A stretch of 64,000 nt of DNA, from positions 496,001-560,000 of the forward strand of contig NZ_PSTZ01000001.1 in NCBI RefSeq assembly GCF_002931555.1, read 5' to 3'. A program made the translations under genes and the position numbers. This stretch comes from Pseudoclavibacter sp. RFBB5 (GTDB lineage Bacteria; Actinomycetota; Actinomycetes; Actinomycetales; Microbacteriaceae). Positions 1-64,000 of the stretch are shown piece after piece. Position 1 is the stretch's first letter; the number at the start of each line of letters is the position of its first letter. The notes beneath the pieces are model-generated. The model was given only the letters and a program-made list of their open reading frames with translations. It was not told where the DNA came from and ran no database searches.

Positions 1-2
1 AC

Positions 3-851
3 GTCAGGCCGTTCATGAGATTCGGCCTGAACCTCCTCTTAGTGCAACTCTTGAACTACGCCAGCCGTAACATCGATTCCGTGGTCATCGGTGCTCGATT
101 CGGAGCACAGTCCCTGGGTCTGTACGATCGTGCCTTTCAGCTCGTCATGAAGCCAGTTGCGCAGATCAATGCACCTGCGGTAAAAGTGGCACTACCCACT
201 TTGGCTAAATTGCAAGAATCGCCGGATTTCGCCCGGTTTGTTCTTGCTGGCCAACGTTTGCTGTTGCTTCCTCTGATCGCACTCCTGGGATTCCTTGCTG
301 CAAGCAGTCCCGTTCTGGTGGTTGCGCTGCTGGGCGACGAGTGGGAAGGTTCTGCTTTATACGTATCCATCTTGTCCGTGGGGGCGATCGCGCAAGTAGG
401 AAGCTATTGCGTGTACTGGATATTCCTGGCCAAGGGGCTGACCGGATCGAATCTGAAATACGCGCTAGTCACGCGCCCAATCATGATTGCCATGGTGCTG
501 ATGGGGGCGCTAGTCAGTCCTGAATTAGCAGCTGCTGGCTATTCTGCATCACTCTTGGTGATGTGGCCTCTTGGCATTTGGTGGATTCGCCGAGTTCCTG
601 GGGTGCCTGCGCGTTCCATGGCGTGGAACGGCTTCCGAACACTTCTCACAGTGACACCAGCCTCCGTAGTCGTAGCCGCGTTTGCCCTCCACTGGTCAGA
701 GAGCGGCGAGCTGCCGGGCTGGATTGCGTTGGTCCTATCTCTGGTCCTCTACGCAGTGTCATATTCTGTTACCCTCGCTATCTGGCCTGCGGCTAGGAGA
801 GACTTTGTTTTCGTGAGCACAAAAGCGAGGGATGGGCTGAGGCGTGCTTAG
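3..851 (+). CDS. Polysaccharide flippase (MOP/Wzx-like), 5' truncated by window edge
   Basis: The reading frame is open to the left edge, so the N-terminal half is missing; the ATG at 15 is probably internal. The visible 280 residues contain an early stretch (SRNIDSVVIGARFGAQSLG, then YDRAFQLVMKP) typical of the middle of WzxC/TuaB-type lipid-linked polysaccharide flippases, followed by about six hydrophobic segments and a basic tail. Such proteins move undecaprenyl-linked repeat units across the membrane. Ugd lies 46 bp downstream on the same strand, consistent with an exopolysaccharide or teichuronic-acid-like locus. Exact substrate cannot be read. Codon use is less GC-rich than the region after 8.2 kb. 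Confidence 0.8.
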   Translation, partial: VRPFMRFGLNLLLVQLLNYASRNIDSVVIGARFGAQSLGLYDRAFQLVMKPVAQINAPAVKVALPTLAKLQESPDFARFVLAGQRLLLLPLIALLGFLAASSPVLVVALLGDEWEGSALYVSILSVGAIAQVGSYCVYWIFLAKGLTGSNLKYALVTRPIMIAMVLMGALVSPELAAAGYSASLLVMWPLGIWWIRRVPGVPARSMAWNGFRTLLTVTPASVVVAAFALHWSESGELPGWIALVLSLVLYAVSYSVTLAIWPAARRDFVFVSTKARDGLRRA

Positions 852-897
852 TTTACTTAATACCAAATCTCGTTAGATCAAACTCTAGGAGTATAGA

Positions 898-2208
898 ATG
901 CACTTGTCTGTTATTGGATGCGGTTACCTCGGAGCTGTCCACGCTGCAGCAATGGCCTCAATTGGGCATCATGTTGTTGGTATTGACGTCGATGAGGCAA
1001 AGATCGCCCAGCTATCTGCTGGGCATGCTCCATTTTTCGAGCCTGGCCTGCAGGAACTTCTAGAAGCCGGGCTTCAGTCTGGACGACTAGCGTTCTCCTC
1101 TGACATGTCTGCAGCTCAGCATGCTCAGGTGCATTTCATCGGTGTTGGGACCCCCCAGCAGAGAGGCAGCTACGCTGCTGATCTCACCTTTGTTGATGCG
1201 GCGGTAGAATCCTTGCTGCCGTACTTAGAGGCAGGAGACATCGTCGCAGGTAAATCGACCGTCCCAGTGGGTACGGCGGAGCGCCTGGCCCCGTCCATCA
1301 CCGCTACCGGCGCGACTTTGGTCTGGAACCCGGAGTTCTTGAGGGAGGGTTTCGCAGTGGTGGATACGATCTCTCCAGATCGCCTCGTTGTCGGCGTTCC
1401 CGCCGGAGATGACGGGGAGAAAGCTGTCGAAGTATTACGCGACGTATATCACACGGCTATCGCCTCTGATACGCCGTTGATCGTCACCGATTATGCGACA
1501 TCCGAGCTGGTAAAGGTATCAGCCAACGCTTTCCTTGCTACCAAAATCTCATTCATCAATGCTATGGCCGAGATAGCCGAGGTGACTGGAGCAGATGTGA
1601 CTCAGTTGGCAGACGCCATCGGGCATGATGCTCGGATTGGCCGGCGTTTCCTCGGCGCGGGAATAGGTTTCGGTGGTGGATGCTTGCCGAAGGATATCCG
1701 TGCCTTCTCAGCGCGCGCCGAGGAGCTCGGCCGAGGAGAATCGGTCAACTTCTTGCGAGAGGTGGATGCCATCAACTTGCGGCGCCGCGAGCGCGCTGTT
1801 CAGCTGGTGGTCGAGAGTGTTGGCGGCTCGGTCTTCGACAAGCGTGTCGCCGTTCTCGGTGCGGCATTTAAGCCACACAGTGACGACATTCGAGACTCCC
1901 CGGCACTGGACGTAGCTGTGCGGCTCCACGGCCTGGGCGCTGACGTCGTTGTTACCGATCCTGAAGCCCTCGAGAATGCCCGACGAGCCCATCCGCAGCT
2001 CTCCTTCGAGCCGGATCTGGTGAGGACGATTACTGGTGCAGACGTGCTCCTGGTGGTCACTGAGTGGGATGAGTACCGTCGCGAACTCGACCCCGATGAC
2101 GCCGCTTCATGGGCTAAGGAGCGGATCGTAGTAGACGGACGAAATTGCCTCGACGCTACACGGTGGCGAGCGGCAGGGTGGCAGTACTTCGGGATGGGCC
2201 GGCCATGA
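898..2208 (+). CDS. ugd: UDP-glucose 6-dehydrogenase
   Basis: A 436-residue protein of normal family length that oxidises UDP-glucose to UDP-glucuronate with two NAD+. The N-terminus carries the Rossmann motif GCGYLGAVHAAAMA, the middle has the substrate-domain motif NPEFLREGFAV, and the catalytic cysteine lies in GFGGGCLPKD. The C-terminal domain has VLGAAFKPHSDDIRDSPAL. The ATG at 898 is preceded by an AGGAG Shine-Dalgarno at good spacing. With galU at 4.46 kb it supplies UDP-GlcA for surface polysaccharide made by this locus. Confidence 0.95.
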   Translation: MHLSVIGCGYLGAVHAAAMASIGHHVVGIDVDEAKIAQLSAGHAPFFEPGLQELLEAGLQSGRLAFSSDMSAAQHAQVHFIGVGTPQQRGSYAADLTFVDAAVESLLPYLEAGDIVAGKSTVPVGTAERLAPSITATGATLVWNPEFLREGFAVVDTISPDRLVVGVPAGDDGEKAVEVLRDVYHTAIASDTPLIVTDYATSELVKVSANAFLATKISFINAMAEIAEVTGADVTQLADAIGHDARIGRRFLGAGIGFGGGCLPKDIRAFSARAEELGRGESVNFLREVDAINLRRRERAVQLVVESVGGSVFDKRVAVLGAAFKPHSDDIRDSPALDVAVRLHGLGADVVVTDPEALENARRAHPQLSFEPDLVRTITGADVLLVVTEWDEYRRELDPDDAASWAKERIVVDGRNCLDATRWRAAGWQYFGMGRP

Positions 2209-2303
2209 GCCCGGAGTGATAGCTGGCGCTCGTGCAGACCGGCTATCACTCTTCAACCGTGTCGATGAAGGCTCTTCTCGCGTCCAAGTCTTGGAGGAGT
2301 TCT

Positions 2304-2912
2304 ATGGTTTCGGAGCCTGGATCCCAGCCCCGTCGCTTTTCTTCGCGAGGTGTGCGCAGGGCACTCATCTCCGCTGCTTGCGTGTCGCTCTTACTATGTT
2401 TCATCGGCATGACCCGACTAGTGTTCTTCCCGGAACGCCTCACCCCTACCCGGGCTGATGTCGTGTTCGTTTTGGGGCCAGCTGAGGCAGATCGTCTTGA
2501 ACTTGGTGAGCGCCTAGTAGAGCATGGGTACGCGGATGCGCTTGTGATTTCTGCGCCCGACAACGAATCCAGATTCGGTAAGAATCAGATCAGTGCCTGT
2601 GTCTCGGAGCGACCATACTTCGTCTTCTGTGGTAGATCTATTCCGTACACTACTCAAGGGGAAATGGCTCTGCTTCAGCGGCTCTCTGATGAATACTCTT
2701 GGGACTCTGTGCTGGTGGTGACCTCCCGCACTCACGCTAGCCGAGCTGCTCTCTACGCGGCGAGATGCTTCGACGGTAGCTCGTCCGTCATCTGGACAGA
2801 TCCGCCGCTCAGCTATGAACGCGGTCTTCAGCAACTGGCTTATCAGACAGGGGGTTTCGTGAAGGCGTTCACGTTGACTAATGGCTGTGTTGACGAGTGG
2901 TCGCTGTGGTGA
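2304..2912 (+). CDS. DUF218 / YdcF-family membrane-anchored protein
   Basis: About 202 residues. One N-terminal transmembrane segment (roughly residues 18-36, LISAACVSLLLCFIGM) is followed by a DUF218-type domain: DVVFVLGPAEADR, ELGERLVEHGYADALVIS, TTQGEMALLQRL and VVTSRTHASRA. Family members (SanA/YdcF/ElyC) act in envelope biogenesis, but the reaction is poorly defined. I chose the ATG at 2304 over an upstream in-frame ATG at 2232 because GGAGGAG lies just before it and the extra 24 residues look non-coding. It follows ugd by 95 bp and probably belongs to the polysaccharide locus. Confidence 0.7.
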   Translation: MVSEPGSQPRRFSSRGVRRALISAACVSLLLCFIGMTRLVFFPERLTPTRADVVFVLGPAEADRLELGERLVEHGYADALVISAPDNESRFGKNQISACVSERPYFVFCGRSIPYTTQGEMALLQRLSDEYSWDSVLVVTSRTHASRAALYAARCFDGSSSVIWTDPPLSYERGLQQLAYQTGGFVKAFTLTNGCVDEWSLW

Positions 2913-3249
2913 ATCGTAAGGGTCAACCGCTTCTCATCCTCCACGAGCTTTTGCGTAGCCACCGTTCATGCGACGTTTTGGTTATTGGTGAAGGCTCGTG
3001 AGCAGTTTTTGATAGTCACCCGCTGACGAAATGGCAATGCGGCTCCTGTTCAGGCGAGCATGAGTGATCTTTCTTGCACAGTTCTGAGTGGTTCCAAAGT
3101 GCACCGTGCAGCAACTGGGGAGCCACGCGCTACGGGGTGACCGGCCCATGCGAAGATTCTGTCGAACTGGTGTCGGCCTGGCGCGACGTGGCGCTGGGGA
3201 ATATTACCCGGGCGTTGGCGAGTAGTGGCGTCGCATGTACGATCGCTGA
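2913..3249 (+). other. 337-bp gap with a possible gene remnant
   Basis: No convincing gene. A 30-codon frame begins with GTG at 2909, overlapping the DUF218 stop as GTGA, and ends at 3001. Its peptide end (CDVLVIGEGS) looks like the interior of a nucleotide-sugar glycosyltransferase, so this may be a truncated remnant; that is weak inference. From about 3002 to 3249 I see no feature beyond the leader of the acyltransferase gene. Confidence 0.3.
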
Positions 3250-4320
3250 ATGCCTGAGTCGCCACACAGTACGAAACCTCGATACGCCTGGGTAGACCGA
3301 GCGAAGGCCTTTTCTATAATCCTCGTCGTGCTGGCTCACACCCGACTGGAGCTTGCCTTCGTGGGGCTCGAGGTCGCGTGGGTAGATGTGACTGTCGATA
3401 TCTTCGCCACGATGAGAATGCCGCTGTTTTTTGCTGCATCTGGTCTTTTCGCCGGATCGTGGTTGAAAAGAAGCTGGCCACAGTTGTTGCGCGGGAAGGT
3501 TGTCCTACTTGCGTGGGTATTCTTGGCGTGGCAACCTGTCGTCTTCGCGTACAAGCTTCTCGAGATGTATTTCCTGCCTGGGCAGCCTGATAATTCGTTG
3601 CTTGGTCAGGTGGGTAAAGTTTTGCTCTCGCCTTTGCGTCCCAACGGTGAGCTCTGGTTCTTGTGGGCTTTAGCCGTGTTCTTCATTTTTGCGAAGGTGG
3701 CGGCGCGTGTGCCGCCGAGGATTCAGCTTGCAACTGCTGCGCTCGTGTCTATCCTGTGGCTAAGCTTTTCGAACGCCCTTGTCCCGGATAGCGTGATTCG
3801 TCTTCTGGGCAATGGTTGGTCCGGAGTTTTTTCCTATTATTTCTTCTTCCTGGCGGGTGTTTACTTCTCGAAAGGTCTTCTCTCCTGGGTGGCGAACTGC
3901 GCTTGGTACGTGTGCGCAGTGGGCGTGATGGTTTGGGGTGCGGTCGCCTGGGTAAGAATGACTTACTTGGTTGACGTGCCAGGTATGATGTTTTTCGTGT
4001 CTTGTCTGGGCGCAGTTGCCGGATTCCAGTTAGCGAAATTGCTCTGGTTCGCCTCGTTGCTGGAGCTACTTGGCAAGAATACGTTGCCCATCTATGTAGC
4101 ACACACATTTGTCCTTGTGGTCCTGACTGTGGCTCTCTATCACTCTCCTTTCTACGCGCTCGCGTTGGCTTGGCCTGGTGTCACCGCGGCTGTTTGGGTC
4201 GTCCTGGCGGTGTTGTGTGCCTGGTGGATACACGCAGGCCTGGTGCGGACGCGGTTTGGGTCGCTCTTTTATCGACCGCCCTCGGCTCTTGCGGGGTTCG
4301 CGTCGGCCCACAAGTCGTGA
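3250..4320 (+). CDS. Acyltransferase family 3 (integral membrane O-acetyltransferase)
   Basis: A 356-residue polytopic protein with about ten hydrophobic helices. The N-terminus has the family-3 signature YAWVDRAKAFSIILVVLAHT, in which the conserved His (in LAHT) is expected to be catalytic, and then RMPLFFAASGLFAG. Members O-acylate extracellular polysaccharides or peptidoglycan using cytoplasmic acyl donors. It lies between DUF218 and galU, fitting decoration of the surface polysaccharide whose precursors this locus makes. The acceptor is unknown. The ATG at 3250 is used; no strong Shine-Dalgarno is visible, so the start is moderately certain. Confidence 0.85.
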   Translation: MPESPHSTKPRYAWVDRAKAFSIILVVLAHTRLELAFVGLEVAWVDVTVDIFATMRMPLFFAASGLFAGSWLKRSWPQLLRGKVVLLAWVFLAWQPVVFAYKLLEMYFLPGQPDNSLLGQVGKVLLSPLRPNGELWFLWALAVFFIFAKVAARVPPRIQLATAALVSILWLSFSNALVPDSVIRLLGNGWSGVFSYYFFFLAGVYFSKGLLSWVANCAWYVCAVGVMVWGAVAWVRMTYLVDVPGMMFFVSCLGAVAGFQLAKLLWFASLLELLGKNTLPIYVAHTFVLVVLTVALYHSPFYALALAWPGVTAAVWVVLAVLCAWWIHAGLVRTRFGSLFYRPPSALAGFASAHKS

Positions 4321-4463
4321 CGCACGGACATGTCCGAACGGATCGACTCAGCCATTGCCTTGGTCCCGACGATTCTCTGCGCGTGCCCGTCCGCAGAAAT
4401 CCAGGGCATGGCGGTTCTGTCACTCGGAACGATCCACTCGGCTTGAGGCAATAAGCTTCCGGT

Positions 4464-5381
4464 ATGCGCGCAACTATCACGAAGGCCGTCATCCCTGCTG
4501 CGGGCCTGGGGACTCGTTTTCTACCCGCGACCAAAGCGATACCGAAGGAGATGCTCCCAGTCGTAGATCGCCCAGCGATTCAGTATGTGGTCGAGGAAGC
4601 TGTGGAGGCTGGTCTCTCCGACGTGCTCATGATCACGGGTCGTCACAAGGCCTCACTCGAAAACCACTTCGACCGCGTTGCCGAGCTCGAGTCTCTCCTT
4701 GCGGCGCGTGGTGAGCACGAGAAGCTCGCTCGGGTGAATGCGGCCACCAACCTGGCTGACGTGCATTACCTTCGTCAGGGTGACCCGCTCGGCCTCGGTC
4801 ACGCGGTGCTCCGCGCCAAGCAGCACATTGGGCATGAGGCCTTCGCTGTGCTCCTCGGCGACGACATCATGTCCTCCGGCGGTTCACTCCTCAAGCGCAT
4901 GATCGAGGTCCACGAGCAGACTGGCGCGAGTGTCGTCGCTCTGCAGGAGATCGATCTAGACCAGATCTCGGCATACGGCGTAGCCGCGTACGACACGAGC
5001 ATCCCGCGTGAGCAGGGTGTGGTCGGGCCCGACACGATTCAGCTCACGGGCCTCGTCGAGAAGCCGGCTCGGGAAGACGCGCCGTCCAACCTTGCCGTCA
5101 TCGGCCGCTACCTGCTCCGGCCCGAGGTGTTCGACGTCCTTGAGCGCACTGCGCCCGGACGTGGCGATGAGATCCAGCTCACCGACGCCCTCGAGGTGCT
5201 CGCCGGTGATCCGGAAGCCTTCGGAGGAGTAGTTGGCGTCGTCTACGACGGGCGCCGCTATGACACCGGAAACAAGCTCGAGTACATCAAGGCAACCGTC
5301 GAGCTCGCAAGCCAGGACCCGAAGCTTGGCCCGGACCTCAGGCCATGGCTTCAGAGCTTCGCGGCGCAGCTCACGGACTAA
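4464..5381 (+). CDS. galU: UTP--glucose-1-phosphate uridylyltransferase
   Basis: A 305-residue nucleotidyltransferase of typical GalU length making UDP-glucose from UTP and glucose-1-phosphate. The N-terminus carries VIPAAGLGTRFLPATKAIP and KEMLPVVDRPAIQYVVEEA; further motifs are VLLGDDIM, GLVEKP and GRGDEIQLTDAL. It supplies the substrate of Ugd upstream. It is followed by a strong hairpin terminator at 5393-5428. From here on the base composition is more GC-rich than in the flippase-acyltransferase stretch. Confidence 0.95.
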   Translation: MRATITKAVIPAAGLGTRFLPATKAIPKEMLPVVDRPAIQYVVEEAVEAGLSDVLMITGRHKASLENHFDRVAELESLLAARGEHEKLARVNAATNLADVHYLRQGDPLGLGHAVLRAKQHIGHEAFAVLLGDDIMSSGGSLLKRMIEVHEQTGASVVALQEIDLDQISAYGVAAYDTSIPREQGVVGPDTIQLTGLVEKPAREDAPSNLAVIGRYLLRPEVFDVLERTAPGRGDEIQLTDALEVLAGDPEAFGGVVGVVYDGRRYDTGNKLEYIKATVELASQDPKLGPDLRPWLQSFAAQLTD

Positions 5382-5392
5382 CAGCTAAGAAA

Positions 5393-5428
5393 CCGTGGGG
5401 TGCACCCCGATTGGAGTGCACCCCACGG
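5393..5428. terminator. Bidirectional hairpin terminator between galU and the CHAP pseudogene
   Basis: A perfect 13-bp stem (CCGTGGGGTGCAC at 5393-5405 with its complement at 5416-5428) has a 10-nt loop. T-rich sequence follows on the plus strand and TTTCTTAG on the minus strand. It separates convergent genes and can serve both. Confidence 0.85.
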
Positions 5429-5446
5429 CTTTCTCGTCTTCGCCGC

Positions 5447-7911
5447 CTACTTGACTGGTTTCGCGGCGCTGGTCTTGCTCAGACTCGTGTATCCGCTCTT
5501 GGACCCCGTGACTTTCACGGTGATGTTCTTGCCCTTGTCCGCCGCAGTCAGTTTGTACGTGCTCTTGGTCGCGCCGCTAATTGGGGCTCCGTTTCGCAGC
5601 CATTGGTAATTCAGCGTGACCGGAGCCGGCGACCAGGCACCGGTCTTCGCCGTCAGAGTCTGTCCGACGGCACCCGACCGAGCAATCATCGGGGCCGAAG
5701 CAACGGTCAGCGATTGCAGGGGGATACCCTTGACTGCACTCGTCTTCGCGATGCTCGAATAACCAGTCTTCGTGGCCGTGACCCTCACGCTGATGCTCTT
5801 CCCTGCATCCGCAGCCGTCAACTTATAACTGCTGCTGGTCGCTCCTGAGATCGCCGAACCACTCCGTAGCCACTGGTACTTCAATGTGACCGGGGACGGA
5901 GACCAAGTGCCTGACTTCGCCGTCAGCGTCTGACCGACTTTGACACTGCCAGTGATGGTGGTGTAGGCGTCGCCGAGAGTTGCAGCATCGGTACAGCCTT
6001 TGCGGCACTCGTCTTGTTGACATCGACGAAGGTGCCCTTGCTACCAGTGACGCGGACCGACACGTTCTTGCCTGCATCGGCCACGGTCAGTTTGTATGTG
6101 TTGCTAGTGGCACCGCCGATAGTGACCCCATTGCGCAGCCACTGGTACGTGAGCGTTACGGGCGACGGTGCCCAGCTTCCTGCCTTGGCGGTGAGCGTTT
6201 GACCGACCTTGGCAGTGCCCGAAACCGTCGGCGCGGGCGTGGCCGTCAACGCTTGCAGAGGCACGGCCTTCTCAGTGCTGGTCTTGCTCGCGGTCGTGTG
6301 ACCAGTCTTGGATCCCGTGACCTTGACGCTGACCCGCTCGCCGGCGTCGGCGGCGGTCAATCTGTACGTCGCCGCCGTTGCTCCGCTGATCGAGGACCCA
6401 TGACGAAGCCACTGATACTTCAGCGTCACTGGCGAAGGGGACCAAACGCCGGCCTTGGCCGTCAACGTCTGACCGACCTTGACCGTTCCGGTGATCGTTG
6501 GAGTCGGGGCGGCGCTCAGGGTCTGAGGCTGAACTGTGGCCGTCGCGCTCGAGCTTGCTTCGGAGCGCGGAGCAGCGGAGCCTGTCGCCGTGACACGCAC
6601 GCTCATGGTCTTCCCGAGATCGGAGGAAGTCAGCTTGTACGCCTGACCGGTCGCTCCAGGGATTGCATCCCATCCCCGGATCTACTGGTAGCTGAAGTTG
6701 AGTCCGCCGGTGCTCCACGAACCCGGGTTTGCTGTGAGGGTCTGTCCGAAGACTGCCGACCCGCTCACCGTCGGGCTCGACGTGACCACTGGAGGCCCTG
6801 CCGCCGTGGCGATGACTGGGTTGCCGCCCGAGCCGTAGTTGATGGCGTAGATCGTGTACGTACCTCCTCCGCTGCCGGCGGGCAAAAGGACTTCGAACCC
6901 GTGCTTCGCACCGCGACCATGCGCCTTGTCGACATCGTCCCGGGTGAGGAAGGCCTTGACCGACGCGAGGCCAACCCCATCCCGATAGATGTGCACGTCG
7001 ATGGGGTCATTCGTATCTGGGTCGAGTGCCCAACCCCGTAACCGAACATTCCCGTCCATGCCAACGACTTCATCCAAGTGGCCGAAGGGCGTGCTGGATG
7101 CCGCAATCTGTTTGACTCCGAGTTCCGGATTATCGCCGCCGCCAGCGTTGATCGCGTAGACCTTCACCGACCCGACAGCAAACTCTGTTCCTAAAAAGTA
7201 CTCATATCCGTGATATGCGCCGCGCCCATGCACAGCGTCGACGTCCGGGCGATGTTTATCTGCGCGGACGGCGCCTCGATAGACGCCGTTCGAGTACACG
7301 TGTACGTCAATGGAGTCATTTGTGTCCGGGTCGATTGCCCAGCCTCGCAAGAGCACGCCTCCGAGAACGGGTTCGGCCGAATCGAAGCTGCCGAAGGGCT
7401 TAGCGCTTCCCTGCGGGATGTCCTGGAAGTGGATGAACCCACTGGGCCAGCCCGGCCCGCCGCGTGTCACTCGCTTCCAGTGGAAATCTCCAACCCAGTT
7501 GTCCTCCGAGATGATGATTTCGTTTGCGGAAATCACCTGTTCAACGTATGCGACGTGGCCCGTGGGCCCGGCCCCTGACGCGTTGGCGTCCCACCATGCG
7601 ACTGAGCTCACAGTCGGGTTCTGGTCGACCTTGCTCGAGTTCAGGCGCCCCCAGTTGTTGGCGTTGCCATCGCCGCTCCAAGGTCGCTGGTTAGCCATCC
7701 CGTTGGAATGGATGAGGCGGTACGCGACGTAGTTCGTGCAGTTGTGGCCGCCGAGCATACGCCAGTACATCGTGTTCGCGGCGCTCGCGCCGGCGTAGCC
7801 CGCGTGGCTGTATCCGGCGTTCTGGCAACCTGCGTACCCAGAGCAGAGGCGAACGCTAGCGGCCTGAGCTGGAGCTGCGCTCAGGAAAAGGCTCAGCATT
7901 AGCGCGCACAC
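5447..7911 (-). pseudogene. Secreted CHAP-domain protein with five Ig-like repeats, disrupted twice
   Basis: Reading leftwards from about 7911 there is a signal peptide (MLSLFLSAAPAQA), then a CHAP amidase/endopeptidase domain with the Cys motif GGHNCTNYVAYRL and His motif GHVAYVEQV. Two repeats of the type LRGWAIDPDTNDSIDVHVY follow, then five Ig-like repeats (KVGQTLTAK, YQWLRNG, YKLTAADAGK). An in-frame TAG at 6679-6681 replaces the conserved Trp of a YQW motif. A one-base deletion near 5957-5965 shifts the frame inside the fourth Ig-like repeat. No normal start with a good ribosome site exists; the frame is open upstream through an 11-G tract at 7962-7972. It was probably a cell-wall hydrolase; sequencing or assembly error remains an alternative. 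Confidence 0.75.
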
Positions 7912-8277
7912 TGTCAGTAGTGCCAGGGATATGCGCCTCAGTTGGGTCTGAGACTGATTATGGGGGGGGGGGTTGCAAAGGCCAATTCGAACTCCAAAGT
8001 CGGGGATGAGGAAATCGTAGCTTTCGCCGCCCGGGATGCCTATATCCTCTTTTGACCCGTATGTTGGGGTCGTGCTCGAGGAATTCGAGGGTAACCGCTG
8101 AGAATTTCGACTTAAGCTATCTCGAGTTAGATCTCCGGGCCTTCAAAACCCGAGTGAGATACGCCTCGATGGGTCCGCACCTCAGTTCACTAGTCGTCCA
8201 CCTAACGGACACTGCCGCGATTCCCCGGATCCCTACGCTCGCGGAGTTCATCCCCCGACCGTTAGGCCGAACCCCGC
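7912..8277. other. Intergenic region with an 11-bp G homopolymer
   Basis: Divergent intergenic stretch of 366 bp between the CHAP pseudogene and the PAP2 gene. It contains G11 at 7962-7972, in or just before the N-terminal coding part of the CHAP gene. I see no other clear element. Promoters for both genes must lie here but no convincing -35/-10 pair stands out. Confidence 0.5.
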
Positions 8278-9744
8278 ATGCGCATCACGACGTCTCGACG
8301 ACGCCTCGCTTCCACTCTCGCTGTGACGACCGGGCTGGGGGTGCTCCTCTCCGGCTTCGGCGCGGGGGCAGCATCCGCCGCCGAGCCGTTCACCGACGAC
8401 CAGCTCGCCTACGACTACCCGTCGAACGCCGAGTACGACTATGTGCCGATCATGGACCAGTTCTCCTGGCTCGTCACCGACCGCGCCGACATCATCGCGC
8501 TCAACGACAGCCAGACCGTCGACATCAACAACTCGGCCACCCCCGAGCAGGTCGAGCGCGCGATCGTCGACCAGTACGACGACATGTCCGTCTCCATGGC
8601 CGACGGACTCGGCGCGAACCTCGGTGCCATCTACGCCGAGGCGCGCCTCGCGGGCGAGCTGCCGAAGATCGACGCGCTCCTCGCGAAGAGCGGCGGCCTC
8701 GTCGGCTACTACTCGTCGTCGAACCCGTCGAAGAACTACTTCGACTACGACCGCCCCTACATCCGCTTCCCCGAGCTGCTCCAGTACCGCGACAAGGAGG
8801 GTGGCGACGCGTGGGACTCCACCAGTGGCGCCTACCCGAGCGGCCACACCTCGCAGGCGTACTGGCAGGGCACGTCGCTCTCGATGATGCTGCCCGAGCT
8901 CGCCCCGCAGATCCTCGCCCGCACCTCCGAGGCCGGCAACAACCGCATCGTCATGGCCGCCCACTACCCGCTGGATGTGATGAGCGGGCGCATGATGGGT
9001 CAGCACATCGTCGAGCGTCGCATGAGCGACCCCGCGTTCCGGGAGCTGTTCGCTGAGGCCGAGACCGAGCTGCGCGGTGTCCTCGAGGCCGGATGCGGTG
9101 CGGCACTCGCCGTCTGCATCGCCGCCGACACCCCGTACCTGTCCGATGAGGATGCGCTCGCGCTCTACGAGCAGCGCATGTCGTACGAGTTCCCGCAGAT
9201 CGCGCCCGCTGGCGACACCGTCACGATCCCCGCGAACGCCGAGTCGCTGCTCATCACGAGCCACCCCGACCTCACGCCCGAGCAGCGTCGTCAGGTGCTC
9301 GAGCTCACCGCCATCGACTCCGGATACCCCCTGGACGAGGGCGCCGAGGGCAGCTGGCAGCGACTCAACCTCGCCGCCGCCATGGCAGCGCAGGTCGAGG
9401 TCAATGCCGACGGGACGATCAGCCTCGTCGACGCAGGAGCCGAGCAGCCGGAGCCAACCACTCCCGGCACGACCGAGCCAACCGAGACGCCAGCCCCGAC
9501 CGCCGAGCCGACCGGCACCGCCACTGCAGCGCCCACCGCGCCGGCACCCACCACACCCTCCGCATCCGCAACGCCCACGACTGCGCCGGTAGCAGTCGGC
9601 GACAACGCAGACAGTGTCTCGGACGCCCTCGCCACCACCGGCGCCGAGAACCTCAACACCGGACTGCTGGCCGCACTCGCGCTTCTGGTCGCGGGCGCGA
9701 CCGCACTGCTAGTGCGCAAGCGCGCCACGAACGCGAACGGCTAG
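8278..9744 (+). CDS. Cell-wall-anchored PAP2-family (class A-type) acid phosphatase
   Basis: A 488-residue exoprotein. Residues 1-34 are a signal peptide ending GAGAASAA. The PAP2 phosphatase core shows the three signature blocks: KNYFDYDRPY, YPSGHTSQAYWQG and AAHYPLDVMSG with the catalytic histidines. From about residue 390 a Thr/Pro/Ala-rich linker leads to a sortase signal LATTG, a hydrophobic segment and the basic tail RKRATNANG. It is therefore expected to sit covalently on the wall and hydrolyse phosphomonoesters. It is likely monocistronic, flanked downstream by a strong terminator. Confidence 0.9.
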   Translation: MRITTSRRRLASTLAVTTGLGVLLSGFGAGAASAAEPFTDDQLAYDYPSNAEYDYVPIMDQFSWLVTDRADIIALNDSQTVDINNSATPEQVERAIVDQYDDMSVSMADGLGANLGAIYAEARLAGELPKIDALLAKSGGLVGYYSSSNPSKNYFDYDRPYIRFPELLQYRDKEGGDAWDSTSGAYPSGHTSQAYWQGTSLSMMLPELAPQILARTSEAGNNRIVMAAHYPLDVMSGRMMGQHIVERRMSDPAFRELFAEAETELRGVLEAGCGAALAVCIAADTPYLSDEDALALYEQRMSYEFPQIAPAGDTVTIPANAESLLITSHPDLTPEQRRQVLELTAIDSGYPLDEGAEGSWQRLNLAAAMAAQVEVNADGTISLVDAGAEQPEPTTPGTTEPTETPAPTAEPTGTATAAPTAPAPTTPSASATPTTAPVAVGDNADSVSDALATTGAENLNTGLLAALALLVAGATALLVRKRATNANG

Positions 9745-9801
9745 CCTCCGCGCGGCGCCTCGCTGCTTGAGGTCCGGCGCCTTGGCGCACGCCTCGCAAC
9801 C

Positions 9802-9852
9802 AAACGATGGCCATCCACTTCGCTCTCTGAGCGAGGTGGATGGCCATCGTTT
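9802..9852. terminator. Bidirectional hairpin terminator
   Basis: A 23-bp stem (9802-9824 with 9830-9852, one G-T pair) with a 5-nt loop, bordered by A-rich and T-rich ends. It lies between the convergent PAP2 and CWB2 genes. Confidence 0.9.
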
Positions 9853-9881
9853 TCTCCGCGGCACAGAGTCGCAAAGCCCCC

Positions 9882-11699
9882 TTACTTGATGTAGTTCTTC
9901 AGTTCCTTCTCAACACTGGTGGTGACGGCGTTGTTGCCGCCGAGGATGACGATGTTCTTGGGCTTGAGCCTCGTGAGTTCGGTTTTGATGACGTCGGGGA
10001 GGCTGTTGCCGGGGATGAGGAGGACGGGGCCGTTGTTGGCTCCGGCGACGGGTGCTCCGGAGAGGGCGTCGGGGAAGTTGGTTCCGTTCGCGATGTAGAC
10101 GGTGTTGACGCCGGGCTTGAAGGTGGACTTCGAGATGGCGACGGAGGTTTGGTAGCGGTCGTCACCGGCAAGGCGAGTGGTGGTTGCCTTGGTGTGAGTG
10201 CGGAGCTGGTTGGCGACGTCGGTGGTGACGGCGTTGTTGCCGCCGAGGATGACGATGTTCTTGGGCTTGAGCCTCGTGAGTTCGGTTTTGATGACGTCGG
10301 GGAGGCTGTTGCCGGGGATGAGGAGGACGGGGCCGTTGTTGGCTCCGGCGACGGGTGCTCCGGAGAGGGCGTCGGGGAAGTTGGTTCCGTTCGCGATGTA
10401 GACGGTGTTGACGCCGGGCTTGAAGGTGGACTTCGAGATGGCGACGGAGGTTTGGTAGCGGTCGTCACCGGCAAGGCGAGTGGTGGTTGCCTTGGTGTGA
10501 GTGCGGAGCTGGTTGGCGACGTCGGTGGTGACGGCGTTGTTGCCGCCGAGGATGACGATGTTCTTGGGCTTGAGCCTCGTGAGTTCGGTTTTGATGACGT
10601 CGGGGAGGCTGTTGCCGGGGATGAGGAGGACGGGGCCGTTGTTGGCTCCGGCGACGGGTGCTCCGGAGAGGGCGTCGGGGAAGTTGGTTCCGTTCGCGAT
10701 GTAGACGGTGTTGACGCCGGGCTTGAAGGTGGACTTCGAGATGGCGACGGAGGTTTGGTAGCGGTCGTCACCGGCAAGGCGAGTCGTGGCGCCCGGAACT
10801 GCTGGAGTCGACGTTGGCTTCGGAGTCGCAGTCGCCGTGGGCGTTGGCTTCGGAGTTGATGTTGCGGAGGGAGTTGGCTTCGGAGTATCCGTAACGACCG
10901 GTCCGTAGGTGACCGTGAGCGTATGTGGGTAGCTAGCGGGTGGGCCGAAGGAGCCTGAGTTGCCGAGGTTGTCGCGCAGGGGGTAGAGACTGACATCCCA
11001 GGCGCCGGGTGCTGACCCTGCGGGGATCGTGACGGTTCGCTCGTAGGTGCCGTCAAAGCTGGAGCCGGAGATGAGCGACATCTGCCCGAACCCGGCGGAC
11101 TGGCCGGAGTCGTGCGACAGCGTGATGTACGGCGCTTGTGCCCCGGAAGGATCGGAGATTCTCGTGGTCACCTTGACTGTCGCGGACGACTTCGAGACAT
11201 CTACGGTCTTTGGGGTGAAGTCAAACGAGTGCAGCGTGGGAGGCGAAACATCGCTCGGCCCGTTCGAGACGGTTAGCGTTTGTGGGTAGCTAGCGGGTGG
11301 GCCGAAGGAGCCTGAGTTGCCGAGGTTGTCGCGCAGGGGGTAGAGACTGACATCCCAGGCGCCGGGTGCTGACCCTGCGGGGATCGTGACGGTTCGCTCG
11401 TAGGTGCCGTCAAAGCTGGAGCCGGAGATGAGCGACATCTGCCCGAACCCGGCGGACTGGCCGGAGTCGTGCGACAGCGTGATGTACGGCGCTTGTGCCC
11501 CGGAAGGATCGGAGATTCTCGTGGTCACCTTGACTGTCGCGGACGACTTCGAGACATCTACGGTCTTTGGGGTGAAGTCAAACGAGTGCAGCGTCGGAGG
11601 CGAAACATCAGGAGCCGCTGATGCCACGGGGGAGAGGCCAACGACGGCGAGGGAAGCGAGAGCGAGGCTCCCGACCGCCTTAATCAAGAAAGCGCGCAC
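9882..11699 (-). CDS. Cell wall binding repeat 2 (CWB2) protein with Ig-like repeats
   Basis: A 605-residue secreted protein. A signal peptide (residues 1-28, ending PVASAA) is followed by two tandem 119-residue beta-sandwich-like units (DVSPPTLHSFDF...). A Pro/Thr-rich linker leads to three 101-residue CWB2 repeats (TRLAGDDRYQTSVAIS, VYIANGTNFPDALSG, NIVILGGNNAV). CWB2 domains bind anionic wall polymers non-covalently in clostridia and actinobacteria. No catalytic domain is visible, so it may be an adhesin or structural protein. The start is GTG at 11699; an in-frame stop lies just upstream. The repeat copies are nearly identical at DNA level. Confidence 0.88.
   Translation of the reverse strand: MRAFLIKAVGSLALASLAVVGLSPVASAAPDVSPPTLHSFDFTPKTVDVSKSSATVKVTTRISDPSGAQAPYITLSHDSGQSAGFGQMSLISGSSFDGTYERTVTIPAGSAPGAWDVSLYPLRDNLGNSGSFGPPASYPQTLTVSNGPSDVSPPTLHSFDFTPKTVDVSKSSATVKVTTRISDPSGAQAPYITLSHDSGQSAGFGQMSLISGSSFDGTYERTVTIPAGSAPGAWDVSLYPLRDNLGNSGSFGPPASYPHTLTVTYGPVVTDTPKPTPSATSTPKPTPTATATPKPTSTPAVPGATTRLAGDDRYQTSVAISKSTFKPGVNTVYIANGTNFPDALSGAPVAGANNGPVLLIPGNSLPDVIKTELTRLKPKNIVILGGNNAVTTDVANQLRTHTKATTTRLAGDDRYQTSVAISKSTFKPGVNTVYIANGTNFPDALSGAPVAGANNGPVLLIPGNSLPDVIKTELTRLKPKNIVILGGNNAVTTDVANQLRTHTKATTTRLAGDDRYQTSVAISKSTFKPGVNTVYIANGTNFPDALSGAPVAGANNGPVLLIPGNSLPDVIKTELTRLKPKNIVILGGNNAVTTSVEKELKNYIK
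9885..10787 (-). repeat. Three tandem 303-bp repeats encoding CWB2 domains
   Basis: Copies at about 9885-10181, 10182-10484 and 10485-10787. The two rightmost look identical over their length and the left one diverges only at its last codons (the protein C-terminus). Such identity indicates recent duplication or gene conversion. Confidence 0.9.
10896..11609 (-). repeat. Two tandem 357-bp repeats encoding Ig-like units
   Basis: Copies at 10896-11252 and 11253-11609, almost identical. They differ at a few bases, for example near 11236-11239 versus 11593-11596 and at the ends of the unit. Confidence 0.9.
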
Positions 11700-11914
11700 A
11701 AGTACCTAACTTCGTTGGAGGTTCAGAACAGAGTTACGTTACTTGTTGGTGGCCACCAGGCGCTCACCTGGATATGTCCGGGTAATCGCGCGCGATCGAT
11801 GGCTGGCCTCACTCGCGAGCAGTTCACCTGACTCATCCGCCAAAGCCGCTATTCTCGAGGCGTCCATTCGCCCCGAGCGGTGATTCGAGGATCCCCCACC
11901 CCGGAAGAGGTCGC

Positions 11915-12850
11915 ATGTCCGCTGTTACGAAAGGCGCACGTCGAGTTCTGAATGCTCTGCGGCAAGTCGGCCCACGAGAGGTCGTTCCGCAACGTCGGGA
12001 AACTCCCGAGCCAGTCAACGAACCGACGACTGGGGACACCGTCGCGCTTCTGGAAGAGGCCGGTGAGCGCATCCGGCTCGATGTGCTGCGACAGCTGGAT
12101 CAGAGTCGCGCTTACCAGCCATTCGTCGGTGAGGCTTCAGTCGAGCACCTTCCGATCATCATGTGTCTGTGGGATCGACGGGAGCGTTTCGAGGAGATCC
12201 TCCGGATGGTCGACGGCGTGGATGCCCCGCGGCCGTTGCGCCTGATCCTCTGGAACGACAACGAGGCAGACAGCACCTACTACCGCGAGCGACTTGAGGC
12301 CTTCACTCCTGAAGGTGCCATCGCTTCCATCGAGTTCCACTCCAGCTCGAAGAACATCCGCGGAATCGCGCGCTTCCTGGCCGTCGTTGATCTCGATCAG
12401 CAGGGTTACAGGGGGCCGATCGTCACGCTCGACGACGACCAGATCGTGCAACCCGACTTCGTGACACGGCTACTTCAGGGGTACGAGCCGCAGACGGTCA
12501 GTGGCTACTGGGCTTGGAGCTCAAGGCTCGACGACTATGGCGCGCGGCGCCAGCCTCCGGTCGGTGAGATCGCGAACTACGTCGGAACCGGCGGTGCCAT
12601 CTTCGACAGTCAGATCGTGCGAGATCGGACGTACTTCACGTCCATCCCCCGCAACGGCGTGCTGATCGAGGATGTCTGGATGACGCGGTGGGCTCAGTCT
12701 CGCGGGTGGCGCACCTTCCGCGCAGACATAAATGTTCACATGGTCGAGGACGGCAGGAATCAGTTCAGCGCACTGATCCCGATCAAGATGAAGTTTTGGT
12801 TAGAGCTGCAAGAGAGATTCCCCGTGGAAGCTTCCGAATTCCAAGGGTAG
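11915..12850 (+). CDS. GT-A-fold glycosyltransferase (family 2-like)
   Basis: A 311-residue cytoplasmic protein without membrane segments. After a variable N-terminus of about 75 residues, the domain begins at HLPIIMCLWDRRERFEEIL. It has the metal/nucleotide-sugar motif VTLDDDQIVQPDF (DXD) and a later acidic EDVWMTRWA motif, both typical of GT-A inverting enzymes. The ATG at 11915 follows GGAAGAGG at good spacing. It stands alone between the CWB2 gene and a gene-poor stretch. Donor and acceptor are unknown; a wall or capsule glycan role is inferred from neighbours. Confidence 0.75.
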   Translation: MSAVTKGARRVLNALRQVGPREVVPQRRETPEPVNEPTTGDTVALLEEAGERIRLDVLRQLDQSRAYQPFVGEASVEHLPIIMCLWDRRERFEEILRMVDGVDAPRPLRLILWNDNEADSTYYRERLEAFTPEGAIASIEFHSSSKNIRGIARFLAVVDLDQQGYRGPIVTLDDDQIVQPDFVTRLLQGYEPQTVSGYWAWSSRLDDYGARRQPPVGEIANYVGTGGAIFDSQIVRDRTYFTSIPRNGVLIEDVWMTRWAQSRGWRTFRADINVHMVEDGRNQFSALIPIKMKFWLELQERFPVEASEFQG

Positions 12851-13404
12851 GCCGCTCGATTTTCTCACTCCGGTAGAAGATTTAGAGTGCGAAGAGCCGG
12901 GTAATGCATGGGTGGGGTGGGTCATCCAGGTTCTCCTTGACGTGAATCACAGTCGATTCTTGTGATTCTCCTGACGCTCCCAGTGCATTCTTTCCCATTG
13001 GCGAGCAATGCGTTTATTGCTACAGGCTTCGACTTCCCCGACGGGCTTGCGGGGGCGGATGCGGCAGGCAAGCGGGCCATGTCCCTTTACTTTTCTCAGG
13101 GGCGCTGAGTGCCTCCGACTGCTCTTGCCGACCTGGGACGGTTGAAGATCGCTGCGCCTTCCAAAGGGACGCTGATCGGTGGACTATATGCATTGAATGC
13201 CAACGTTGAGAAGCTCGGTCGGTGTTAGTGCGACTGAGCTGACTGGGTCCCAGGTGTAGCCCGAGTGCTGGGCGTGCCTGGGGTCTAGGTCCCAGCCAGG
13301 GTGAGGCGGCGATCGACAGTGGCAGGCTCGCCCCTCCCACCGAACTCCCTCCACATCCACGCCACACTCTGGCCATCGCGGCCAGCGCGCGGTGAACTGG
13401 ACCC
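12851..13404 (+). other. 554-bp gene-poor region with possible decayed reading frame
   Basis: No intact gene recognised. An inverted repeat GAATCACA/TGTGATTC (12944-12951, 12961-12968) sits next to TTGACG at 12937, a possible operator-promoter. A short frame from GTG 12983 to TGA 13106 continues in the same frame past the stop to a TAG near 13228; its product includes ATGFDFPDGLAGADAAGKRA, which looks protein-like but which I cannot assign. It may be a degraded gene. Confidence 0.35.
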
Positions 13405-13791
13405 ATGCCTAAGACAACGCGCGTGATCAGCGTCTCGGTCCCTGTCTCCGATGTGGATGCGGCGCTCGCCTTCTACACGGATGTGCTCGGTTGCGAGCTC
13501 GTCATGGACGTCGAAGCGTGGCCGGGCGCCCGCTACGTCGAGGTTCTTCCGCCGGGTTCCAGCGTGGGCATCGTGCTGCTCCCGCACGACAGCGAGATCC
13601 CCATCGCCGTGCGCCTCGGCACCACCGATGCGCAGGAGGCGCACGACCGCATCCGGGCAAGCGGCGTCGAACTCCACAACGACGAAGTGCTGCGCAGGGA
13701 GGGCGTCGAGCCGATGTTCTCGTTCACTGACCCGGACGGCAACGGGCTCGTCTACCTGGAGGAGCCGGGCGACCAGACGCCGGGGGAGTAG
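13405..13791 (+). CDS. VOC-family (glyoxalase/bleomycin-resistance) protein
   Basis: A 128-residue single VOC domain with the paired beta-alpha-beta-beta-beta units. [23 protein letters not shown] is at the N-terminus, and [17 protein letters not shown] at the C-terminus carries the usual metal-ligand Glu. Family members isomerise, cleave or bind small hydrophobic ligands; the substrate cannot be read here. It is followed after 3 bp by the DUF3995 gene, so the two are likely co-transcribed. Confidence 0.85.
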
Positions 13792-13794
13792 GGG

Positions 13795-14349
13795 ATGGGC
13801 AACGTCGCGCGAAGCGATCGAGCGGCGCGAACAGCCCGAAGCCCCCGCGCTGCCAGCACCCGCCGCACCGCGCGCATCCTCGTGCTCATCGCCGCCGCGA
13901 TCGGCGTCGTGCACGCCGCCTTCAGCGCGTACTGGGCGCTCGGCGGAACCTGGCTGCTGTCGACCATCGGGGCGATCGCCGTCGAGTTCTCGAGGCGCGA
14001 ACCAGTGGAGTCGGGCCTCATGCTCGGCGCGGTCGCCCTCGTGAAGGCCCTCGCCGCGCTCATCCCCGTCGCCGTCGACGCGCAGCGGATGCCGTGGCCC
14101 AGAGCCTGGCGAGCGATCAGCTGGGTGGGCGGCGGCGGCATCGTGCTCTACGGACTCGTCAACATCGTGGTCAGCGGCGCGGTGCTGCTCCGCATCCTCG
14201 TCCCGGAAGGCGGCTACGACCGCGACGCGATGATCGGCCACGCGCTCCTCTGGGACCCGCTCTTCCTGGTTTGGGGGCTTGCCCTCACCGGCTGGCTTTG
14301 GCTCACGAGGCCAGTTGGCAAGGCGGTGTCATCCGGGTCTGCCTCGTGA
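13795..14349 (+). CDS. DUF3995 membrane protein
   Basis: A 184-residue protein with an Arg/Ala-rich cytoplasmic N-terminus of about 27 residues and four transmembrane helices: [65 protein letters not shown] and [20 protein letters not shown]. The [12 protein letters not shown] motif is the hallmark of DUF3995, of unknown function. Its last codons run into the dctA remnant, so the C-terminus may have been changed by the rearrangement that brought that remnant here. Confidence 0.75.
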
Positions 14350-14756
14350 CGCTCGCCGCATCCATCGCCGCGTTCGACCACATCATCCCCATGGTCGGCC
14401 TCGCGCTCATCGTCGGCATCGACCGCTTCATGTCGGAGGGCCGCGCGCTCACCAACCTGACCGGTAACGGCATCGGCACGTTGGTCGTCGCCCGGTGGAC
14501 GAAGGCCCTCGACCGGGACCGGCTGCAGGAAGTGCTCGACAACCCGAACGACGTCGACGTCGAGCACCTCATGAGCCTCGACGGGGAAGACGAAGCCGAA
14601 GCACGGGCCGAGGGCGAGGACAACCTCGAGCTCGCCTCCGACAGCATCGACCGGAAGACCGAGTTCGCGGTCGACGGGCCGGGACAGGACCGAGCCGACG
14701 CTGTCGGCCCCTCGGAGCGCCGTGGATCGTCCAGCGAGTCGAGCTCGCGAGGCTGA
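14334..14756 (+). pseudogene. dctA: C-terminal remnant of DctA-type dicarboxylate/cation symporter
   Basis: The frame encodes only the last part of a glutamate/aspartate-succinate symporter. The signature [26 protein letters not shown] and [20 protein letters not shown] are those of the final helices and C-terminus of DctA. About three quarters of the gene (some 300 residues) is missing. No start or ribosome site lies at the beginning of homology, which directly abuts the end of the DUF3995 gene. A Ser/Glu-rich tail ends at TGA 14756. It is a deletion scar. Confidence 0.8.
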
Positions 14757-14773
14757 GTCCGCGGCCCCACCCT

Positions 14774-14849
14774 GACCAACTTCAGTGCTCATCGAGCCTG
14801 TTCCGGGGCCGAGCGCCCCGAGCCGACGCTTTGGGCACTGAAGTTGGTC
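14774..14849. repeat. Inverted-repeat element, copy A
   Basis: A perfect 15-bp inverted repeat (GACCAACTTCAGTGC at 14774-14788 and its complement at 14835-14849) bounds a 46-bp GC-rich interior. The termini resemble those of the element at 14956-15035 (shared CCAACNTCAGTGC), suggesting one small mobile or REP-like family. Confidence 0.65.
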
Positions 14850-14955
14850 ATCGGTGTCTCCAGCCCGCGGTGTCTCGCCGCTGTGTCGCGGACGTCGGCG
14901 ACCGGGCCTCGAGCTGGCGGCGCAGCGGTTCCGCCGGGCCGTCGCTCCGGGACCG

Positions 14956-15035
14956 CTGTCCAACATCAGTGCTACATGGGCGATTTCTGGCGGATGAATC
15001 GTGTCATCGGTCGAATCTGCACTGATGTTGGACAG
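14956..15035. repeat. Inverted-repeat element, copy B
   Basis: A perfect 17-bp inverted repeat (CTGTCCAACATCAGTGC at 14956-14972 and its complement at 15019-15035) bounds a 46-bp interior. The interior length equals that of copy A and the terminal core is shared, but the interior sequence differs. Confidence 0.65.
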
Positions 15036-15112
15036 AGCCCCCGCCACCCGCCGCCGCCACCCGCCACCCGCGGACCCGCCACCTGCCGCCCCGTCGCCGG
15101 GCCCGACAAAGA

Positions 15113-15154
15113 AGAGACGCCCGCCGCCAGCTGATGCTGGTGGCGGGCGTCTCT
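15113..15154 (-). terminator. Terminator of the TRAP-kduI-iclR operon
   Basis: An 18-bp stem (15113-15130 with 15137-15154, one G-T pair) and 6-nt loop lie just downstream of the iclR stop. On the minus strand it is followed by TTCTTTGTC. Confidence 0.85.
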
Positions 15155-15177
15155 GAGCTGCAGAAGCGCTCGCAGCC

Positions 15178-15978
15178 TTACACGCTCGGCGCCCCGAGCT
15201 CCCGCGAGATGCGGTCGGCCGCGGCGATCGCGGCGGGCGCGAGTTCCTCGATGGTGTGCCCGGGGTACTCGAGCTCGATCGACGACACGGAGAGTCCGTG
15301 TGTCACGGCGCCCGTGTGGTCGCGGATGGGTGCCGACACGCACACGGTGCCGCTCTCGTTCTCGCCGAGGTCGGTCGCGTAGCCGCGAGCCCGCACGCGT
15401 GCGAGCTCCTCGTGGAGGGCGTCGAGGTCGGTGATCGTGAGGTCGGTGCGTCGGGGGAGACCCATGCGCTCGGCGAGTGCGTCGACCCGTTCGGGTGCCC
15501 AGTCGGCGAGCACGACCTTGCCCATACCGGAGCTGTGCATGGGCACGGCGAGGCCGACGCGGGATCGCATGCGGTACGGCTTCGCGGCGTCTCGGCGGAT
15601 GACGTAGACCATCTCCGAGTCGGTTGCGACGCCGACGTGGATGGTGCAGTCGACCTCGGCCGCGAGCTGCTCCACGAGGGGGGCGGCGACGCTGGAGATG
15701 TCGACGCTCGCGAGCGCCCGGCCGGACAGCGCGAGCAGGGTCGGGCCGGCCCGGTAGCCCTGCTCGGCGCTGCCGCCGAGGTACTCCTGCGAGACGAGGG
15801 TGGCGAGGATGCGGTGCACGGTCGCCTTCGCGAGCCCGGCCTCCGCGACGATGTCGGTGAACCGCGGGTGCGCGAGTGCCGCCGCGAGCACGCGCAGCGT
15901 CTTCTCGCTGGCCCCTGCAGATGGTGCGGGGGAGCGGTCCACGTCGTCCATGATGACCATCCTCGTCGTCTCCGTCAT
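15178..15978 (-). CDS. IclR-family transcriptional regulator (KdgR-like)
   Basis: A 266-residue repressor-type protein. A winged HTH (about residues 22-85: KTLRVLAAALAHPRFTDI, GLAKATVHRILATLVSQEYL) precedes an IclR effector domain (MHSSGMGKVVLADW, SVSSIELEYPGHTIEE). I chose ATG 15978, which overlaps the kduI stop (TGATG), rather than upstream in-frame starts. As the last gene of the TRAP-kduI operon it most likely senses a uronate catabolite such as 2-keto-3-deoxygluconate and binds the paired GAAAC-type sites at 19812-19858. Effector and sites are inferred. Confidence 0.88.
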   Translation of the reverse strand: MTETTRMVIMDDVDRSPAPSAGASEKTLRVLAAALAHPRFTDIVAEAGLAKATVHRILATLVSQEYLGGSAEQGYRAGPTLLALSGRALASVDISSVAAPLVEQLAAEVDCTIHVGVATDSEMVYVIRRDAAKPYRMRSRVGLAVPMHSSGMGKVVLADWAPERVDALAERMGLPRRTDLTITDLDALHEELARVRARGYATDLGENESGTVCVSAPIRDHTGAVTHGLSVSSIELEYPGHTIEELAPAAIAAADRISRELGAPSV

Positions 15979-16811
15979 CACCGCATGTCGGTGATCGGCA
16001 CAGAGTCCATGTCGTCGAACGACTGGTTCTCGCCGGCCATCGCCCATACGAACGAGTAGCTTGAGGATCCTACTCCGGAGTGCAGGGACCAGCTCGGGGA
16101 GAGGACGACGTCGCCGTTCGCGACCATGAGGTGGCGGGTTTCCTTGGGGGCGCCCATGAGGTGCACGACCCGCTGGTCGTCGTCGAGGTCGAAGTAGTGG
16201 TAGACCTCGGTGCGGCGGTCATGGGTGTGGGCGGGCATGGTGTTCCACATGCTGCCGGCGTGCAGGCTGGTGACGCCCATGACGATCTGGCAGCTCTTGA
16301 CGCCGTTCTCGTGGATGCACTGGCGCAGTGTGCGGCGGTTGGAGGTGACCTGGTCGCCGAGTTCGCGGATCGTGCCCTCTTCCGGGGTGACGAGCGTGTT
16401 CGGGTAGGTGGTGTGGGCGGGTGCGCTGAAGCCGTAGAACTTGGCGGGGTCGGCGGCGTCTGCGCTTTCGAAGGTCACGTCGACGGTGCCGCGGCCGAGG
16501 TACAGGACGGCCGTCTTGGCGAGCTCGTAGCGTTCGCCGTCCGCGACGATGGTGCCCGTGCCGCCGGTGTTGACGAAGCCGATCTCGCGGCGGTCGAGGA
16601 AGTTCTCGCTGCGCAGCTCGTCGACGGTCTCGAGCTTGAGGGGCGCGTCGACGGGGACGGCGCCGACGGTGACGACGCGGTCGAAGTGCGTCGAGACGAT
16701 GCGGATCTCACCGGGGGTGAGGAGCTGCTCGACGAGGTAGCGGTCGCGGAGTCCCTGCTGGTCGAGGGTGGGGATGTCTTCCGGGCGGCCCGGACGGTAC
16801 TGGTGAGACAA
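15978..16811 (-). CDS. kduI: 5-keto-4-deoxyuronate isomerase
   Basis: A 277-residue cupin enzyme, the same length as characterised KduI. It converts 5-keto-4-deoxyuronate (from unsaturated uronate) to 2,5-diketo-3-deoxygluconate in the cytoplasm. The zinc ligands are visible as His195 and His197 (PAHTHDRR), Glu202 (TEVYHY) and His244 (WSLHSGVG), matching the spacing in the Escherichia coli enzyme. It follows dctM by 42 bp and overlaps iclR. Its product feeds KduD of the divergent operon. Confidence 0.95.
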   Translation of the reverse strand: MSHQYRPGRPEDIPTLDQQGLRDRYLVEQLLTPGEIRIVSTHFDRVVTVGAVPVDAPLKLETVDELRSENFLDRREIGFVNTGGTGTIVADGERYELAKTAVLYLGRGTVDVTFESADAADPAKFYGFSAPAHTTYPNTLVTPEEGTIRELGDQVTSNRRTLRQCIHENGVKSCQIVMGVTSLHAGSMWNTMPAHTHDRRTEVYHYFDLDDDQRVVHLMGAPKETRHLMVANGDVVLSPSWSLHSGVGSSSYSFVWAMAGENQSFDDMDSVPITDMR

Positions 16812-16853
16812 GGGGATGCCTTTCGTTTGCGGTTGAGGTCAGGGGTGGTCGGG

Positions 16854-18161
16854 TCAGACCAGGCCGAAGAGGCCCGGCAGCCAGAGCGAGAGCTGCGGTA
16901 CGAACACGACCAGGAACAGGACGACGATGAGCGCGAGGAGGAAGGGGAGGAGGCGCATGATGACCGGCTCGAGCCTCACTCCCGCGACTTGCGCTCCGAC
17001 GAACAGCACGGGTGCCGATGGCGGCGAGATCACACCGATCGAGAGGTTCATGACCATCATGATGCCGAAGTGCACGGGGTCGACGCCGTAGGAGATGGCG
17101 ATGGGCAGGAAGATCGGTGTGAAGATCAGGATGGCCGGGGTCGGGTCGAGCGGAATACCGATGATGATCAGCACGATCATCATGATGAGCAGCACGACGA
17201 CCTTGGAGTCGGTCCACCCGAACAGCGAGTCGGCGAGGATCTGCGGCAGGCGTGCGTAGGTCATGACGAAGCCCATGATCGACGACACCGCGATCAGGAA
17301 GATGACGATGGAGCTGGTTCGCGCGGACTCGAAGAGGAGGCGCGGCAGGTCCTTCACGGACACCGTCCGGTAGATGAACGACAGCAGCAGGGCGTAGACG
17401 ACGGCTACTGCAGAGCCCTCAGTCGGGGTGAAGAACCCGGCGACGATGCCGCCGATGGCGACGACGATGAGGCCGAGCGCGGGGAGCGCCTTCAGGAAGG
17501 TGCTGACGATGACGCCGAACGCTGGCAGCGGCTTGCCGCGCAGCTCGGGGTGCTTGCGGGCGTAGAAGAAGACGACCACGGCGCAGGCGAGTGCCCAGAG
17601 GGCGCCCGGGATGTACCCGGCGACGAACAGGGCGCCGACCGACGTTCCACCCGCCGCGAGCGAGTAGATGATGAGCGTGTTGCTCGGCGGGATGATCATG
17701 CCGGCGGGGGCCGAGGCGACGTTCACGGCAGTGGAGAACGCGGGGTCGTAGCCGTCCTTCTTCTGCATGGGCGCCATGGTGGCGCCGACTGCGGAGGCCG
17801 TGGCGACGGCGGATCCGGAGACGGTGCCGAAGATCGCGTTCGCGATGACGTTGGTCTGCGCGAGCGGCGCGGGCATCCGCCCGACGAGCACTCGGGCGAG
17901 ATTGATGAGCCGTTCCGCGATGCCGCCGTTGTTCATGATGACGCCCGCTAAGACGAAGAACGGGATCGCGAGCAGGGCGAACGAGTTGGCGCCGCGGAAC
18001 ATCTGCTGGGCGCTGGTGATGGCTCCGTTGTCGAAGCCGAGGATGAGGAGCATGCAGAGCGCCGAGGGCAGTCCGATGCTGATGGAGATGGGCGCACCGA
18101 GCGCGAGCAGCAGGACGAGCCCGCCGACGAGGATCAGTGCGATGAGACCTGGCTCGATCAT
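16854..18161 (-). CDS. dctM: TRAP transporter large permease (DctM)
   Basis: A 435-residue polytopic protein with about 12 membrane helices and DctM signatures: GGIAERLINLARVLVGRMP, NAIFGTVSGSAVATASAVG, PPSNTLIIYSLAAGG and IGIPLDPTPAILIFTPIFLP. It is the Na+-coupled translocation subunit of a tripartite uptake system. Its start overlaps the dctQ stop (ATGA). With kduI next, the substrate is probably a uronate or unsaturated uronate; related TRAP systems accompany pectin and alginate monomer catabolism in other bacteria. Confidence 0.95.
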   Translation of the reverse strand: MIEPGLIALILVGGLVLLLALGAPISISIGLPSALCMLLILGFDNGAITSAQQMFRGANSFALLAIPFFVLAGVIMNNGGIAERLINLARVLVGRMPAPLAQTNVIANAIFGTVSGSAVATASAVGATMAPMQKKDGYDPAFSTAVNVASAPAGMIIPPSNTLIIYSLAAGGTSVGALFVAGYIPGALWALACAVVVFFYARKHPELRGKPLPAFGVIVSTFLKALPALGLIVVAIGGIVAGFFTPTEGSAVAVVYALLLSFIYRTVSVKDLPRLLFESARTSSIVIFLIAVSSIMGFVMTYARLPQILADSLFGWTDSKVVVLLIMMIVLIIIGIPLDPTPAILIFTPIFLPIAISYGVDPVHFGIMMVMNLSIGVISPPSAPVLFVGAQVAGVRLEPVIMRLLPFLLALIVVLFLVVFVPQLSLWLPGLFGLV

Positions 18162-18685
18162 ATGGATGCGGCCTCCGGGTCCTCGTGCCCACGCGACCTG
18201 ACGGAGTAGCCGGGCGAGAGCGTGCGTGAGATGTGCAGGACGATGTAGAGCGAGAAGAGGATGCCCGCGATGGGCAGGGCCAGGTAGAGCTGGCCCTGCG
18301 TCACCGGGAGGATGGGGTTGGACTGCCCCCAGGCGAGGATCGCCTGCTTGCCGCCGCCGTAGACGAGGGCGTAGAGGACGAACGCGAGGGTGGCGAGGTA
18401 GGCGACGATGTCGGCTCCGCGCTGGAGCTGCCTCGGCAGGCGCTCGACGAGGAAGTCCATGACGACGTCAGCCTTCTGGCCGACGACGACGGCGATGCCG
18501 ATGAAGCTGACCCACACGAAGGTGAAGCGTGCGGCTTCCTCGGTCCACGCGCTCGGTGCGTTCAGCACGAGTCTGGTGAACACCTGCCACACCACGAGCA
18601 GCAGCAGCACGCCGAAGAGCGCGATGACCAGTGCTTTCAGGATGCGTCCGAACCACAGCTCGACTGCGGCGGCGGCTTGCTTCAC
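18158..18685 (-). CDS. dctQ: TRAP transporter small permease (DctQ)
   Basis: A 175-residue protein with four transmembrane helices and the DctQ motif ARFTFVWVSFIGIAVVVGQKADVVMDFL. It bridges the large permease and the binding protein. It starts with GTG 18685, 3 bp after the dctP stop, and ends overlapping dctM by 4 bp, so the three genes are translationally linked. Confidence 0.92.
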   Translation of the reverse strand: MKQAAAAVELWFGRILKALVIALFGVLLLLVVWQVFTRLVLNAPSAWTEEAARFTFVWVSFIGIAVVVGQKADVVMDFLVERLPRQLQRGADIVAYLATLAFVLYALVYGGGKQAILAWGQSNPILPVTQGQLYLALPIAGILFSLYIVLHISRTLSPGYSVRSRGHEDPEAASI

Positions 18686-18688
18686 GAG

Positions 18689-19744
18689 CTAGCTCCTCGC
18701 TGCTTCGATGGCGTCGTAGATGGCCTGCGTGCGCTCGTTCGTGACGCGCTCCTCGTGGAGCGGGAGGGTCGCTTCGCGGAACGTCTCGACGTCGACCTCG
18801 TTGAACGTGGCGCCGGCCTCTTCGGCCTCGCCCTTGGCGGCGTCGACTGCCTCGGCGAAGAGCTCGAGCTCACGGTCGGAGCTCGCTGCGAGCAGGTCCG
18901 TCATCGTGGCCTGCACGTCCGGCTCGATGCCGTCCCACACCGTGGTGCCCGCGATGAGGTAGTCGGGCATCATGAGGTGCTGCGTCTGCGAGTAGAACGG
19001 CGCGATCTCGTCGTGCGAGAGGCTCGAGTAGATGAGCTCGTTGTTCTCGGCGCCGTCGAGCACGCCCGACTGGATGGCCGTGAAGACCTCACCCTGGGCC
19101 ATCGGCGTGCCGACGCCGCCCATGAGCTCCATCATCTTGACGTTCGTGTCGGAGCCGATGACGCGGATCTTCTGTCCGGCCAGGTCGGCGGGCGTCTCGA
19201 CGGCGCCCTTGCTCGAGTACACGTTGCGCACGCCGCCGTGGAACGCGGACAGCACCTTGATGCTGTCGTCTTCGACGGCGCCGTACAGGTCGCCCATGAT
19301 GGCGTCGTCGTTGAGCACCTGCATCTGGTGCTCTGGCGAGTCGTAGAGGTAGGGGAGGTTCACGACGGAGAAGTCGGGCTCGAAGTTCTCGAGCAGCGAG
19401 CCTGCGATCATCGCGAAGTCGATGGTGCCCGACTGCACCTGCTCGATCGTGGATGCCTGGTCGCCGAGCACCTCGTCGGTGTAGAGGTCGAGGGAGAAGC
19501 GGCCGTCGGTCGCCTCGTAGAGCTCGTCGGAGAACTCGAGCAGCGCCTGCGCCTGGGGGTGCTCGACGCTCTGGTTGAAGGCGACCCGGAAGGCCTTCTC
19601 GCTGCCCATGAGCTCGCCGACGCCTGGTTCCGCTCCGCCTTCAGTGCCGCCGCCCGCGCCGCTGCCAGAGCATGCGCTGAGGGTCAGTCCTGCGATTGCG
19701 ACGCCTGCGATGGCGCCGATCTTGCTGATCTTGCTGATCCGCAT
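18689..19744 (-). CDS. dctP: TRAP transporter substrate-binding lipoprotein (DctP)
   Basis: A 351-residue extracytoplasmic solute receptor. A lipoprotein signal (residues 1-21) ends in the lipobox LSAC, followed by a Gly/Ser linker and the DctP fold (FNQSVEHPQAQALLEFS, GQKIRVIGSDTNVKMMELMGG, LDGAENNELIYSSLSHDEIAPFY). The ATG at 19744 is chosen because GAGGAGG lies upstream; a longer frame upstream lacks this. It is the first gene of the minus operon; the promoter region is shared with the divergent dehydrogenase operon. Confidence 0.95.
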   Translation of the reverse strand: MRISKISKIGAIAGVAIAGLTLSACSGSGAGGGTEGGAEPGVGELMGSEKAFRVAFNQSVEHPQAQALLEFSDELYEATDGRFSLDLYTDEVLGDQASTIEQVQSGTIDFAMIAGSLLENFEPDFSVVNLPYLYDSPEHQMQVLNDDAIMGDLYGAVEDDSIKVLSAFHGGVRNVYSSKGAVETPADLAGQKIRVIGSDTNVKMMELMGGVGTPMAQGEVFTAIQSGVLDGAENNELIYSSLSHDEIAPFYSQTQHLMMPDYLIAGTTVWDGIEPDVQATMTDLLAASSDRELELFAEAVDAAKGEAEEAGATFNEVDVETFREATLPLHEERVTNERTQAIYDAIEAARS

Positions 19745-19798
19745 GGTTCCTCCTCGTTGAGTACTGGCGGCGCTTGCCTTTGCGCTCGCCACGACCGC

Positions 19799-19858
19799 TA
19801 TAGTAGCCAGATGAAACCGAGTTCCGCCAGTCGGACCTCGCAACGGAAACAAGTTTCA
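19799..19858. promoter_or_regulatory. Divergent uronate promoter region with paired IclR/KdgR-like operators
   Basis: Two imperfect inverted repeats, TGAAACCGAGTTCC (19812-19825) and GGAAACAAGTTTCA (19845-19858), are spaced exactly 33 bp, about three helical turns. The second resembles the KdgR-type box with GAAAC and GTTTC arms. A -10-like TATAGT lies at 19799-19804 with TTGCCT at 19774-19779 as possible -35 of the plus operon. Assignment to the IclR protein of this locus is inference. Confidence 0.55.
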
Positions 19859-19878
19859 CCGAGCAAGGGAGCACGGGA

Positions 19879-20898
19879 GTGAGAGCAGCGCAGTACAGCG
19901 GCGAGCACCGCATCGTCGTCAACGAGGTCGAGGCGCCAGCGCCGGCCAGCGGCGAAGTCCAGATCCGGGTCGCCTACACGGGCATCTGCGGCACCGACCT
20001 GCACGTGCTGCACGGGTCGATGGATGCACGCGTCGACGTCCCGCAGGCCATCGGCCACGAGATGAGCGGCACCGTCGAGTCCGTCGGCGAGGGCGTCACC
20101 GCGTTCGCCGCCGGCGACAAGGTCACCGTCATGCCCCTCGACTGGTGCGGCACCTGCCCCGCCTGCAAGGCCGGCAACTCGCACATCTGCCAGAACCTGA
20201 ACTTCGTCGGCATCGACTCGCCCGGCTCGCTGCAGGAGCTGTGGAACGTGCGCGAGGACCTCGTCGTCCCGCTGCCGGCATCCCTCTCCCTCGAGCACGC
20301 CGCACTCGTCGAGCCGCTCGCCGTCGCCTGCCACGACGTGTCGCGCTCGCGGCTCACCGAAGGCGAGACCGCCGTCGTCATCGGCGGCGGCCCCATCGGC
20401 CAGCTCATCGCGCTCGTCGCCGCCGCCACCGGCGCGACCGTGTACGTCATCGAGCCCAACCCCGAGCGTCGCGCGCTCGCCGAGCGCCTCGGCGCCCGCA
20501 CCATCGACCCGACCACGAGCGACGCGGTCGCGATCATCGACGAAGCGACCGGCTCAGCCGGCGCCGACGTCGTCTTCGAGGTCGCCGGCGTCGCCGTCAC
20601 CGCCCTCACCGCCGTCGACTACGCGAAGGTCCGCGGACGCGTCGTGCTCGTCGCCATCCACCCCAACCCGGTGCCCATCAACCTCCACCGCGTCTTCTGG
20701 CGCGAGCTCGAGCTCATCGGCGCCCGCGTCTACGTGCGCGCCGACTTCGAGCGGGCCATCGAGCTGCTCGCATCCGGCGCCGTCCCCGCCGACGAACTCA
20801 TCACGAGCGTCGTCGGGCTGAGTGAGACCCAGTCGGCCTTCGACCAGCTGTCGGGTGCCGCCGCCATGAAGATCCTCGTCAACGTTCAGGAAGGCTAA
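19879..20898 (+). CDS. Zinc-dependent medium-chain alcohol dehydrogenase
   Basis: A 339-residue MDR enzyme. The catalytic zinc site includes GICGTDLHV and GHEMSGTV. The structural zinc lobe is WCGTCPACKAGNSHIC. The NAD-binding Rossmann motif is VVIGGGPIGQLIALVAAA. The family includes sorbitol, threonine and uronate/aldonate dehydrogenases. The position at the head of a kduD-eda-kdgK operon suggests reduction or oxidation of a uronate-derived keto acid or hexonate. The exact reaction cannot be assigned. It starts with GTG preceded by GGGAGCACGGGA; kduD follows after 2 bp. Confidence 0.85.
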   Translation: MRAAQYSGEHRIVVNEVEAPAPASGEVQIRVAYTGICGTDLHVLHGSMDARVDVPQAIGHEMSGTVESVGEGVTAFAAGDKVTVMPLDWCGTCPACKAGNSHICQNLNFVGIDSPGSLQELWNVREDLVVPLPASLSLEHAALVEPLAVACHDVSRSRLTEGETAVVIGGGPIGQLIALVAAATGATVYVIEPNPERRALAERLGARTIDPTTSDAVAIIDEATGSAGADVVFEVAGVAVTALTAVDYAKVRGRVVLVAIHPNPVPINLHRVFWRELELIGARVYVRADFERAIELLASGAVPADELITSVVGLSETQSAFDQLSGAAAMKILVNVQEG

Positions 20899-20900
20899 CC

Positions 20901-21650
20901 ATGACCAGCTTCGACCTCACCGGAAAGACCGCAGTCGTCACGGGAGCCCGCCGCGGCATCGGCCTCGGCATCGCCACCGCCCTCGCCGAAGCCGGCGCAG
21001 ACATCATCGCCGCCTCCTCGCAGCAGGAAGCCGACGGGGGCGAGGTCGGCGCGCGCGTCCGCGCCCTCGGCCGCAGCTTCGAAGGCCACGGCGTCGACTT
21101 CACCGACCGCGCCGCGGTCGAGCAGTTCGGCGACGCCGTCAAGCACGCCGACATCCTCGTCAACAACGCCGGCACCATCCGCCGCGCACCAGCGGCCGAG
21201 CACTCGCTCGACTGGTGGGACGAGGTCATCCAGGTCAACCTCTCCAGCCAGTTCGTGCTCAGCCAGATCGTCGGCGGCGCGATGGTGGAGCGCGGCGAGG
21301 GCCGCATCATCTTCACCGCGAGCCTCCTCAGCTTCCAGGGCGGCATCAACGTGCCCGGCTACACCGCATCGAAGTCGGCCATCGCGGGCCTCGTGCACGC
21401 GCTCAGCAACGAGTGGGCGGCGCGCGGCGTGACCGTCAACGCCATCGCCCCCGGCTACATCGCCACCGACAACACGGAGGCGCTGCGCGAAGACAGCGAC
21501 CGCTCGCGCTCCATCCTCGAGCGCATCCCGGCCGGCCGCTGGGGTGAGGCCGACGACCTCGGCGGCGCCGCCGTGTTCCTCGCGAGCCCCGCCGCCGCGT
21601 ACGTCACGGGCGTCGTCCTCCCCGTCGACGGCGGGTGGCTCGCGCGATGA
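20901..21650 (+). CDS. kduD: 2-dehydro-3-deoxy-D-gluconate 5-dehydrogenase
   Basis: A 249-residue short-chain dehydrogenase. The cofactor motif is TGARRGIGLGIATALAEAGAD, NNAGTIRR is conserved, and the catalytic Ser-Tyr-Lys lie in TASLLSFQGG and YTASKSAIAG. It reduces 2,5-diketo-3-deoxygluconate to 2-keto-3-deoxygluconate. General SDR similarity alone would not fix this, but the NNAGTIRRAPA motif and the kduI neighbour make KduD the best call. Its stop overlaps the aldolase start (ATGA). Confidence 0.9.
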   Translation: MTSFDLTGKTAVVTGARRGIGLGIATALAEAGADIIAASSQQEADGGEVGARVRALGRSFEGHGVDFTDRAAVEQFGDAVKHADILVNNAGTIRRAPAAEHSLDWWDEVIQVNLSSQFVLSQIVGGAMVERGEGRIIFTASLLSFQGGINVPGYTASKSAIAGLVHALSNEWAARGVTVNAIAPGYIATDNTEALREDSDRSRSILERIPAGRWGEADDLGGAAVFLASPAAAYVTGVVLPVDGGWLAR

Positions 21651-22288
21651 GCTCCCTCTTCGAGGGGCACCCCATCGTTCCCCTCTCCACACCGAGCACC
21701 ACCGCGCAGGCGGAAGCGCTCGCCGACGGGCTCGTCGCCGGCGGCATCGGCATCGTCGAGATCGCCCTCCGCGGCGACGGGGCGCTCGCCGCGATGCGCC
21801 ACATCGCGGGCCGCCCCGACCTCATCGTGGGAGCCGGCACGGTCCTCGACGTCGAGCAGGCGCAGCAGGCGCTGGATGCGGGTGCCCAGTTCCTCGTGTC
21901 GCCCGGCCTCTCGGCCGACGTGGTGCGCGCCGGACAGCGCGCGTGCGTGCCCGTGCTCCCCGGCACCCTCACGCCAACCGACATCACGGCGGCCCGCGAG
22001 CTGGGGCTCACGCAGCTCAAGCTGTTCCCCGCCGGAAACTTCGGCGGGCTCGCGCTGCTCGGCACCTACGCGTCCGTGTTCCGCGGCATCACGTTCATGC
22101 CGAGCGGCGGCATCACGCCCGCGAACCTCGCCGAGCACCTCGAGCATCCGGCCGTCTTCGCCGTCAGCGGCAGCTGGCTCGGCGGCGCGAAGCTGCTTGA
22201 CGCCGGAGCGGATGCGGTCGCCGCGGCGGCACGCGAGGCGTCAGAGATCGCCGCCCAGGTGCTGCAGGCCAAGGCGGCCGCCGCGTGA
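21647..22288 (+). CDS. eda: KDPG aldolase family protein (2-keto-3-deoxy-6-phosphogluconate aldolase)
   Basis: A 213-residue class I TIM-barrel aldolase, splitting KDPG to pyruvate and glyceraldehyde-3-phosphate. Motifs are VEIALRGDGALAAMR (the conserved Glu of the general base), GAGTVLDVEQAQQALDAGAQFLVSPG and LKLFPAGNFGG with the Schiff-base Lys, then MPSGGITPANLAEHL for phosphate binding. The ATG at 21647 overlaps the kduD stop; an upstream GTG is less likely. It overlaps kdgK at the 3' end. It could also act on the 6-phosphogalactonate epimer. Confidence 0.92.
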   Translation: MSSLFEGHPIVPLSTPSTTAQAEALADGLVAGGIGIVEIALRGDGALAAMRHIAGRPDLIVGAGTVLDVEQAQQALDAGAQFLVSPGLSADVVRAGQRACVPVLPGTLTPTDITAARELGLTQLKLFPAGNFGGLALLGTYASVFRGITFMPSGGITPANLAEHLEHPAVFAVSGSWLGGAKLLDAGADAVAAAAREASEIAAQVLQAKAAAA

Positions 22289-23232
22289 GCGGCATCGTCA
22301 CCATCGGCGAGGCGCTCGGGCTCGTGCTCGCGCGCCGCGCCGGCGGCTTCGACCTGCAATCGGACGCGGAGATGAGCTTCGGCGGCGCCGAGAGCAACGT
22401 CGCGATCGCCGCCGCCCGCCTCGGCAGCGAGGTCGCCTGGATCGGACGGCTCGGCGACGACGCCATCGGCAACCGCATCCGTCGCACCCTCCGGGCCGAG
22501 CAGGTGCAGCTGCACGCGCGCATCGACGCGGATGTTCCCACGGCGCTCATGGTCAAGGACCGGCCACGCCCAGGGCACAGCCGCGTCACCTACTACCGGC
22601 ACGGGTTCGCGGGCAGCCGCATCACCCCGGCCGACGTGCCGAACGACGTGATCGCCGGGGCAGACGTGCTGCACGTCACCGGCATCAGCCTCGCCCTCAG
22701 CGACAGCTCGGCCGAGACGATCTTGAACGCCGTCCGGTTCGCCCGCGAGCGCGGCGTGACGGTGTCGTTCGACGTCAACCACCGCAGCAAGCTCTGGTCG
22801 GCCGAGACCGCGGCGCCCCGCTACCGTGAGCTCGTCGCGCTCAGCGACATCGTCTTCGCCGGCGACGACGAGGCCGCCATGATCGTCGGCGAATCCTCGC
22901 CCCTCGAGCAGGCCCGCGCCCTGCAGGCCCTCGGGCCCACCCAGGTGCTCATCAAGCGCGGCGAGCACGGCGCATCCGGCGTCGACGGCGAGCTCGAGCT
23001 CGAGGTGCCCGCCTACCGTGTGGACGTCGTCGACACCGTCGGAGCCGGAGACGCGTTCGCCGCCGGCTACCTCGTCGAACTCACCCGCGGCGGCACCCTC
23101 GAGCAGCGGATGCTCACCGCCGCCGCCTGCGGAGCCTGCGCGTGCCGCGCCGACGGCGACTGGGAGTCGCAGCCGAGCTGGGGCGACGTGCGCGGCCTCG
23201 TCGAAGGCTCCGGCGACGCCGTCCTCCGCTGA
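22285..23232 (+). CDS. kdgK: 2-keto-3-deoxygluconate kinase (PfkB family)
   Basis: A 315-residue ribokinase-fold enzyme phosphorylating KDG to KDPG. The N-terminal signature FGGAESNVAIAAARLG and C-terminal DTVGAGDAFAAGYL, with its catalytic Asp, are clear; SFDVNHRSKLW is typical of KdgK. It begins with GTG overlapping the eda stop (GTGA). It is the only KDG kinase visible in the window and would serve both the unsaturated-uronate and the glucuronate arms. Confidence 0.92.
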   Translation: MSGIVTIGEALGLVLARRAGGFDLQSDAEMSFGGAESNVAIAAARLGSEVAWIGRLGDDAIGNRIRRTLRAEQVQLHARIDADVPTALMVKDRPRPGHSRVTYYRHGFAGSRITPADVPNDVIAGADVLHVTGISLALSDSSAETILNAVRFARERGVTVSFDVNHRSKLWSAETAAPRYRELVALSDIVFAGDDEAAMIVGESSPLEQARALQALGPTQVLIKRGEHGASGVDGELELEVPAYRVDVVDTVGAGDAFAAGYLVELTRGGTLEQRMLTAAACGACACRADGDWESQPSWGDVRGLVEGSGDAVLR

Positions 23233-23321
23233 GCCGCGGCCCGCCAGCCCGCCAGCGCCTCACCGCACCTCACCGAAACCGAACCCCTGCCGACGCAGAC
23301 AGAAGACTGGAACACGCCCAT

Positions 23322-25274
23322 ATGACCTTCGAGATCGGCGACGAGCACTTCCTCCTCGACGGCGAGCCGCACCGCGTGCTCTCCGGGGCCCTGCACTACT
23401 TCCGCGTGCATCCCGAGCAGTGGGCTGACCGCATCCAGAAGGCGAAGCTCATGGGGCTCAACACCATCGAGACGTACGTGGCGTGGAACGCGCACGAGCC
23501 CCGCAAGGGGGAGTGGGATGCGACGGGCTGGAACGACCTCGGGCGCTTCCTCGACCTCATCGCCGCCGAGGGGATGCACGCCATCGTGCGGCCCGGACCG
23601 TACATTTGCGCCGAGTGGCACAACGGCGGCCTGCCGACCTGGCTCACGGCGATGCCTGGGATCGGGCTGCGCCGGTCGGAGCCCGCGTACCTGTCCGAGG
23701 TGGAGACGTACCTGCGGCGCGTCTACGACATCGTCGCACCGCGGCAGATCGACCTGGGCGGGCCCGTGGTGCTCGTGCAGATCGAGAACGAGTACGGCGC
23801 GTACGGCAACGACACCGCCTACCTCGAGCGGCTCATCGAGGTCACCCGCGAGGCTGGCATCACGGTGCCACTCACGACGATTGACCAGCCCACCGACCAG
23901 ATGCTGAGCGACGGCAGCGTCGCAGGCGCCCACCTCACCGGCTCGTTCGGGTCGCGCGCCGACGAGCGCCTCGCCACCCTGCGACGCCACCAGCCCACCG
24001 GCCCCCTCATGTGCGCGGAGTTCTGGGACGGCTGGTTCGACTGGTGGGGCGCCTTCCACCACACGACCAGCGTCGAGGATGCGGCGCGCGAGCTCGACGC
24101 GCTCCTCGCCGCCGGCGCCTCCGTGAACTTCTACATGGTCCACGGTGGCACCAACTACGGCCTCACCAATGGCGCCAACCACAAAGGCCGCTACCTGCCC
24201 ATCGCGACGTCCTACGACTACGACGCCCCACTCGACGAGGCCGGCAACCCGACACCCAAGTTCTTCGCGTTCAAGGACGTCATCGCGAAATACGCGGACG
24301 TGCCCGCCGAATCGCCGGCCGCCGGCGGGCCTGCGCCCGAGTTCACGGCTCCGCTCTCCGTCGTTGCGGCGGATGCGTGGCTGCCGACCGTCTCGGACGC
24401 CCGCGCCGGCTCGCCCGGTTCGGCTGCATCGGCTGCATCGGCTGACACTGCTCGCTCGGCCGGTTCGGCTGGTTCGGCTGCATCGGCTGACGCCGCTCGC
24501 TCGGACGGGACTCTCGCCTCGCCAGCGACGTACGCCGTCCCACCGACCTTCGACGCGCTGCAGCACCTCAGCGCGCTCATCAGCTACGAAGTCGAGCTGC
24601 CCGACGCATCCAAGCCTCGCCTGCTCGAGTTCGAGGAGGTGCGCGACCACGCATGGGTCTCGGTCGACGGCATCCCCATCGGCACGCTCTCGCGCACCCT
24701 CCACGAGACCGCGATCGTCGTCCCGCCCGGGCAGCGACTGCGCGTGCTCGTCGAAGAGCAGGGCCGCGTGAACTACGCCGAGCGCATCGGCGAGGAGAAG
24801 GGCATCATCGGCACGCCACTCCTCGACGGGGTACCGCTCGAAGGATGGACGGCGACCCCCATCGACGTCGCCGAAGCCGGAGTGGCGATCGCCGCGGCCG
24901 GGGCTGACCTCGCCGCTGGTTCTGCTGGTGCTCCTGCCGATGTCGGTGGTGCTGGCCTCGCTGCCGCCGACGCATCCTCGTCACTGGCTCATCCCGGGAC
25001 GCCGCTCGGGCTCACAGGCCTTCGCGGCGAGTTCGAGCTCGAAGAGCCGGCGGATCTGTACCTGGACACCTCGAAGTGGGGCAAGGGATACGCGCTCGTC
25101 AACGGCTTCCTGCTCGGGCGCTACTGGCGGAGCGGGCCGCAGCAGACGCTCTACGTGCCGGGCTCGGTCCTCAAATCCGGCACGAACACGATCTCGGTCA
25201 TCGAGCTCGAGGTGACGGCGTCGCCCGTCGCCCGCTTCGTCGCCCAAGCCGCCCTCGGCCCCCTCGAGGAGTAA
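23322..25274 (+). CDS. GH35 beta-galactosidase
   Basis: A 650-residue cytoplasmic GH35 enzyme without signal peptide. The barrel begins SGALHYFRVHPEQWADRI. The acid/base Glu157 is in QIENEYGAYG and the nucleophile Glu233 in CAEFWDGWFDWWG. C-terminal jelly-roll domains follow (DLYLDTSKWGKGYALVNGFLLGRYW). Between barrel and jelly roll (about residues 360-400) lies an unusual Ala/Ser/Gly run encoded by GGTTCGGCT/GCATCGGCT repeats, and a second low-complexity Ala/Gly patch is near residue 530. The gene sits 89 bp after kdgK. It may release terminal beta-galactose from imported oligosaccharides; whether it acts on the same glycan is unknown. Confidence 0.92.
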   Translation: MTFEIGDEHFLLDGEPHRVLSGALHYFRVHPEQWADRIQKAKLMGLNTIETYVAWNAHEPRKGEWDATGWNDLGRFLDLIAAEGMHAIVRPGPYICAEWHNGGLPTWLTAMPGIGLRRSEPAYLSEVETYLRRVYDIVAPRQIDLGGPVVLVQIENEYGAYGNDTAYLERLIEVTREAGITVPLTTIDQPTDQMLSDGSVAGAHLTGSFGSRADERLATLRRHQPTGPLMCAEFWDGWFDWWGAFHHTTSVEDAARELDALLAAGASVNFYMVHGGTNYGLTNGANHKGRYLPIATSYDYDAPLDEAGNPTPKFFAFKDVIAKYADVPAESPAAGGPAPEFTAPLSVVAADAWLPTVSDARAGSPGSAASAASADTARSAGSAGSAASADAARSDGTLASPATYAVPPTFDALQHLSALISYEVELPDASKPRLLEFEEVRDHAWVSVDGIPIGTLSRTLHETAIVVPPGQRLRVLVEEQGRVNYAERIGEEKGIIGTPLLDGVPLEGWTATPIDVAEAGVAIAAAGADLAAGSAGAPADVGGAGLAAADASSSLAHPGTPLGLTGLRGEFELEEPADLYLDTSKWGKGYALVNGFLLGRYWRSGPQQTLYVPGSVLKSGTNTISVIELEVTASPVARFVAQAALGPLEE

Positions 25275-25304
25275 CCCCGCCGCGCGCTCGCCCCGCGCGC
25301 CGCA

Positions 25305-25712
25305 TCCGCATCGCTGCCAGTCGAATGGCCCTTCTGGGAAGTCCAGAAGGGCCATTTGGCTGGCAGTGCTTGCTTCTCGGCGGCGCTCAAGGGCCACTTG
25401 ACTGGCAGCGATCACCGGGAGGGGGTAGGGGGCATTCGGCTGGCAGCGTTGAGATGGGCGCTCGCGAGGTGAGTCTCCTCCGCCCTCTCGCCTCTCGCCT
25501 CTCGCCTCCACCTTGCCGATCTTTCGGGGCGGGGCAACGCGCCGTGTCCGCATCGCTGCCAGTCGAATGGCCCTTCTGGGAAGTCCAGAAGGGCCATTTG
25601 GCTGGCAGTGCTTGCTTCTCGGCGGCGCTAAAGGGCCACTTGACTGGCAGCGGCGGCGGATGAGCGGCGCTAAGGGGCCACTTGACTGGCAGCGATCGCC
25701 GGGGAGGCGGCA
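25305..25712. repeat. Array of REP-like palindromic repeats
   Basis: A 24-bp stem hairpin (25314-25337 with 25343-25366) carries AATGGCCCTTCTGG arms and outer CTGCCAG/CTGGCAG. It is repeated at 25556-25608 with flanks conserved for about 100 bp, including AAGGGCCACTTGACTGGCAG. Partial copies lie near 25431-25449 and 25663-25710. The array fills the space between the convergent GH35 and TerC genes and has no coding capacity of its own that I accept. It could terminate both transcripts. Confidence 0.8.
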
Positions 25713-25719
25713 CTTGCCG

Positions 25720-26886
25720 CTAGGCGTCGTTGGATCGCCCGCCGGTGCGGGTCGCGTCGCTCGAGGACGTGCGGGTCGCCTCGCTCGAGGATGAGCTGGA
25801 CGCCTCGCCCGAGGTCGGGCTGATGCTCGCGCGCGCATCCGTCGCATCCGTCGCAACCCGGGCATCCGTCGCGTCGGCGGCCGTCTCGATGGGCTCGTCC
25901 TGCACCGTGGAGCGCTCGGACTTGCTGCGGTCGTTCCGCGTCTTGAGGAGGCTCGCGATCGTGGCGACCGCGATGGTCGCGCCGATGAACGTGAGCGAGA
26001 ACCAGATCGGGATCTCGGGCACCCACAGCAGCGGCTCGCCGCCGTTGATGAACGGCACCTCGTTGACGTGCAGGGCGTGGAAGACGAGCTTCACGGCGAT
26101 GAAGCCGAGGATGACGGCGAGGCCCTGGCTGAGGTAGACGAGGCGCTCGAGGAGTCCGCCGATGAGGAAGAACAGCTGGCGCAGGCCCATGAGGGCGAAG
26201 GCGTTCGCGGTGAACACGATGTACGCCTCGTTCGTGAGGCCGTAGATGGCGGGGATCGAGTCGAGGGCGAAGACCAGGTCGATGAAGCCGATCGCGACGA
26301 TCGTGAGCAGCATCGGGGTGACCCAGCGCTTGCCGTCCTTCTTCACGGTGAGCTTGTCGCCGTGGTACTCGTCGGTGACGGGCAGGATGCGGCGCACGAA
26401 GCGCATGAACGCGTTGTTCGAGGGGTCACCGTGGTCGCCCTTGATCTGCTGGTAGGCGAGCACGAAGAGCAGCGCGCCGAACAGGTAGAAGACCCAGGAG
26501 AAGTTCTCGATGAGGGCGGCGCCGACGGCGATGAACCCGCCGCGCATGATGAGCGCGATGACGATGCCGATCATCAGCACCTTCTGCTGGTAGATCTTCG
26601 GCACCGCGAAGCCGGTCATGATGATGAGGAACAGGAAGAGGTTGTCGAGCGACAGCGCCTTCTCGGTCAGGTAGCCGGCGAAGTACTCGCCGCCGTAGCG
26701 CCAGTCGGTGACGAAGCCGATGCCGACGCCGAACAGCAGCGCGAGGCCGATGTAGAACGCGGACCAGCGCGCGGATTCTCGGATGGTCGGCTCGTGCGGC
26801 TTCCGCACATGGGCGAAGAACTCGTAGACGAAGAAGCCGATCGTCACGGCGATCGTGATCAGCCAGACAGAGGTCGTGACCTGCAT
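25720..26886 (-). CDS. TerC-family integral membrane protein
   Basis: A 388-residue protein with about nine transmembrane helices. It carries the TerC signatures EKALSLDNLFLFLIIMTGF and IDLVFALDSIPAIYGLTNE, whose acidic residues coordinate metal. A charged Ser/Thr/Asp-rich tail of about 65 residues follows. TerC proteins take part in Mn2+ efflux or metalation of exported proteins and in tellurite resistance. The ATG at 26886 lies after GGAG. An Mn2+ riboswitch candidate in the leader (26920-27048) strongly supports a manganese role. Confidence 0.92.
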   Translation of the reverse strand: MQVTTSVWLITIAVTIGFFVYEFFAHVRKPHEPTIRESARWSAFYIGLALLFGVGIGFVTDWRYGGEYFAGYLTEKALSLDNLFLFLIIMTGFAVPKIYQQKVLMIGIVIALIMRGGFIAVGAALIENFSWVFYLFGALLFVLAYQQIKGDHGDPSNNAFMRFVRRILPVTDEYHGDKLTVKKDGKRWVTPMLLTIVAIGFIDLVFALDSIPAIYGLTNEAYIVFTANAFALMGLRQLFFLIGGLLERLVYLSQGLAVILGFIAVKLVFHALHVNEVPFINGGEPLLWVPEIPIWFSLTFIGATIAVATIASLLKTRNDRSKSERSTVQDEPIETAADATDARVATDATDARASISPTSGEASSSSSSEATRTSSSDATRTGGRSNDA

Positions 26887-26919
26887 GGGGGTACTCCAAA
26901 GGGGGATTGGTGTTCGACA

Positions 26920-27048
26920 ACGACACCAAGGTCTCCTCCGCCCCGACCAGATCAGCGACGCTGACCTGGTGGAACCGGCGCCCCGGAACGTGGAATCACG
27001 CTCGTATTGACGGGCACACCGCAGACGGGAGTACTCCCCTTGCTTCGG
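26920..27048 (-). promoter_or_regulatory. yybP-ykoY (manganese) riboswitch candidate
   Basis: On the minus strand the leader of terC has the conserved AAGGGGAGTA block (complement of 27032-27041) and, about 100 nt later, GGAGGAGACCTTGG (complement of 26926-26939). The two ends can pair as AAGG/CCTT. These are the hallmark elements of the yybP-ykoY class, which binds Mn2+ and commonly precedes terC/mntP genes. Intervening stems are GC-rich. No covariance test was possible. Confidence 0.75.
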
Positions 27049-27193
27049 GAGATAGTAGACGGACTTCCGCAGAGGAAACCTGGAAGAACTCCTTCGCGGG
27101 CCTGGCTCGAGCCTGCCTCCTTCTGCTCGTAACCGGATGGGATGCGGGCTTGACGCCGCACCCGAGGCCTGAGCTAGTCTTGAATCCCGCATT

Positions 27194-27207
27194 GGCAATC
27201 GGTTGCC
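27194..27207 (+). promoter_or_regulatory. LacI-type operator upstream of sulfatase 1
   Basis: GGCAATCGGTTGCC is a near-perfect palindrome with central CG, 26 bp before the ATG at 27234. TTGACG (27150-27155) with TAGTCT (27175-27180) may form the promoter, placing the operator around or just after the transcript start. It is one of seven similar sites in the locus. Confidence 0.65.
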
Positions 27208-27233
27208 GCATGCGTAGAAGTGGAGAAGCAGCC

Positions 27234-28874
27234 ATGTCTCGTCCGAACTTCCTGTTCATCTCGACCCATGACATCAATCCTCATCTCGGCACCTACGCCG
27301 GGATCTGGCCGGGTGCAGAGCAAGCTCGGACACCGAACCTCGATCGGCTGGCAGCGCAGGGGGTGAGGTTCGATCAGGCATTCTCGGCGGCTCCGATCTG
27401 CGCACCGTCCCGGTCTGCGGTCTTCACGGGCAGGTATCCCATATCGACGGGAACCATGCACATGCGCAGTGCTGCCGTGCCACCAGCGGATGTCGAGCTG
27501 TTCAGTGAGACGCTCCGACGCTCCGGCTACTACACGACCAACAACTGGTTCACGGATGTCAATTTCGACGTTCCGCCGACTGCTTTCGACGACTGCTCGG
27601 CGACTGCGCACTGGCGAGACCGCCCGACTCGCGAGACTCCATTCTTTGCCGCGTTCCACGGCATGACCACGCACGAGTCCCAGATCTACGCGCCGGAAGA
27701 GCGGCTTCAGGCTGCACTCGCGGCTCTGTCGGTTGAGGACCGTGTGCGCCCCGAGGATGTGTCGCTGCCTCCCTACCACCCGGACACCGAGTCTTTCAGG
27801 CGCGCTTGGAGTGCGTACCTGAATCTGATCACCGTCATGGACATGTGGGTCGGGGACCTGCTCTCGCAATTGGAGGAGGATGGACTCGCCGAAGAGACGA
27901 TCGTCATCTTCTGGAGCGACCACGGTGCTGGCATGCCCGGCGCCAAGCGCTGGGCCTCGGAAGCGGGAGTTCGCGTCCCGCTGATCATGCGTTGGCCTGA
28001 GCACATCGAGCCAGGTTCCGTGCGCTCCGAGGTCGTGGAGCTGCAGGATCTGGCAGCGACGGTCCTGACGATGGCGGACGTCCAACCCGCTGCGCCTCTG
28101 GAGGCAACACCCTTGTACGACCGAGAGGGTGAGGTGCTCGAGGCGCGCAAGTACGCGTTCAGTGCTCGAGATCGGATGGTGGACGATCGGGACACGTCCC
28201 GCACGGTGAGGGATGAGCGATTCCGATACACGCGACACCTGCATCCGGACCGCCCATGGATGCAGTACTCGCACTACCCAGAGCGTTTCGCGACGTGGCG
28301 GAACCTGCGGGAGCTGCGCTATCAAGAGGCACAGCTCACCGGAAACGGCGAGCAGGCGCTCCTCCTTACGCCCCCGCAGCGCAGGTTGGTGGACTCGCAC
28401 AAGGAACCGGAGGAGCTCTTCGACATCCTGCACGACCCCCACCAGACGGAGAACCTGGTGGGGTCACCCGAGCATGGCGCGAAGTTGGCTGAGCTGAGCG
28501 CGGCCCTCGACCAGTGGATGGAGCGGACGGGCGATCTGGGGCAGCTCGCGGAGGATGCGCTTGTCGAAACGTGGGGGACCGGTGAATATCGACCACGAGC
28601 GGAGGCGCCGCGTGTTCGCTGCGAAGGAGGCGAGCTCACCGCTGAGGTGTCTGATCCGTCAGTGTCGATCGGGTGGAGCTACGAGCCACCTGGACGGCGA
28701 GACCCGATTCCGCTCGAAGTGATCCTCGGTCAGCGGATGACCTTCGAGCACCCTTGGAATCTTTACACTGGCCCGATCACGTTGACGGAGAGGACCGTCT
28801 GGGTTCGGACCTGGCGTCTGGGCTACCAGCCCGGGCTCCCCGTCAGGCTGGACGTCCCATCGGAAGCGGCGTGA
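27234..28874 (+). CDS. S1-family sulfatase 1 (N-sulfoglucosamine sulfohydrolase-like)
   Basis: A 546-residue sulfatase without signal peptide. The FGly signature is CAPSRSAVFTGRYP with Cys56. The metal site starts FLFISTHDINPHLGTY and the second half has FWSDHGAGMPGAKRW and AHGMTTHESQ-like segments. The architecture (HDINPHLGTYAG, TNNWFTDVNFD, and a DPHQTENL tail) resembles heparan N-sulfatases (SGSH type) more than arylsulfatases, so GlcNS or a similar sulfamate is a plausible substrate. This is inference from motif style. Its stop overlaps a DUF202 gene (GTGA). A LacI-type operator precedes it. Confidence 0.88.
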   Translation: MSRPNFLFISTHDINPHLGTYAGIWPGAEQARTPNLDRLAAQGVRFDQAFSAAPICAPSRSAVFTGRYPISTGTMHMRSAAVPPADVELFSETLRRSGYYTTNNWFTDVNFDVPPTAFDDCSATAHWRDRPTRETPFFAAFHGMTTHESQIYAPEERLQAALAALSVEDRVRPEDVSLPPYHPDTESFRRAWSAYLNLITVMDMWVGDLLSQLEEDGLAEETIVIFWSDHGAGMPGAKRWASEAGVRVPLIMRWPEHIEPGSVRSEVVELQDLAATVLTMADVQPAAPLEATPLYDREGEVLEARKYAFSARDRMVDDRDTSRTVRDERFRYTRHLHPDRPWMQYSHYPERFATWRNLRELRYQEAQLTGNGEQALLLTPPQRRLVDSHKEPEELFDILHDPHQTENLVGSPEHGAKLAELSAALDQWMERTGDLGQLAEDALVETWGTGEYRPRAEAPRVRCEGGELTAEVSDPSVSIGWSYEPPGRRDPIPLEVILGQRMTFEHPWNLYTGPITLTERTVWVRTWRLGYQPGLPVRLDVPSEAA

Positions 28875-29230
28875 GGGAGCGTTTTCCAAGAGGGGTCTAT
28901 GCGCGAGGAACTGAGCCCGACCCGCGGTTCAGTCTCGCCAATGAGCGCACGTTCCTCGCATGGGTGCGTACCGCCCTGGCGTTGCTGGCCGTGGGGGTTG
29001 CGCTGGAGGCCGTTCAAGTGCCGGTCTCGCCGACCCTTCGCTTCGCGTCCGCTGCGATCTTCGTGCTGCTGGGTCTGCTGGCAGCGGTGCAGGGCTGGTG
29101 CGGTTGGAGGCGAACAGAGACTGCACTGCGGGAGGGCAGCCCGTTGCCTCCTGCCAGCAGCGCCTTGGTCATCGTCATCGGAGTCGTCTTGGCCGTGGCG
29201 CTGCTTGCTGTGGGACATGCATGGGGGTGA
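28871..29230 (+). CDS. DUF202 (YidH-like) membrane protein, copy 1
   Basis: A 119-residue protein with the DUF202 start FSLANERTFLAWVRTALALLAVGVAL and three predicted membrane helices. It begins with GTG 28871 overlapping the sulfatase stop, which shows translational coupling. DUF202 proteins have no established function. The coupling to a sulfatase suggests a membrane role in handling the substrate or the released ion; that is inference. Confidence 0.85.
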   Translation: MRERFPRGVYARGTEPDPRFSLANERTFLAWVRTALALLAVGVALEAVQVPVSPTLRFASAAIFVLLGLLAAVQGWCGWRRTETALREGSPLPPASSALVIVIGVVLAVALLAVGHAWG

Positions 29231-29583
29231 AGGGACGACAGCTGCTCTTCGACCCTGGACTGCAGCCGGAGCGCACGGCGCTCGCCTGGCAGCGGACGAT
29301 TCTCTCGCTCGCGGTGGCGTCCACGGCTTGCGTTCGCGTCGGCGGGGCGGCGCTGGGGGTCGATGCGGCCCTGCTGGGTCTTCTCTCCGTCCTGTCGGTG
29401 GTCGCCTGCCTCTACAGTCTGAGTCGTTCTCGCTACCGTCGAGTGTGCCGGGAGCTCTGTGAGGAGAATCGACTGGGCAGAGGCGGGATGGGGATCGCCA
29501 TGGCGGCGCTGGCGTTGGTGGTCGTTGCGCTTCTCGCTGCGGTCGCCGTGGTCGGCCTCGCGATCGGACGAGCGCAGGGCTGA
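29221..29583 (+). CDS. DUF202 membrane protein, copy 2
   Basis: A 120-residue second DUF202 protein (LQPERTALAWQRTILSLAVAS) with three membrane helices. It overlaps the end of copy 1. The ATG at 29221 or the GTG at 29227 could start it; the latter overlaps the preceding stop as GTGA. The two copies are divergent in sequence but share topology and the ER-TxLAW motif, so they may form a heteromer. Confidence 0.82.
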   Translation: MGVKGRQLLFDPGLQPERTALAWQRTILSLAVASTACVRVGGAALGVDAALLGLLSVLSVVACLYSLSRSRYRRVCRELCEENRLGRGGMGIAMAALALVVVALLAAVAVVGLAIGRAQG

Positions 29584-29661
29584 TGTCCACGGCGTCGTGG
29601 CAGCTCGGCAGGTGTCGGACTTCGATTCCCGTGTCCGTGCGATCGCTGGGCTACGCCGCAT

Positions 29662-29787
29662 GGCAATCGGTTGGCACCAAAGCACAGGGTAGGCGGTCGG
29701 AGCGGGGAGAGGACCTGTCTCGCTTGGTTTCAATCGGTCAACGGACTTTGGCAACCGGTTGTGGCCAAAGCCCATCTTGTGCATAAT
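29662..29787 (+). promoter_or_regulatory. Promoter and two LacI-type operators of the oligo-ABC operon
   Basis: Operators GGCAATCGGTTGGC (29662-29675) and GGCAACCGGTTGTG (29750-29763) lie 88 bp apart. A -10 CATAAT (29782-29787) is 17 bp from TTGTGG (29759-29764), so the second operator overlaps the -35. This layout suggests repression with possible looping. The first gene starts at 29860. Confidence 0.6.
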
Positions 29788-29859
29788 GGGCTCAGCGAAT
29801 CTGGTGACGATCGCTTGAGACGAGCTGAGTGCTTGTGACATTCAATGAGGAAGGTCAAC

Positions 29860-31401
29860 ATGTCAATACGGAAGTCCCTAGCGGCCGCCGCAGCGGTTGC
29901 GGTGCTGGCGCTTACCGCCTGCAGCGGTGGCGGTGGCGGCTCGACGACGAGCCCAGCCGGCGATGGTTCACGCGGAGACCTCCTCCGCGTGGGCGTGATC
30001 AATGATGTGAGCTCGTGGGACCCTGCGCAGGCCGCTCCCTCAGCAGACCTGCTGGAGATGGAGCGTGCGATCTACGACACGCTCCTGCTCACGGACCTCG
30101 AGGGCGAGGTGATCGCGGGCCTCGCCGAGGAGTGGGCCTATGTGAACGACGAGCGGACTGAGCTGGAGCTCAAGATCCGCGAGGGTGTGACGTTCAGTGA
30201 CGGAACCGCACTTGATGCCGAGGCCGTCAAGATCAACCTCGATAACTTCATGGCCGGCAACGGCCCCATGGCAGCACAGCTTGGTGGTGTGCAAGCCGTC
30301 GAAGCCGCTGATGCACAGACCGTTCGGCTGACCCTCGGCGCGCCGAATCCTGCTCTCCTCTTCAACCTCACTCGGCAGGCTGGCCTCATCGCGAGCCCCG
30401 CAGGCATCGAGAGCGGCTCTATTGCTACGGACCCGGTGGGAACAGGACCATATGTGCTTGATGCCGCTTCGGTCCGCGGCAGCCAGTACGTGATGACCGC
30501 GCGCGAGGACTACTGGCAGCCCGATTACCAGATGTGGAACAGCCTGAACTTCCGGGTGCTCGCCGACCCGACCGCGCGAGCGAATGCGCTCACCTCGAAG
30601 CAGATCGACGTCACCCTGGTCCAGCCAGGTCAGATCGAGCAGGTCGAGGCCCAGGGAGCTGAGATCGCGACCTGGACGGCGAGCGTCATGGGGTTGATCC
30701 TCATGGACCGCAACGGCGCCATGGCACCTGAGCTCGAGGACGTCCGGGTTCGTCAGGCCATCAATCACGCGTTCGACCGCGACCTGATTCTCGAGCAGGC
30801 CGGTAAGGGCCTCGGAGAGAAGACGGCCCAGCTCTTCGGAACGGGAACAACGGCATATGTCGAGGAACTCGACGAGGCCTACCCCTACGACCCGGAGAAA
30901 GCGCGCGCACTGCTCGCAGAGGCTGGCTACGCCGACGGCTTCACCGTCCCGATGGCTTTCGCTCCCCCAGGAGAATTCGTGGCGCCATTCATCACGCAGC
31001 AGCTCGGTGACATCGGCATCACCGTCGAGAAGGTCTCCATCACTCCGCAGCAGTTCTCGAGTTCGATCAGCGGCGGGGAATATGCGATGGGGTGGACGGT
31101 CCAGGGTCTGGACCCTGCCTGGGTGACCGTTCAGAGGAACATCCTTCCCGAGTCTGCGTACAACCCTTTCGGTACGACGAACGACGATGTGGCTGCGCTC
31201 ATCGATCAGACCCGCAACGCCGGGGACGCTGATGATGCAGGCGAGGAACTCAATCGCTACCTGGTCGACAACGCCTGGTTCGCGCCCTGGTACCGCGTCG
31301 GCGCCAGCTACGCCTACAACCCGGACGTCGTCTCGGAGATCCGAAACATCGTGGACTACTCCTCGGTCCCTCTTCTCTTCGGATACGTGCCAGCTAAATA
31401 G
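29860..31401 (+). CDS. Peptide/oligosaccharide-type ABC transporter substrate-binding lipoprotein (SBP_bac_5)
   Basis: A 513-residue lipoprotein: signal ALTAC lipobox at about residue 24, Gly/Ser linker, then the family-5 binding fold (VGVINDVSSWDPAQA, FSDGTALDAEAVKINLDN, DPVGTGPYVLD, VRQAINHAFDRDLI). GAGGAAGG precedes ATG 29860, which I prefer to ATG 29845. The family was named for dipeptides, but several members bind oligosaccharides. The surrounding sulfatases and glucuronidase make a sulfated oligosaccharide the likely ligand. It heads an operon running to 38741. Confidence 0.9.
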   Translation: MSIRKSLAAAAAVAVLALTACSGGGGGSTTSPAGDGSRGDLLRVGVINDVSSWDPAQAAPSADLLEMERAIYDTLLLTDLEGEVIAGLAEEWAYVNDERTELELKIREGVTFSDGTALDAEAVKINLDNFMAGNGPMAAQLGGVQAVEAADAQTVRLTLGAPNPALLFNLTRQAGLIASPAGIESGSIATDPVGTGPYVLDAASVRGSQYVMTAREDYWQPDYQMWNSLNFRVLADPTARANALTSKQIDVTLVQPGQIEQVEAQGAEIATWTASVMGLILMDRNGAMAPELEDVRVRQAINHAFDRDLILEQAGKGLGEKTAQLFGTGTTAYVEELDEAYPYDPEKARALLAEAGYADGFTVPMAFAPPGEFVAPFITQQLGDIGITVEKVSITPQQFSSSISGGEYAMGWTVQGLDPAWVTVQRNILPESAYNPFGTTNDDVAALIDQTRNAGDADDAGEELNRYLVDNAWFAPWYRVGASYAYNPDVVSEIRNIVDYSSVPLLFGYVPAK

Positions 31402-31409
31402 TGGGCAGC

Positions 31410-31438
31410 GGGTGCCGGCGTGACTCACGTCGGCACCC
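31410..31438 (+). terminator. Hairpin between binding-protein and permease genes
   Basis: A 12-bp stem (GGGTGCCGGCGT with its partner, one G-T pair) and 5-nt loop, not followed by a U-run. It is better seen as an mRNA-stabilising or attenuating hairpin that keeps binding protein in excess over permease. Confidence 0.6.
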
Positions 31439-31462
31439 CACCTACCGAAAGGAAGAGACAAC

Positions 31463-32404
31463 ATGCTGATGTTCATACTCAGGCGTGTCGCTTCGAGCGC
31501 AGTCATTCTGGTGTCAGTGTGCTGCGCGGCCTACGCACTTCTGTTCTTCAGTAGCAGCTCCATCGCGCGTAATCTGCTGGGGCCCGAGGCGACCCCCGAT
31601 CAGGTCGCTCTCAAGGAAGCCGAGCTCGGTCTCGACGAACCCTTCCTGATTCGCCTTGCGGGGTGGTGGGCGGGGGCGGTCCAGGGGGACTTCGGAACCT
31701 CGTGGGTCAGCGGCCAGCCCGTGTTCGAGGCTATCGGCGCGAGGCTCCCGGTGACGCTCGTCCTCGTCACTCTCGCGGTACTTCTCACCATGTTGCTCGC
31801 GGTCATCCTCGCCGCCTGGGCCGCAGTCAAGCGTGGCATTCTCGACCAGGTCATCCAGGTTGGAAGCATCGCTGGCACCGCCCTCCCCGCCTTCCTGATC
31901 GGCCTGATTCTGGTGACTGTCTTCGCGATCCAGCTCGGATGGCTGCCCGCGATCAGCACCATCTACCCGGGGAGTGGTCTGGCCTCGTGGGCGAGCAGTC
32001 TTGCGCTGCCGATCCTGGCCCTCCTGATCTCCGGTGCCGCCTCCACCGTCATGCAGCTCCGCAGCGCGATCCTGCGTCAGCTCGATGCCGACTACGTTCG
32101 CACGCTGCGCAGTCGCGGGATCGATGATCGCGAGATCCTCTTCGTGCACGTTCTCCGCAGCGCCGCACCCGCCGCCCTCACGCTGCTGGGGCTTCAGTTC
32201 GTCGGCATGCTCGGGGGCGTCGTCGTCATCGAGCAGCTGTTCGCGATCGCAGGCATCGGCACGCTCGCCGTCTCAGCGACGAGTACGAGTGATGCGCCTC
32301 TGGTCATGGGGATCGTCCTCTACACAATCATCATCGTCATCATCGTCAACCTGCTCGTGGACCTCATGAACGGTTGGCTCAACCCGAAGGCGCGCGCGTC
32401 ATGA
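31463..32404 (+). CDS. ABC transporter permease (DppB-type)
   Basis: A 313-residue permease with six helices and a DppB-type EAA loop (LRQLDADYVRTLRSRGIDDREI). The N-terminal helix is followed by the usual large extracytoplasmic segment (LLGPEATPDQVALKEAELGLDEP). AAAGGAAGAG precedes the ATG. Its stop overlaps the next gene (ATGA). It forms the heterodimeric pore with the permease half of the following fusion. Confidence 0.93.
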   Translation: MLMFILRRVASSAVILVSVCCAAYALLFFSSSSIARNLLGPEATPDQVALKEAELGLDEPFLIRLAGWWAGAVQGDFGTSWVSGQPVFEAIGARLPVTLVLVTLAVLLTMLLAVILAAWAAVKRGILDQVIQVGSIAGTALPAFLIGLILVTVFAIQLGWLPAISTIYPGSGLASWASSLALPILALLISGAASTVMQLRSAILRQLDADYVRTLRSRGIDDREILFVHVLRSAAPAALTLLGLQFVGMLGGVVVIEQLFAIAGIGTLAVSATSTSDAPLVMGIVLYTIIIVIIVNLLVDLMNGWLNPKARAS

Positions 32405-34197
32405 CCGAACCCAGTACTGCCACACTCGCAATCCCTACCGCCGACAGCCCCCGGACCCCTCCTTGGCGGCGGCTGCTCAAGATGCCGCTTGCCGTCGTGT
32501 CGATCGCCATTCTGGCGCTGCTCACGATCGCTGCCGTCGCAGCACCGCTGATCGCGAACTTCCCACCGCAGTTCGCAGACCTCGGCAATCCGATCGCGCC
32601 TCCCTCCGGCGAGCATCTGCTCGGGACGGACAGCGCCGGCCGCGACAACTTCAGTCGACTGGTCTGGGGCGCGCAGACCACGCTCATCGGCGTCCTGATC
32701 GTCACGATCACCGCTATGGTCGTCGGCATCCTCACCGGACTTCTCGCGGGTTACTACGGAGGCGTGTGGGATGAGATCGGAACCTGGGGCTCCAATGTGC
32801 TCCTGGCGCTCCCAGGCATGATCGTCCTTCTCACCGTGCGCGCGGCAGTCGGGCCATCCTTGGTGCTGACCATGGTGGCTCTCGGGTTGATGGTCAGTCC
32901 GTCGTACTTCAGGCTCACTCGAGCTGTCGTCCAGGGCGTCCGGCGCGAACTCTACGTGGACGCGGCAGTCGTATCCGGGCTCAGCGACGCTGCCATCCTC
33001 GGCCGTCACGTGCTCACCGCCGTGAGGGCACCGCTGGTGATCCACACCGCGAATGTCGGGGCCATCGCGATCGGAGTTCAGGCTTCGCTGGACTTCCTCG
33101 GACTCGGCAACCCCAATACCGTGACCTGGGGCGGGATGCTCGCGGACGGGTTCACGACCATCTACCAGACGTTGGCGAACATCACTTGGCCGGCGCTCGC
33201 CATCGGTCTGGTGACGGCCGCATTCGCGCTCCTCGGCAACAGCCTTCGCGACGTCCTCGAGGACGCTGCACCGTCCTCCAGCCCTCGACGCCGTCGGCGT
33301 GCAGAGGTCAAGGACGAAGAGCCGCTCTCGAAGCGAGACCTTCCAGAGCCGACGGGCTCGCGGCTTCTGGAAGTGAGGGGGCTGGAGATCGCCTACCCGC
33401 AGGGGGAGCTGACGGCGACGGTAGTCCGAGATGTGTCCTTCACCGTGGACAGGGGCGAGGTCGTCGGGCTCGTGGGCGAATCCGGTTCAGGCAAGAGCCA
33501 GTCGGCGTTCGCAGTCCTCGGGCTCCTGCCTCCGAACGCAGTGGTCGCGGCTGGGTCCATCGTCTTCGACGGAGACTGGCTTCTGGAACCCGGTGAGAGC
33601 AGTGTCTCACCTAAGCGGTACCGGGAGCTCCGGGGGGCGAAGATCGCCTACATCCCACAGGACCCCATGTCGAACCTCGACCCGACCTTCACGATCGGCT
33701 ACCAGCTCATGCGTCCCATGCAGAAGGTGCTGGGGCTCTCGAAGCACGAAGCCAGAGCCAAGGCGCTCGACCTGCTCACCAGCGTCGGTATTCCCGACCC
33801 CGACAGCATGATGCGGTCAAGAGCCCACGAGATCTCCGGAGGAATGGCTCAGCGAGTGCTTATCGCCGGTGCGATAAGTTGCGACCCCGATCTCCTCATC
33901 GCTGACGAGCCCACGACGGCTCTGGACGTGACAGTCCAAGCTGAAGTGCTGGACGTCCTGCGAGGACTCCAGCGACGACGGAACATGGGGATGCTGATGA
34001 TCACCCACAACTTCGGCGTCGTGGCGGATATCTGCGACCGCGTGGTCGTCATGAACGCGGGACGCGTCGTGGAGGACGGAGACGTGCGCGACATCATGAA
34101 GCGTCCGCAGCGCGCATACACCCAGATGCTGTTGAGCTCGATGCTGTCATCACCCCATAGCGACGTCCATCAGAAGATCGACTCGGAAGGCGAATGA
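32401..34197 (+). CDS. Fused ABC permease-ATPase (DppC-DppD)
   Basis: A 598-residue fusion. Residues 1 to about 290 form a DppC-type permease (LLGTDSAGRDNFSRLVWG, EAA-like LYVDAAVVSGLSDAAILGRHVL). A linker of about 30 charged residues joins an ATPase domain with Walker A GESGSGKSQS (near residue 358), signature ISGGMAQR and Walker B LLIADEPTTALD. In most bacteria these are separate proteins. The fusion is uninterrupted in frame. Its stop overlaps the second ATPase gene. Confidence 0.93.
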   Translation: MTEPSTATLAIPTADSPRTPPWRRLLKMPLAVVSIAILALLTIAAVAAPLIANFPPQFADLGNPIAPPSGEHLLGTDSAGRDNFSRLVWGAQTTLIGVLIVTITAMVVGILTGLLAGYYGGVWDEIGTWGSNVLLALPGMIVLLTVRAAVGPSLVLTMVALGLMVSPSYFRLTRAVVQGVRRELYVDAAVVSGLSDAAILGRHVLTAVRAPLVIHTANVGAIAIGVQASLDFLGLGNPNTVTWGGMLADGFTTIYQTLANITWPALAIGLVTAAFALLGNSLRDVLEDAAPSSSPRRRRRAEVKDEEPLSKRDLPEPTGSRLLEVRGLEIAYPQGELTATVVRDVSFTVDRGEVVGLVGESGSGKSQSAFAVLGLLPPNAVVAAGSIVFDGDWLLEPGESSVSPKRYRELRGAKIAYIPQDPMSNLDPTFTIGYQLMRPMQKVLGLSKHEARAKALDLLTSVGIPDPDSMMRSRAHEISGGMAQRVLIAGAISCDPDLLIADEPTTALDVTVQAEVLDVLRGLQRRRNMGMLMITHNFGVVADICDRVVVMNAGRVVEDGDVRDIMKRPQRAYTQMLLSSMLSSPHSDVHQKIDSEGE

Positions 34198-35063
34198 TGA
34201 GTGAGCATGCGAAGACCGCTGCGCACCTCCTCGAGGTGAACGACCTTGTCGTCAAGTTCAAGGGCAAGCACAGACTGTCGCCATCCAAGCAGGTCCTCAA
34301 CCGGGTCTCGCTCAAGGTCGATTCGGGAAAGACACTCGGCCTCGTCGGCGAATCCGGATCAGGGAAGACCACCATCGGCCGCGCGATCCTCGGCCTGGTA
34401 CCGGCCGCGGACGGCATGATCTCGTTCGAGGGCAGCGACATCACCCATCTGCGGCGACGAGCGCGCAGAGCCCTGAGCCGAGACATCCAGGTCGTCTTCC
34501 AAGACCCCTACGGATCATTGAACCCATCGCGCACCATCGGAGACACGCTGTCGGAACCGCTGTACGGCGGTGGGGATTCGAAGAGCGACGTCAGGAGACG
34601 AGTCAGAGAGCTGTTGGATCGTGTGCAGCTGCCCGCTGGCTCGATGGACCGTCTGCCCCGTGAGTTCAGCGGTGGTCAGCGCCAGCGGGTCGCCATCGCG
34701 CGGGCGATCGCCCTGAAGCCGAAGCTCATCGTCTGTGACGAGCCGGTGAGCGCGCTCGATCTTTCAACGCAGGCGCGCGTTCTCGACCTGTTCTCCGAGA
34801 TTCAAAGAGACACCGGCGTCGCCTATCTGTTCATCTCCCATGACCTCGATGTGGTCCGGCATGTCAGTGACCAGGTCGCGGTGCTCTACCGGGGAGACAT
34901 CGTGGAAAGCGGCGAGGCGTCGCAGGTCACGACGGCACCTGTCCACCCCTACACGCAGCGGCTCCTGCTGGCCTCACCGGTTCCTGACCCGGACCTGCAG
35001 GCTCAACGCCGCGCAGAATGGCGATCTTTGTTCGAACAGACCGGTTCGTGGAGGCTGAGCTGA
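34194..35063 (+). CDS. ABC transporter ATPase (DppF-type)
   Basis: A 289-residue ATPase: Walker A GESGSGKTTIGRAILGL, Q-loop FQDPYGSLNPSRTI, signature FSGGQRQRVAIARA, Walker B LIVCDEPVSALD, H-loop FISHDLDVV. The C-terminus HPYTQRLLLASPVPDP is the oligopeptide-type extension. It pairs with the ATPase half of the preceding fusion. It starts at ATG 34194 overlapping that gene and ends overlapping the MBL gene (TGATG). Confidence 0.93.
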   Translation: MMSEHAKTAAHLLEVNDLVVKFKGKHRLSPSKQVLNRVSLKVDSGKTLGLVGESGSGKTTIGRAILGLVPAADGMISFEGSDITHLRRRARRALSRDIQVVFQDPYGSLNPSRTIGDTLSEPLYGGGDSKSDVRRRVRELLDRVQLPAGSMDRLPREFSGGQRQRVAIARAIALKPKLIVCDEPVSALDLSTQARVLDLFSEIQRDTGVAYLFISHDLDVVRHVSDQVAVLYRGDIVESGEASQVTTAPVHPYTQRLLLASPVPDPDLQAQRRAEWRSLFEQTGSWRLS

Positions 35064-36079
35064 TGCAGAATCAGAACCTGGGCATCGCACCGGATGAGAT
35101 GCGCGTGACCGCACTGGGGACCGGGCGCCCGTATTCGAGCCTCGCCCAGGCGAACTCCTCCTGGCTGGTGCAGCTCGGCAACGGGGACAGCTTCCTGTTC
35201 GACTACGGCTACGGGTCTTTCACGCGTTTCGCCGCCCTCGAGGTCCACCCTGGCGCGCTCACGGCCACTTTCGCCAGCCACCTGCACACGGACCACGTCG
35301 GTGACTTCGCCCAGTTCTGGGTGACCTCCCGCATTGCGGGCCGACTGCAGCCGTTGGAGGTCTACGGTCCGTCCGGCTCCAGCCCTGAGCTCGGGTTCGC
35401 GCATTTCGCCGCACATCAACTCGAGTCCTACGCCTGGGACACGGTCTCGCGGCGCGGATCTCTGCCGGAGGCGGGCGAGACGCCCACGGTCCACGAGTTC
35501 GACTGGGAGACCACTGGCATCATCTATGAGCAGCGCGGCGTCGTGATCAGGGCCGTCCCGGCTGTTCACGTCCATGACGGTGCTGTCAGCTACCGCCTCG
35601 ACTGGAACGGCCACTCTCTGGTGTATTCCGGTGACACAGCGCCGAACAGGTTCCTCACCGACATCGCGGCAGGTGTCGACGTCCTTGTCCACGAGACTGC
35701 CAACGCCCGAGGCGCGAACGCGCCAGTTCCCGGACCCGAGAGCATCGTTCACACCAACCCCTGGGAGCTGGGCAGCGTCTTCGCCCTCACGCGTCCTCGG
35801 CTCGCTGTGGCCTTCCACTTCATGAATGACGCGCGGACACGCCAGCTGGTCAGTGACGCCATCAGGAGCAGCTACGACGGTCCGCTCCTCCTCGCGGAGG
35901 ATCTCATCTCGGTGCGTGTGGGCAGCGACATCTCGATCGAGGTGATTCCGGTCTCGCCGTTCAGCAGACCGCCGGCGAGCGGCAGAGGGGGGTACGGGGC
36001 CGGAAGCGCGGCGGCGCGCCCACACCTCTCGTCGAAGCTGCGTGAAGCACGTCTGTTCACCGGAGAATCGGATGCCTGA
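35063..36079 (+). CDS. MBL-fold metallo-hydrolase (GntH-like / RNase Z-like)
   Basis: A 338-residue metallo-beta-lactamase-fold protein. The dinuclear metal motif SHLHTDHVGD gives His73, His75, Asp77 and His78; later ligands lie in YSGDTAPN, LVHETAN and AFHFMNDART. The overall pattern (ANSSWLVQLGNGDSFLFD, YGPSGSSPELG, HTNPWELG) matches the MBL family annotated GntH in guanitoxin clusters, a broad family of unknown general role. MBL-fold sulfatases exist, so a sulfate-ester hydrolase is possible in this operon. No signal peptide. ATG 35063 overlaps the ATPase stop. Confidence 0.82.
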   Translation: MQNQNLGIAPDEMRVTALGTGRPYSSLAQANSSWLVQLGNGDSFLFDYGYGSFTRFAALEVHPGALTATFASHLHTDHVGDFAQFWVTSRIAGRLQPLEVYGPSGSSPELGFAHFAAHQLESYAWDTVSRRGSLPEAGETPTVHEFDWETTGIIYEQRGVVIRAVPAVHVHDGAVSYRLDWNGHSLVYSGDTAPNRFLTDIAAGVDVLVHETANARGANAPVPGPESIVHTNPWELGSVFALTRPRLAVAFHFMNDARTRQLVSDAIRSSYDGPLLLAEDLISVRVGSDISIEVIPVSPFSRPPASGRGGYGAGSAAARPHLSSKLREARLFTGESDA

Positions 36080-37529
36080 CCGGCCCAATGTCCTCTGGAT
36101 CTACTGCGATGAGCTCCGCGCCGACGCTCTCGGATGCTACGCGGAACCGGGCGGTCTGCGACCACGCACTCCGAATATCGATGCGCTTGCGAATGAGAGC
36201 GTCGTGTACGACCGGGCCTACACCAACTCGCCGATCTGCGTCCCCAGCCGAACTGCGCTGCTGACCGGGCGTCTGCCCGAGGAGACCGGCGTCTACGCCA
36301 ATGAGGGGTCAGCTCCCGGGTACGAGCTCCCTGATGTGTTCTCGACCTTCACGGAGGCCTTCGCGGATGCCGGGTACGTGACGGCGAGCTACGGCAAGGA
36401 GCACATTCCTGAGCAGCTGAGCCCCTGGCAGGTCTGTGACGAGCAAGGCGCAGGCCGACGCGATCCCTTCGCTGGTGCCATCCAGGAGGAGATGATCCTC
36501 TCGCCCGAACGAGGTTTCGTCATCGGGGGAGTCACAGAGGTGGAGACTCTCCCTGCCGAGCGCATAACCGCGAACGTCGTGAAATTCCTCGAAGAGGCGC
36601 AGGGGCCTTTCATCCTCCGCGCTTCCTACCTCCAGCCCCACACGCCAGTGCTCCCGCCAGCGCGCCTCCGAAGGGAGTTCCCCCCGCACGAGCAGCCGGG
36701 GATCGGCCGCGGCGCCGCTTCCCTGAGTCGTTTCGAGCAGGTGTTCGCCGAGATCAACGGGGCTGGCGGCATCCAGCCGGAGGTTCTTCGTCGAGCTCAG
36801 GCCGACTACCTCGCGCTGGTTGCCTGGGTCGACGAGCAGGTGGGGATTCTCCTCGCCACGCTCGAAGAGCTCGAACTAGATCGAGACACCATCGTCATCC
36901 TCACTTCGGACCACGGTGCCCATCTGGGTGAGACCGGCGCTTTCGGCAAGCACACGTTCGCGCCGAACAGTCAGCGGGTTCCGCTGCTGCTGAGGTGGCG
37001 GGGCCACCTCGCAGCCGGTCGCGACGCGAGTCTCGCGCAGTCCGTCGACATCGGCCCCACCTTGGCGTGGTTGGCTGGCATCGATCTCCCCGAGGATCTG
37101 TCCGGGCGTGCGCTCACCAGCCCGCAACCCGCGCCGCAGCACATCTTCGCCACTATCGGACACGGGGGTCCGCAGAGTCGCGCCTTCCCCAATGGCGGAA
37201 CCGGCGAGTGGGAAGCAGGCAGGGGATGGCCGCGCCGGACGTGTATCCGTTCGGGGCGCTGGCGGTTGGATATGAACGTGCGAATCGACGGGGGCGTGCC
37301 CACTGCTGCCGAAGAAGACATCTTCCTCGCGGATTCGGAACACGACCCCGGAGAGACGCGCAATCTCGCCGGGCACCCGGAACATGCGACCATCTGCGCA
37401 TCTCTGGCAGCTCTCGTCCGCGAGCACGCAGCCTCTGCCGTCAATTTTCCCTCCGATGAAGAAATCCAGCGTCTCCAGAAGCAGGCCATTGCCCGGCGAC
37501 GAGCGGGGTCGAGCGTGGAGCGGAAGTGA
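36072..37529 (+). CDS. S1-family sulfatase 2
   Basis: A 485-residue cytoplasmic sulfatase. The metal-binding start is NVLWIYCDELRADALGCY, the FGly signature is CVPSRTALLTGRLP with Cys56, and the second metal site is LTSDHGAHLGETGAFGKHT. The style is that of the choline-sulfatase/phosphonate-monoester-hydrolase and iduronate-2-sulfatase branch; a uronate 2-O-sulfate is plausible but inferred. The ATG at 36072 overlaps the MBL gene by 8 bp. The LacI gene follows. Confidence 0.88.
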   Translation: MPDRPNVLWIYCDELRADALGCYAEPGGLRPRTPNIDALANESVVYDRAYTNSPICVPSRTALLTGRLPEETGVYANEGSAPGYELPDVFSTFTEAFADAGYVTASYGKEHIPEQLSPWQVCDEQGAGRRDPFAGAIQEEMILSPERGFVIGGVTEVETLPAERITANVVKFLEEAQGPFILRASYLQPHTPVLPPARLRREFPPHEQPGIGRGAASLSRFEQVFAEINGAGGIQPEVLRRAQADYLALVAWVDEQVGILLATLEELELDRDTIVILTSDHGAHLGETGAFGKHTFAPNSQRVPLLLRWRGHLAAGRDASLAQSVDIGPTLAWLAGIDLPEDLSGRALTSPQPAPQHIFATIGHGGPQSRAFPNGGTGEWEAGRGWPRRTCIRSGRWRLDMNVRIDGGVPTAAEEDIFLADSEHDPGETRNLAGHPEHATICASLAALVREHAASAVNFPSDEEIQRLQKQAIARRRAGSSVERK

Positions 37530-37676
37530 ACTGCGGCATCGGGCTCGAAGACGGGCAGCGCAGCAAGCACATGATTGAATACAGGAGACGTGAGCGCAAC
37601 CATCCTGGTTGCAGACGCAGTGCGTCCAGAACACCGCAGCTCCCTGCCGAGTCCAGGGTCTTGGAACGGAGAGCGA

Positions 37677-38741
37677 ATGCCTGCTGACATCGTTTCCGAC
37701 CCGGAGGGCATGGACAGGGAGATACCACGGGAGATCCTGGAGCGGATGAATCGGCGAGGTGGTGCGGCGACGATTTATGACATCGCGACACTCGCCGAAG
37801 TCAGCCCGTCGACGGTCTCGCGTGCCTTGTCGAAGCCTGGACGTATCAGCGCTCAGACCGAAGCGAGAATCAGAGCGGCTGCTCAGCGCCTCAACTTCCG
37901 TTTCAATCCGATGGCGCGAGCCCTTCCCACCGGACGTAGCCACACCATCGCGGTGGTCGTCGCGGACATCACCAACCCAGTGGTCTTCGGGATCGTGCGG
38001 GGAGCTGAGAGCGCCGCCAGCGCCGCTGGCTACACCCTCGTCATCGCCGAGTCTCAGGAGTCCGGTGAGACCGAGAGCGAAGTGGTGGAGCGGCTGCTGC
38101 CGAGCGTAGACGGCATGGTCCTCGCCACGACACGGCTCTCCGACGAGGCGATCTCGCGTATCTCCGGTGCCAAGACCGTCGTCCTCATCAATAGAGCTGT
38201 GCAGGGGGTCGACAGCGTGCTTCCGGACGTGGCCGCCGGTGTGAACGAGCTCATGCAGCACTTGCACAAGCTGGGTCACCGATCCGTTGTCTTCCTCGGC
38301 GGCCCCGACACGTCCTGGATCGGTGATCGGCGATGGGAGTGCATGCTGCAGGAAGCGGAATCCCTGGACATGGCTCTGGTCGAGATCGGTCCGAACCCCC
38401 CGACCATCGAAGGCGGACGGGACGCTCTCCGACGGGTCCTGGCTGCACACCCCAGCGCGGTGGTCGCCTTCAACGACCTGCTCGCGATCGGCCTCATGCA
38501 GGCGGCCGCCGAGCGAGGCGTGGCCATACCGGCGGAGCTCAGCGTGGCGGGGTTCGACGACATCTTCGGCAGCGAGCTGATCGTTCCTGCCCTCACCACC
38601 GTACGAAGCCAACTGATCGAGGCGGGCGAGCTGGCCGTGCAGAACATTCTTGCAAGGATCGAGAACAGGGAACTGCCGCCGCAGGACATCGGACTGCTTC
38701 CAACCCAGCTCGTGGTCCGCGGTTCAACGGCGCTCGTATAG
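37677..38741 (+). CDS. LacI-family transcriptional regulator
   Basis: A 354-residue repressor-type protein. The HTH (ATIYDIATLAEVSPSTVSRALSK) is followed by the hinge MARALPTGRSHTI and a periplasmic-binding-like effector domain (IAVVVADITNPVVFGIVRG, VAFNDLLAIGLMQAAAERG, VAGFDDI). ATG 37677 has GGAGAGCGA at ideal spacing; ATG 37746 would give the more usual 331-residue length and is an alternative. As the last gene of the transporter-sulfatase operon it is the natural reader of the seven GGCAAYCGRTTGCC-like sites, with a glucuronate or glycan-derived effector. Both points are inferred. Confidence 0.92.
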   Translation: MPADIVSDPEGMDREIPREILERMNRRGGAATIYDIATLAEVSPSTVSRALSKPGRISAQTEARIRAAAQRLNFRFNPMARALPTGRSHTIAVVVADITNPVVFGIVRGAESAASAAGYTLVIAESQESGETESEVVERLLPSVDGMVLATTRLSDEAISRISGAKTVVLINRAVQGVDSVLPDVAAGVNELMQHLHKLGHRSVVFLGGPDTSWIGDRRWECMLQEAESLDMALVEIGPNPPTIEGGRDALRRVLAAHPSAVVAFNDLLAIGLMQAAAERGVAIPAELSVAGFDDIFGSELIVPALTTVRSQLIEAGELAVQNILARIENRELPPQDIGLLPTQLVVRGSTALV

Positions 38742-38781
38742 GCGCTCGGTGCCTGCGGCCTGCGTCAGGAGGCGCCAACCC

Positions 38782-39720
38782 TCAGGAGCATTCCATGCGC
38801 TTGAAGTCGCTGGCGACCTCGAGAATCAGCTCGCGCATCCATGCGTGCGCGGGATCGTGGGTGTGGGCGGAATCCCACCAGAAGGCTTCTCTCATGAGCG
38901 GAGTCGCCAGAGGAATCTCCACGACTTCGAACTCTCCGGAGGCGACGAATCGCTGGGCGAGCGAGCGCTGAAGGAAAGCGAGGCTTTCTGCATCCTCGAG
39001 AAGCAGGGGGAGTATCAGGAAGCTCTCTGTCACCGCCACCACTCGGGGGCTGACGCCCATCTCCCGGAGGTTCTGCGTCGCTGAGGTGAACGACTCTCCG
39101 GCATCGAACGCGTGAATCCACGGCGCTGTGCGAAGGTCTCCGATCGTGAGGGGGCCCCGATCGGGGGCGCGTCGCCGCAGCGCTACCCATGGCTCTTCCC
39201 AGAGGCTCACGCTGGGGAAGTCATGCAGGTGCCCCCTCGGAATGAACACGCCATCTGAGCGACGCAGCGTTTCCGGCGCTGTCCGCACATCCGCTGTCGT
39301 CAGCTGGCGGAAATAGACGGTCACGCCCGGTGCTCGCTGGCCAGCGAGCGTCAGCAGGCGTCGTCCGATGCTGGCATGAGAGTAGTCCGACCCGTAGAAG
39401 GTGAACCGGCGCTTCAGCTCGAGGGGGTTCGCGGTCTCGCTGGCTTCGAAAACCCGTGAGGCGAGCGCCAGCGCGTGTGTCACCTGCTCGCGCAATCGCT
39501 CCCCGAGCGGGGTGCAGCGTGAGGAGTGTCCGCTTCGTACGAGCAGAGGATCGTCGAAGTGCTGTCGCAATCGGGCGAGCGAACCGCTCATAGCTGGCTG
39601 CCCCACCATGAGCCGCTTGCCGGCGGCCGTGACGCTCTGCTCGGTCAGGAGAGCATCGAGTGCAACGAGCAGGTTGAGATCCAGGCGCCGCAGCTCGGCG
39701 CCTTCGCGTCTTGCGGTCAC
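38782..39720 (-). CDS. LysR-family transcriptional regulator
   Basis: A 312-residue protein. The N-terminal winged HTH (LDLNLLVALDALLTEQSVTAAGKRL, QPAMSGSLARLRQHFDDPLLVR) is of the NodD-like branch, followed by a type-2 periplasmic-binding effector domain. The start is GTG 39720 because AGGAGAAGC lies directly upstream. It is convergent with lacI and divergent from uxaC, so it may add a second level of control to the glucuronate operon. A LacI-type site at 39812 lies between its start and uxaC. Confidence 0.9.
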   Translation of the reverse strand: MTARREGAELRRLDLNLLVALDALLTEQSVTAAGKRLMVGQPAMSGSLARLRQHFDDPLLVRSGHSSRCTPLGERLREQVTHALALASRVFEASETANPLELKRRFTFYGSDYSHASIGRRLLTLAGQRAPGVTVYFRQLTTADVRTAPETLRRSDGVFIPRGHLHDFPSVSLWEEPWVALRRRAPDRGPLTIGDLRTAPWIHAFDAGESFTSATQNLREMGVSPRVVAVTESFLILPLLLEDAESLAFLQRSLAQRFVASGEFEVVEIPLATPLMREAFWWDSAHTHDPAHAWMRELILEVASDFKRMECS

Positions 39721-39811
39721 GCTTCTCCTCGGATCATGGCTCAGGCCCTCCCCGATCGTTGTGAGGTCTGAGGTGGGCGTAGAGGTCTGTCGGTGACGCG
39801 GTGCATAGTTC

Positions 39812-39960
39812 GGCAACCGATTGCTTGACCTTACCGCAAGCGTGGCGCCCAGTCAGACGATTGCCCGCTGGTCGCGTCCGGCATGGCCGGAACGCACGCG
39901 CTGGCGGTCGGCAATAGTTTTTGGAAACCGATTGACAGAGTCTAGTCGCATGAGCACAAT
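39812..39960 (+). promoter_or_regulatory. uxaC promoter with two LacI-type operators
   Basis: Sites GGCAACCGATTGCT (39812-39825) and GGAAACCGATTGAC (39924-39937). The second overlaps a consensus -35 TTGACA (39932-39937), which is 17 bp from CACAAT (39955-39960). The transcript would carry a leader of about 130 nt before ATG 40096. Operator over the -35 indicates repression. Confidence 0.65.
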
Positions 39961-40095
39961 GGAGGTGCGCTTGGCTGCATAGATGCATCCAGGGTGATGT
40001 TCGATGGACTGCCAAGATTCACCGGTCAACGTTTCGAGCATCACGTCGTCGCCAGGTTTCCATCACCTTGAAACGCCGAAAGCAGGAACGCACCG

Positions 40096-41553
40096 ATGAA
40101 CAGCCCTGTCGAAACGGCTATCGGCTCTGCGAGCAGGACGGGTCGCGCGCCCGACGGATTCGAGCTGCAGGAGGATCGCCTCTTCCCGAGCGACCCCCGC
40201 AGTCGCGACCTGGCCCGCGAGCTGTACTCCACCGTCAGCAGTTTGAACGTCATCTCCCCGCATGGGCACGTCGAGGCCTCGATGCTTGCAGAAGACGCGG
40301 CCTTCTCGGATCCCGTCAGTCTGCTGCTGTCCAGAGATCATTATGTGCTCCGCCTCTTCCACGCGGATGGCGTCGACATTGAGCGCCTGGGCGCGGGGTC
40401 GGGTGCACCCGCCGATCCTCGTGCCGCGTGGAAGATCTTCTGCGACCGATGGCACCTCCTCGAGGGCACTGCATCCGGGTACTGGATGCGCGACGTGCTC
40501 GGCCGCGTCCTCGGACTGCCTGTCGAGCCCAGCCCCGCCAATGCCTTCACCACCTACGAGTTCCTGCAGGAGCGTCTGCGCGAAGCGGGTATGCGACCGA
40601 GGGCGCTGTTCGAACGGTTCAACATCGAGGTGCTGGCCACTACGGACGACCCGCTCGATTCTCTTGATGCCCACCGGCAGATCCGGGACGACGCGTCGTT
40701 CTCCGGGCGCGTCCTGCCGACGTTTCGGCCGGATGCGTACCTCGACCCGTCAGGTTCGGGCTTCGTCGAGGCGACCGAGCGACTGGCGGCTTGGTCAGGA
40801 GCCGCGGTCGACGACTACACCGCGTACATCCGTGCCCTCGAAGACAGGCGTGGCTATTTCATCGAGCACGGCGCTGTCTCGGCCGACCACGGCGTCCACG
40901 ACCTGCTGACGGTCGACCTCGATGCCCTGGAGGCTGCGTCGATGTACAGGCGCGCCGTGCGCGGCGACCTCACGTCCGAGGAGGCGAGGGTCTTCCGGGG
41001 GCACATGCTGGTGGAGAGCGCCCGGATGAGTGTTGAGGACGGGCTGGTCATGACGGTCCACCCGGGCGTGCACCGGGACCACAATGACCAGATCCTGAAT
41101 CGATTCGGCAAGGATGTCGGTGCCGACATTCCCGTGAGTACCAGCTTCACGGAGAACCTCCGGCCCCTGCTTCAGCGATACGGCCTCGAACGCGACTTCC
41201 ATCTCGTGCTCTTCACGATCGATGAGACCGCGTATTCGCGCGAGATCGCGCCGCTCGCCGGCTTCTACCCGAGTGTCTACATCGGTGCCCCGTGGTGGTT
41301 CCTCGACGCACCTGACGCGATCCAGCGCTTTCGTGCCGCGACGACCGAGACCGCTGGATTCTCTCGGGCGTCGGGGTTCATCGACGACACTCGAGCCTTC
41401 CTCTCGATTCCCGCGCGGCACGACATGGCTCGACGAGCGGATGCGGTCTACCTCGCCCGACTCGTTCTCGAAGGACGACTCACTCACCGCGCGGCGGCTC
41501 GGATCATCCACGAGCTCACGAGCGAGCAGCCGAGGAAGGTGTTCAAGCTATGA
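40096..41553 (+). CDS. uxaC: Glucuronate isomerase
   Basis: A 485-residue amidohydrolase-fold enzyme, of family length, isomerising D-glucuronate to D-fructuronate (and galacturonate to tagaturonate). The metal-binding start is NVISPHGHVEASML; FNIEVLATTDDPLDSLDAH and GAPWWFLDAPDAIQRFR are characteristic of UxaC. It heads the uxaC-uxuB-uidA-manD operon and overlaps uxuB by 4 bp (ATGA). In this locus its substrate would come from GusA-released glucuronate. Confidence 0.95.
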   Translation: MNSPVETAIGSASRTGRAPDGFELQEDRLFPSDPRSRDLARELYSTVSSLNVISPHGHVEASMLAEDAAFSDPVSLLLSRDHYVLRLFHADGVDIERLGAGSGAPADPRAAWKIFCDRWHLLEGTASGYWMRDVLGRVLGLPVEPSPANAFTTYEFLQERLREAGMRPRALFERFNIEVLATTDDPLDSLDAHRQIRDDASFSGRVLPTFRPDAYLDPSGSGFVEATERLAAWSGAAVDDYTAYIRALEDRRGYFIEHGAVSADHGVHDLLTVDLDALEAASMYRRAVRGDLTSEEARVFRGHMLVESARMSVEDGLVMTVHPGVHRDHNDQILNRFGKDVGADIPVSTSFTENLRPLLQRYGLERDFHLVLFTIDETAYSREIAPLAGFYPSVYIGAPWWFLDAPDAIQRFRAATTETAGFSRASGFIDDTRAFLSIPARHDMARRADAVYLARLVLEGRLTHRAAARIIHELTSEQPRKVFKL

Positions 41554-42965
41554 CCGAACCTCTCCGCCGGAGCACACTCGCCGCTGCCGTCGGTGGCGAA
41601 GCGGCAGCCCCACCGGTTCGTCTCGTGCATCTCGGTCTTGGCGCATTCCACCGCTCTCACCAGGTGCACCATACTGCTCTGGCTTCGGACGCTGACGATT
41701 GGGGTTTCGCATCCTTCACCGGGAGGCGCCCGAACCTCGCAGCCGCGCTCCGTCCGCAGGATGGCCTGTACACCCTGATCGCGAGGCATCCGGATCGGGA
41801 CGAGGCGGCTATCATCCGCAACCTCTCGAGCGTGCATGATGGCGCGGACATGGCAACCTTCCTGGACCTGCTGGCTGCCCCGACGACGGCTGTCGTCACC
41901 TTGACGGTGACCGAAGCGAGCTACCGACTGAGGAAAGACGAGAGCTTGGACCTCGACGACAGCGACGTCGCCAGCGATATCGCTGCGCTTCGCGCTGCGG
42001 CAGGCGCGTCGTCGTCGAGGCTGATGCTCGCGCGCACGCCTGCGACGCCGCTCGCCCGGGTCCTTGCAGGGCTGGAACAGCGCAGGCGGTCCGGTGTCGG
42101 GGGTCTCGCGATCGTGCCGTGCGACAACCTCCTGGCGGGGGGCAGCAAGGTCCAGGCGGCACTGTCGCTGATGGCCCAGGAGATCAGCGGCGAGCTCTCC
42201 GACTACGTGTCCGAGGAAGTCAGCGTCGTCAGCACCTCGGTCGACCGGATCACTCCATCTGCGACCCCCGCTGATGTCGTGATCGCGGGGGAGCTCACCG
42301 GCTTCGCCGATGCGTCGCCTGTGATCGCAGAACCATATTCCAGCTGGGTGCTCAGCGGTGCGTTCCCGGCGGGGCGCCCCGGGTGGGAGGCCAGCGGGGT
42401 CGAGATCGTCGATGACATCGGGCCGTTCGAATCTCGAAAGCTCTGGTTCTTGAACGGCGCTCATTCTCTACTCGCGTACGCGGGTCTGATCCGGGGGCAC
42501 ACCACGGTCGCGGACGCCATCGCCGATCCGGTGCTCCGGGGTTGGGTCGAGGAGCTCTGGGACGATGCGGCCTCGGCGCTGCCGGAGGTCTTCTCCCGCG
42601 AAGAGAATCTGCACTATCGGGAGCAGCTGATCCGCAGATTCGAGAACCGGCAGATGAATGATGCGCTCCAACGTATCGCCAGGGACGGCGCAGTGAAGCT
42701 GCGGGTGCGGGCGGTGCCGGTCATCGAAGCTCTCGAAGGCCGCGGTGTCCGAGCTCGAGGCGCTTGTCGTGCAGTCGCAGCCTGGGTCCTCGCCACCCAG
42801 CGCGGTTTCCTCGACGACAGCCCGGCGACGCGCGAGACGAGATCCCTCATCGCGAGCGTCGATGACCATCTTGCCGATGATGGAGGCGTCATGCTCGAGA
42901 TCACGTCCCTGATGGGCACCCTGGATGAACATTCCCGGCAAGACACGCAGAGGAGCGATCGCTGA
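41550..42965 (+). CDS. uxuB: Fructuronate reductase (mannitol dehydrogenase family)
   Basis: A 471-residue polyol-type dehydrogenase. The NAD motif is VHLGLGAFHRSHQVHHT; IVPCDNLLAGGSKVQAAL is the family signature and LNGAHSLLAYAG carries conserved catalytic residues. It reduces D-fructuronate to D-mannonate. Mannitol dehydrogenase is the alternative for the sequence alone; position between uxaC and a mannonate dehydratase settles the call. It overlaps uidA (TGATG). Confidence 0.92.
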   Translation: MTEPLRRSTLAAAVGGEAAAPPVRLVHLGLGAFHRSHQVHHTALASDADDWGFASFTGRRPNLAAALRPQDGLYTLIARHPDRDEAAIIRNLSSVHDGADMATFLDLLAAPTTAVVTLTVTEASYRLRKDESLDLDDSDVASDIAALRAAAGASSSRLMLARTPATPLARVLAGLEQRRRSGVGGLAIVPCDNLLAGGSKVQAALSLMAQEISGELSDYVSEEVSVVSTSVDRITPSATPADVVIAGELTGFADASPVIAEPYSSWVLSGAFPAGRPGWEASGVEIVDDIGPFESRKLWFLNGAHSLLAYAGLIRGHTTVADAIADPVLRGWVEELWDDAASALPEVFSREENLHYREQLIRRFENRQMNDALQRIARDGAVKLRVRAVPVIEALEGRGVRARGACRAVAAWVLATQRGFLDDSPATRETRSLIASVDDHLADDGGVMLEITSLMGTLDEHSRQDTQRSDR

Positions 42966-44812
42966 TGCTGAGAGCAAAGAGCACACCCACCCGTGAGGTC
43001 GTCAGCTTGGACGGCCTCTGGAAGTTCGCTGTCCGCCACGAGCCGACAGCCGTCGAAGACTGGGCGAAGCGATTCGACCCGAGAGCCCGCGAAGCGGCCG
43101 TTCCCGCCAGCTACAACGATCTCTTCGCCGATCAGGAGATCCACGACCATGTCGGCTGGGTCACCTACCAGAAGACGGTTCGCATTCCAGCCGGCTGGGC
43201 CGCCAAAGAGGTCGTGATCAGATTCGACGCGGCAACGCACGAGGCAATCGTCTGGGCGGACGGCCACGAAGTCGCACATCACGTTGGGGGATACACCCCC
43301 TTCGAGGCGGTCATCACGGACTTCGCTCGGCCGGGCGAAGAGGTGACCATCACCGTCGCGGTCAACAACCAGCTGACACTCGAGACGATCCCGCCAGGCG
43401 AGATCTCGCAGCGAGGTGAACGACGTACCCAGACGTACCGGCACGACTTCTTCAACTACGCCGGGCTCACGCGATCAGTGTGGCTGTGCGGCGTCCCGAA
43501 GACGCGGATCGTCGACGTGACGGTGACTACCCGGCTGGAGAGCGGCGTCGCCCGGATCGGGTGCGACGTGCGTCTCTCCGAGACCGCGGAATCAAGTGCC
43601 GTTCAGATGCACCTCCGGATCAAGGATGCGGAGGGAGCCGTCGTCGCGACTGCCGGTCCGGGAGCAGACACGCTCTCCCTCGACGCACCGACACTGTGGC
43701 GCCCAGGCTGCGGCTACCTCTACGAGCTCGAAGCGACCGCGATGTCGCCCGAGGGCGAGACCCTCGATGTCTACTCGCAGCCGTTCGGCGTCAGGACCGT
43801 CGAGGTGCGGGGAACCGAATTCCTCATCAACGGGGAGCCCTTCTACTTCACGGGCTTCGGACGCCACGAGGATCTCCCCGTGTTCGGAAGAGGACACAGC
43901 GACGCGCACATGGTGCACGACTTCGCGCTGATGACCTGGATGGGGGCGAACTCCTTCCGCACATCGCACTACCCATACGCGGAGGACGTCCTGGACTACG
44001 CGGACCGCGCCGGCATCGTCGTTATCGACGAGAGCGCGGCAGTCGGGCTCAATACCGCGATGGGTGGCGGCGAGTTCGGCCACAGGGACAAGCCGACCTA
44101 CGGGCCGGACTATGTGACGGATGCAACGCGCCTCGCGCACGAGCAGCATCTCCGCGAGCTCATCGCCAGGGACAAGAACCACCCGAGCGTGGTCCTGTGG
44201 AGCGTCGCCAACGAGCCCGACTCGTGTGTGGACGGGGCACGCGAGTACTTCGAGCCGATAGTGGCGCTGACTCGCGAACTCGACCCGACGAGACCCGTCA
44301 CGTTCGCACATGTGGCTCTGCCCGGCGCTGGAGATGACCGCATCGCAGATCTGTTTGACGTGCTCTGCCTGAACCGTTATGCGGGATGGTACTTCCTCAC
44401 GGGCGATCTGGCGGTCGCCGAGAAGGTCCTTTCCCGCGACCTTGGAACCTGGGCGAAGAACTATCGACGTCCAATCATCATGACCGAATACGGAGCCGAC
44501 ACCGTGGCGGGATTGCATACAGCGCCCGCGCAGCCGTGGTCAGAGGAGTACCAGCGCGACTTCCTCGAGACCTACCACCGTGTGTTCGACAGCATTCCGG
44601 AAGTTGTGGGTGAGCAGATCTGGAACTTCGCCGACTTCGCGACGCAGGTGACGACGCATCGCGTCGACGGGAATCGGAAGGGCATGTTCACGCGGGACAG
44701 AAAACCCAAGTCGGCCGTAGCCGACGTTCGTCGACGCTGGTTGGAGCTCAAGAACCGGGCCTCGAGCACACCGACGACAGATCCAGAGACGACAGCAGAG
44801 GAGCAAGCATGA
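42965..44812 (+). CDS. uidA: Beta-glucuronidase (GH2)
   Basis: A 615-residue GH2 enzyme close in length to GusA. The sugar-binding domain begins [15 protein letters not shown], with [20 protein letters not shown] as in GusA. The acid/base Glu lies in WSVANEPDS and the nucleophile in [14 protein letters not shown]; the aglycone-side WNFADFAT motif is typical of glucuronidases. No signal peptide, so it acts in the cytoplasm on imported or lyase-trimmed oligosaccharides. It releases the glucuronate used by UxaC. It overlaps the mannonate dehydratase gene. Confidence 0.94.
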
Positions 44813-46047
44813 TCATCGAACAAGCCGAGGTCATCGTCACGAGCCCGGACCGGAACTTCGTCACCTTGAAGCTGACGACGAGCGAGGGACTGACGGGTCT
44901 CGGCGATGCGACGTTGAACGGGCGAGAACTGGCCGTCGTCGCGTACCTTCGAGAGCACGTCGTGCCCCTCCTGATCGGGAGCGATGCGTCTCGCATCGAG
45001 GACACCTGGCAGTTCCTCTATCGGAGCGCCTACTGGCGTCGTGGACCGGTGACCATGGCGGCCATCGCTGCCGTCGACATGGCGCTCTGGGACATCAAGG
45101 GCAAGGCTGCGGGCATGCCGGTCTATCAGCTCCTCGGCGGCGCCTCGCGCAGGGGCCTTCTGGCGTACGGCCACGCGTCCGGCAAGACCACCGATGAGAT
45201 CTTCGACAGCGTCCGAGACCACCTCGACCAGGGATACAGAGCGATTCGCGTGCAGACGGGAGTCCCCGGCCTCAAATCCATCTATGGAATCGCTTCCAAT
45301 GCGACATTCGAGGCCAACAACGGTGTCCGCTACGACCACGAGCCCGCCCAACGTGGTGCTCGTCCGGCCGAGGAGGACTGGGACACGCGAAGCTACCTCC
45401 GCCACGTGCCGACGGTCTTCGAAGCAGTGCGCGCGGAATTCGGCTCGGAGATCCCGCTGCTCCATGATGCACACCACCGGCTCACCCCCATCCAGGCGGC
45501 GAAGCTCGGCAAGTCACTCGAACCCTACGACCTGTTCTGGCTGGAGGACGTGACCCCGGCTGAAAATCAGGAGGCGCTGCGTCTCGTGCGGCAGCACACG
45601 ACCACTCCGCTGGCCATCGGAGAGATCTTCAACACCGTCTGGGACTATCAGATGGTCATCCGCGAGCAGCTCATCGACTACGTGCGAAGCGCTGTGACCC
45701 ACACTGGTGGCATCACACACCTCAAGAAGATCCTCGACTACGCGTCGCAGTATCAGATCAAATCCGGCATGCATGGGCCAACCGACATCTCGCCCGTCGG
45801 CATGGCTGCGGCCATGCACCTCGGGCTGGCGATCCACAACTTCGGCATCCAGGAGTATATGAAGCACGGGTCGAGGACCGATTCCGTCTTCGAGCAGTCG
45901 TTCACCTGGTCAGACGGCTTCCTCCACCCCGGTGACAAGCCAGGGCTTGGTGTCGACCTCGACGTCGACGAGGCGGGCAAGTATCCGTATGAGACCGCGT
46001 ATCTCCCTTACAACCGGCTTGCCGATGGGACCGTCCACGACTGGTGA
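44809..46047 (+). CDS. D-mannonate dehydratase (ManD/RspA, enolase superfamily)
   Basis: A 412-residue enolase-superfamily enzyme converting D-mannonate to 2-keto-3-deoxygluconate. It has an N-terminal capping domain, and Mg2+ ligands in [18 protein letters not shown] and AIGEIFN with the catalytic His in the first of these. [25 protein letters not shown] is the family hallmark. This branch replaces the unrelated UxuA enzyme here. The ATG overlaps the uidA stop (ATGA). Some RspA-type homologues have low activity, so assignment relies on the neighbouring UxuB. Confidence 0.9.
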
Positions 46048-46089
46048 CACCACTGATCGACCTTCAGCTGAGTAACGAGGAGAGCCCCC

Positions 46090-47856
46090 ATGCGTGCCAT
46101 TGTGATGATGTTCGACAGCCTCAACAGGAACATGCTGCCCCCCTACGGCGGTGAGATGGTCAAGGCGCCGAACTTCGAGCGTCTCGCGGCCAGGTCTGTC
46201 ACCTTCGACAACTTCTACGCGGGATCGTTGCCCTGCATCCCGGCGAGACGCGAACTCCATACTGGGCGTTACAACTTCCTCCACCGGAGCTGGGGCCCGC
46301 TCGAGCCATTTGATGACTCGACGCCCGAGCTGCTGGGCCGTGCCGGCGTCCACACGCACCTCGCGACAGACCACTTCCACTACGTGGAAGACGGTGGCGC
46401 GACCTACCACCCCAGATTCACGACATGGGAGCTGTTCCGTGGCCAGGATGGTGACCCCTGGAAGGGGGTGGTCGACGCGGGCGTGGCCACCGCCGGCTTC
46501 CGAGCGAAGAGCCATCTCCAGGACGCGGTGAACCGAGACCACATGCCGTCTGTCAGCGAGCACTCCCAGACGCTGACTGTGGACGCAGGACTCGACTTCA
46601 TCAGCAGAAATGCGGATGCGGACCGCTGGATGCTCCAGTTGGAGCTCTTCGACCCCCACGAGCCCTTCTTCACGCATGAGCAGTACAAGCAGCGCTACCC
46701 GCATGACTACGACGGACCCGAATTCGACTGGCCCCCCTACGCGAAGGTGACCGAACCGGAGTCCCAGATCGAGCATGCTCGCATGGAGTACGCCGCACTC
46801 GTGTCGATGTGCGACGACTCTCTCGGTCGAGTTCTTGACGCGATGGACGAGCACGACCTCTGGGACGACACCTTGCTCATCGTGAACACCGATCACGGGC
46901 TGCTTCTCGGGGAGCACGGGTGGTGGGGCAAGAACTTCCAGCCCTGGTACAACGAACTCGTTCAGCTCCCGATGTTCATGTGGGACCCTCGCCAGGGCTC
47001 TCACGGCACGCGGCGCGAAGAGCTCGCGCAGACCATCGACATCGCACCGACGCTGCTCGGCTTCTTCGGCGTCGACGTGCCAATGGACATGCAGGGCGTG
47101 GACCTCGGCCAGGAACTCGGCGAGGGGCCTCACCGCGAGGGAGGCCTGTTCGGGATTCACGGTGGGCACGTGAATGTCACCGACGGAAGGTACGTGTACA
47201 TGCGTGCATCCCTCAACCGCGAGAATGCGCCCCTCGAGGAGTACACGCTCATGCCGACCCACATGCGCTCCCGCTTCAAGCGGAGCGATCTCGTGGACTG
47301 GGAGCCGGCGGCCCCGCGGACGTTCACGAAGGGAGTGCGCACGATGTGCATGCAGACCAGGAGCCTGCTGATCAATTCCTGGACCTACGGCACCTTGCTC
47401 TTCGATCTCCAGGAAGACCCAGATCAACTTGCCCCGATCGTCGACGACGACGTGGAGCTCAGAATGCTGAATCTGCTCGCCGATCTCATGCGAGAGAACG
47501 ATGCACCCGAGAGCCAGTTCGAGCGTCTCGGCATGCCAGCCACGGGCCGTGTGACCCCCGAGCATCTCCTAGTCCGGGCGCAGCGCGACCGAGCGGAGAG
47601 CCTCGCGGAATCCATGCCGGATCTCAGCGACCTTCCGGAGACCGCGGTTCGAGGGCCACAGGTCAAGGACCTGCTTCGCGATCCGGTTGCGAAGACGATC
47701 CTCGACCGTCACGCGCCCGAACTCTCGAAGACCGAGCTGCTCGCGCTGCCCACGCCATTCGACCTGTACCAGTTGACGCGCATGGGGGCGATGCCGAGCA
47801 GCGTCCTGCGCAGCATCGCCGAGGACTTCGCAGCCCTGGAGGCGAACCGTGAATGA
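46090..47856 (+). CDS. S1-family sulfatase 3
   Basis: A 588-residue sulfatase without signal peptide. The start is MRAIVMMFDSLNRNMLPPYG; the FGly motif is CIPARRELHTGR with Cys49, a CXPXR variant with Ala in place of the usual Ser. The second metal site is NTDHGLLLGEHGWWGKNFQ. A C-terminal region of about 100 residues (from PATGRVTPEHL) extends beyond the core. It lies 42 bp after manD and overlaps the FGE gene by 8 bp, so its expression is coupled to its own activating enzyme. Confidence 0.88.
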   Translation: MRAIVMMFDSLNRNMLPPYGGEMVKAPNFERLAARSVTFDNFYAGSLPCIPARRELHTGRYNFLHRSWGPLEPFDDSTPELLGRAGVHTHLATDHFHYVEDGGATYHPRFTTWELFRGQDGDPWKGVVDAGVATAGFRAKSHLQDAVNRDHMPSVSEHSQTLTVDAGLDFISRNADADRWMLQLELFDPHEPFFTHEQYKQRYPHDYDGPEFDWPPYAKVTEPESQIEHARMEYAALVSMCDDSLGRVLDAMDEHDLWDDTLLIVNTDHGLLLGEHGWWGKNFQPWYNELVQLPMFMWDPRQGSHGTRREELAQTIDIAPTLLGFFGVDVPMDMQGVDLGQELGEGPHREGGLFGIHGGHVNVTDGRYVYMRASLNRENAPLEEYTLMPTHMRSRFKRSDLVDWEPAAPRTFTKGVRTMCMQTRSLLINSWTYGTLLFDLQEDPDQLAPIVDDDVELRMLNLLADLMRENDAPESQFERLGMPATGRVTPEHLLVRAQRDRAESLAESMPDLSDLPETAVRGPQVKDLLRDPVAKTILDRHAPELSKTELLALPTPFDLYQLTRMGAMPSSVLRSIAEDFAALEANRE

Positions 47857-48874
47857 ACGGGTGCCGGGGGAAGCCGCACCAGCGAGCGGATGCGGTTGCG
47901 GATGCGGTCCTGGCCCTGGCGTGCGCCAAGAAGCTGCAGGTGCTGACGTCGGCGCGCGTCGTTCCGATCTCCTCCGCTCCTCCTGGACGGGCGCTGATCG
48001 GGAGATCGCCGACGGATTCCTCGACCTGGTGCGCCTACCGGGAGGTTCCTTCCTCATGGGGGGAGACGATCCCGACAAGAACGTCGTTGACGGTGAAGGT
48101 CCTGTCCGCGAGGTGATCCTGTCCCCATATCGACTCGGCAGGACCCCGGTCACCAATCGGCAGTTTCAGCAGTTCGTCGAGGCGACCGGATACAGGACAG
48201 GCGCCGAGCGCATCGGCTGGTCCTTCGTCTTCCACCTCTTCGTCGATGAAGAGACTCGCAAGAGGACGCAGAGAGTACGAGGCGCACCCTGGTGGTGCGT
48301 GGTCGAGGGGGCTTCGTGGTGGAGTCCGGAGGGGCCCGGGTCGACGCTCGAAGATCGCTGGCTGCATCCGGTCACGCACGTGGACCACATGGATGCCCTC
48401 GCCTTCTGCAGTTGGGCGGGTGTTCGTCTGCCGACGGAAGCAGAGTGGGAGGCGGGTGCCAGAGGTGGGCTGGTGCAGGCCAGATTCCCTTGGGGTGACG
48501 AGCTGACGCCCGATGGCGTGCACCAATGCAACATCTGGCAAGGAACCTTCCCGACGGTGAACACGCGGGACGATGGCTACATTGGCACCTCGCCCGTCGC
48601 CACGTACCCTCCGAACGGGTATGGGCTGCATGATGTCGCTGGCAACGTCTGGGAGTGGTGCGGGGATTGGTTCACGAACCGCCACGCCGCCGAGAGGTCG
48701 AGCAACCCGCCGGGGCCGGCCCGCGGCACCGAGAAGGTCATGCGCGGTGGGTCGCACATGTGTCACGATTCGTACTGCAATCGCTACAGGGTCGCCGCGC
48801 GATCGAAGAATGACCCCGACAGCTCGAGCGGGAATCTCGGTTTCAGGATCGCGGCGGATGATGCGACCGGCTGA
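47849..48874 (+). CDS. Formylglycine-generating enzyme (sulfatase-modifying factor)
   Basis: A 341-residue FGE-sulfatase domain protein. It oxidises the Cys of the CXPXR motif of sulfatases to formylglycine, using O2 and copper. The catalytic pair Cys305 and Cys310 lies in MRGGSHMCHDSYCNRYR, with the same five-residue spacing as known FGEs. Other blocks are LPGGSFLMGGDD, LPTEAEWEAGARGG and GNVWEWCGDWF. There is no signal peptide, so activation occurs in the cytoplasm. The N-terminus holds a Cys-Gly run (SGCGCGCGPGPG, residues 13-24). It starts with GTG 47849 within the sulfatase gene and overlaps the CHR gene by 17 bp. Confidence 0.94.
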   Translation: MNERVPGEAAPASGCGCGCGPGPGVRQEAAGADVGARRSDLLRSSWTGADREIADGFLDLVRLPGGSFLMGGDDPDKNVVDGEGPVREVILSPYRLGRTPVTNRQFQQFVEATGYRTGAERIGWSFVFHLFVDEETRKRTQRVRGAPWWCVVEGASWWSPEGPGSTLEDRWLHPVTHVDHMDALAFCSWAGVRLPTEAEWEAGARGGLVQARFPWGDELTPDGVHQCNIWQGTFPTVNTRDDGYIGTSPVATYPPNGYGLHDVAGNVWEWCGDWFTNRHAAERSSNPPGPARGTEKVMRGGSHMCHDSYCNRYRVAARSKNDPDSSSGNLGFRIAADDATG

Positions 48875-50243
48875 GGATGGCAACCTGCCGGGAGAGCCGG
48901 AGCGCGACCCCGCTCCAACTGTGACAGCCCGTCAGCACCTCGGACTCATGCTGAAGGTCGGCGTCATCGGGTTCGGCGGCGGGAGCGCGCTCATCCCGGT
49001 CATGGAAAAGGAGATTGTCGGCCCTGGACGGCTGTCGGAGAACGAATTCGTTCAGGATACGGTCATCGCCAACATCACGCCGGGGGCCCTGCCAGTGAAG
49101 CTGGCCGCGCTTGCCGGCGTGCGCTTCGGGCGGTCCAGGACCGCCCTCGCTGGCGCGTTCGCGGTTGCGATTCCTGGTGCGGTAGGCACGGTCGCATTCC
49201 TCGCGCTTTTTGCGCAGCTCGGTCCGGGCGCCATTCGTTCGGTCGAATTCGCCTCGCTCGGTATCACGGCGTTCATCATCTACCTGCTCGCACACTACGT
49301 CGGCAAGGTGCTCCTGCCGAACGGGAAGGTGCAACGCAGCGCAGTCATCATCGCCGCGCTCGCGTTCCTCGCAAGCGGCGCTGGCGATGCCATCGAACTC
49401 GCAGGGGTGATGGTCGGGCTGTCGTTCGAGCTGCGCCCGCCCGAGCTCACCGCGTTGGGTCTCGTGCTCGTCTCACTGGCGGCCATCAGCGTGGCGTCCA
49501 TGATCCAGTACTTCTCAGCGCGGAGATCTCCACGCTCCGATGCAGCGCCCGGTGCCAATCGGACCGGCCCCCCTCCGGGGAACGGTGCCGCGGCAGCTGT
49601 TCGAACAGTTCTCCTGTTCAGCAGTCTCGCGGGTCTCGCTGTGGCCGCAGGGCTCCTCATTCCGGGTAGCGGTCTGGTCGGCTTCCAAGCCCTGGTCCTG
49701 ACGTCGACGCTGACGTCCTTCGGTGGTGGAGAAGCATATGTGGGGGTCGCAGATGGGTTCTTCGTGGCTTCTGGACTGATCGAGTCCACGGTCTTCTACG
49801 GGCAGATCGTTCCCGTCGCGAATGCCCTGCCCGGTCCGATACTCGTGAAGGTCGCTGCAGGCACCGCCTTCGTCCTGGGCGGTTCGCTCGGCTGGGTCTT
49901 CGCTGCGGTGGCGTTCATCCTCACGGTCGCCTCTTGCAGCGCCGTAGCCGTCGGCGTCCTCTCCGGTTACGATCGGGCGAGGAACTCGTTGCTGATCCGC
50001 AACATCTCCACCTTCATCCTGCCGGTCATCTGCGGTCTCCTCGCCTCGACAGCGCTGTCGATGCTGCTCTCCAATGTCCGGATCGCCGGGGAAGCCGGTG
50101 TCCCTGGACTGATCACTGTGCCGGTCAGCGTGCTCCTCGCAGCCGCGGTGCCCACCATCCGGCGGCGCGTTCGCATCCCGGACATCGCCCTGATCGTCAT
50201 CTTCGCTGGCCTGACTCTCCTCGGACTCACGCTGGCGGCCTGA
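48858..50243 (+). CDS. CHR-family anion transporter (ChrA-like; possible sulfate exporter)
   Basis: A 461-residue membrane protein of two homologous CHR domains. The first begins LKVGVIGFGGGSALIPVMEKE with ITPGALPVKLAALAG; the second has LTSFGGGEAYVGVADGFF and ANALPGPILVKVAAGTAF. A charged linker (about residues 220-240) separates them. Known members export chromate, a sulfate analogue. Placement directly after a sulfatase and FGE, with overlapping reading frames, argues for export of sulfate set free in the cytoplasm. That function is inferred. ATG 48858 or 48861 could start it. Confidence 0.85.
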   Translation: MMRPAEDGNLPGEPERDPAPTVTARQHLGLMLKVGVIGFGGGSALIPVMEKEIVGPGRLSENEFVQDTVIANITPGALPVKLAALAGVRFGRSRTALAGAFAVAIPGAVGTVAFLALFAQLGPGAIRSVEFASLGITAFIIYLLAHYVGKVLLPNGKVQRSAVIIAALAFLASGAGDAIELAGVMVGLSFELRPPELTALGLVLVSLAAISVASMIQYFSARRSPRSDAAPGANRTGPPPGNGAAAAVRTVLLFSSLAGLAVAAGLLIPGSGLVGFQALVLTSTLTSFGGGEAYVGVADGFFVASGLIESTVFYGQIVPVANALPGPILVKVAAGTAFVLGGSLGWVFAAVAFILTVASCSAVAVGVLSGYDRARNSLLIRNISTFILPVICGLLASTALSMLLSNVRIAGEAGVPGLITVPVSVLLAAAVPTIRRRVRIPDIALIVIFAGLTLLGLTLAA

Positions 50244-50289
50244 AGGTCGGGATTCATGAGGGTCAGATGACAACGTTCAAGGAGAGCAA

Positions 50290-50811
50290 ATGAGTGATGC
50301 GGAACCGAGACGGATAGTCGTGTTCGGGGTTTCAGCTGTAGGCAAGTCCACGATCGGCGCCGCGCTGGCTGCGAAGTTGAGTCTTCCGTTCCTCGATGCT
50401 GACGCCCTCCACAGCGACGCATCCCTGAGGAAGATGACTGCAGGCGTTCCTCTGGATGACTTTGACCGGAGACCCTGGCTGCTGTCGTGCGGGCGCGCGC
50501 TCGCGCAGAGCGAGGCTGGCATGGTGCTCGCGTGCTCTGCGCTCGCGCGTCGCTATCGCGACCTCATACGCCTGGAGTGTCCGGATGCGGTCTTCCTCCA
50601 CCTCCACGCGAGCTACGACGACGTCCTCGAACGCGCCGTGAGTCGTGACGCCCACTTCATGCCACCCGCCCTGCTGCAGTCGCAGTTCGAAGCTCTCGAA
50701 CTCCTCGGCACGGAGGAGGCGGGTGCAGCCCTTGACGCCCGACTATCGGTCGGAGGAGTGCTCGATGCCGCAGTGAAAGTCCTCGATGAGCTGAGTCGGC
50801 CGGGCTGCTGA
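50290..50811 (+). CDS. gntK: Gluconokinase (GntK family)
   Basis: A 173-residue P-loop kinase of GntK length. Walker A is FGVSAVGKST, then LPFLDADALHSDASLRKMTAGVPLDD, ACSALARRYRD and the lid/base motif HFMPPALLQSQFEALE. It phosphorylates D-gluconate to 6-phosphogluconate. In this operon it might act on an aldonate derived from the glycan, but nothing in the sequence shows a changed specificity. It is the last gene of the operon, 46 bp after the CHR gene, with a terminator at 50820. Confidence 0.92.
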   Translation: MSDAEPRRIVVFGVSAVGKSTIGAALAAKLSLPFLDADALHSDASLRKMTAGVPLDDFDRRPWLLSCGRALAQSEAGMVLACSALARRYRDLIRLECPDAVFLHLHASYDDVLERAVSRDAHFMPPALLQSQFEALELLGTEEAGAALDARLSVGGVLDAAVKVLDELSRPGC

Positions 50812-50819
50812 GTCCCTGA

Positions 50820-50851
50820 AGCCCCGAATTCCTCTCGGGGCTCTCACTTTT
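50820..50851. terminator. Terminator between gntK and sulfatase 4
   Basis: An 8-bp stem AGCCCCGA (50820-50827) / TCGGGGCT (50835-50842) with a 7-nt loop and a short TTTT at 50848-50851. It separates convergent genes. Confidence 0.8.
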
Positions 50852-50934
50852 CGTGCAGGCTCATGCGTCGTTCGACTCCAGCTCAGGGAGGGGCAGGCAG
50901 GGGCAACCGTCAGCCGCCCTGCATCTCGCGCAAT

Positions 50935-53280
50935 TCAATCCAGGAGGCGGAGACGGAGCTCGTCCACATCGACCACGATCCTGCGCGAGTACGCCGCAAT
51001 CGCACCGGGTTCGTAGCGCACGTCGAGCAACCCGCCTCGGTGTGGCGTGTCACCGCCCCGGGCGTGGAGATCCCAATCCACGGGGCCACCGCCCTCCTGG
51101 CCGACGCTGATTCCGGTGAACGGCGCCATGCCGACGAGCATGGGGACACGCTCCAGTGAGGCCCGGCATTCGCCATCGACGCTGATGTCGATGCTCCACG
51201 CGAGGTCCGGCAGGGCCGTGAAGTTCAGCGTGATCTCTGCAGGTTGAGAGGCTTGGACTCGCAGGCGGTGCATGTCGCCGTACGCGTTGTAGGCGAACCA
51301 GGCATCGCCCTCCGCAGTCCAGAGGATGTAACCACCGCCCTGGTCGCCGTGCGAGACCACGACGCCCTCGCCTGCTGTCGGCTCGAAGCGCGCCGTGATC
51401 GTGAACGAGCGGAGCGCGATGAGGCGGGAGGAGCGGAAGCGCTCAAGGGTGGGAGCGCCTGGGCGGATCGTGATCGGGCGCTCCAGCGGGAGCTCTGTCG
51501 ACGGTCGAGTCGCAAGGAACGTTGGCTCGTCGGGCAGCGGGAACACCGTGTTGTGCCATGCCGCGCGCCGCCACTCCTCCGCCATGATCGACACAAGTCC
51601 TGGATGATCTCCGGCGACATCCGTGGATTCCGTCGGGTCAGCCTCCAGGTCGTAGAGCTCCCAGGCTGAGTCCGGGTCGCTCCTCGGTCCCCAGTCAGAA
51701 GCTCGGATCTTCCAGTTCCCTTGGAGGTACGCGCGTTCCTTGAGGAGGCCGAGATACTGACCCGGAGTGCGCTCTTGAGAATCGGACCCATCGAATGGGG
51801 ATGCGAGATCGTCACGGATGCTGCGGCCATCGATCTCGTCGACGCGAACATCACCGAGCGTCTCGGGTCGTCGATGGCCGCTGAGGTCGAGAAGTGTGGG
51901 AGCGACATCGGTGACATACGCGTGCTCCCTGCGCACACCATCGTCCTCCTCATGGCGAGGGAGTCCATTCGGCCACGATATGAGCAGCGGGCTCCGGATG
52001 CCGCCCTCGAGAGCTGAGCCCTTGTACGACCTGTGCGGGGTATTTGAGACCTGAGCCCATCCGCGGGGGTAGTGTCCGTGGACAGTGGGGCCACCCAGCT
52101 CCTCCAGCGGGCGTGCTACATCCCGAACCCAACCTGACGGGAGGCTCGGCATGGTCGTGAACTGACTGAAGTAGCTCCGCGTTCCCGCGGGTCCGCCCTC
52201 ACCGGTGCCCCCGTTGTCGCTGCTGAAGACGAAGATGGTGTTCTCGTAGTCGCCTGTCGTCTTCAGGTGGGACAGCAGCCGATCCACACTCTCGTCGACT
52301 GCCCGCACAGCGGCCGCGTAGACCTCCATGTGCCGCGCGTACAAGGCCTGAGTCTCTGCGTCGAGTGCGTCCCACGGCTCCACTCCCTCATCCCGATCAG
52401 GCAGCGTGAGGGCGGCGTCCACGATGCCGAGGAGCTTCTGCTTCGCGATCCGCGCTTCACGACAGGCATCCCAGCCGGCGTCGTAGGAGCCTCGCTCGGC
52501 GTCGATGTCCGCAGGTTTGGCTTGAACGGGGCCGTGGACAGCGTGATGGGCGAAGTAGAGAAAGAACGGGCGAGTTTCATCGCTGGCTCGCAACCCGTCG
52601 ATCATTGAGATCGCCTCATCGGTGAGGCGATCTGTCAGGTACGCGTCATCGGCGAACCTCTCGGTGACGGGGGAGTTGTCGCGGACGAGTCTGTGCGGGT
52701 GGTACAGGGTCGTGCAACCGTCCATGGCACCGAAGTAGCGGTCGAACCCCCGCTGAAGCGGCCAGGAGTCTTTCGGCGCTCCATCGTGAAGCTCCCACTC
52801 TGGAGTCAGGTGCCACTTCCCGACCATGAACGTGGAGTACCCCTGGCTTCGATAGATCTCGGCGAGGGTGGGCAGGGTCTTGGGGAGCTTCATCGAGACA
52901 CCCGGGTAGCCGGGATTCGCGTGGGAGACGAAGCCGAAACCCGCCCGGTGCGGATTCGCACCCGTCAGGAGCGCAGCTCGAGACGGGGAGCAGAGAGGGG
53001 TCACTCGGAAGTTCGTGAGGCGGAATCCCTCGTTCGCGATCGCGTCCAAGGCGGGGGTCGCTATCTCTCCGCCGTAGGGGGAGATGTCGCTGAAACCGAG
53101 GTCGTCGACCAGCATGACGATCACATTCGGTGCATTGTCATCCGCGCGAACTTCCTCTGGCCACCACGGATCGGACTCGGAGGACCTGGGTGAGACCCGG
53201 CCCTTGAAATCTTCGTATCTGCGTGGCTCCGCGCCGCGAACGTCGGAGAGCGCGTCATTGCGCTGTGAATGTGCAGTCAT
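50935..53280 (-). CDS. S1-family arylsulfatase-like sulfatase 4
   Basis: A 781-residue sulfatase, the longest of the four. After about 50 residues the core begins NVIVMLVDDLGFSDISPYGG; FGly signature CSPSRAALLTGANPHR with Cys97; GYSTFMVGKWHL and FVFSSDNGGTGEGG complete the site. The size and the C-terminal beta-rich domain (from about residue 610, ITARFEPTAGEGVVVSHGDQ) match the large bacterial arylsulfatase subfamily that includes AtsA of Pseudomonas. No signal peptide. It is transcribed alone, leftwards, under its own promoter flanked by two LacI-type operators. Confidence 0.9.
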   Translation of the reverse strand: MTAHSQRNDALSDVRGAEPRRYEDFKGRVSPRSSESDPWWPEEVRADDNAPNVIVMLVDDLGFSDISPYGGEIATPALDAIANEGFRLTNFRVTPLCSPSRAALLTGANPHRAGFGFVSHANPGYPGVSMKLPKTLPTLAEIYRSQGYSTFMVGKWHLTPEWELHDGAPKDSWPLQRGFDRYFGAMDGCTTLYHPHRLVRDNSPVTERFADDAYLTDRLTDEAISMIDGLRASDETRPFFLYFAHHAVHGPVQAKPADIDAERGSYDAGWDACREARIAKQKLLGIVDAALTLPDRDEGVEPWDALDAETQALYARHMEVYAAAVRAVDESVDRLLSHLKTTGDYENTIFVFSSDNGGTGEGGPAGTRSYFSQFTTMPSLPSGWVRDVARPLEELGGPTVHGHYPRGWAQVSNTPHRSYKGSALEGGIRSPLLISWPNGLPRHEEDDGVRREHAYVTDVAPTLLDLSGHRRPETLGDVRVDEIDGRSIRDDLASPFDGSDSQERTPGQYLGLLKERAYLQGNWKIRASDWGPRSDPDSAWELYDLEADPTESTDVAGDHPGLVSIMAEEWRRAAWHNTVFPLPDEPTFLATRPSTELPLERPITIRPGAPTLERFRSSRLIALRSFTITARFEPTAGEGVVVSHGDQGGGYILWTAEGDAWFAYNAYGDMHRLRVQASQPAEITLNFTALPDLAWSIDISVDGECRASLERVPMLVGMAPFTGISVGQEGGGPVDWDLHARGGDTPHRGGLLDVRYEPGAIAAYSRRIVVDVDELRLRLLD

Positions 53281-53327
53281 AGGAGAGTCCTCGAGTGTTG
53301 GGCTTCGGGGCTAGGTGCGCTGATGCT

Positions 53328-53398
53328 GACAACCGGTTGCCACTCTAAACCTGACCCCATTCTTCGTCAATGCTGGCCAATGAATGCGATCGGTTGCC
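53328..53398 (-). promoter_or_regulatory. Sulfatase 4 promoter between two LacI-type operators
   Basis: On the minus strand -35 TTGACG (53365-53370) and -10 TAGAGT (53342-53347) are 17 bp apart. GGCAACCGGTTGTC (53328-53341) abuts the -10 on its downstream side; GGCAACCGATCGCA (53385-53398) lies upstream. Site centres are 57 bp apart, suiting looping repression. Confidence 0.65.
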
Positions 53399-53402
53399 GT
53401 TT

Positions 53403-53484
53403 AGTCGATGCAGTCGATGCAGTCGATGCAGTCGATGAGCGGAGCGCTCGCACTCGCGCTGGCACTCGCACTCGCACTCGCGCA
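53403..53484. repeat. Two short tandem repeat tracts
   Basis: AGTCGATGC (9 bp) is repeated almost four times at 53403-53438, followed by a degenerate CTCGCA (6 bp) tract at 53447-53484. They lie between the 3' end of the DeoR/LacI gene and the sulfatase promoter, in non-coding sequence as far as I can see. No other feature is evident from 53485 to 53580. Confidence 0.8.
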
Positions 53485-53580
53485 TTGTCGGTTGACCTGT
53501 TCACCCCATGGGAGCCGTCGAATGTCGCGCCGCAGCCATCCGACACCGCGAGGAGAACGGGGCCCGGCGTCCCGTCCCGC

Positions 53581-54681
53581 TCAGACGGCTCGGGGCGGCG
53601 CCGTCGAGAGGCGCGAGTTGAAACTCGGGCTGAGCACGGTGCGGTGCACGGGCCTTGACGGGTCGGCGATGCGTGCGAGGAGCGTCTCGACGGCCGCGCG
53701 GCCCAGTGACGAACGGGGCGGGGTCACGGCGGTCAGCGCGGGTGTGAACAGGTCGGCGACCTCGTCGTCGTAGGCCACGACAGACAGGTCGTCCGGCACG
53801 CTGAGCCCACGAGCGAGAGCCACGTCGATGATCGCCATCGCCTCCCGGTCGGAGTGCACGAGCAGGGCGGTGACGCCGGCTTCGAGGACCGCGTCGAGCA
53901 CCGCATCCACGGCCCCCGAGAAGCGAGGGTCGCGGCGGTCGGGCAGGATGCGCTCGACGTGCTCACCCGGCGTGAGGCCCAGCTCGCGGCAGGCGGCCGA
54001 CCAGCCGGCGATGATCTTCCGCGACGTCGGCGAATTCCTCGAGATGAAGAGGCCCACCTTGCGGTGCCCGAGCTGCGCGAGGTGGCGGGCTGCGAGGACG
54101 GCGCCCAGGGCGTGATCGGTGGTGACCGACTCCGCGGGCGTACGGTCGGGGCCGACGACGGCATCGCGCTCGGCGAGCACAAACGGCAGCCCCGACTCGT
54201 GCAGCCACTCCATGACCTCGCGGGCATGGTCGGTGTCGGTGTTGGGGGCGACGACGAGGCCCGTGACACCCTCGTGCTCGACCATCCGCTCGAGCACGGG
54301 CCGCTCATCCTGCATCTCGTACGACGTTCCCCGCAGCAGCAGCTTCGCGCCCTGCTCGCGAGCCGCCTGCTCCATGCCGCGGATGACACGCGGCCAGTAG
54401 AAGTCGAGCGAGGGCACCAGCACGCCGATGGTCTGCTGCGCGCCGTTCGTCGCCTGGCGCGCCTGCAAGGCGGGCGCGCCGTCGGGCGGGAGCACAGCGC
54501 CGCCGTGCACGCGCACGAGGAGGCCGTCCGACTCGAGCTGCTGCAGGTCGCGTCGCAGCGTCACCGGGGTGACGTCGAGCTCGTCGGTCAGCTCGGCGAC
54601 CCGCACCGCACCGGAGGCGAGCAGCCGTTCCAAGATGAGGTCGCGCCGTTCGGCGGCGAGCCGTGATCCCTGTTCCATCAT
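53581..54681 (-). CDS. Chimeric regulator: DeoR-type HTH with LacI-type effector domain
   Basis: A 366-residue regulator. The N-terminal HTH (RRDLILERLLASGAVRVAELTDEL, VTPVTLRRDLQQLESDGLLVRVHGGAVL) is of DeoR type. From about residue 85 the protein is a LacI/ribose-binding-like effector domain (IGVLVPSLDFYWPRVIRGMEQAA, HLAQLGHRKVGLFI, VVAYDDEVADLFTPALTAV). Such chimeras control sugar operons in actinobacteria. ATG 54681 overlaps the upstream lyase stop (ATGA). It probably binds the GATCGT/ACGATC sites at 56881-56942. Effector unknown, likely an oligosaccharide or uronate. Confidence 0.88.
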   Translation of the reverse strand: MMEQGSRLAAERRDLILERLLASGAVRVAELTDELDVTPVTLRRDLQQLESDGLLVRVHGGAVLPPDGAPALQARQATNGAQQTIGVLVPSLDFYWPRVIRGMEQAAREQGAKLLLRGTSYEMQDERPVLERMVEHEGVTGLVVAPNTDTDHAREVMEWLHESGLPFVLAERDAVVGPDRTPAESVTTDHALGAVLAARHLAQLGHRKVGLFISRNSPTSRKIIAGWSAACRELGLTPGEHVERILPDRRDPRFSGAVDAVLDAVLEAGVTALLVHSDREAMAIIDVALARGLSVPDDLSVVAYDDEVADLFTPALTAVTPPRSSLGRAAVETLLARIADPSRPVHRTVLSPSFNSRLSTAPPRAV

Positions 54682-56816
54682 TCTGCGTCCCCCACAGCGT
54701 TCATGCCCCCGAAGGGCGGTGTCGAGTGCTCCTGGCGCACGGTGACGGTCATCGTTGACCGGTCGGCGACGTCGAGGTCGAGTCGCACGAGTCTAGGGCC
54801 CCACACGTCCGTCAGCATCGGGTCGTCGAGCTCGATCGGCGTGAGGGTGGCGGTCGCGGTGCCAGTCCAGGTGACGTGGACCCGCGGGGCACCACCCAGA
54901 GGCGTGATGACGGCGCTGTCGTCACCCTGACTGTCAGGTGCGAGGGCAACGTCGCCGGCGAGCAGCATCCGCAGCTGCGTCGGGGCGGGTGCGGCAGAGG
55001 AGGATGTCGCGTCCGTCGCGTCGGCGTCAGGTGCGGAGAGTTGTGGCGAGGTGCTGTTCAGCTCCTCGCGGACCGCGCTTGGCCACAACTCTGTGGAGCT
55101 CGCGGGGGCGGGGCTCTCGGTCGCGGGGGCGGCCGCTGCATCGGCGGGTGTCGACGCACAGAGCCACGCGTCGTGGACGCGCACCTCGGCGCGCTCGCGG
55201 TCGAGGAGCACCTCGCGGCGCCACGACTCGAGCCCTGCGACGTCGTAGGCGCCGGCCAGCTCGAGCTCGAGCGAGGGCGTCTCGCCGGTCGACACCTCGA
55301 TGACCGACGCCGCGTACTCGCGGCCCGTCGGCTGCCCGCGCCCCGCGATGACCGGCACGTTGTGCCATTCGCTCCGCATGGGCCACAGCTCGTAGCGGCG
55401 GTCGCTGAAGGTGCGGGCGTCGTAGCTGGGGCGCCCGGCGTCGACGATGACCGGCACTCCGTCGGAGGCGACGAGGAACGTGCCGACGTCGTTGTGGTTG
55501 TGGTTCTCGTCGTTGTGGCCGCCCTTGACCGCGACCGACAAGCCCGAAGACGAGCCGTCGCGCTCGCGGGCGACGAGCATCTGCGTGGAGGGGAGCCAGG
55601 TGGATGCGGGGGCCGGGGGAGCGGGCGGGCTCAGCTGCAGCCAGGGCGCGTCGGTGAGTCCGCGGAGCACTCGCCCGAGTCCCTCGGCCTCGACGACCGC
55701 GGCCTCTGATGGGCGGCGGTGGGAGGCTGCGAACGCTTGCGCGTCGGCGTCTCCAGCGCGAACGGCCGTCCGGTGCAGGGAGTGCCACGGCTGGTCGCTG
55801 CTGGGCTTGGCCTGCCCGTCGGCGGCGTTCACGAACCAGCCGTCGCCGAGGTGCATGCGGTGCGGAAACGCGACGGTCTCGCGCAGCGAGCGGATGCTCG
55901 GAACGGGGTCGAAGGCGCCACCGGTCGCGAAGGTGAGCAGGTCGAGGGCTTCGAGGAGGCGGCAGGCGCCGTTCCACCAGTAGGCGTAGCCCTCGTCGAT
56001 GGCGCCGTCTTCTGGGAGCACGGCGACGTAGCGGTCGAGCCCTTCGACGACGAGTTCCAGGATGCGCGCGCGTTCCGCGGCCTCGCTCGGTGCGTCGAGC
56101 AAGCGGAGGGCGGCGACGAGCACGTTGCCGTGGATCCACGGGTTCCAGTTGTGCGCATCCCCGTCGAGGCCGAGCCAGTGCCAGTCGCGGCGACGCACGA
56201 ACGGCTCGAAGACGCGCACGCGGGCTTCGTGGCGGATGCGCGCCCGCACACCCGGGTACTGGGCGTCGAGCTGGTCGCCGAGCAGCTGGTCGATCCAGGC
56301 GAGCTGCCCGACGACTTCGCCGGCGCCGAGGTCGAGGTACGGGTCGGTGACGGTTGCGAGCACTGAACCGTGCCGGGCGAGCGTGTCGTCGTGGGCCGGC
56401 CAGCACCAGGAGCTCTGCTCGCAGAGCAGGATGACGCCGTCGACGACCTCCGCGAGCAGCGACGGGTCACCGGCGGCCGCCACCGCGGTGCGGGTCAGGC
56501 GTTCCTGCCGCGCGAAGGCGGGCGTCTCCCAGGCGATCCGGTTGCCGTCGCCGTGATACCTGGCGGCGTCGCTCGCGCGCGGCTGGGGCCATGGTGTGCC
56601 CTGTTCGGCGGTGGCGCGTTCGGTCATCTCCGCGAGGGTGCGCGCGTCGGCGATTCCGGCGGGCCAGTCGGATGCGGGTGGCACGGGGAGCGCGTGGTTG
56701 GGGTCGGCGATGACCTCGTCAAGGTTCCGGCCGCCGAACTGCTCGTCGAGGGCGCGCGAGAGGGGTCCACGGAATGCGGTGCCGCTCTGCACGGGAATGT
56801 CCGTGGTGTCTGTCAT
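54678..56816 (-). CDS. Heparinase II/III-family polysaccharide lyase-like protein
   Basis: A 712-residue protein. An alpha-toroid N-terminal domain includes DGDAHNWNPWIHGNVLVAA (about 218-236) and IDEGYAYWWNGACRLLEAL (273-291). The heparinase II/III C-terminal beta domain includes KGGHNDENHNHNDVGTF (431-447), with the His residues expected at the active and metal sites, and VIVDAGRPSYDART (457-469). The family cleaves heparin, heparan, alginate oligosaccharides or related uronates by beta-elimination, giving 4,5-unsaturated uronates. There is no signal peptide, so it acts on imported oligosaccharides. An Ala/Pro/Ser-rich insert lies near residue 550-590. Start ATG 56816 is preferred. Confidence 0.88.
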   Translation of the reverse strand: MTDTTDIPVQSGTAFRGPLSRALDEQFGGRNLDEVIADPNHALPVPPASDWPAGIADARTLAEMTERATAEQGTPWPQPRASDAARYHGDGNRIAWETPAFARQERLTRTAVAAAGDPSLLAEVVDGVILLCEQSSWCWPAHDDTLARHGSVLATVTDPYLDLGAGEVVGQLAWIDQLLGDQLDAQYPGVRARIRHEARVRVFEPFVRRRDWHWLGLDGDAHNWNPWIHGNVLVAALRLLDAPSEAAERARILELVVEGLDRYVAVLPEDGAIDEGYAYWWNGACRLLEALDLLTFATGGAFDPVPSIRSLRETVAFPHRMHLGDGWFVNAADGQAKPSSDQPWHSLHRTAVRAGDADAQAFAASHRRPSEAAVVEAEGLGRVLRGLTDAPWLQLSPPAPPAPASTWLPSTQMLVARERDGSSSGLSVAVKGGHNDENHNHNDVGTFLVASDGVPVIVDAGRPSYDARTFSDRRYELWPMRSEWHNVPVIAGRGQPTGREYAASVIEVSTGETPSLELELAGAYDVAGLESWRREVLLDRERAEVRVHDAWLCASTPADAAAAPATESPAPASSTELWPSAVREELNSTSPQLSAPDADATDATSSSAAPAPTQLRMLLAGDVALAPDSQGDDSAVITPLGGAPRVHVTWTGTATATLTPIELDDPMLTDVWGPRLVRLDLDVADRSTMTVTVRQEHSTPPFGGMNAVGDAE

Positions 56817-56880
56817 CGTCGACCTACTTCTCAGGGGTGGTGCTCGCCGCTGCTGCGGTGGTGGTGTTGCCACTGGAATC

Positions 56881-56942
56881 GATCGTAAACGATCATGCAC
56901 GATCATAACCGCATTGTTGTGATCGAGAATGATTGCTACTCT
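56881..56942. promoter_or_regulatory. Divergent promoter region with repeated GATC-palindrome operators
   Basis: GATCGTAAACGATC (56881-56894) is a 6-2-6 perfect inverted repeat. Related half sites follow: ACGATC at 56900-56905 and GTGATCGAGAATGATTGC at 56919-56936. TTGTTG (56914-56919) and TACTCT (56937-56942), 17 bp apart, may be the plus-strand promoter. These are candidate sites for the DeoR/LacI chimera. Confidence 0.5.
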
Positions 56943-57007
56943 TTCGAAACGTCACCACCCCCGGGGGACGCCGCAGGCACCCCGGACGGCAATTCAAAGG
57001 AGAATCC

Positions 57008-58966
57008 GTGTCCACTGCACTCACGCCCGAAGCGCCCGCCGCTGCGCTTCCGTCAGCGTCGCAGCGAGCATGGACCCGCGACGACTGGACCGCCTACGCC
57101 GACCGCCTCCTCACGGGCGCCATGGCCTGGTCCTCTCCGGGCAAGGGGCGCATCACCCCTCCCGGCGCGGAGGGTGGCTACGGTCACGACATCGACGGCC
57201 TCGAGGGCTTCGCCCGCACGTTCCTCCTCGCCGGCTTCCGCATCGCGGGGGAGCGCGGCGAGGGCGTCGACGAGCTCATCTCCTTCTTCTCCGAAGGCGT
57301 CCGCACGGGCGTCGACCCGGATGCGGCCGACCGCTGGGTGCGCCTCGAGGAGCACCCGCAGGCGAAGGTGGAGGCGGCGTCGCTCGCCCTCATCCTCGAC
57401 CTCACGCGCCCCTGGATCTGGGATGCGCTCGACGAGCTCACGCAGCAGCGCGTCATCGACTACTTCGCGCCGGCCGTGGGCGACGACACCTACCCGCGCA
57501 CGAACTGGCTGTGGTTCCGCCTCGTCGTGCAGACCTTCCTGCGCTCCGTCGGCGGCCCCTGGTCGCCGGAGGACGTCACCGACGACCTCGCCCTGCACGA
57601 CTCGTTCGTGCGCGCCGACGGCTGGCTCTCCGACGGCGACGAGCGCTCCTACGACCACTACGTCGGCTGGGCGCTGCACATCTACCCCGTCCTCTGGTCG
57701 CGGATGCGCGGGGCCAGCGAGCTCGCGGGCGACCGCCTCGCCGGAGACGTCGCCGCCCTCGACCGCTTCCTGCAGGACGCCGTGCACCTCATCGGCGGAG
57801 ACGGCTCCCCGCTCCTGCAGGGCCGCAGCCTCATCTACCGCTTCGCCGCCGCCGGCCCGTTCTGGGTCGGCGCGCTCGCGGAGGTTCCCTCGGTCTCGCT
57901 CGGCGCGCTCCGCCACGCGGCCGAGAAGGTCGTCTCCCACTTCGCCGAGCGCGGCGTGCCGGACGAGCGTGGCCTCCTCACGATGGGCTGGCTCGACGAG
58001 TGGCGCCAGCTCGCTCAGGCCTACTCCGGCCCCGCCTCCCCGTACTGGGCCTCGAAGGGCCTGCTCGGCATCCTCCTCCCCGCCGACCACCCCGTCTGGG
58101 CCGCCGAAGCCGACCCGCTCCCCGTCGAGCAGGGCGACTTCGTGCGCACGATCGCCGCCCCGGGCTGGGTCGTCACCGGTACGAAGAGCGACGGCATCGT
58201 GCGCATCGCCAACCACGGCACCGACCACGCGAAGCCGAACACGCTGGTCGGCGACTCGCCCCTCTACGCCCGCATCGCCTACTCGAGCGCAACCAGCCCG
58301 CTGCTCGACGACGCCGCCTGGCACGAGCCGCTCGAGCAGTCGGTCGCGCTCGTCGAGAGCGCCACCACGGGCGAGAACGCCACCACGGGCACCGAAACCG
58401 CCACGCACCGCGCCGCGATGGAGCTCCTTGCCACGACCACCGACGGCGACGCCGGCGTGGCCGCATCCACCTGGCTCGCCCACACGCTGGTCCCGAGCGC
58501 GAAGCAGCAGCGCCACGGCTCCGGCCTCGACGGCGAAGCGACGGTCGTCGCGCGCCTCACGGTCGTCTCGGTCGTGCGCGGCGCCGAAGAGGTGCGCCTC
58601 GCCCGCGTCACCGACCTCGCCGACGGCGTCGACGAGAGCGACTGGATGCTCCGCTGGGGCGGCTGGCCCGTCACGAGCCGACAGGATGCGCAGATCACGA
58701 GCGCACTCCGCGGCCTGACGGCGGGCACGACGGCACGCACCGTGACGCGCACGGACGCGAGCCCGCTCGGCGCATCCACCGCGGTGCCCGTGCTCGACGC
58801 CCCCGTCGAGGTCGGCACCTGGGCCGCCGCCCACCTCACCCTCGCGGGCGCAGACCACACCCCAAGCCCCACCACCGGCGTCGAGCTCACCGATGAGCTC
58901 GCCGCCATCACCTGGTCGGACGGGGCGCACAGCACCGTCGACCTCACCAACTACCGCCTCTCGTAG
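57008..58966 (+). CDS. DUF2264 domain protein
   Basis: A 652-residue cytoplasmic protein. The N-terminal 370 residues match the DUF2264 alpha-barrel type (RLLTGAMAWSSPGKGRITPPG, YGHDIDGLEGFARTFLLAGF, NWLWFRLVVQTFLRSVGG, YDHYVGWALHIYPVLW), followed by a C-terminal beta-rich part. DUF2264 genes often lie next to heparinase-like lyases and sugar importers and are presumed carbohydrate-active, but no activity is established. The start is GTG 57008 after AAAGGAGAATCC. It heads the operon carrying the sugar importer and GH88. Confidence 0.82.
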   Translation: MSTALTPEAPAAALPSASQRAWTRDDWTAYADRLLTGAMAWSSPGKGRITPPGAEGGYGHDIDGLEGFARTFLLAGFRIAGERGEGVDELISFFSEGVRTGVDPDAADRWVRLEEHPQAKVEAASLALILDLTRPWIWDALDELTQQRVIDYFAPAVGDDTYPRTNWLWFRLVVQTFLRSVGGPWSPEDVTDDLALHDSFVRADGWLSDGDERSYDHYVGWALHIYPVLWSRMRGASELAGDRLAGDVAALDRFLQDAVHLIGGDGSPLLQGRSLIYRFAAAGPFWVGALAEVPSVSLGALRHAAEKVVSHFAERGVPDERGLLTMGWLDEWRQLAQAYSGPASPYWASKGLLGILLPADHPVWAAEADPLPVEQGDFVRTIAAPGWVVTGTKSDGIVRIANHGTDHAKPNTLVGDSPLYARIAYSSATSPLLDDAAWHEPLEQSVALVESATTGENATTGTETATHRAAMELLATTTDGDAGVAASTWLAHTLVPSAKQQRHGSGLDGEATVVARLTVVSVVRGAEEVRLARVTDLADGVDESDWMLRWGGWPVTSRQDAQITSALRGLTAGTTARTVTRTDASPLGASTAVPVLDAPVEVGTWAAAHLTLAGADHTPSPTTGVELTDELAAITWSDGAHSTVDLTNYRLS

Positions 58967-59029
58967 CCCGGGCGTCGGTTTTCAGGGATCCGAAGCGGGT
59001 CTCGTTCATTGCAGCAAAGGAGCAGCACC

Positions 59030-60322
59030 ATGAAGAAGCGCACCATGATCGCCACTGCGGGCCTCGCCGCCGCCGCACTGGCCCTCACCGGATGCAGCGG
59101 TGGCGGGAGCGTCGACCCAGACGGTCCCATCACGCTGTCGGTGTCGGGCTGGAGCGTCGCATCCACCCCCGAGTTCCAGCTGCTGGCGGACGGCTTCACG
59201 GAGAAGTACCCAGACGTGACCGTCGAGGTCGTCGACTACGACCCCGCCGAGTACAACACGCTCATCACGGCCGACCTCGCGGCCGGTTCGGGCCCCGACA
59301 TCATCACGCAGAAGGAGACGAAGTTCGTCACCACCTTCCAGGAAGGCGGACAGCTGCTCGACGTGTCCGACATCGAGCTGCCCGAGGGCATCAGCGGCGC
59401 CGCGTCGTACGAGATCGACGGCACCACGTGGGCGACCCCGTACCGCCAGGACTCGTGGGTGCTCTACTACAACAAGGCCCTCTTCGACCAGGCAGGCGTC
59501 GCCTACCCGGACGGCAGCTGGACCTGGGACGACTACGTCGAGAACGCCGACCTCCTGACGCAGAACCTCACCGCAGCGGGCTCGACCGCCAAGGGCGCGC
59601 ACCAGCACAGCTGGCAGTCGACCGTCCAGGGCTTCGCCAACGCGCAGGCTGACGGCGACATCTTCAGCGGAGAGTACGACTACTTCGAGAAGTACTACGA
59701 CAACTCGCTCAAGCTGCAGGACGACGGCGCGCAGGCCTCCTTCAACACGGTCACGGCCAACAAGCTCACCTACCAGGGCGAGTTCGGCAAGCAGAAGGCC
59801 GCGATGATCCCCATGGGCTCGTGGTTCGTGGCGACGCTCATCTCGCAGCAGGCGGCCGGCGAGGCCGACGACTTCGAGTGGGGCATCGCACCTGTGCCGC
59901 AGATGGATGCATCCACCGCCGGTCTCGAGAACACCCCCGTCACGTTCGGTGACCCTGCCGGCTTCGGCATCAACGCCAACATCGACGAGGGCAAGACGCA
60001 GGCCGCCAAGGACTTCCTCGCCTACGCAGCAAGCGAAGAGGCGGCGACGAAGCTCGCCGGCATCGGCATCACCCCGGCGCTCCTGAGCGACCCGGTCGTC
60101 GAGGCGTACTTCGGCGTCGAGGGCGCCCCGCAGGACGAGCTCTCCGCGTTCGCCGTGCAGACGCACGAGACGCTCCCCGAGAGCCCGACCAACTCGAAGA
60201 CCGCCGCCGTCCAGAACATCCTGAACGACATGCACTCCTCGATCCTCTCCGGCTCGAAGTCGGTCAAGGACTCCATCACGGAGGCCGAGACCCGAGTCGC
60301 CAACGAAGTCGGCCTCGACTAA
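59030..60322 (+). CDS. Sugar ABC transporter substrate-binding lipoprotein (family 1)
   Basis: A 430-residue lipoprotein with signal and lipobox LTGC at about residue 21, then the family-1 oligosaccharide-binding fold (YPDVTVEVVDYDPAEYNTLI, GSGPDIITQ, YRQDSWVLYYNKALFDQAGV, PVTFGDPAGFGINA). AAAGGAG precedes ATG 59030. With the lyase and GH88 in the neighbourhood, its ligand is likely an unsaturated or saturated uronate oligosaccharide. No ATPase gene is near; a shared MsmK/UgpC-type ATPase elsewhere is presumed. Confidence 0.92.
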   Translation: MKKRTMIATAGLAAAALALTGCSGGGSVDPDGPITLSVSGWSVASTPEFQLLADGFTEKYPDVTVEVVDYDPAEYNTLITADLAAGSGPDIITQKETKFVTTFQEGGQLLDVSDIELPEGISGAASYEIDGTTWATPYRQDSWVLYYNKALFDQAGVAYPDGSWTWDDYVENADLLTQNLTAAGSTAKGAHQHSWQSTVQGFANAQADGDIFSGEYDYFEKYYDNSLKLQDDGAQASFNTVTANKLTYQGEFGKQKAAMIPMGSWFVATLISQQAAGEADDFEWGIAPVPQMDASTAGLENTPVTFGDPAGFGINANIDEGKTQAAKDFLAYAASEEAATKLAGIGITPALLSDPVVEAYFGVEGAPQDELSAFAVQTHETLPESPTNSKTAAVQNILNDMHSSILSGSKSVKDSITEAETRVANEVGLD

Positions 60323-60333
60323 CCCCTCTCGTC

Positions 60334-60363
60334 GGTCGGCCGGTGCTCTCTCACCGGCCGACC
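60334..60363 (+). terminator. Intercistronic hairpin after the binding-protein gene
   Basis: A perfect 12-bp stem GGTCGGCCGGTG / CACCGGCCGACC with a 6-nt loop and no U-run. It likely stabilises the upstream mRNA or lowers permease expression. Confidence 0.65.
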
Positions 60364-60385
60364 GGCACCTCTCTCCAGGAGAATC

Positions 60386-61333
60386 ATGACCACCACAACG
60401 GAACCGGCGCAGCCGAAGGCCGCGCCTGAGGGCCTGTCGCCCGAGGCGCGCAAGCTGCGCAACCGCTCACGTCTCAAGCGCTCGCTTGTCGGCTGGAGCT
60501 TCATCCTGCCGAACTTCCTCGGCTTCGCGACGCTGACGCTCGTGCCCGTCATCGTGCTGTTCTACATGTCTCTCACGAACTGGAACATCTTCGGCACCTC
60601 GACGTTCGTCGGCTTCGACAACTTCACCCGACTCCTGGGCGACGGCAGCTTCCAGGTCGCGTTCGGCAACACCATCTACTACTCGGTGCTGCACATCCCG
60701 CTCACGATCGTCGTTTCGCTCGGGCTCGCGCTGCTGCTCAACAACAAGCTCCGCGGCGTCGCGTTCTTCCGCACGGCCGCGTTCTTCCCCTACATCACGT
60801 CGATCGTCGCGATCGCGCTCGTCTGGAACCTGCTCTTCAGCCCGGACTTCGGCCCCATCAACGAGGGCCTGCGCCTCATCGGCATCGACAACCCGCCAGG
60901 CTGGCTCACCTCCATGGAGTGGGCGATGCCCGCGGTGGTCATCATCAGCACGTGGCGCGACATGGGCTACTACATGGTGCTCTTCCTCGCGGCCCTGCAG
61001 ACGGTGCCGCCCGAGCTGCACGAGGCCGCACGCGTCGACGGCGCGAACGCGTGGCAGCGCTTCTGGAACGTGACGCTGCCTTGCCTGCGCCCGACGATGT
61101 TCTTCGTCACCGTCATGCTGACGATCAACTCGCTGAAGATCTTCGACCTCATCCTCGTGCTCACCGAGGGCGGGCCGGGCCAGTCGACGACCGTCATCTC
61201 CCAGTTCATCTACCGCAAGGGCTTCGAGGAGAACGAGTTCGGATACGCGTCAGCGGCCTCCGTCGTGCTGTTCCTGCTCTGCATCGTCGTCACGATCATC
61301 CAGTTCATGTGGAACAAGCGGAAGGACAGCTGA
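60386..61333 (+). CDS. Sugar ABC transporter permease (MalF/UgpA type)
   Basis: A 315-residue permease with six membrane helices after a charged N-terminus. The EAA motif is ELHEAARVDGANAWQRFWNVTLPCLRP. CCAGGAG precedes the ATG. Its stop overlaps the next permease start (TGATG). Confidence 0.93.
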   Translation: MTTTTEPAQPKAAPEGLSPEARKLRNRSRLKRSLVGWSFILPNFLGFATLTLVPVIVLFYMSLTNWNIFGTSTFVGFDNFTRLLGDGSFQVAFGNTIYYSVLHIPLTIVVSLGLALLLNNKLRGVAFFRTAAFFPYITSIVAIALVWNLLFSPDFGPINEGLRLIGIDNPPGWLTSMEWAMPAVVIISTWRDMGYYMVLFLAALQTVPPELHEAARVDGANAWQRFWNVTLPCLRPTMFFVTVMLTINSLKIFDLILVLTEGGPGQSTTVISQFIYRKGFEENEFGYASAASVVLFLLCIVVTIIQFMWNKRKDS

Positions 61334-62247
61334 TGTCCCAGACCATGGCAGTCGTCCTCCCCGAGGAGACCACGACCCCCCTCTCGACCGACCACGTCGA
61401 GCCCGCGAAGCCCGCTGGCAAGAAGGAGCACAAGCTCGCTCGCGCGCTCCTGTACGTCATCCTCATCGTCGCCGCGGCCGCGATGCTCACGCCGTTCTTC
61501 TGGATGATCATGAGCTCCCTCAAGGAGGCCAACGCGGTCTTCTCGGTGCCGGTGCAGTGGATCCCCGAGGTCTTCGTCTGGCAGAACTACGTCGACATCT
61601 GGACCAAGTCGGACATCATGACCTGGATCGGCAACACGCTCATCCTCTCGGTCACCGTCACGGCCCTGCAGGTACTCACCGGCTCGTTCGCCGCCTACGG
61701 CTTCTCGCGCGTCAAGTTCCCCGGCCGCGACGTGCTCTTCCTCCTCTACGTCGGAACGATCGCCGTGCCGTGGCAGTCGTACATGATCCCGCAGTTCATC
61801 CTGCTGTCCAACGCGAACCTCTCGAACACCCTCTGGGCGATCATCCTGCTGCAGGCGTTCGGCGCCTTCGGTGTGTTCCTCATGAAGCAGTTCTACGAGA
61901 CCATCCCCATGGAGCTCTCCGAGGCGGCCCGCCTCGACGGGCTCAGCGAGTACGGCATCTGGCGGCGCATCATGCTGCCGCTGTCGGTCCCGGCCATCGC
62001 GAGCCTCTCGCTGCTGACGTTCGTCAACACCTGGAACGACTACCTCGGACCGCTCATCTACCTGCGCGACCCGAGCCTCTGGACCATGCAGCTGGGCCTC
62101 AAGAACTTCGTCTCGAGCCTCTACGACGTCGACTACGGCGTGCTCTTCGCGGGCCTCACCATCTCGGTGCTGCCCATCGCGATCGTGTTCCTCCTCGGCC
62201 AGCGGTACTTCGTCGAGGGCATCGCGACCAGCGGAATGAAGGGCTAG
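61333..62247 (+). CDS. Sugar ABC transporter permease (MalG/UgpE type)
   Basis: A 304-residue partner permease with six helices. The N-terminal loop has FFWMIMSSLKEANAVF and the EAA motif is ELSEAARLDGLSEYGIWRRIMLPLSVPA. ATG 61333 overlaps the preceding stop. It is followed after 3 bp by the DUF624 gene. Confidence 0.93.
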   Translation: MSQTMAVVLPEETTTPLSTDHVEPAKPAGKKEHKLARALLYVILIVAAAAMLTPFFWMIMSSLKEANAVFSVPVQWIPEVFVWQNYVDIWTKSDIMTWIGNTLILSVTVTALQVLTGSFAAYGFSRVKFPGRDVLFLLYVGTIAVPWQSYMIPQFILLSNANLSNTLWAIILLQAFGAFGVFLMKQFYETIPMELSEAARLDGLSEYGIWRRIMLPLSVPAIASLSLLTFVNTWNDYLGPLIYLRDPSLWTMQLGLKNFVSSLYDVDYGVLFAGLTISVLPIAIVFLLGQRYFVEGIATSGMKG

Positions 62248-62250
62248 GCC

Positions 62251-62913
62251 ATGAAGCGCATCTCGCACGGCGTCTACGCGACGGCGTTCAACGTCACCTA
62301 CCTGGCGCTCGCCGTCAACCTGATGCTCGCGGTCATGAGCCTGCCGTTCCTCGTGCTGCTCGTGACCACCGACCCGTCACTGTCGTGGCCGCTGCTCGCG
62401 GCGAGCGCGGCGCTCACGGGGCCGGGCATCGCGGGTGCGTTCGCGACCTTCCGTGCGCACGCTGAGGGGGACACGGATGTGATCCGCGCCTTCATCAGCG
62501 GGGTGCGCCGCACCTGGAAGCGGGCGCTCGTGATCTCGGCGGTCACGTCCGCCGTGGTCACGGTCGCGCTCGTGGATGTGTTCGTGCTCGTCCCGACGGG
62601 CATCGGCGTCCTCCTCGTGCCGCTGCTCGTCGTCGTCGCGATCCTGACGCTCGCGACCGCAGCCGTGACGCTCGTGGCCATCACGCAGGCCGAGGACACG
62701 CGCCTGCTCGTGCTGGCGCGCGCATCCCTCATCCTCGCCGTGCGCCGCTGGCCGCTGACCTTCGCCTCGTTCGCGATCGTCGGCGTCCAGGCCGCCGTGC
62801 TCACGGCGGCCCCGGCCATCGCCATCGGCATCACCACCGCCGCCTGCCTCTACGTCGTCTGGGCTGGCGGCCGCTTCACCCTGCAGCAGGCACCCGCGCG
62901 CGTCGCGGCCTGA
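62251..62913 (+). CDS. DUF624 (YesL-like) membrane protein
   Basis: A 220-residue protein with about five to six hydrophobic helices. The start (ATAFNVTYLALAVNLMLAVMSLPFLVLLVTTDP) is typical of DUF624/YesL, which accompanies rhamnogalacturonan and other glycan importers in Firmicutes and actinobacteria. Function is unknown; it may assist the importer or act in signalling. It begins 3 bp after the permease stop and precedes GH88 by 32 bp. Confidence 0.8.
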   Translation: MKRISHGVYATAFNVTYLALAVNLMLAVMSLPFLVLLVTTDPSLSWPLLAASAALTGPGIAGAFATFRAHAEGDTDVIRAFISGVRRTWKRALVISAVTSAVVTVALVDVFVLVPTGIGVLLVPLLVVVAILTLATAAVTLVAITQAEDTRLLVLARASLILAVRRWPLTFASFAIVGVQAAVLTAAPAIAIGITTAACLYVVWAGGRFTLQQAPARVAA

Positions 62914-62945
62914 CTGACCTCCCGAACTCTCACGAAGGAACACCC

Positions 62946-64000
62946 ATGACTTTCGCGCCCGCATCCACGACCGTGGAGAACGCGCTGGCAGCGGCCACCG
63001 ACACCGTTCGACGCAATATCGAAGCGTTCGGTGCCGCCTACCCGGACGACACGACCAGCGACAACAGGTACCTGCTTCGCCCCGCCACCGACACCTTCGC
63101 GGAAGGCGCCAACCGCGGCTGGACCACCAGCTTCTGGCCGGGCATGATGTGGCTCGCCGGCGACGTCACGGGCGACGCGGTCTTCCACGAGGCCGCGCTC
63201 GCGCACGCCGTCGACTTCGAGCGCCGCCTGTACGGCGACGAGGATCTCGAGACGCACGACCTCGGCTTCCTCTACTCGCTCTCCGTCGTCACTGCGTGGA
63301 AGCAGACCGGCGACGAGCGCTGGCGCACGGCCGGCATCAAGGCCGGCGAGCGCCTCATGACGCGCTTCCTCGAGCCGGCCGGCATCCTGCAGGCCTGGGG
63401 CGACCTCAGCGACCCCGCGCAGCGCGGCCGCGCCATCATCGACAGCCTCATGAACATGCCCCTGCTCAGCTGGGTGGGCGAGCAGACGGGCGACCCGCGG
63501 TACGCGGATGCGGTGCGCCGGCACACGGAGCAGCTGCGCACGCAGATCTTCCGTGCAGACGACTCGACCTTCCACACCTTCTACTGGGATGCGGAGACCG
63601 GCGAGCCCCTGCGCGGCGGCACCGAGCAGGGCGCGTTCGACGAGTCCTGCTGGGCGCGCGGCGAGGCCTGGGGCATCTACGGCTTCGCGCTCAACTCGCA
63701 GACGGTCGGCGACCCGCGGCAGCTCGAGGCGGCCTGGCGGTGCGCCGACTACTACCTGGCGCACCTGCCGAGCGACGGCATCCCGTACTGGGACCTCGTG
63801 TACACCGAGGGCAGCGATGCGCCCCGCGACAGCTCGGCCGCCGCGATCGCCGCATGCGGGTTCTTCGAGCTCGCCGCCGTCGAGCCCGACCCGGAGCGCT
63901 CGGCCCGGGCGCTGCAGGCGGCGCACGCGCAGATCGACGCGCTCATGGCCGAGGCCACCCCGCAGCCGCCCGCGTCCTCTGACGCGCTCCTCCTGCACGG
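62946..64000 (+). CDS. ugl: Unsaturated glucuronyl hydrolase (GH88), 3' truncated by window edge
   Basis: The frame runs from ATG 62946 to the window end (351 residues visible). It hydrolyses the 4,5-unsaturated uronate from the non-reducing end of lyase products, giving 5-keto-4-deoxyuronate for KduI. The alpha6/alpha6 barrel motifs FAEGANRGWTTSFWPGMMWL, ETHDLGFLYSLS and WARGEAWGIYGF are present. Catalytic Asp105 and the second essential Asp166 (IIDSLMNMPLL) keep the 61-residue spacing of the Bacillus enzyme (Asp88, Asp149). No signal peptide. GAAGGAACACCC precedes the start. Confidence 0.94.
   Translation, partial: MTFAPASTTVENALAAATDTVRRNIEAFGAAYPDDTTSDNRYLLRPATDTFAEGANRGWTTSFWPGMMWLAGDVTGDAVFHEAALAHAVDFERRLYGDEDLETHDLGFLYSLSVVTAWKQTGDERWRTAGIKAGERLMTRFLEPAGILQAWGDLSDPAQRGRAIIDSLMNMPLLSWVGEQTGDPRYADAVRRHTEQLRTQIFRADDSTFHTFYWDAETGEPLRGGTEQGAFDESCWARGEAWGIYGFALNSQTVGDPRQLEAAWRCADYYLAHLPSDGIPYWDLVYTEGSDAPRDSSAAAIAACGFFELAAVEPDPERSARALQAAHAQIDALMAEATPQPPASSDALLLH

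Follow-up and report, generated by a model that had tools for sequence, protein, structure and literature searches.

The window, a stretch of 64,000 nucleotides of Pseudoclavibacter sp. RFBB5, codes for four FGly sulfatases, a formylglycine-generating enzyme (FGE), a heparinase II/III-type lyase, GH88, GH2 and GH35 enzymes, three importers (TRAP, Dpp-type ABC and sugar ABC) and a set of uronate enzymes (KduI, KduD, a KDG-kinase candidate, Eda, UxaC, a fructuronate-reductase candidate of the mannitol dehydrogenase family and ManD). Pfam and NCBIfam matches found each of these gene classes where an earlier note on this DNA, made from the letters alone, had placed it. The genes probably form two units, an older locus of the genus and an island inserted in it. 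The left flank of the island carries:

15178..16047, minus strand: IclR-family regulator (Pfam IclR_C 3e-42; 86-98% identity in three congeners)
15978..16811, minus: KduI (NCBIfam PRK00924 387.8 bits, above cut-off)
16854..19852, minus: TRAP transporter DctM, DctQ, DctP (Pfam; congeners G155 and G073 have it, the G153 stretch compared gave no match)
19879..20898, plus: zinc alcohol dehydrogenase (Pfam ADH_N; under NCBIfam cut-offs)
20901..21650, plus: KduD-type SDR (NCBIfam kduD 314.8 bits, cut-off 338.85)
21635..22288, plus: Eda (PF01081, matched nowhere else in the genome)
22285..23232, plus: PfkB kinase, likely KDG kinase (Pfam)
23322..25274, plus: GH35 beta-galactosidase (Pfam 1.6e-111; start picked by eye)
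25720..26886, minus: TerC membrane protein, last gene ahead of the island (Pfam; start by eye; GC3 0.969)

The right flank carries:

53581..54681, minus: regulator with DeoR HTH and LacI sensor domains (Pfam; 96-99% identity in G155, G153 and G073)
54678..56906, minus: PL33-type heparinase II/III lyase (8r73 8e-66)
56933..58966, plus: DUF2264 (GH154) protein, likely glucuronate dehydratase (PF10022 4.9e-100; 9o4u 5.2e-19; residue pattern)
59009..62913, plus: sugar ABC importer and DUF624-like protein (binding protein and first permease by Pfam, second permease named from its position and from matches adjoining other importer genes; DUF624 below cut-off)
62946..64000, plus: GH88 unsaturated glucuronyl hydrolase (Pfam; 1vd5 1.7e-82; runs past the window end)

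The TerC gene adjoins the DeoR/LacI gene in congeners G155, G153 and G073, with gaps of 29, 8 and 103 bp, respectively, compared with 26,480 bp in the window. The sequences flanking the island on both sides form a single continuous cluster in two of these three genomes. The older locus has no sulfatase, and PF00884 was not matched in G155 or G073 and gave one match below cut-off in G153.

By sequence similarity the lyase is of PL33 type. Its best matches are four distinct deposited PL33 sequences (8e-66 to 3.7e-63), whereas PL35 chains are more distant (2e-10 for 8khw, 7.6e-08 for 8khv and 5.8e-05 for 9o3q). The catalytic and substrate-site residues R103, H154, L174, N238, W239, W242, Y291 and H444 described for PL33 in the available text of PMC11848413 are all kept (8/8), as R123, H172, L193, N253, W254, W257, Y309 and H469, in a mapping made by hand from a printed alignment. 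Seven of them are invariant in 15 aligned sequences (that of the window included) and W257, the PL33_1-type Trp, is nearly so. The same text reports that a PL33 protein of Curtobacterium, also an actinobacterium, had no activity on the panel tested there. The DUF2264 protein combines PF10022 with similarity to 9o4u and 9nwf, which their names and the associated paper indicate to be BcGDH. Nine of the ten active-site residues mutated in BcGDH were matched in it by eye, from motif and spacing rather than from a residue-level alignment to the deposited sequence; N176 appears as Thr. The GH88 protein resembles UGLs, and some of the similar chains bear the name unsaturated chondroitin disaccharide hydrolase.

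The genes and putative operators of the inserted unit are:

27097..53576, no strand: inserted island (26,480 bp, with borders set by alignment to G155; missing at the orthologous site in 3/3 congeners; GC3 shift)
27194..27207, no strand: putative operator GGCAATCGGTTGCC, upstream of S1
27234..28874, plus: sulfatase S1 (CAPSR; nearest solved chains of S1_8 type; phmmer 9bb9 3.9e-55; start by eye)
28862..29583, plus: DUF202 pair, YidH-like and YidG-like membrane proteins (Pfam; 42% to E. coli YidH, 29% to E. coli YidG)
29662..29763, no strand: two putative operators ahead of the importer genes
29845..35063, plus: Dpp/Opp-type ABC importer (binding protein, permease-ATPase fusion and second ATPase by Pfam; permease at 31463-32404 named from position and from matches adjoining other importer genes in relatives)
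35018..36079, plus: MBL-fold hydrolase (Pfam; GntH model 325.3 bits, cut-off 333)
36042..37529, plus: sulfatase S2 (CVPSR)
37575..38741, plus: LacI-family regulator, probable operator reader (Pfam)
38782..39816, minus: LysR-family regulator (Pfam)
39812..39936, no strand: three putative operators ahead of UxaC, of which the first overlaps the LysR start
40096..41553, plus: UxaC (PF02614, matched nowhere else in the genome)
41550..42965, plus: fructuronate-reductase candidate, UxuB-like (a D-arabinitol dehydrogenase model outscores fructuronate reductase)
42965..44812, plus: GH2 beta-glucuronidase (GUS) with Loop 1 (NCBIfam PRK10150 above cut-off)
44809..46047, plus: ManD mannonate dehydratase (NCBIfam above cut-off)
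46090..47856, plus: sulfatase S3, widespread actinobacterial type (CIPAR)
47849..48874, plus: FGE (Pfam 5.7e-76; no second match in the genome at 1e-10)
48861..50243, plus: CHR-family (chromate transporter) protein, possible sulfate exporter (Pfam 3.2e-27)
50290..50811, plus: GntK/IdnK-type gluconokinase (TIGR01313 above cut-off)
50935..53280, minus: sulfatase S4, arylsulfatase type with ~200 extra C-terminal residues (CSPSR; phmmer 7all 7.4e-87, 1hdh 3.2e-78)
53328..53398, no strand: two putative operators, upstream of S4

GC3 runs from 0.718 to 0.827 in the 20 island genes, all of which lie below the 19 genes measured in the flanks (0.869-0.974). The four sulfatases, typed through their nearest solved chains, each combine PF00884 above cut-off with a C-x-P-x-R motif. 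They are the only FGly sulfatases of the genome: a PF00884 search of it gave five rows, of which two are fragments of S1, and no gene beyond S1-S4. S3 has no close solved relative (best 4.1e-27) and no NCBIfam name above cut-off, and at least 573 relatives of it were confirmed. The genome's only FGE and only UxaC are likewise in the island, and its only Eda is in the flank. The earlier note had seen every step from uronate to pyruvate. All the enzyme classes are indeed matched; the UxuB-like and KDG-kinase candidates, however, score under every specific NCBIfam cut-off and KduD under its own, so that their names derive partly from their neighbourhood. Inspection by eye revealed no evident signal at the N-termini of the four sulfatases, the lyase, the DUF2264 protein, GH88, GUS and GH35, while those of DppA and SBP1 look lipoprotein-like. 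The previous view of an intracellular set for desulfation and uronate catabolism in a member of the Microbacteriaceae is supported.

Over 595 aligned positions GUS shares 52% identity with E. coli UidA, including Loop 1, at what we take to be its location within UidA; this region is one residue shorter than in UidA. The Loop-1 class of GUS is tied to small glucuronides, although some of its enzymes handle these poorly, according to the available text of PMC6351562. The Dpp-type importer groups with glucuronide importers in the DppCD tree with modest support (93/90, not starred), one glucuronide-type row (L171) being placed elsewhere, and the DppF tree leaves the grouping unresolved.

A LacI-type palindrome, GGCAANCGNTTGCC, is common to the four predicted transcription units of the island. 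Its pattern was derived from two of the four upstream regions, and a scan allowing up to 2 mismatches gave 12 matches in the window (3.59 expected), eight of which fall inside the 973 bp that precede the four units or no more than 8 bp outside them. The sulfatase genes share the palindrome with the glucuronide genes and not with the lyase block. The search for relatives of the island uncovered ten Microbacteriaceae glucuronide operons (L162-L171) in which LacI, the Dpp importer, UxaC, UxuB-like, GUS, ManD and GntK recur together with varying completeness. They differ from the island by the absence of sulfatase, FGE, DUF202 and CHR matches (10/10). With up to 1 mismatch the palindrome is present in all ten, whose 200 kb hold 26 sites; the 100 S3-type loci (2.0 Mb) hold 18 and the 22 PL33/native loci (0.44 Mb) one. 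When the ten glucuronide loci were simulated ten times with a Markov model, the runs gave 0 or 1 sites. A LacI gene 48-66% identical to that of the island is found in nine of the ten glucuronide loci. This co-occurrence suggests that the LacI protein reads the palindrome as an operator.

The region is therefore best described as two systems, the genus' older locus and an inserted glucuronide regulon with added sulfatases under the same putative operator (probability roughly two in three). The window thus probably holds two units of different origin and not one locus; the island was apparently acquired and probably serves the use of sulfated glucuronic-acid compounds, and the surrounding cluster probably serves another uronic-acid sugar. 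At the level of the sequence this reading is supported by the presence or absence of the block at one site, the composition shift, the common palindrome, the family assignments and the sole Eda, UxaC and sulfatase set. The direction of the event, the transcription units, the function of the operator, the ligand of LacI, the substrates and the flux are inferred.

The older locus would break down glucuronate-containing oligosaccharides in the cytoplasm, the PL33-type lyase and the GH154-type dehydratase generating unsaturated ends that GH88 would remove, and KduI, KduD, KDG kinase and Eda would convert the GH88 product to pyruvate. The best reading of the island is a Microbacteriaceae beta-glucuronide regulon (LacI, Dpp-type importer, UxaC, UxuB-like, Loop-1 GUS, ManD, GntK) that would have captured four FGly sulfatases, FGE, the DUF202 pair and the CHR transporter and placed them under its own putative operator. 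Most likely its imported substrates are sulfated glucuronides of small size or short oligosaccharides carrying sulfate, which would be desulfated in the cytoplasm. Against this reading, the four sulfatases are of different types and may serve several substrates. GUS would then cleave off glucuronate, to be converted to KDG by UxaC, UxuB-like and ManD, and this KDG would pass to the kinase of the flank and to the genome's only Eda. Sulfate may be exported by CHR or DUF202.

Parts of this organization have known counterparts. Bacteroides caccae PUL25 also encodes a dehydratase (GH154/BcGDH) and GH88 with a heparinase-fold lyase; the window differs in its PL33 rather than PL35 type, in the absence of GH109 among the genes scanned and in ABC/TRAP uptake (available text of PMC12269599). 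E. coli has the UidA-type glucuronidase and a DUF202-type pair (YidG, YidH) near the sulfatase gene yidJ, but uidA and yidFGHIJ are at two separate places of its genome. In the chondroitin lyase cluster of Arthrobacter MAT3885 (SulA1, SulA2) a signal-less actinobacterial sulfatase also adjoins a uronate-acting lyase, which there is a PL8 chondroitin lyase, and SulA1 is active on GalNAc4S, as far as described in PMC10972148. This precedent of SulA1 near a GAG lyase weakens the rarity in Actinobacteria that the earlier note had claimed (PMC10972148).

An unlikely alternative is that the island serves chiefly to scavenge sulfur, releasing sulfate from varied sulfate esters, with the glucuronide genes as a separate passenger. 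The four different sulfatase types, the arylsulfatase type of S4 and the neighbourhoods of S3 relatives, in which glucuronide genes are rare and FGE (43/80) and GH3 (30/80) more frequent, would fit such a role. Sulfur-starvation control does not predict, however, that a glucuronide-type palindrome is common to all four units, nor that S3 and FGE share one closely spaced gene run with UxaC-UxuB-GUS-ManD.

Slightly less likely still is one integrated pathway in which the lyase, dehydratase, GH88, sulfatases and GUS act on oligosaccharides of one imported sulfated uronate polysaccharide or glycosaminoglycan. All the enzyme classes are present and converge at KDG, PL33 covers HA, CS, heparosan and gellan activities (available text of PMC11848413), and the GH88 resemblance to chondroitin disaccharide hydrolases points the same way. 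S3 and PL33 also co-occur somewhat above expectation in 150 genomes of the family (3/16 PL33 genomes versus 3/134, P 0.017; P 0.079 without the genome of the window), so that a wider link between the two systems is possible. A functional link between both blocks is possible as well. Against a single pathway, the three congeners have the lyase block without the island. Sulfatase, FGE, DUF202 and CHR matches are absent near the lyase in 15/15 other lyase-bearing genomes of the family (20 kb around; 100 kb for G073), 0/80 S3 loci match lyase, dehydratase or GH88, and the palindrome is concentrated at the island units. In these comparisons the sulfatases are linked to the lyase neither in relatives nor by shared regulation, and the scan of the window genes gave no hexosaminidase family. 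One pathway for a glycosaminoglycan or another polysaccharide, as the earlier note had proposed, is not supported, although it keeps a low probability. A history in which the genus had the island from the start and G155, G153 and G073 lost it is highly improbable: presence and absence alone give no direction, and G151, a congener without the regulator of the older locus, has an S3-S2-Dpp-FGE module, but the GC3 of the island is fully separate from that of its flanks and no glucuronide-gene match was found in the 40 kb examined at the G151 module.

The tempting reading as one pathway is replaced by a testable case of pathway assembly through insertion, in which an acquired regulon without the last steps would have been placed in the one locus having Eda. 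Its putative operator GGCAANCGNTTGCC offers a route to finding glucuronide regulons, the island gives a substrate prediction for a very common actinobacterial sulfatase type (S3 relatives), and the sulfatase-DUF202 neighbourhood common to the island and E. coli bears on the function of DUF202 proteins. More tentatively, and with somewhat less than even odds, a conserved actinobacterial glucuronide regulon (GGCAANCGNTTGCC and LacI) would have captured intracellular sulfatases to become a portable island for sulfated and glucuronidated molecules, which ends at KDG and whose route the genome's only Eda would complete, while DUF202 and CHR may dispose of the released sulfate.

Pfam scans of the main genes between 15 and 64 kb (the permeases at 31463-32404 and 61330-62247 being left out), with NCBIfam models and solved structures in support, bear out the gene list of the earlier note. 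The UxuB-like enzyme, the KDG kinase candidate and KduD score under their own specific NCBIfam cut-offs. The genome that carries the window (G000:C7:496001-560000) has 3.77 Mb and 98% completeness, and its four PF00884 sulfatases, S1 to S4, are all within the window (the genome search gave five rows, two of which are pieces of S1). The note had described these genes as one locus, a claim that gives way to two units since TerC and the DeoR/LacI regulator, which border the sulfatase-bearing island, adjoin in three congeners. Its reading as a single pathway for a single polymer is set aside because of these empty sites and of where the palindrome GGCAANCGNTTGCC, a putative LacI-type operator, occurs.

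The 26,480-bp block (27,097-53,576) that separates TerC (left) from the regulator (right) is read as a probable insertion, because the two genes are spaced by 29, 8 and 103 bp in three congeners, because GC3 is 0.718-0.827 in 20 island genes versus 0.869-0.974 in 19 flank genes, and because, among the 10 genus genomes compared (own included), sulfatases above the Pfam cut-off and an FGE match at 1e-10 are restricted to G000 and G151. The regulator is found at 96-100% identity in four of the 10 (G000, G155, G153 and G073), and only the 96-99% matches served for the comparison; paralogues at 38-45% were matched as well. The near-adjoining genes could also reflect loss of the island from G155, G153 and G073 instead of gain in the genome carrying the window, a history that is highly improbable. 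The remainder, from IclR through GH88, is one unbroken locus in G155 and G073, hereafter the older locus. Mobility genes are not seen at the edges of the 26,480-bp block: the 64-kb window has no tRNA, and integrase or transposase families are absent among the window genes scanned. Nor is a target duplication found among exact repeats of at least 9 bp, since the sole one near the edges, of 11 bp, belongs to the palindrome. Contig C3 of G153 (L075-L077) carries another insert of ~18.7 kb between GH35 and TerC, given which the position beside TerC seems an insertion-prone spot; no TRAP or ADH match is present in this G153 stretch of the older locus. Imperfect palindromic repeats with units of 22-115 nt lie in the GH35-TerC gap of the window (25310-25696), with matching stretches in G155, and short tandem repeats with 9-bp and 12-bp units are found immediately inside the right island boundary (53403-53485).

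The older locus appears to be a pathway for unsaturated uronates that has two importers of its own and shows no sign of sulfate, to judge from the PL33, GH154 and GH88 assignments of its enzymes and from the sulfatase-free lyase neighbourhoods of relatives. The lyase matches solved PL33 sequences (8e-66 to 3.7e-63) far better than PL35 entries. Its identification as a heparin lyase is rejected: all seven of its hits among solved chains (E <=1) are PL33 or PL35 entries, with no heparin lyase among them. The eight residues named important in the available text of PMC11848413 are all kept, seven being invariant across 15 aligned sequences including the window, and the Trp that aligns with W242 is characteristic of PL33_1; the one Curtobacterium PL33 enzyme whose assay is described there was inactive on the panel of that paper. 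The DUF2264 family is GH154, for which sections of PMC12269599 report glucuronate dehydratase activity, by which saturated ends are made ready for GH88; nine of the ten mutated active-site residues listed in them have a counterpart in the DUF2264 protein when motifs and their spacing are compared by eye. The GH88 of the locus matches the unsaturated glucuronyl hydrolase 1vd5 at 1.7e-82. The lyase is present in 16/150 family genomes, own included, and sulfatase, FGE, DUF202 and CHR matches (E <=1e-10) are absent near it in 15/15 other genomes, in 20 kb fetched (100 kb for G073), a contig end being at most 6 kb away from the lyase in G072 and G125, and the G106 lyase being a weak match (35%). 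Left of the older locus, window positions 15-5381 code for polysaccharide biosynthesis proteins (flippase-type protein, UDP-glucose dehydrogenase family protein, acyltransferase, nucleotidyltransferase). The dehydrogenase-family protein is a candidate that could supply UDP-glucuronate, and the older locus might therefore conceivably recycle a self-made polymer.

The island looks like a glucuronide operon to which sulfatases are added, because the same genes recur, sulfatase-free, in 10 loci of relatives. Its beta-glucuronidase GUS shares 52% identity with E. coli UidA across an alignment of 595 positions that takes in Loop 1. Loop 1 (over 15 residues) is tied to small glucuronides and more open non-Loop-1 forms to polysaccharides, some Loop-1 enzymes being inefficient, as stated in excerpts of PMC6351562. 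Close GUS relatives (E <=1e-100) are found in 12/150 family genomes. Of the 11 besides the window's own, 10 (all but G072, where the gene is at a contig edge) were compared over 20-kb stretches around GUS, so that gene presence counts are lower bounds. UxaC and UxuB matches are found in 8/10, GntK in 8/10, ManD (71-90%) and the LacI regulator (48-66%) in 9/10 each, and the importer ATPase (64-70%) in 7/10, while no sulfatase, FGE, DUF202 or CHR is present in these ten stretches. The importer two-domain protein clusters with three glucuronide-type importers (93/90), a fourth such importer being placed elsewhere; the tree of the second importer ATPase does not decide its grouping. The island genes are not simply the copies of G073, because the glucuronide genes of this congener sit elsewhere in its genome and its GUS is 56% identical.

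The palindrome GGCAANCGNTTGCC was first noticed at both island ends. With at most two mismatches it has 12 matches in the window versus 3.59 expected, eight of which lie within, or at most 8 bp from, the 973 bp preceding four inferred transcription units, the other four being elsewhere in the window.

Inferred transcription units of the island
S1 and the DUF202 pair
Importer, MBL-fold hydrolase, S2 and LacI
UxaC to GntK, including S3, FGE and CHR
S4

This enrichment test is partly post hoc because the pattern derives from two of the four regions; the two remaining ones alone hold five sites versus ~0.03 expected. The loci of relatives provide an independent test, at no more than one mismatch: the palindrome occurs in 10/10 glucuronide loci (26 sites in 200 kb), in 17/100 S3-type loci, a few of which overlap one another (18 sites in 2.0 Mb), and in 1/22 PL33/native loci (one site in 0.44 Mb). 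When the glucuronide set is simulated ten times with a Markov model, each run gives 0 or 1 site. By this distribution the palindrome is part of the glucuronide system and the island sulfatases are also under the putative operator.

S3 relatives number at least 573 stretches and, among the 80 loci studied (L080-L159), are mostly actinobacterial; records from Rhizobiales and Chloroflexi are also found. At E <=1e-100, S3 is present in 15/398 family genomes, own included. Its family has C-x-P-A-R in 33/33 aligned sequences including the window (46234-46248), and S1, S2 and S4 have C-x-P-S-R. Presence counts for the 80 loci are lower bounds because several of these stretches are short: FGE (43), S1 (8) and ManD (2) match above 150 bits, and UxaC, UxuB, GUS, lyase, dehydratase and GH88 in none. 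Weak matches at E <=1e-8 are GUS-like (3), UxuB-like (1) and ManD-like (5). Three or more Dpp-type genes accompany S3 in 23/80 loci. A GH3 glycosidase lies within 10 kb of S3 in 30/80 loci versus 0/14 lyase neighbourhoods, its frequency in Dpp-bearing and other S3 loci (11/23 vs 19/57) not differing significantly (P 0.31). Among 150 genomes, G068 and G108 are the only others with S3 and GUS, and in each the two genes share a contig but are over 0.5 Mb from one another; among the loci examined, both are together under one palindrome in the window only. In L084 (Microbacterium sp. Leaf159), only a few genes separate S3, FGE and DUF202 from an opposite-strand group made up of ManD (67%) and genes resembling KDG kinase, Eda and UxuB, so S3 close to uronate genes is not wholly unique to the window. 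The MBL-fold hydrolase at 35018-36079, inside the sulfatase/importer gene run, scores slightly below the GntH cut-off and is possibly a fifth sulfatase, because MBL-type sulfatases exist.

Against the two-unit reading count the L084 neighbourhood and the co-occurrence of S3 with the lyase, in 3/16 lyase genomes versus 3/134 others (P 0.017, which becomes 0.079 when the genome carrying the window is dropped). No association of FGE with the lyase is seen in the same 150 genomes, with P 0.54 (5/16 vs 31/134) and 0.75.

Searches of titles and opening lines of abstracts in the open-licence literature on DUF202, actinobacterial sulfatase clusters and sulfatase with glucuronide found no published description of a sulfatase-bearing glucuronide regulon. 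Arthrobacter SulA1, an actinobacterial sulfatase without signal peptide adjoining a GAG lyase, is a precedent (PMC10972148, in part).

Sulfated glucuronides or short sulfated oligosaccharides would be taken up by the Dpp-type importer and desulfated by the sulfatases after their maturation by FGE. CHR and the DUF202 pair are candidate sulfate exporters. DUF202a and DUF202b resemble YidH (42%) and YidG (29%), whose genes in E. coli are close to the sulfatase gene yidJ, as the pair (28862-29583) is beside a sulfatase in the window; DUF202a is matched near 8 of the 80 S3 loci drawn from at least 573. GUS would free glucuronate, which UxaC, the UxuB-like enzyme and ManD would convert to KDG. The island UxaC is the sole one of the genome; G155 and G153 have none and G073 has one elsewhere. 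Since a second Eda was not found in the genome, KDG from the island, if on this route, would go through the Eda of the flank, most simply after the flank kinase.
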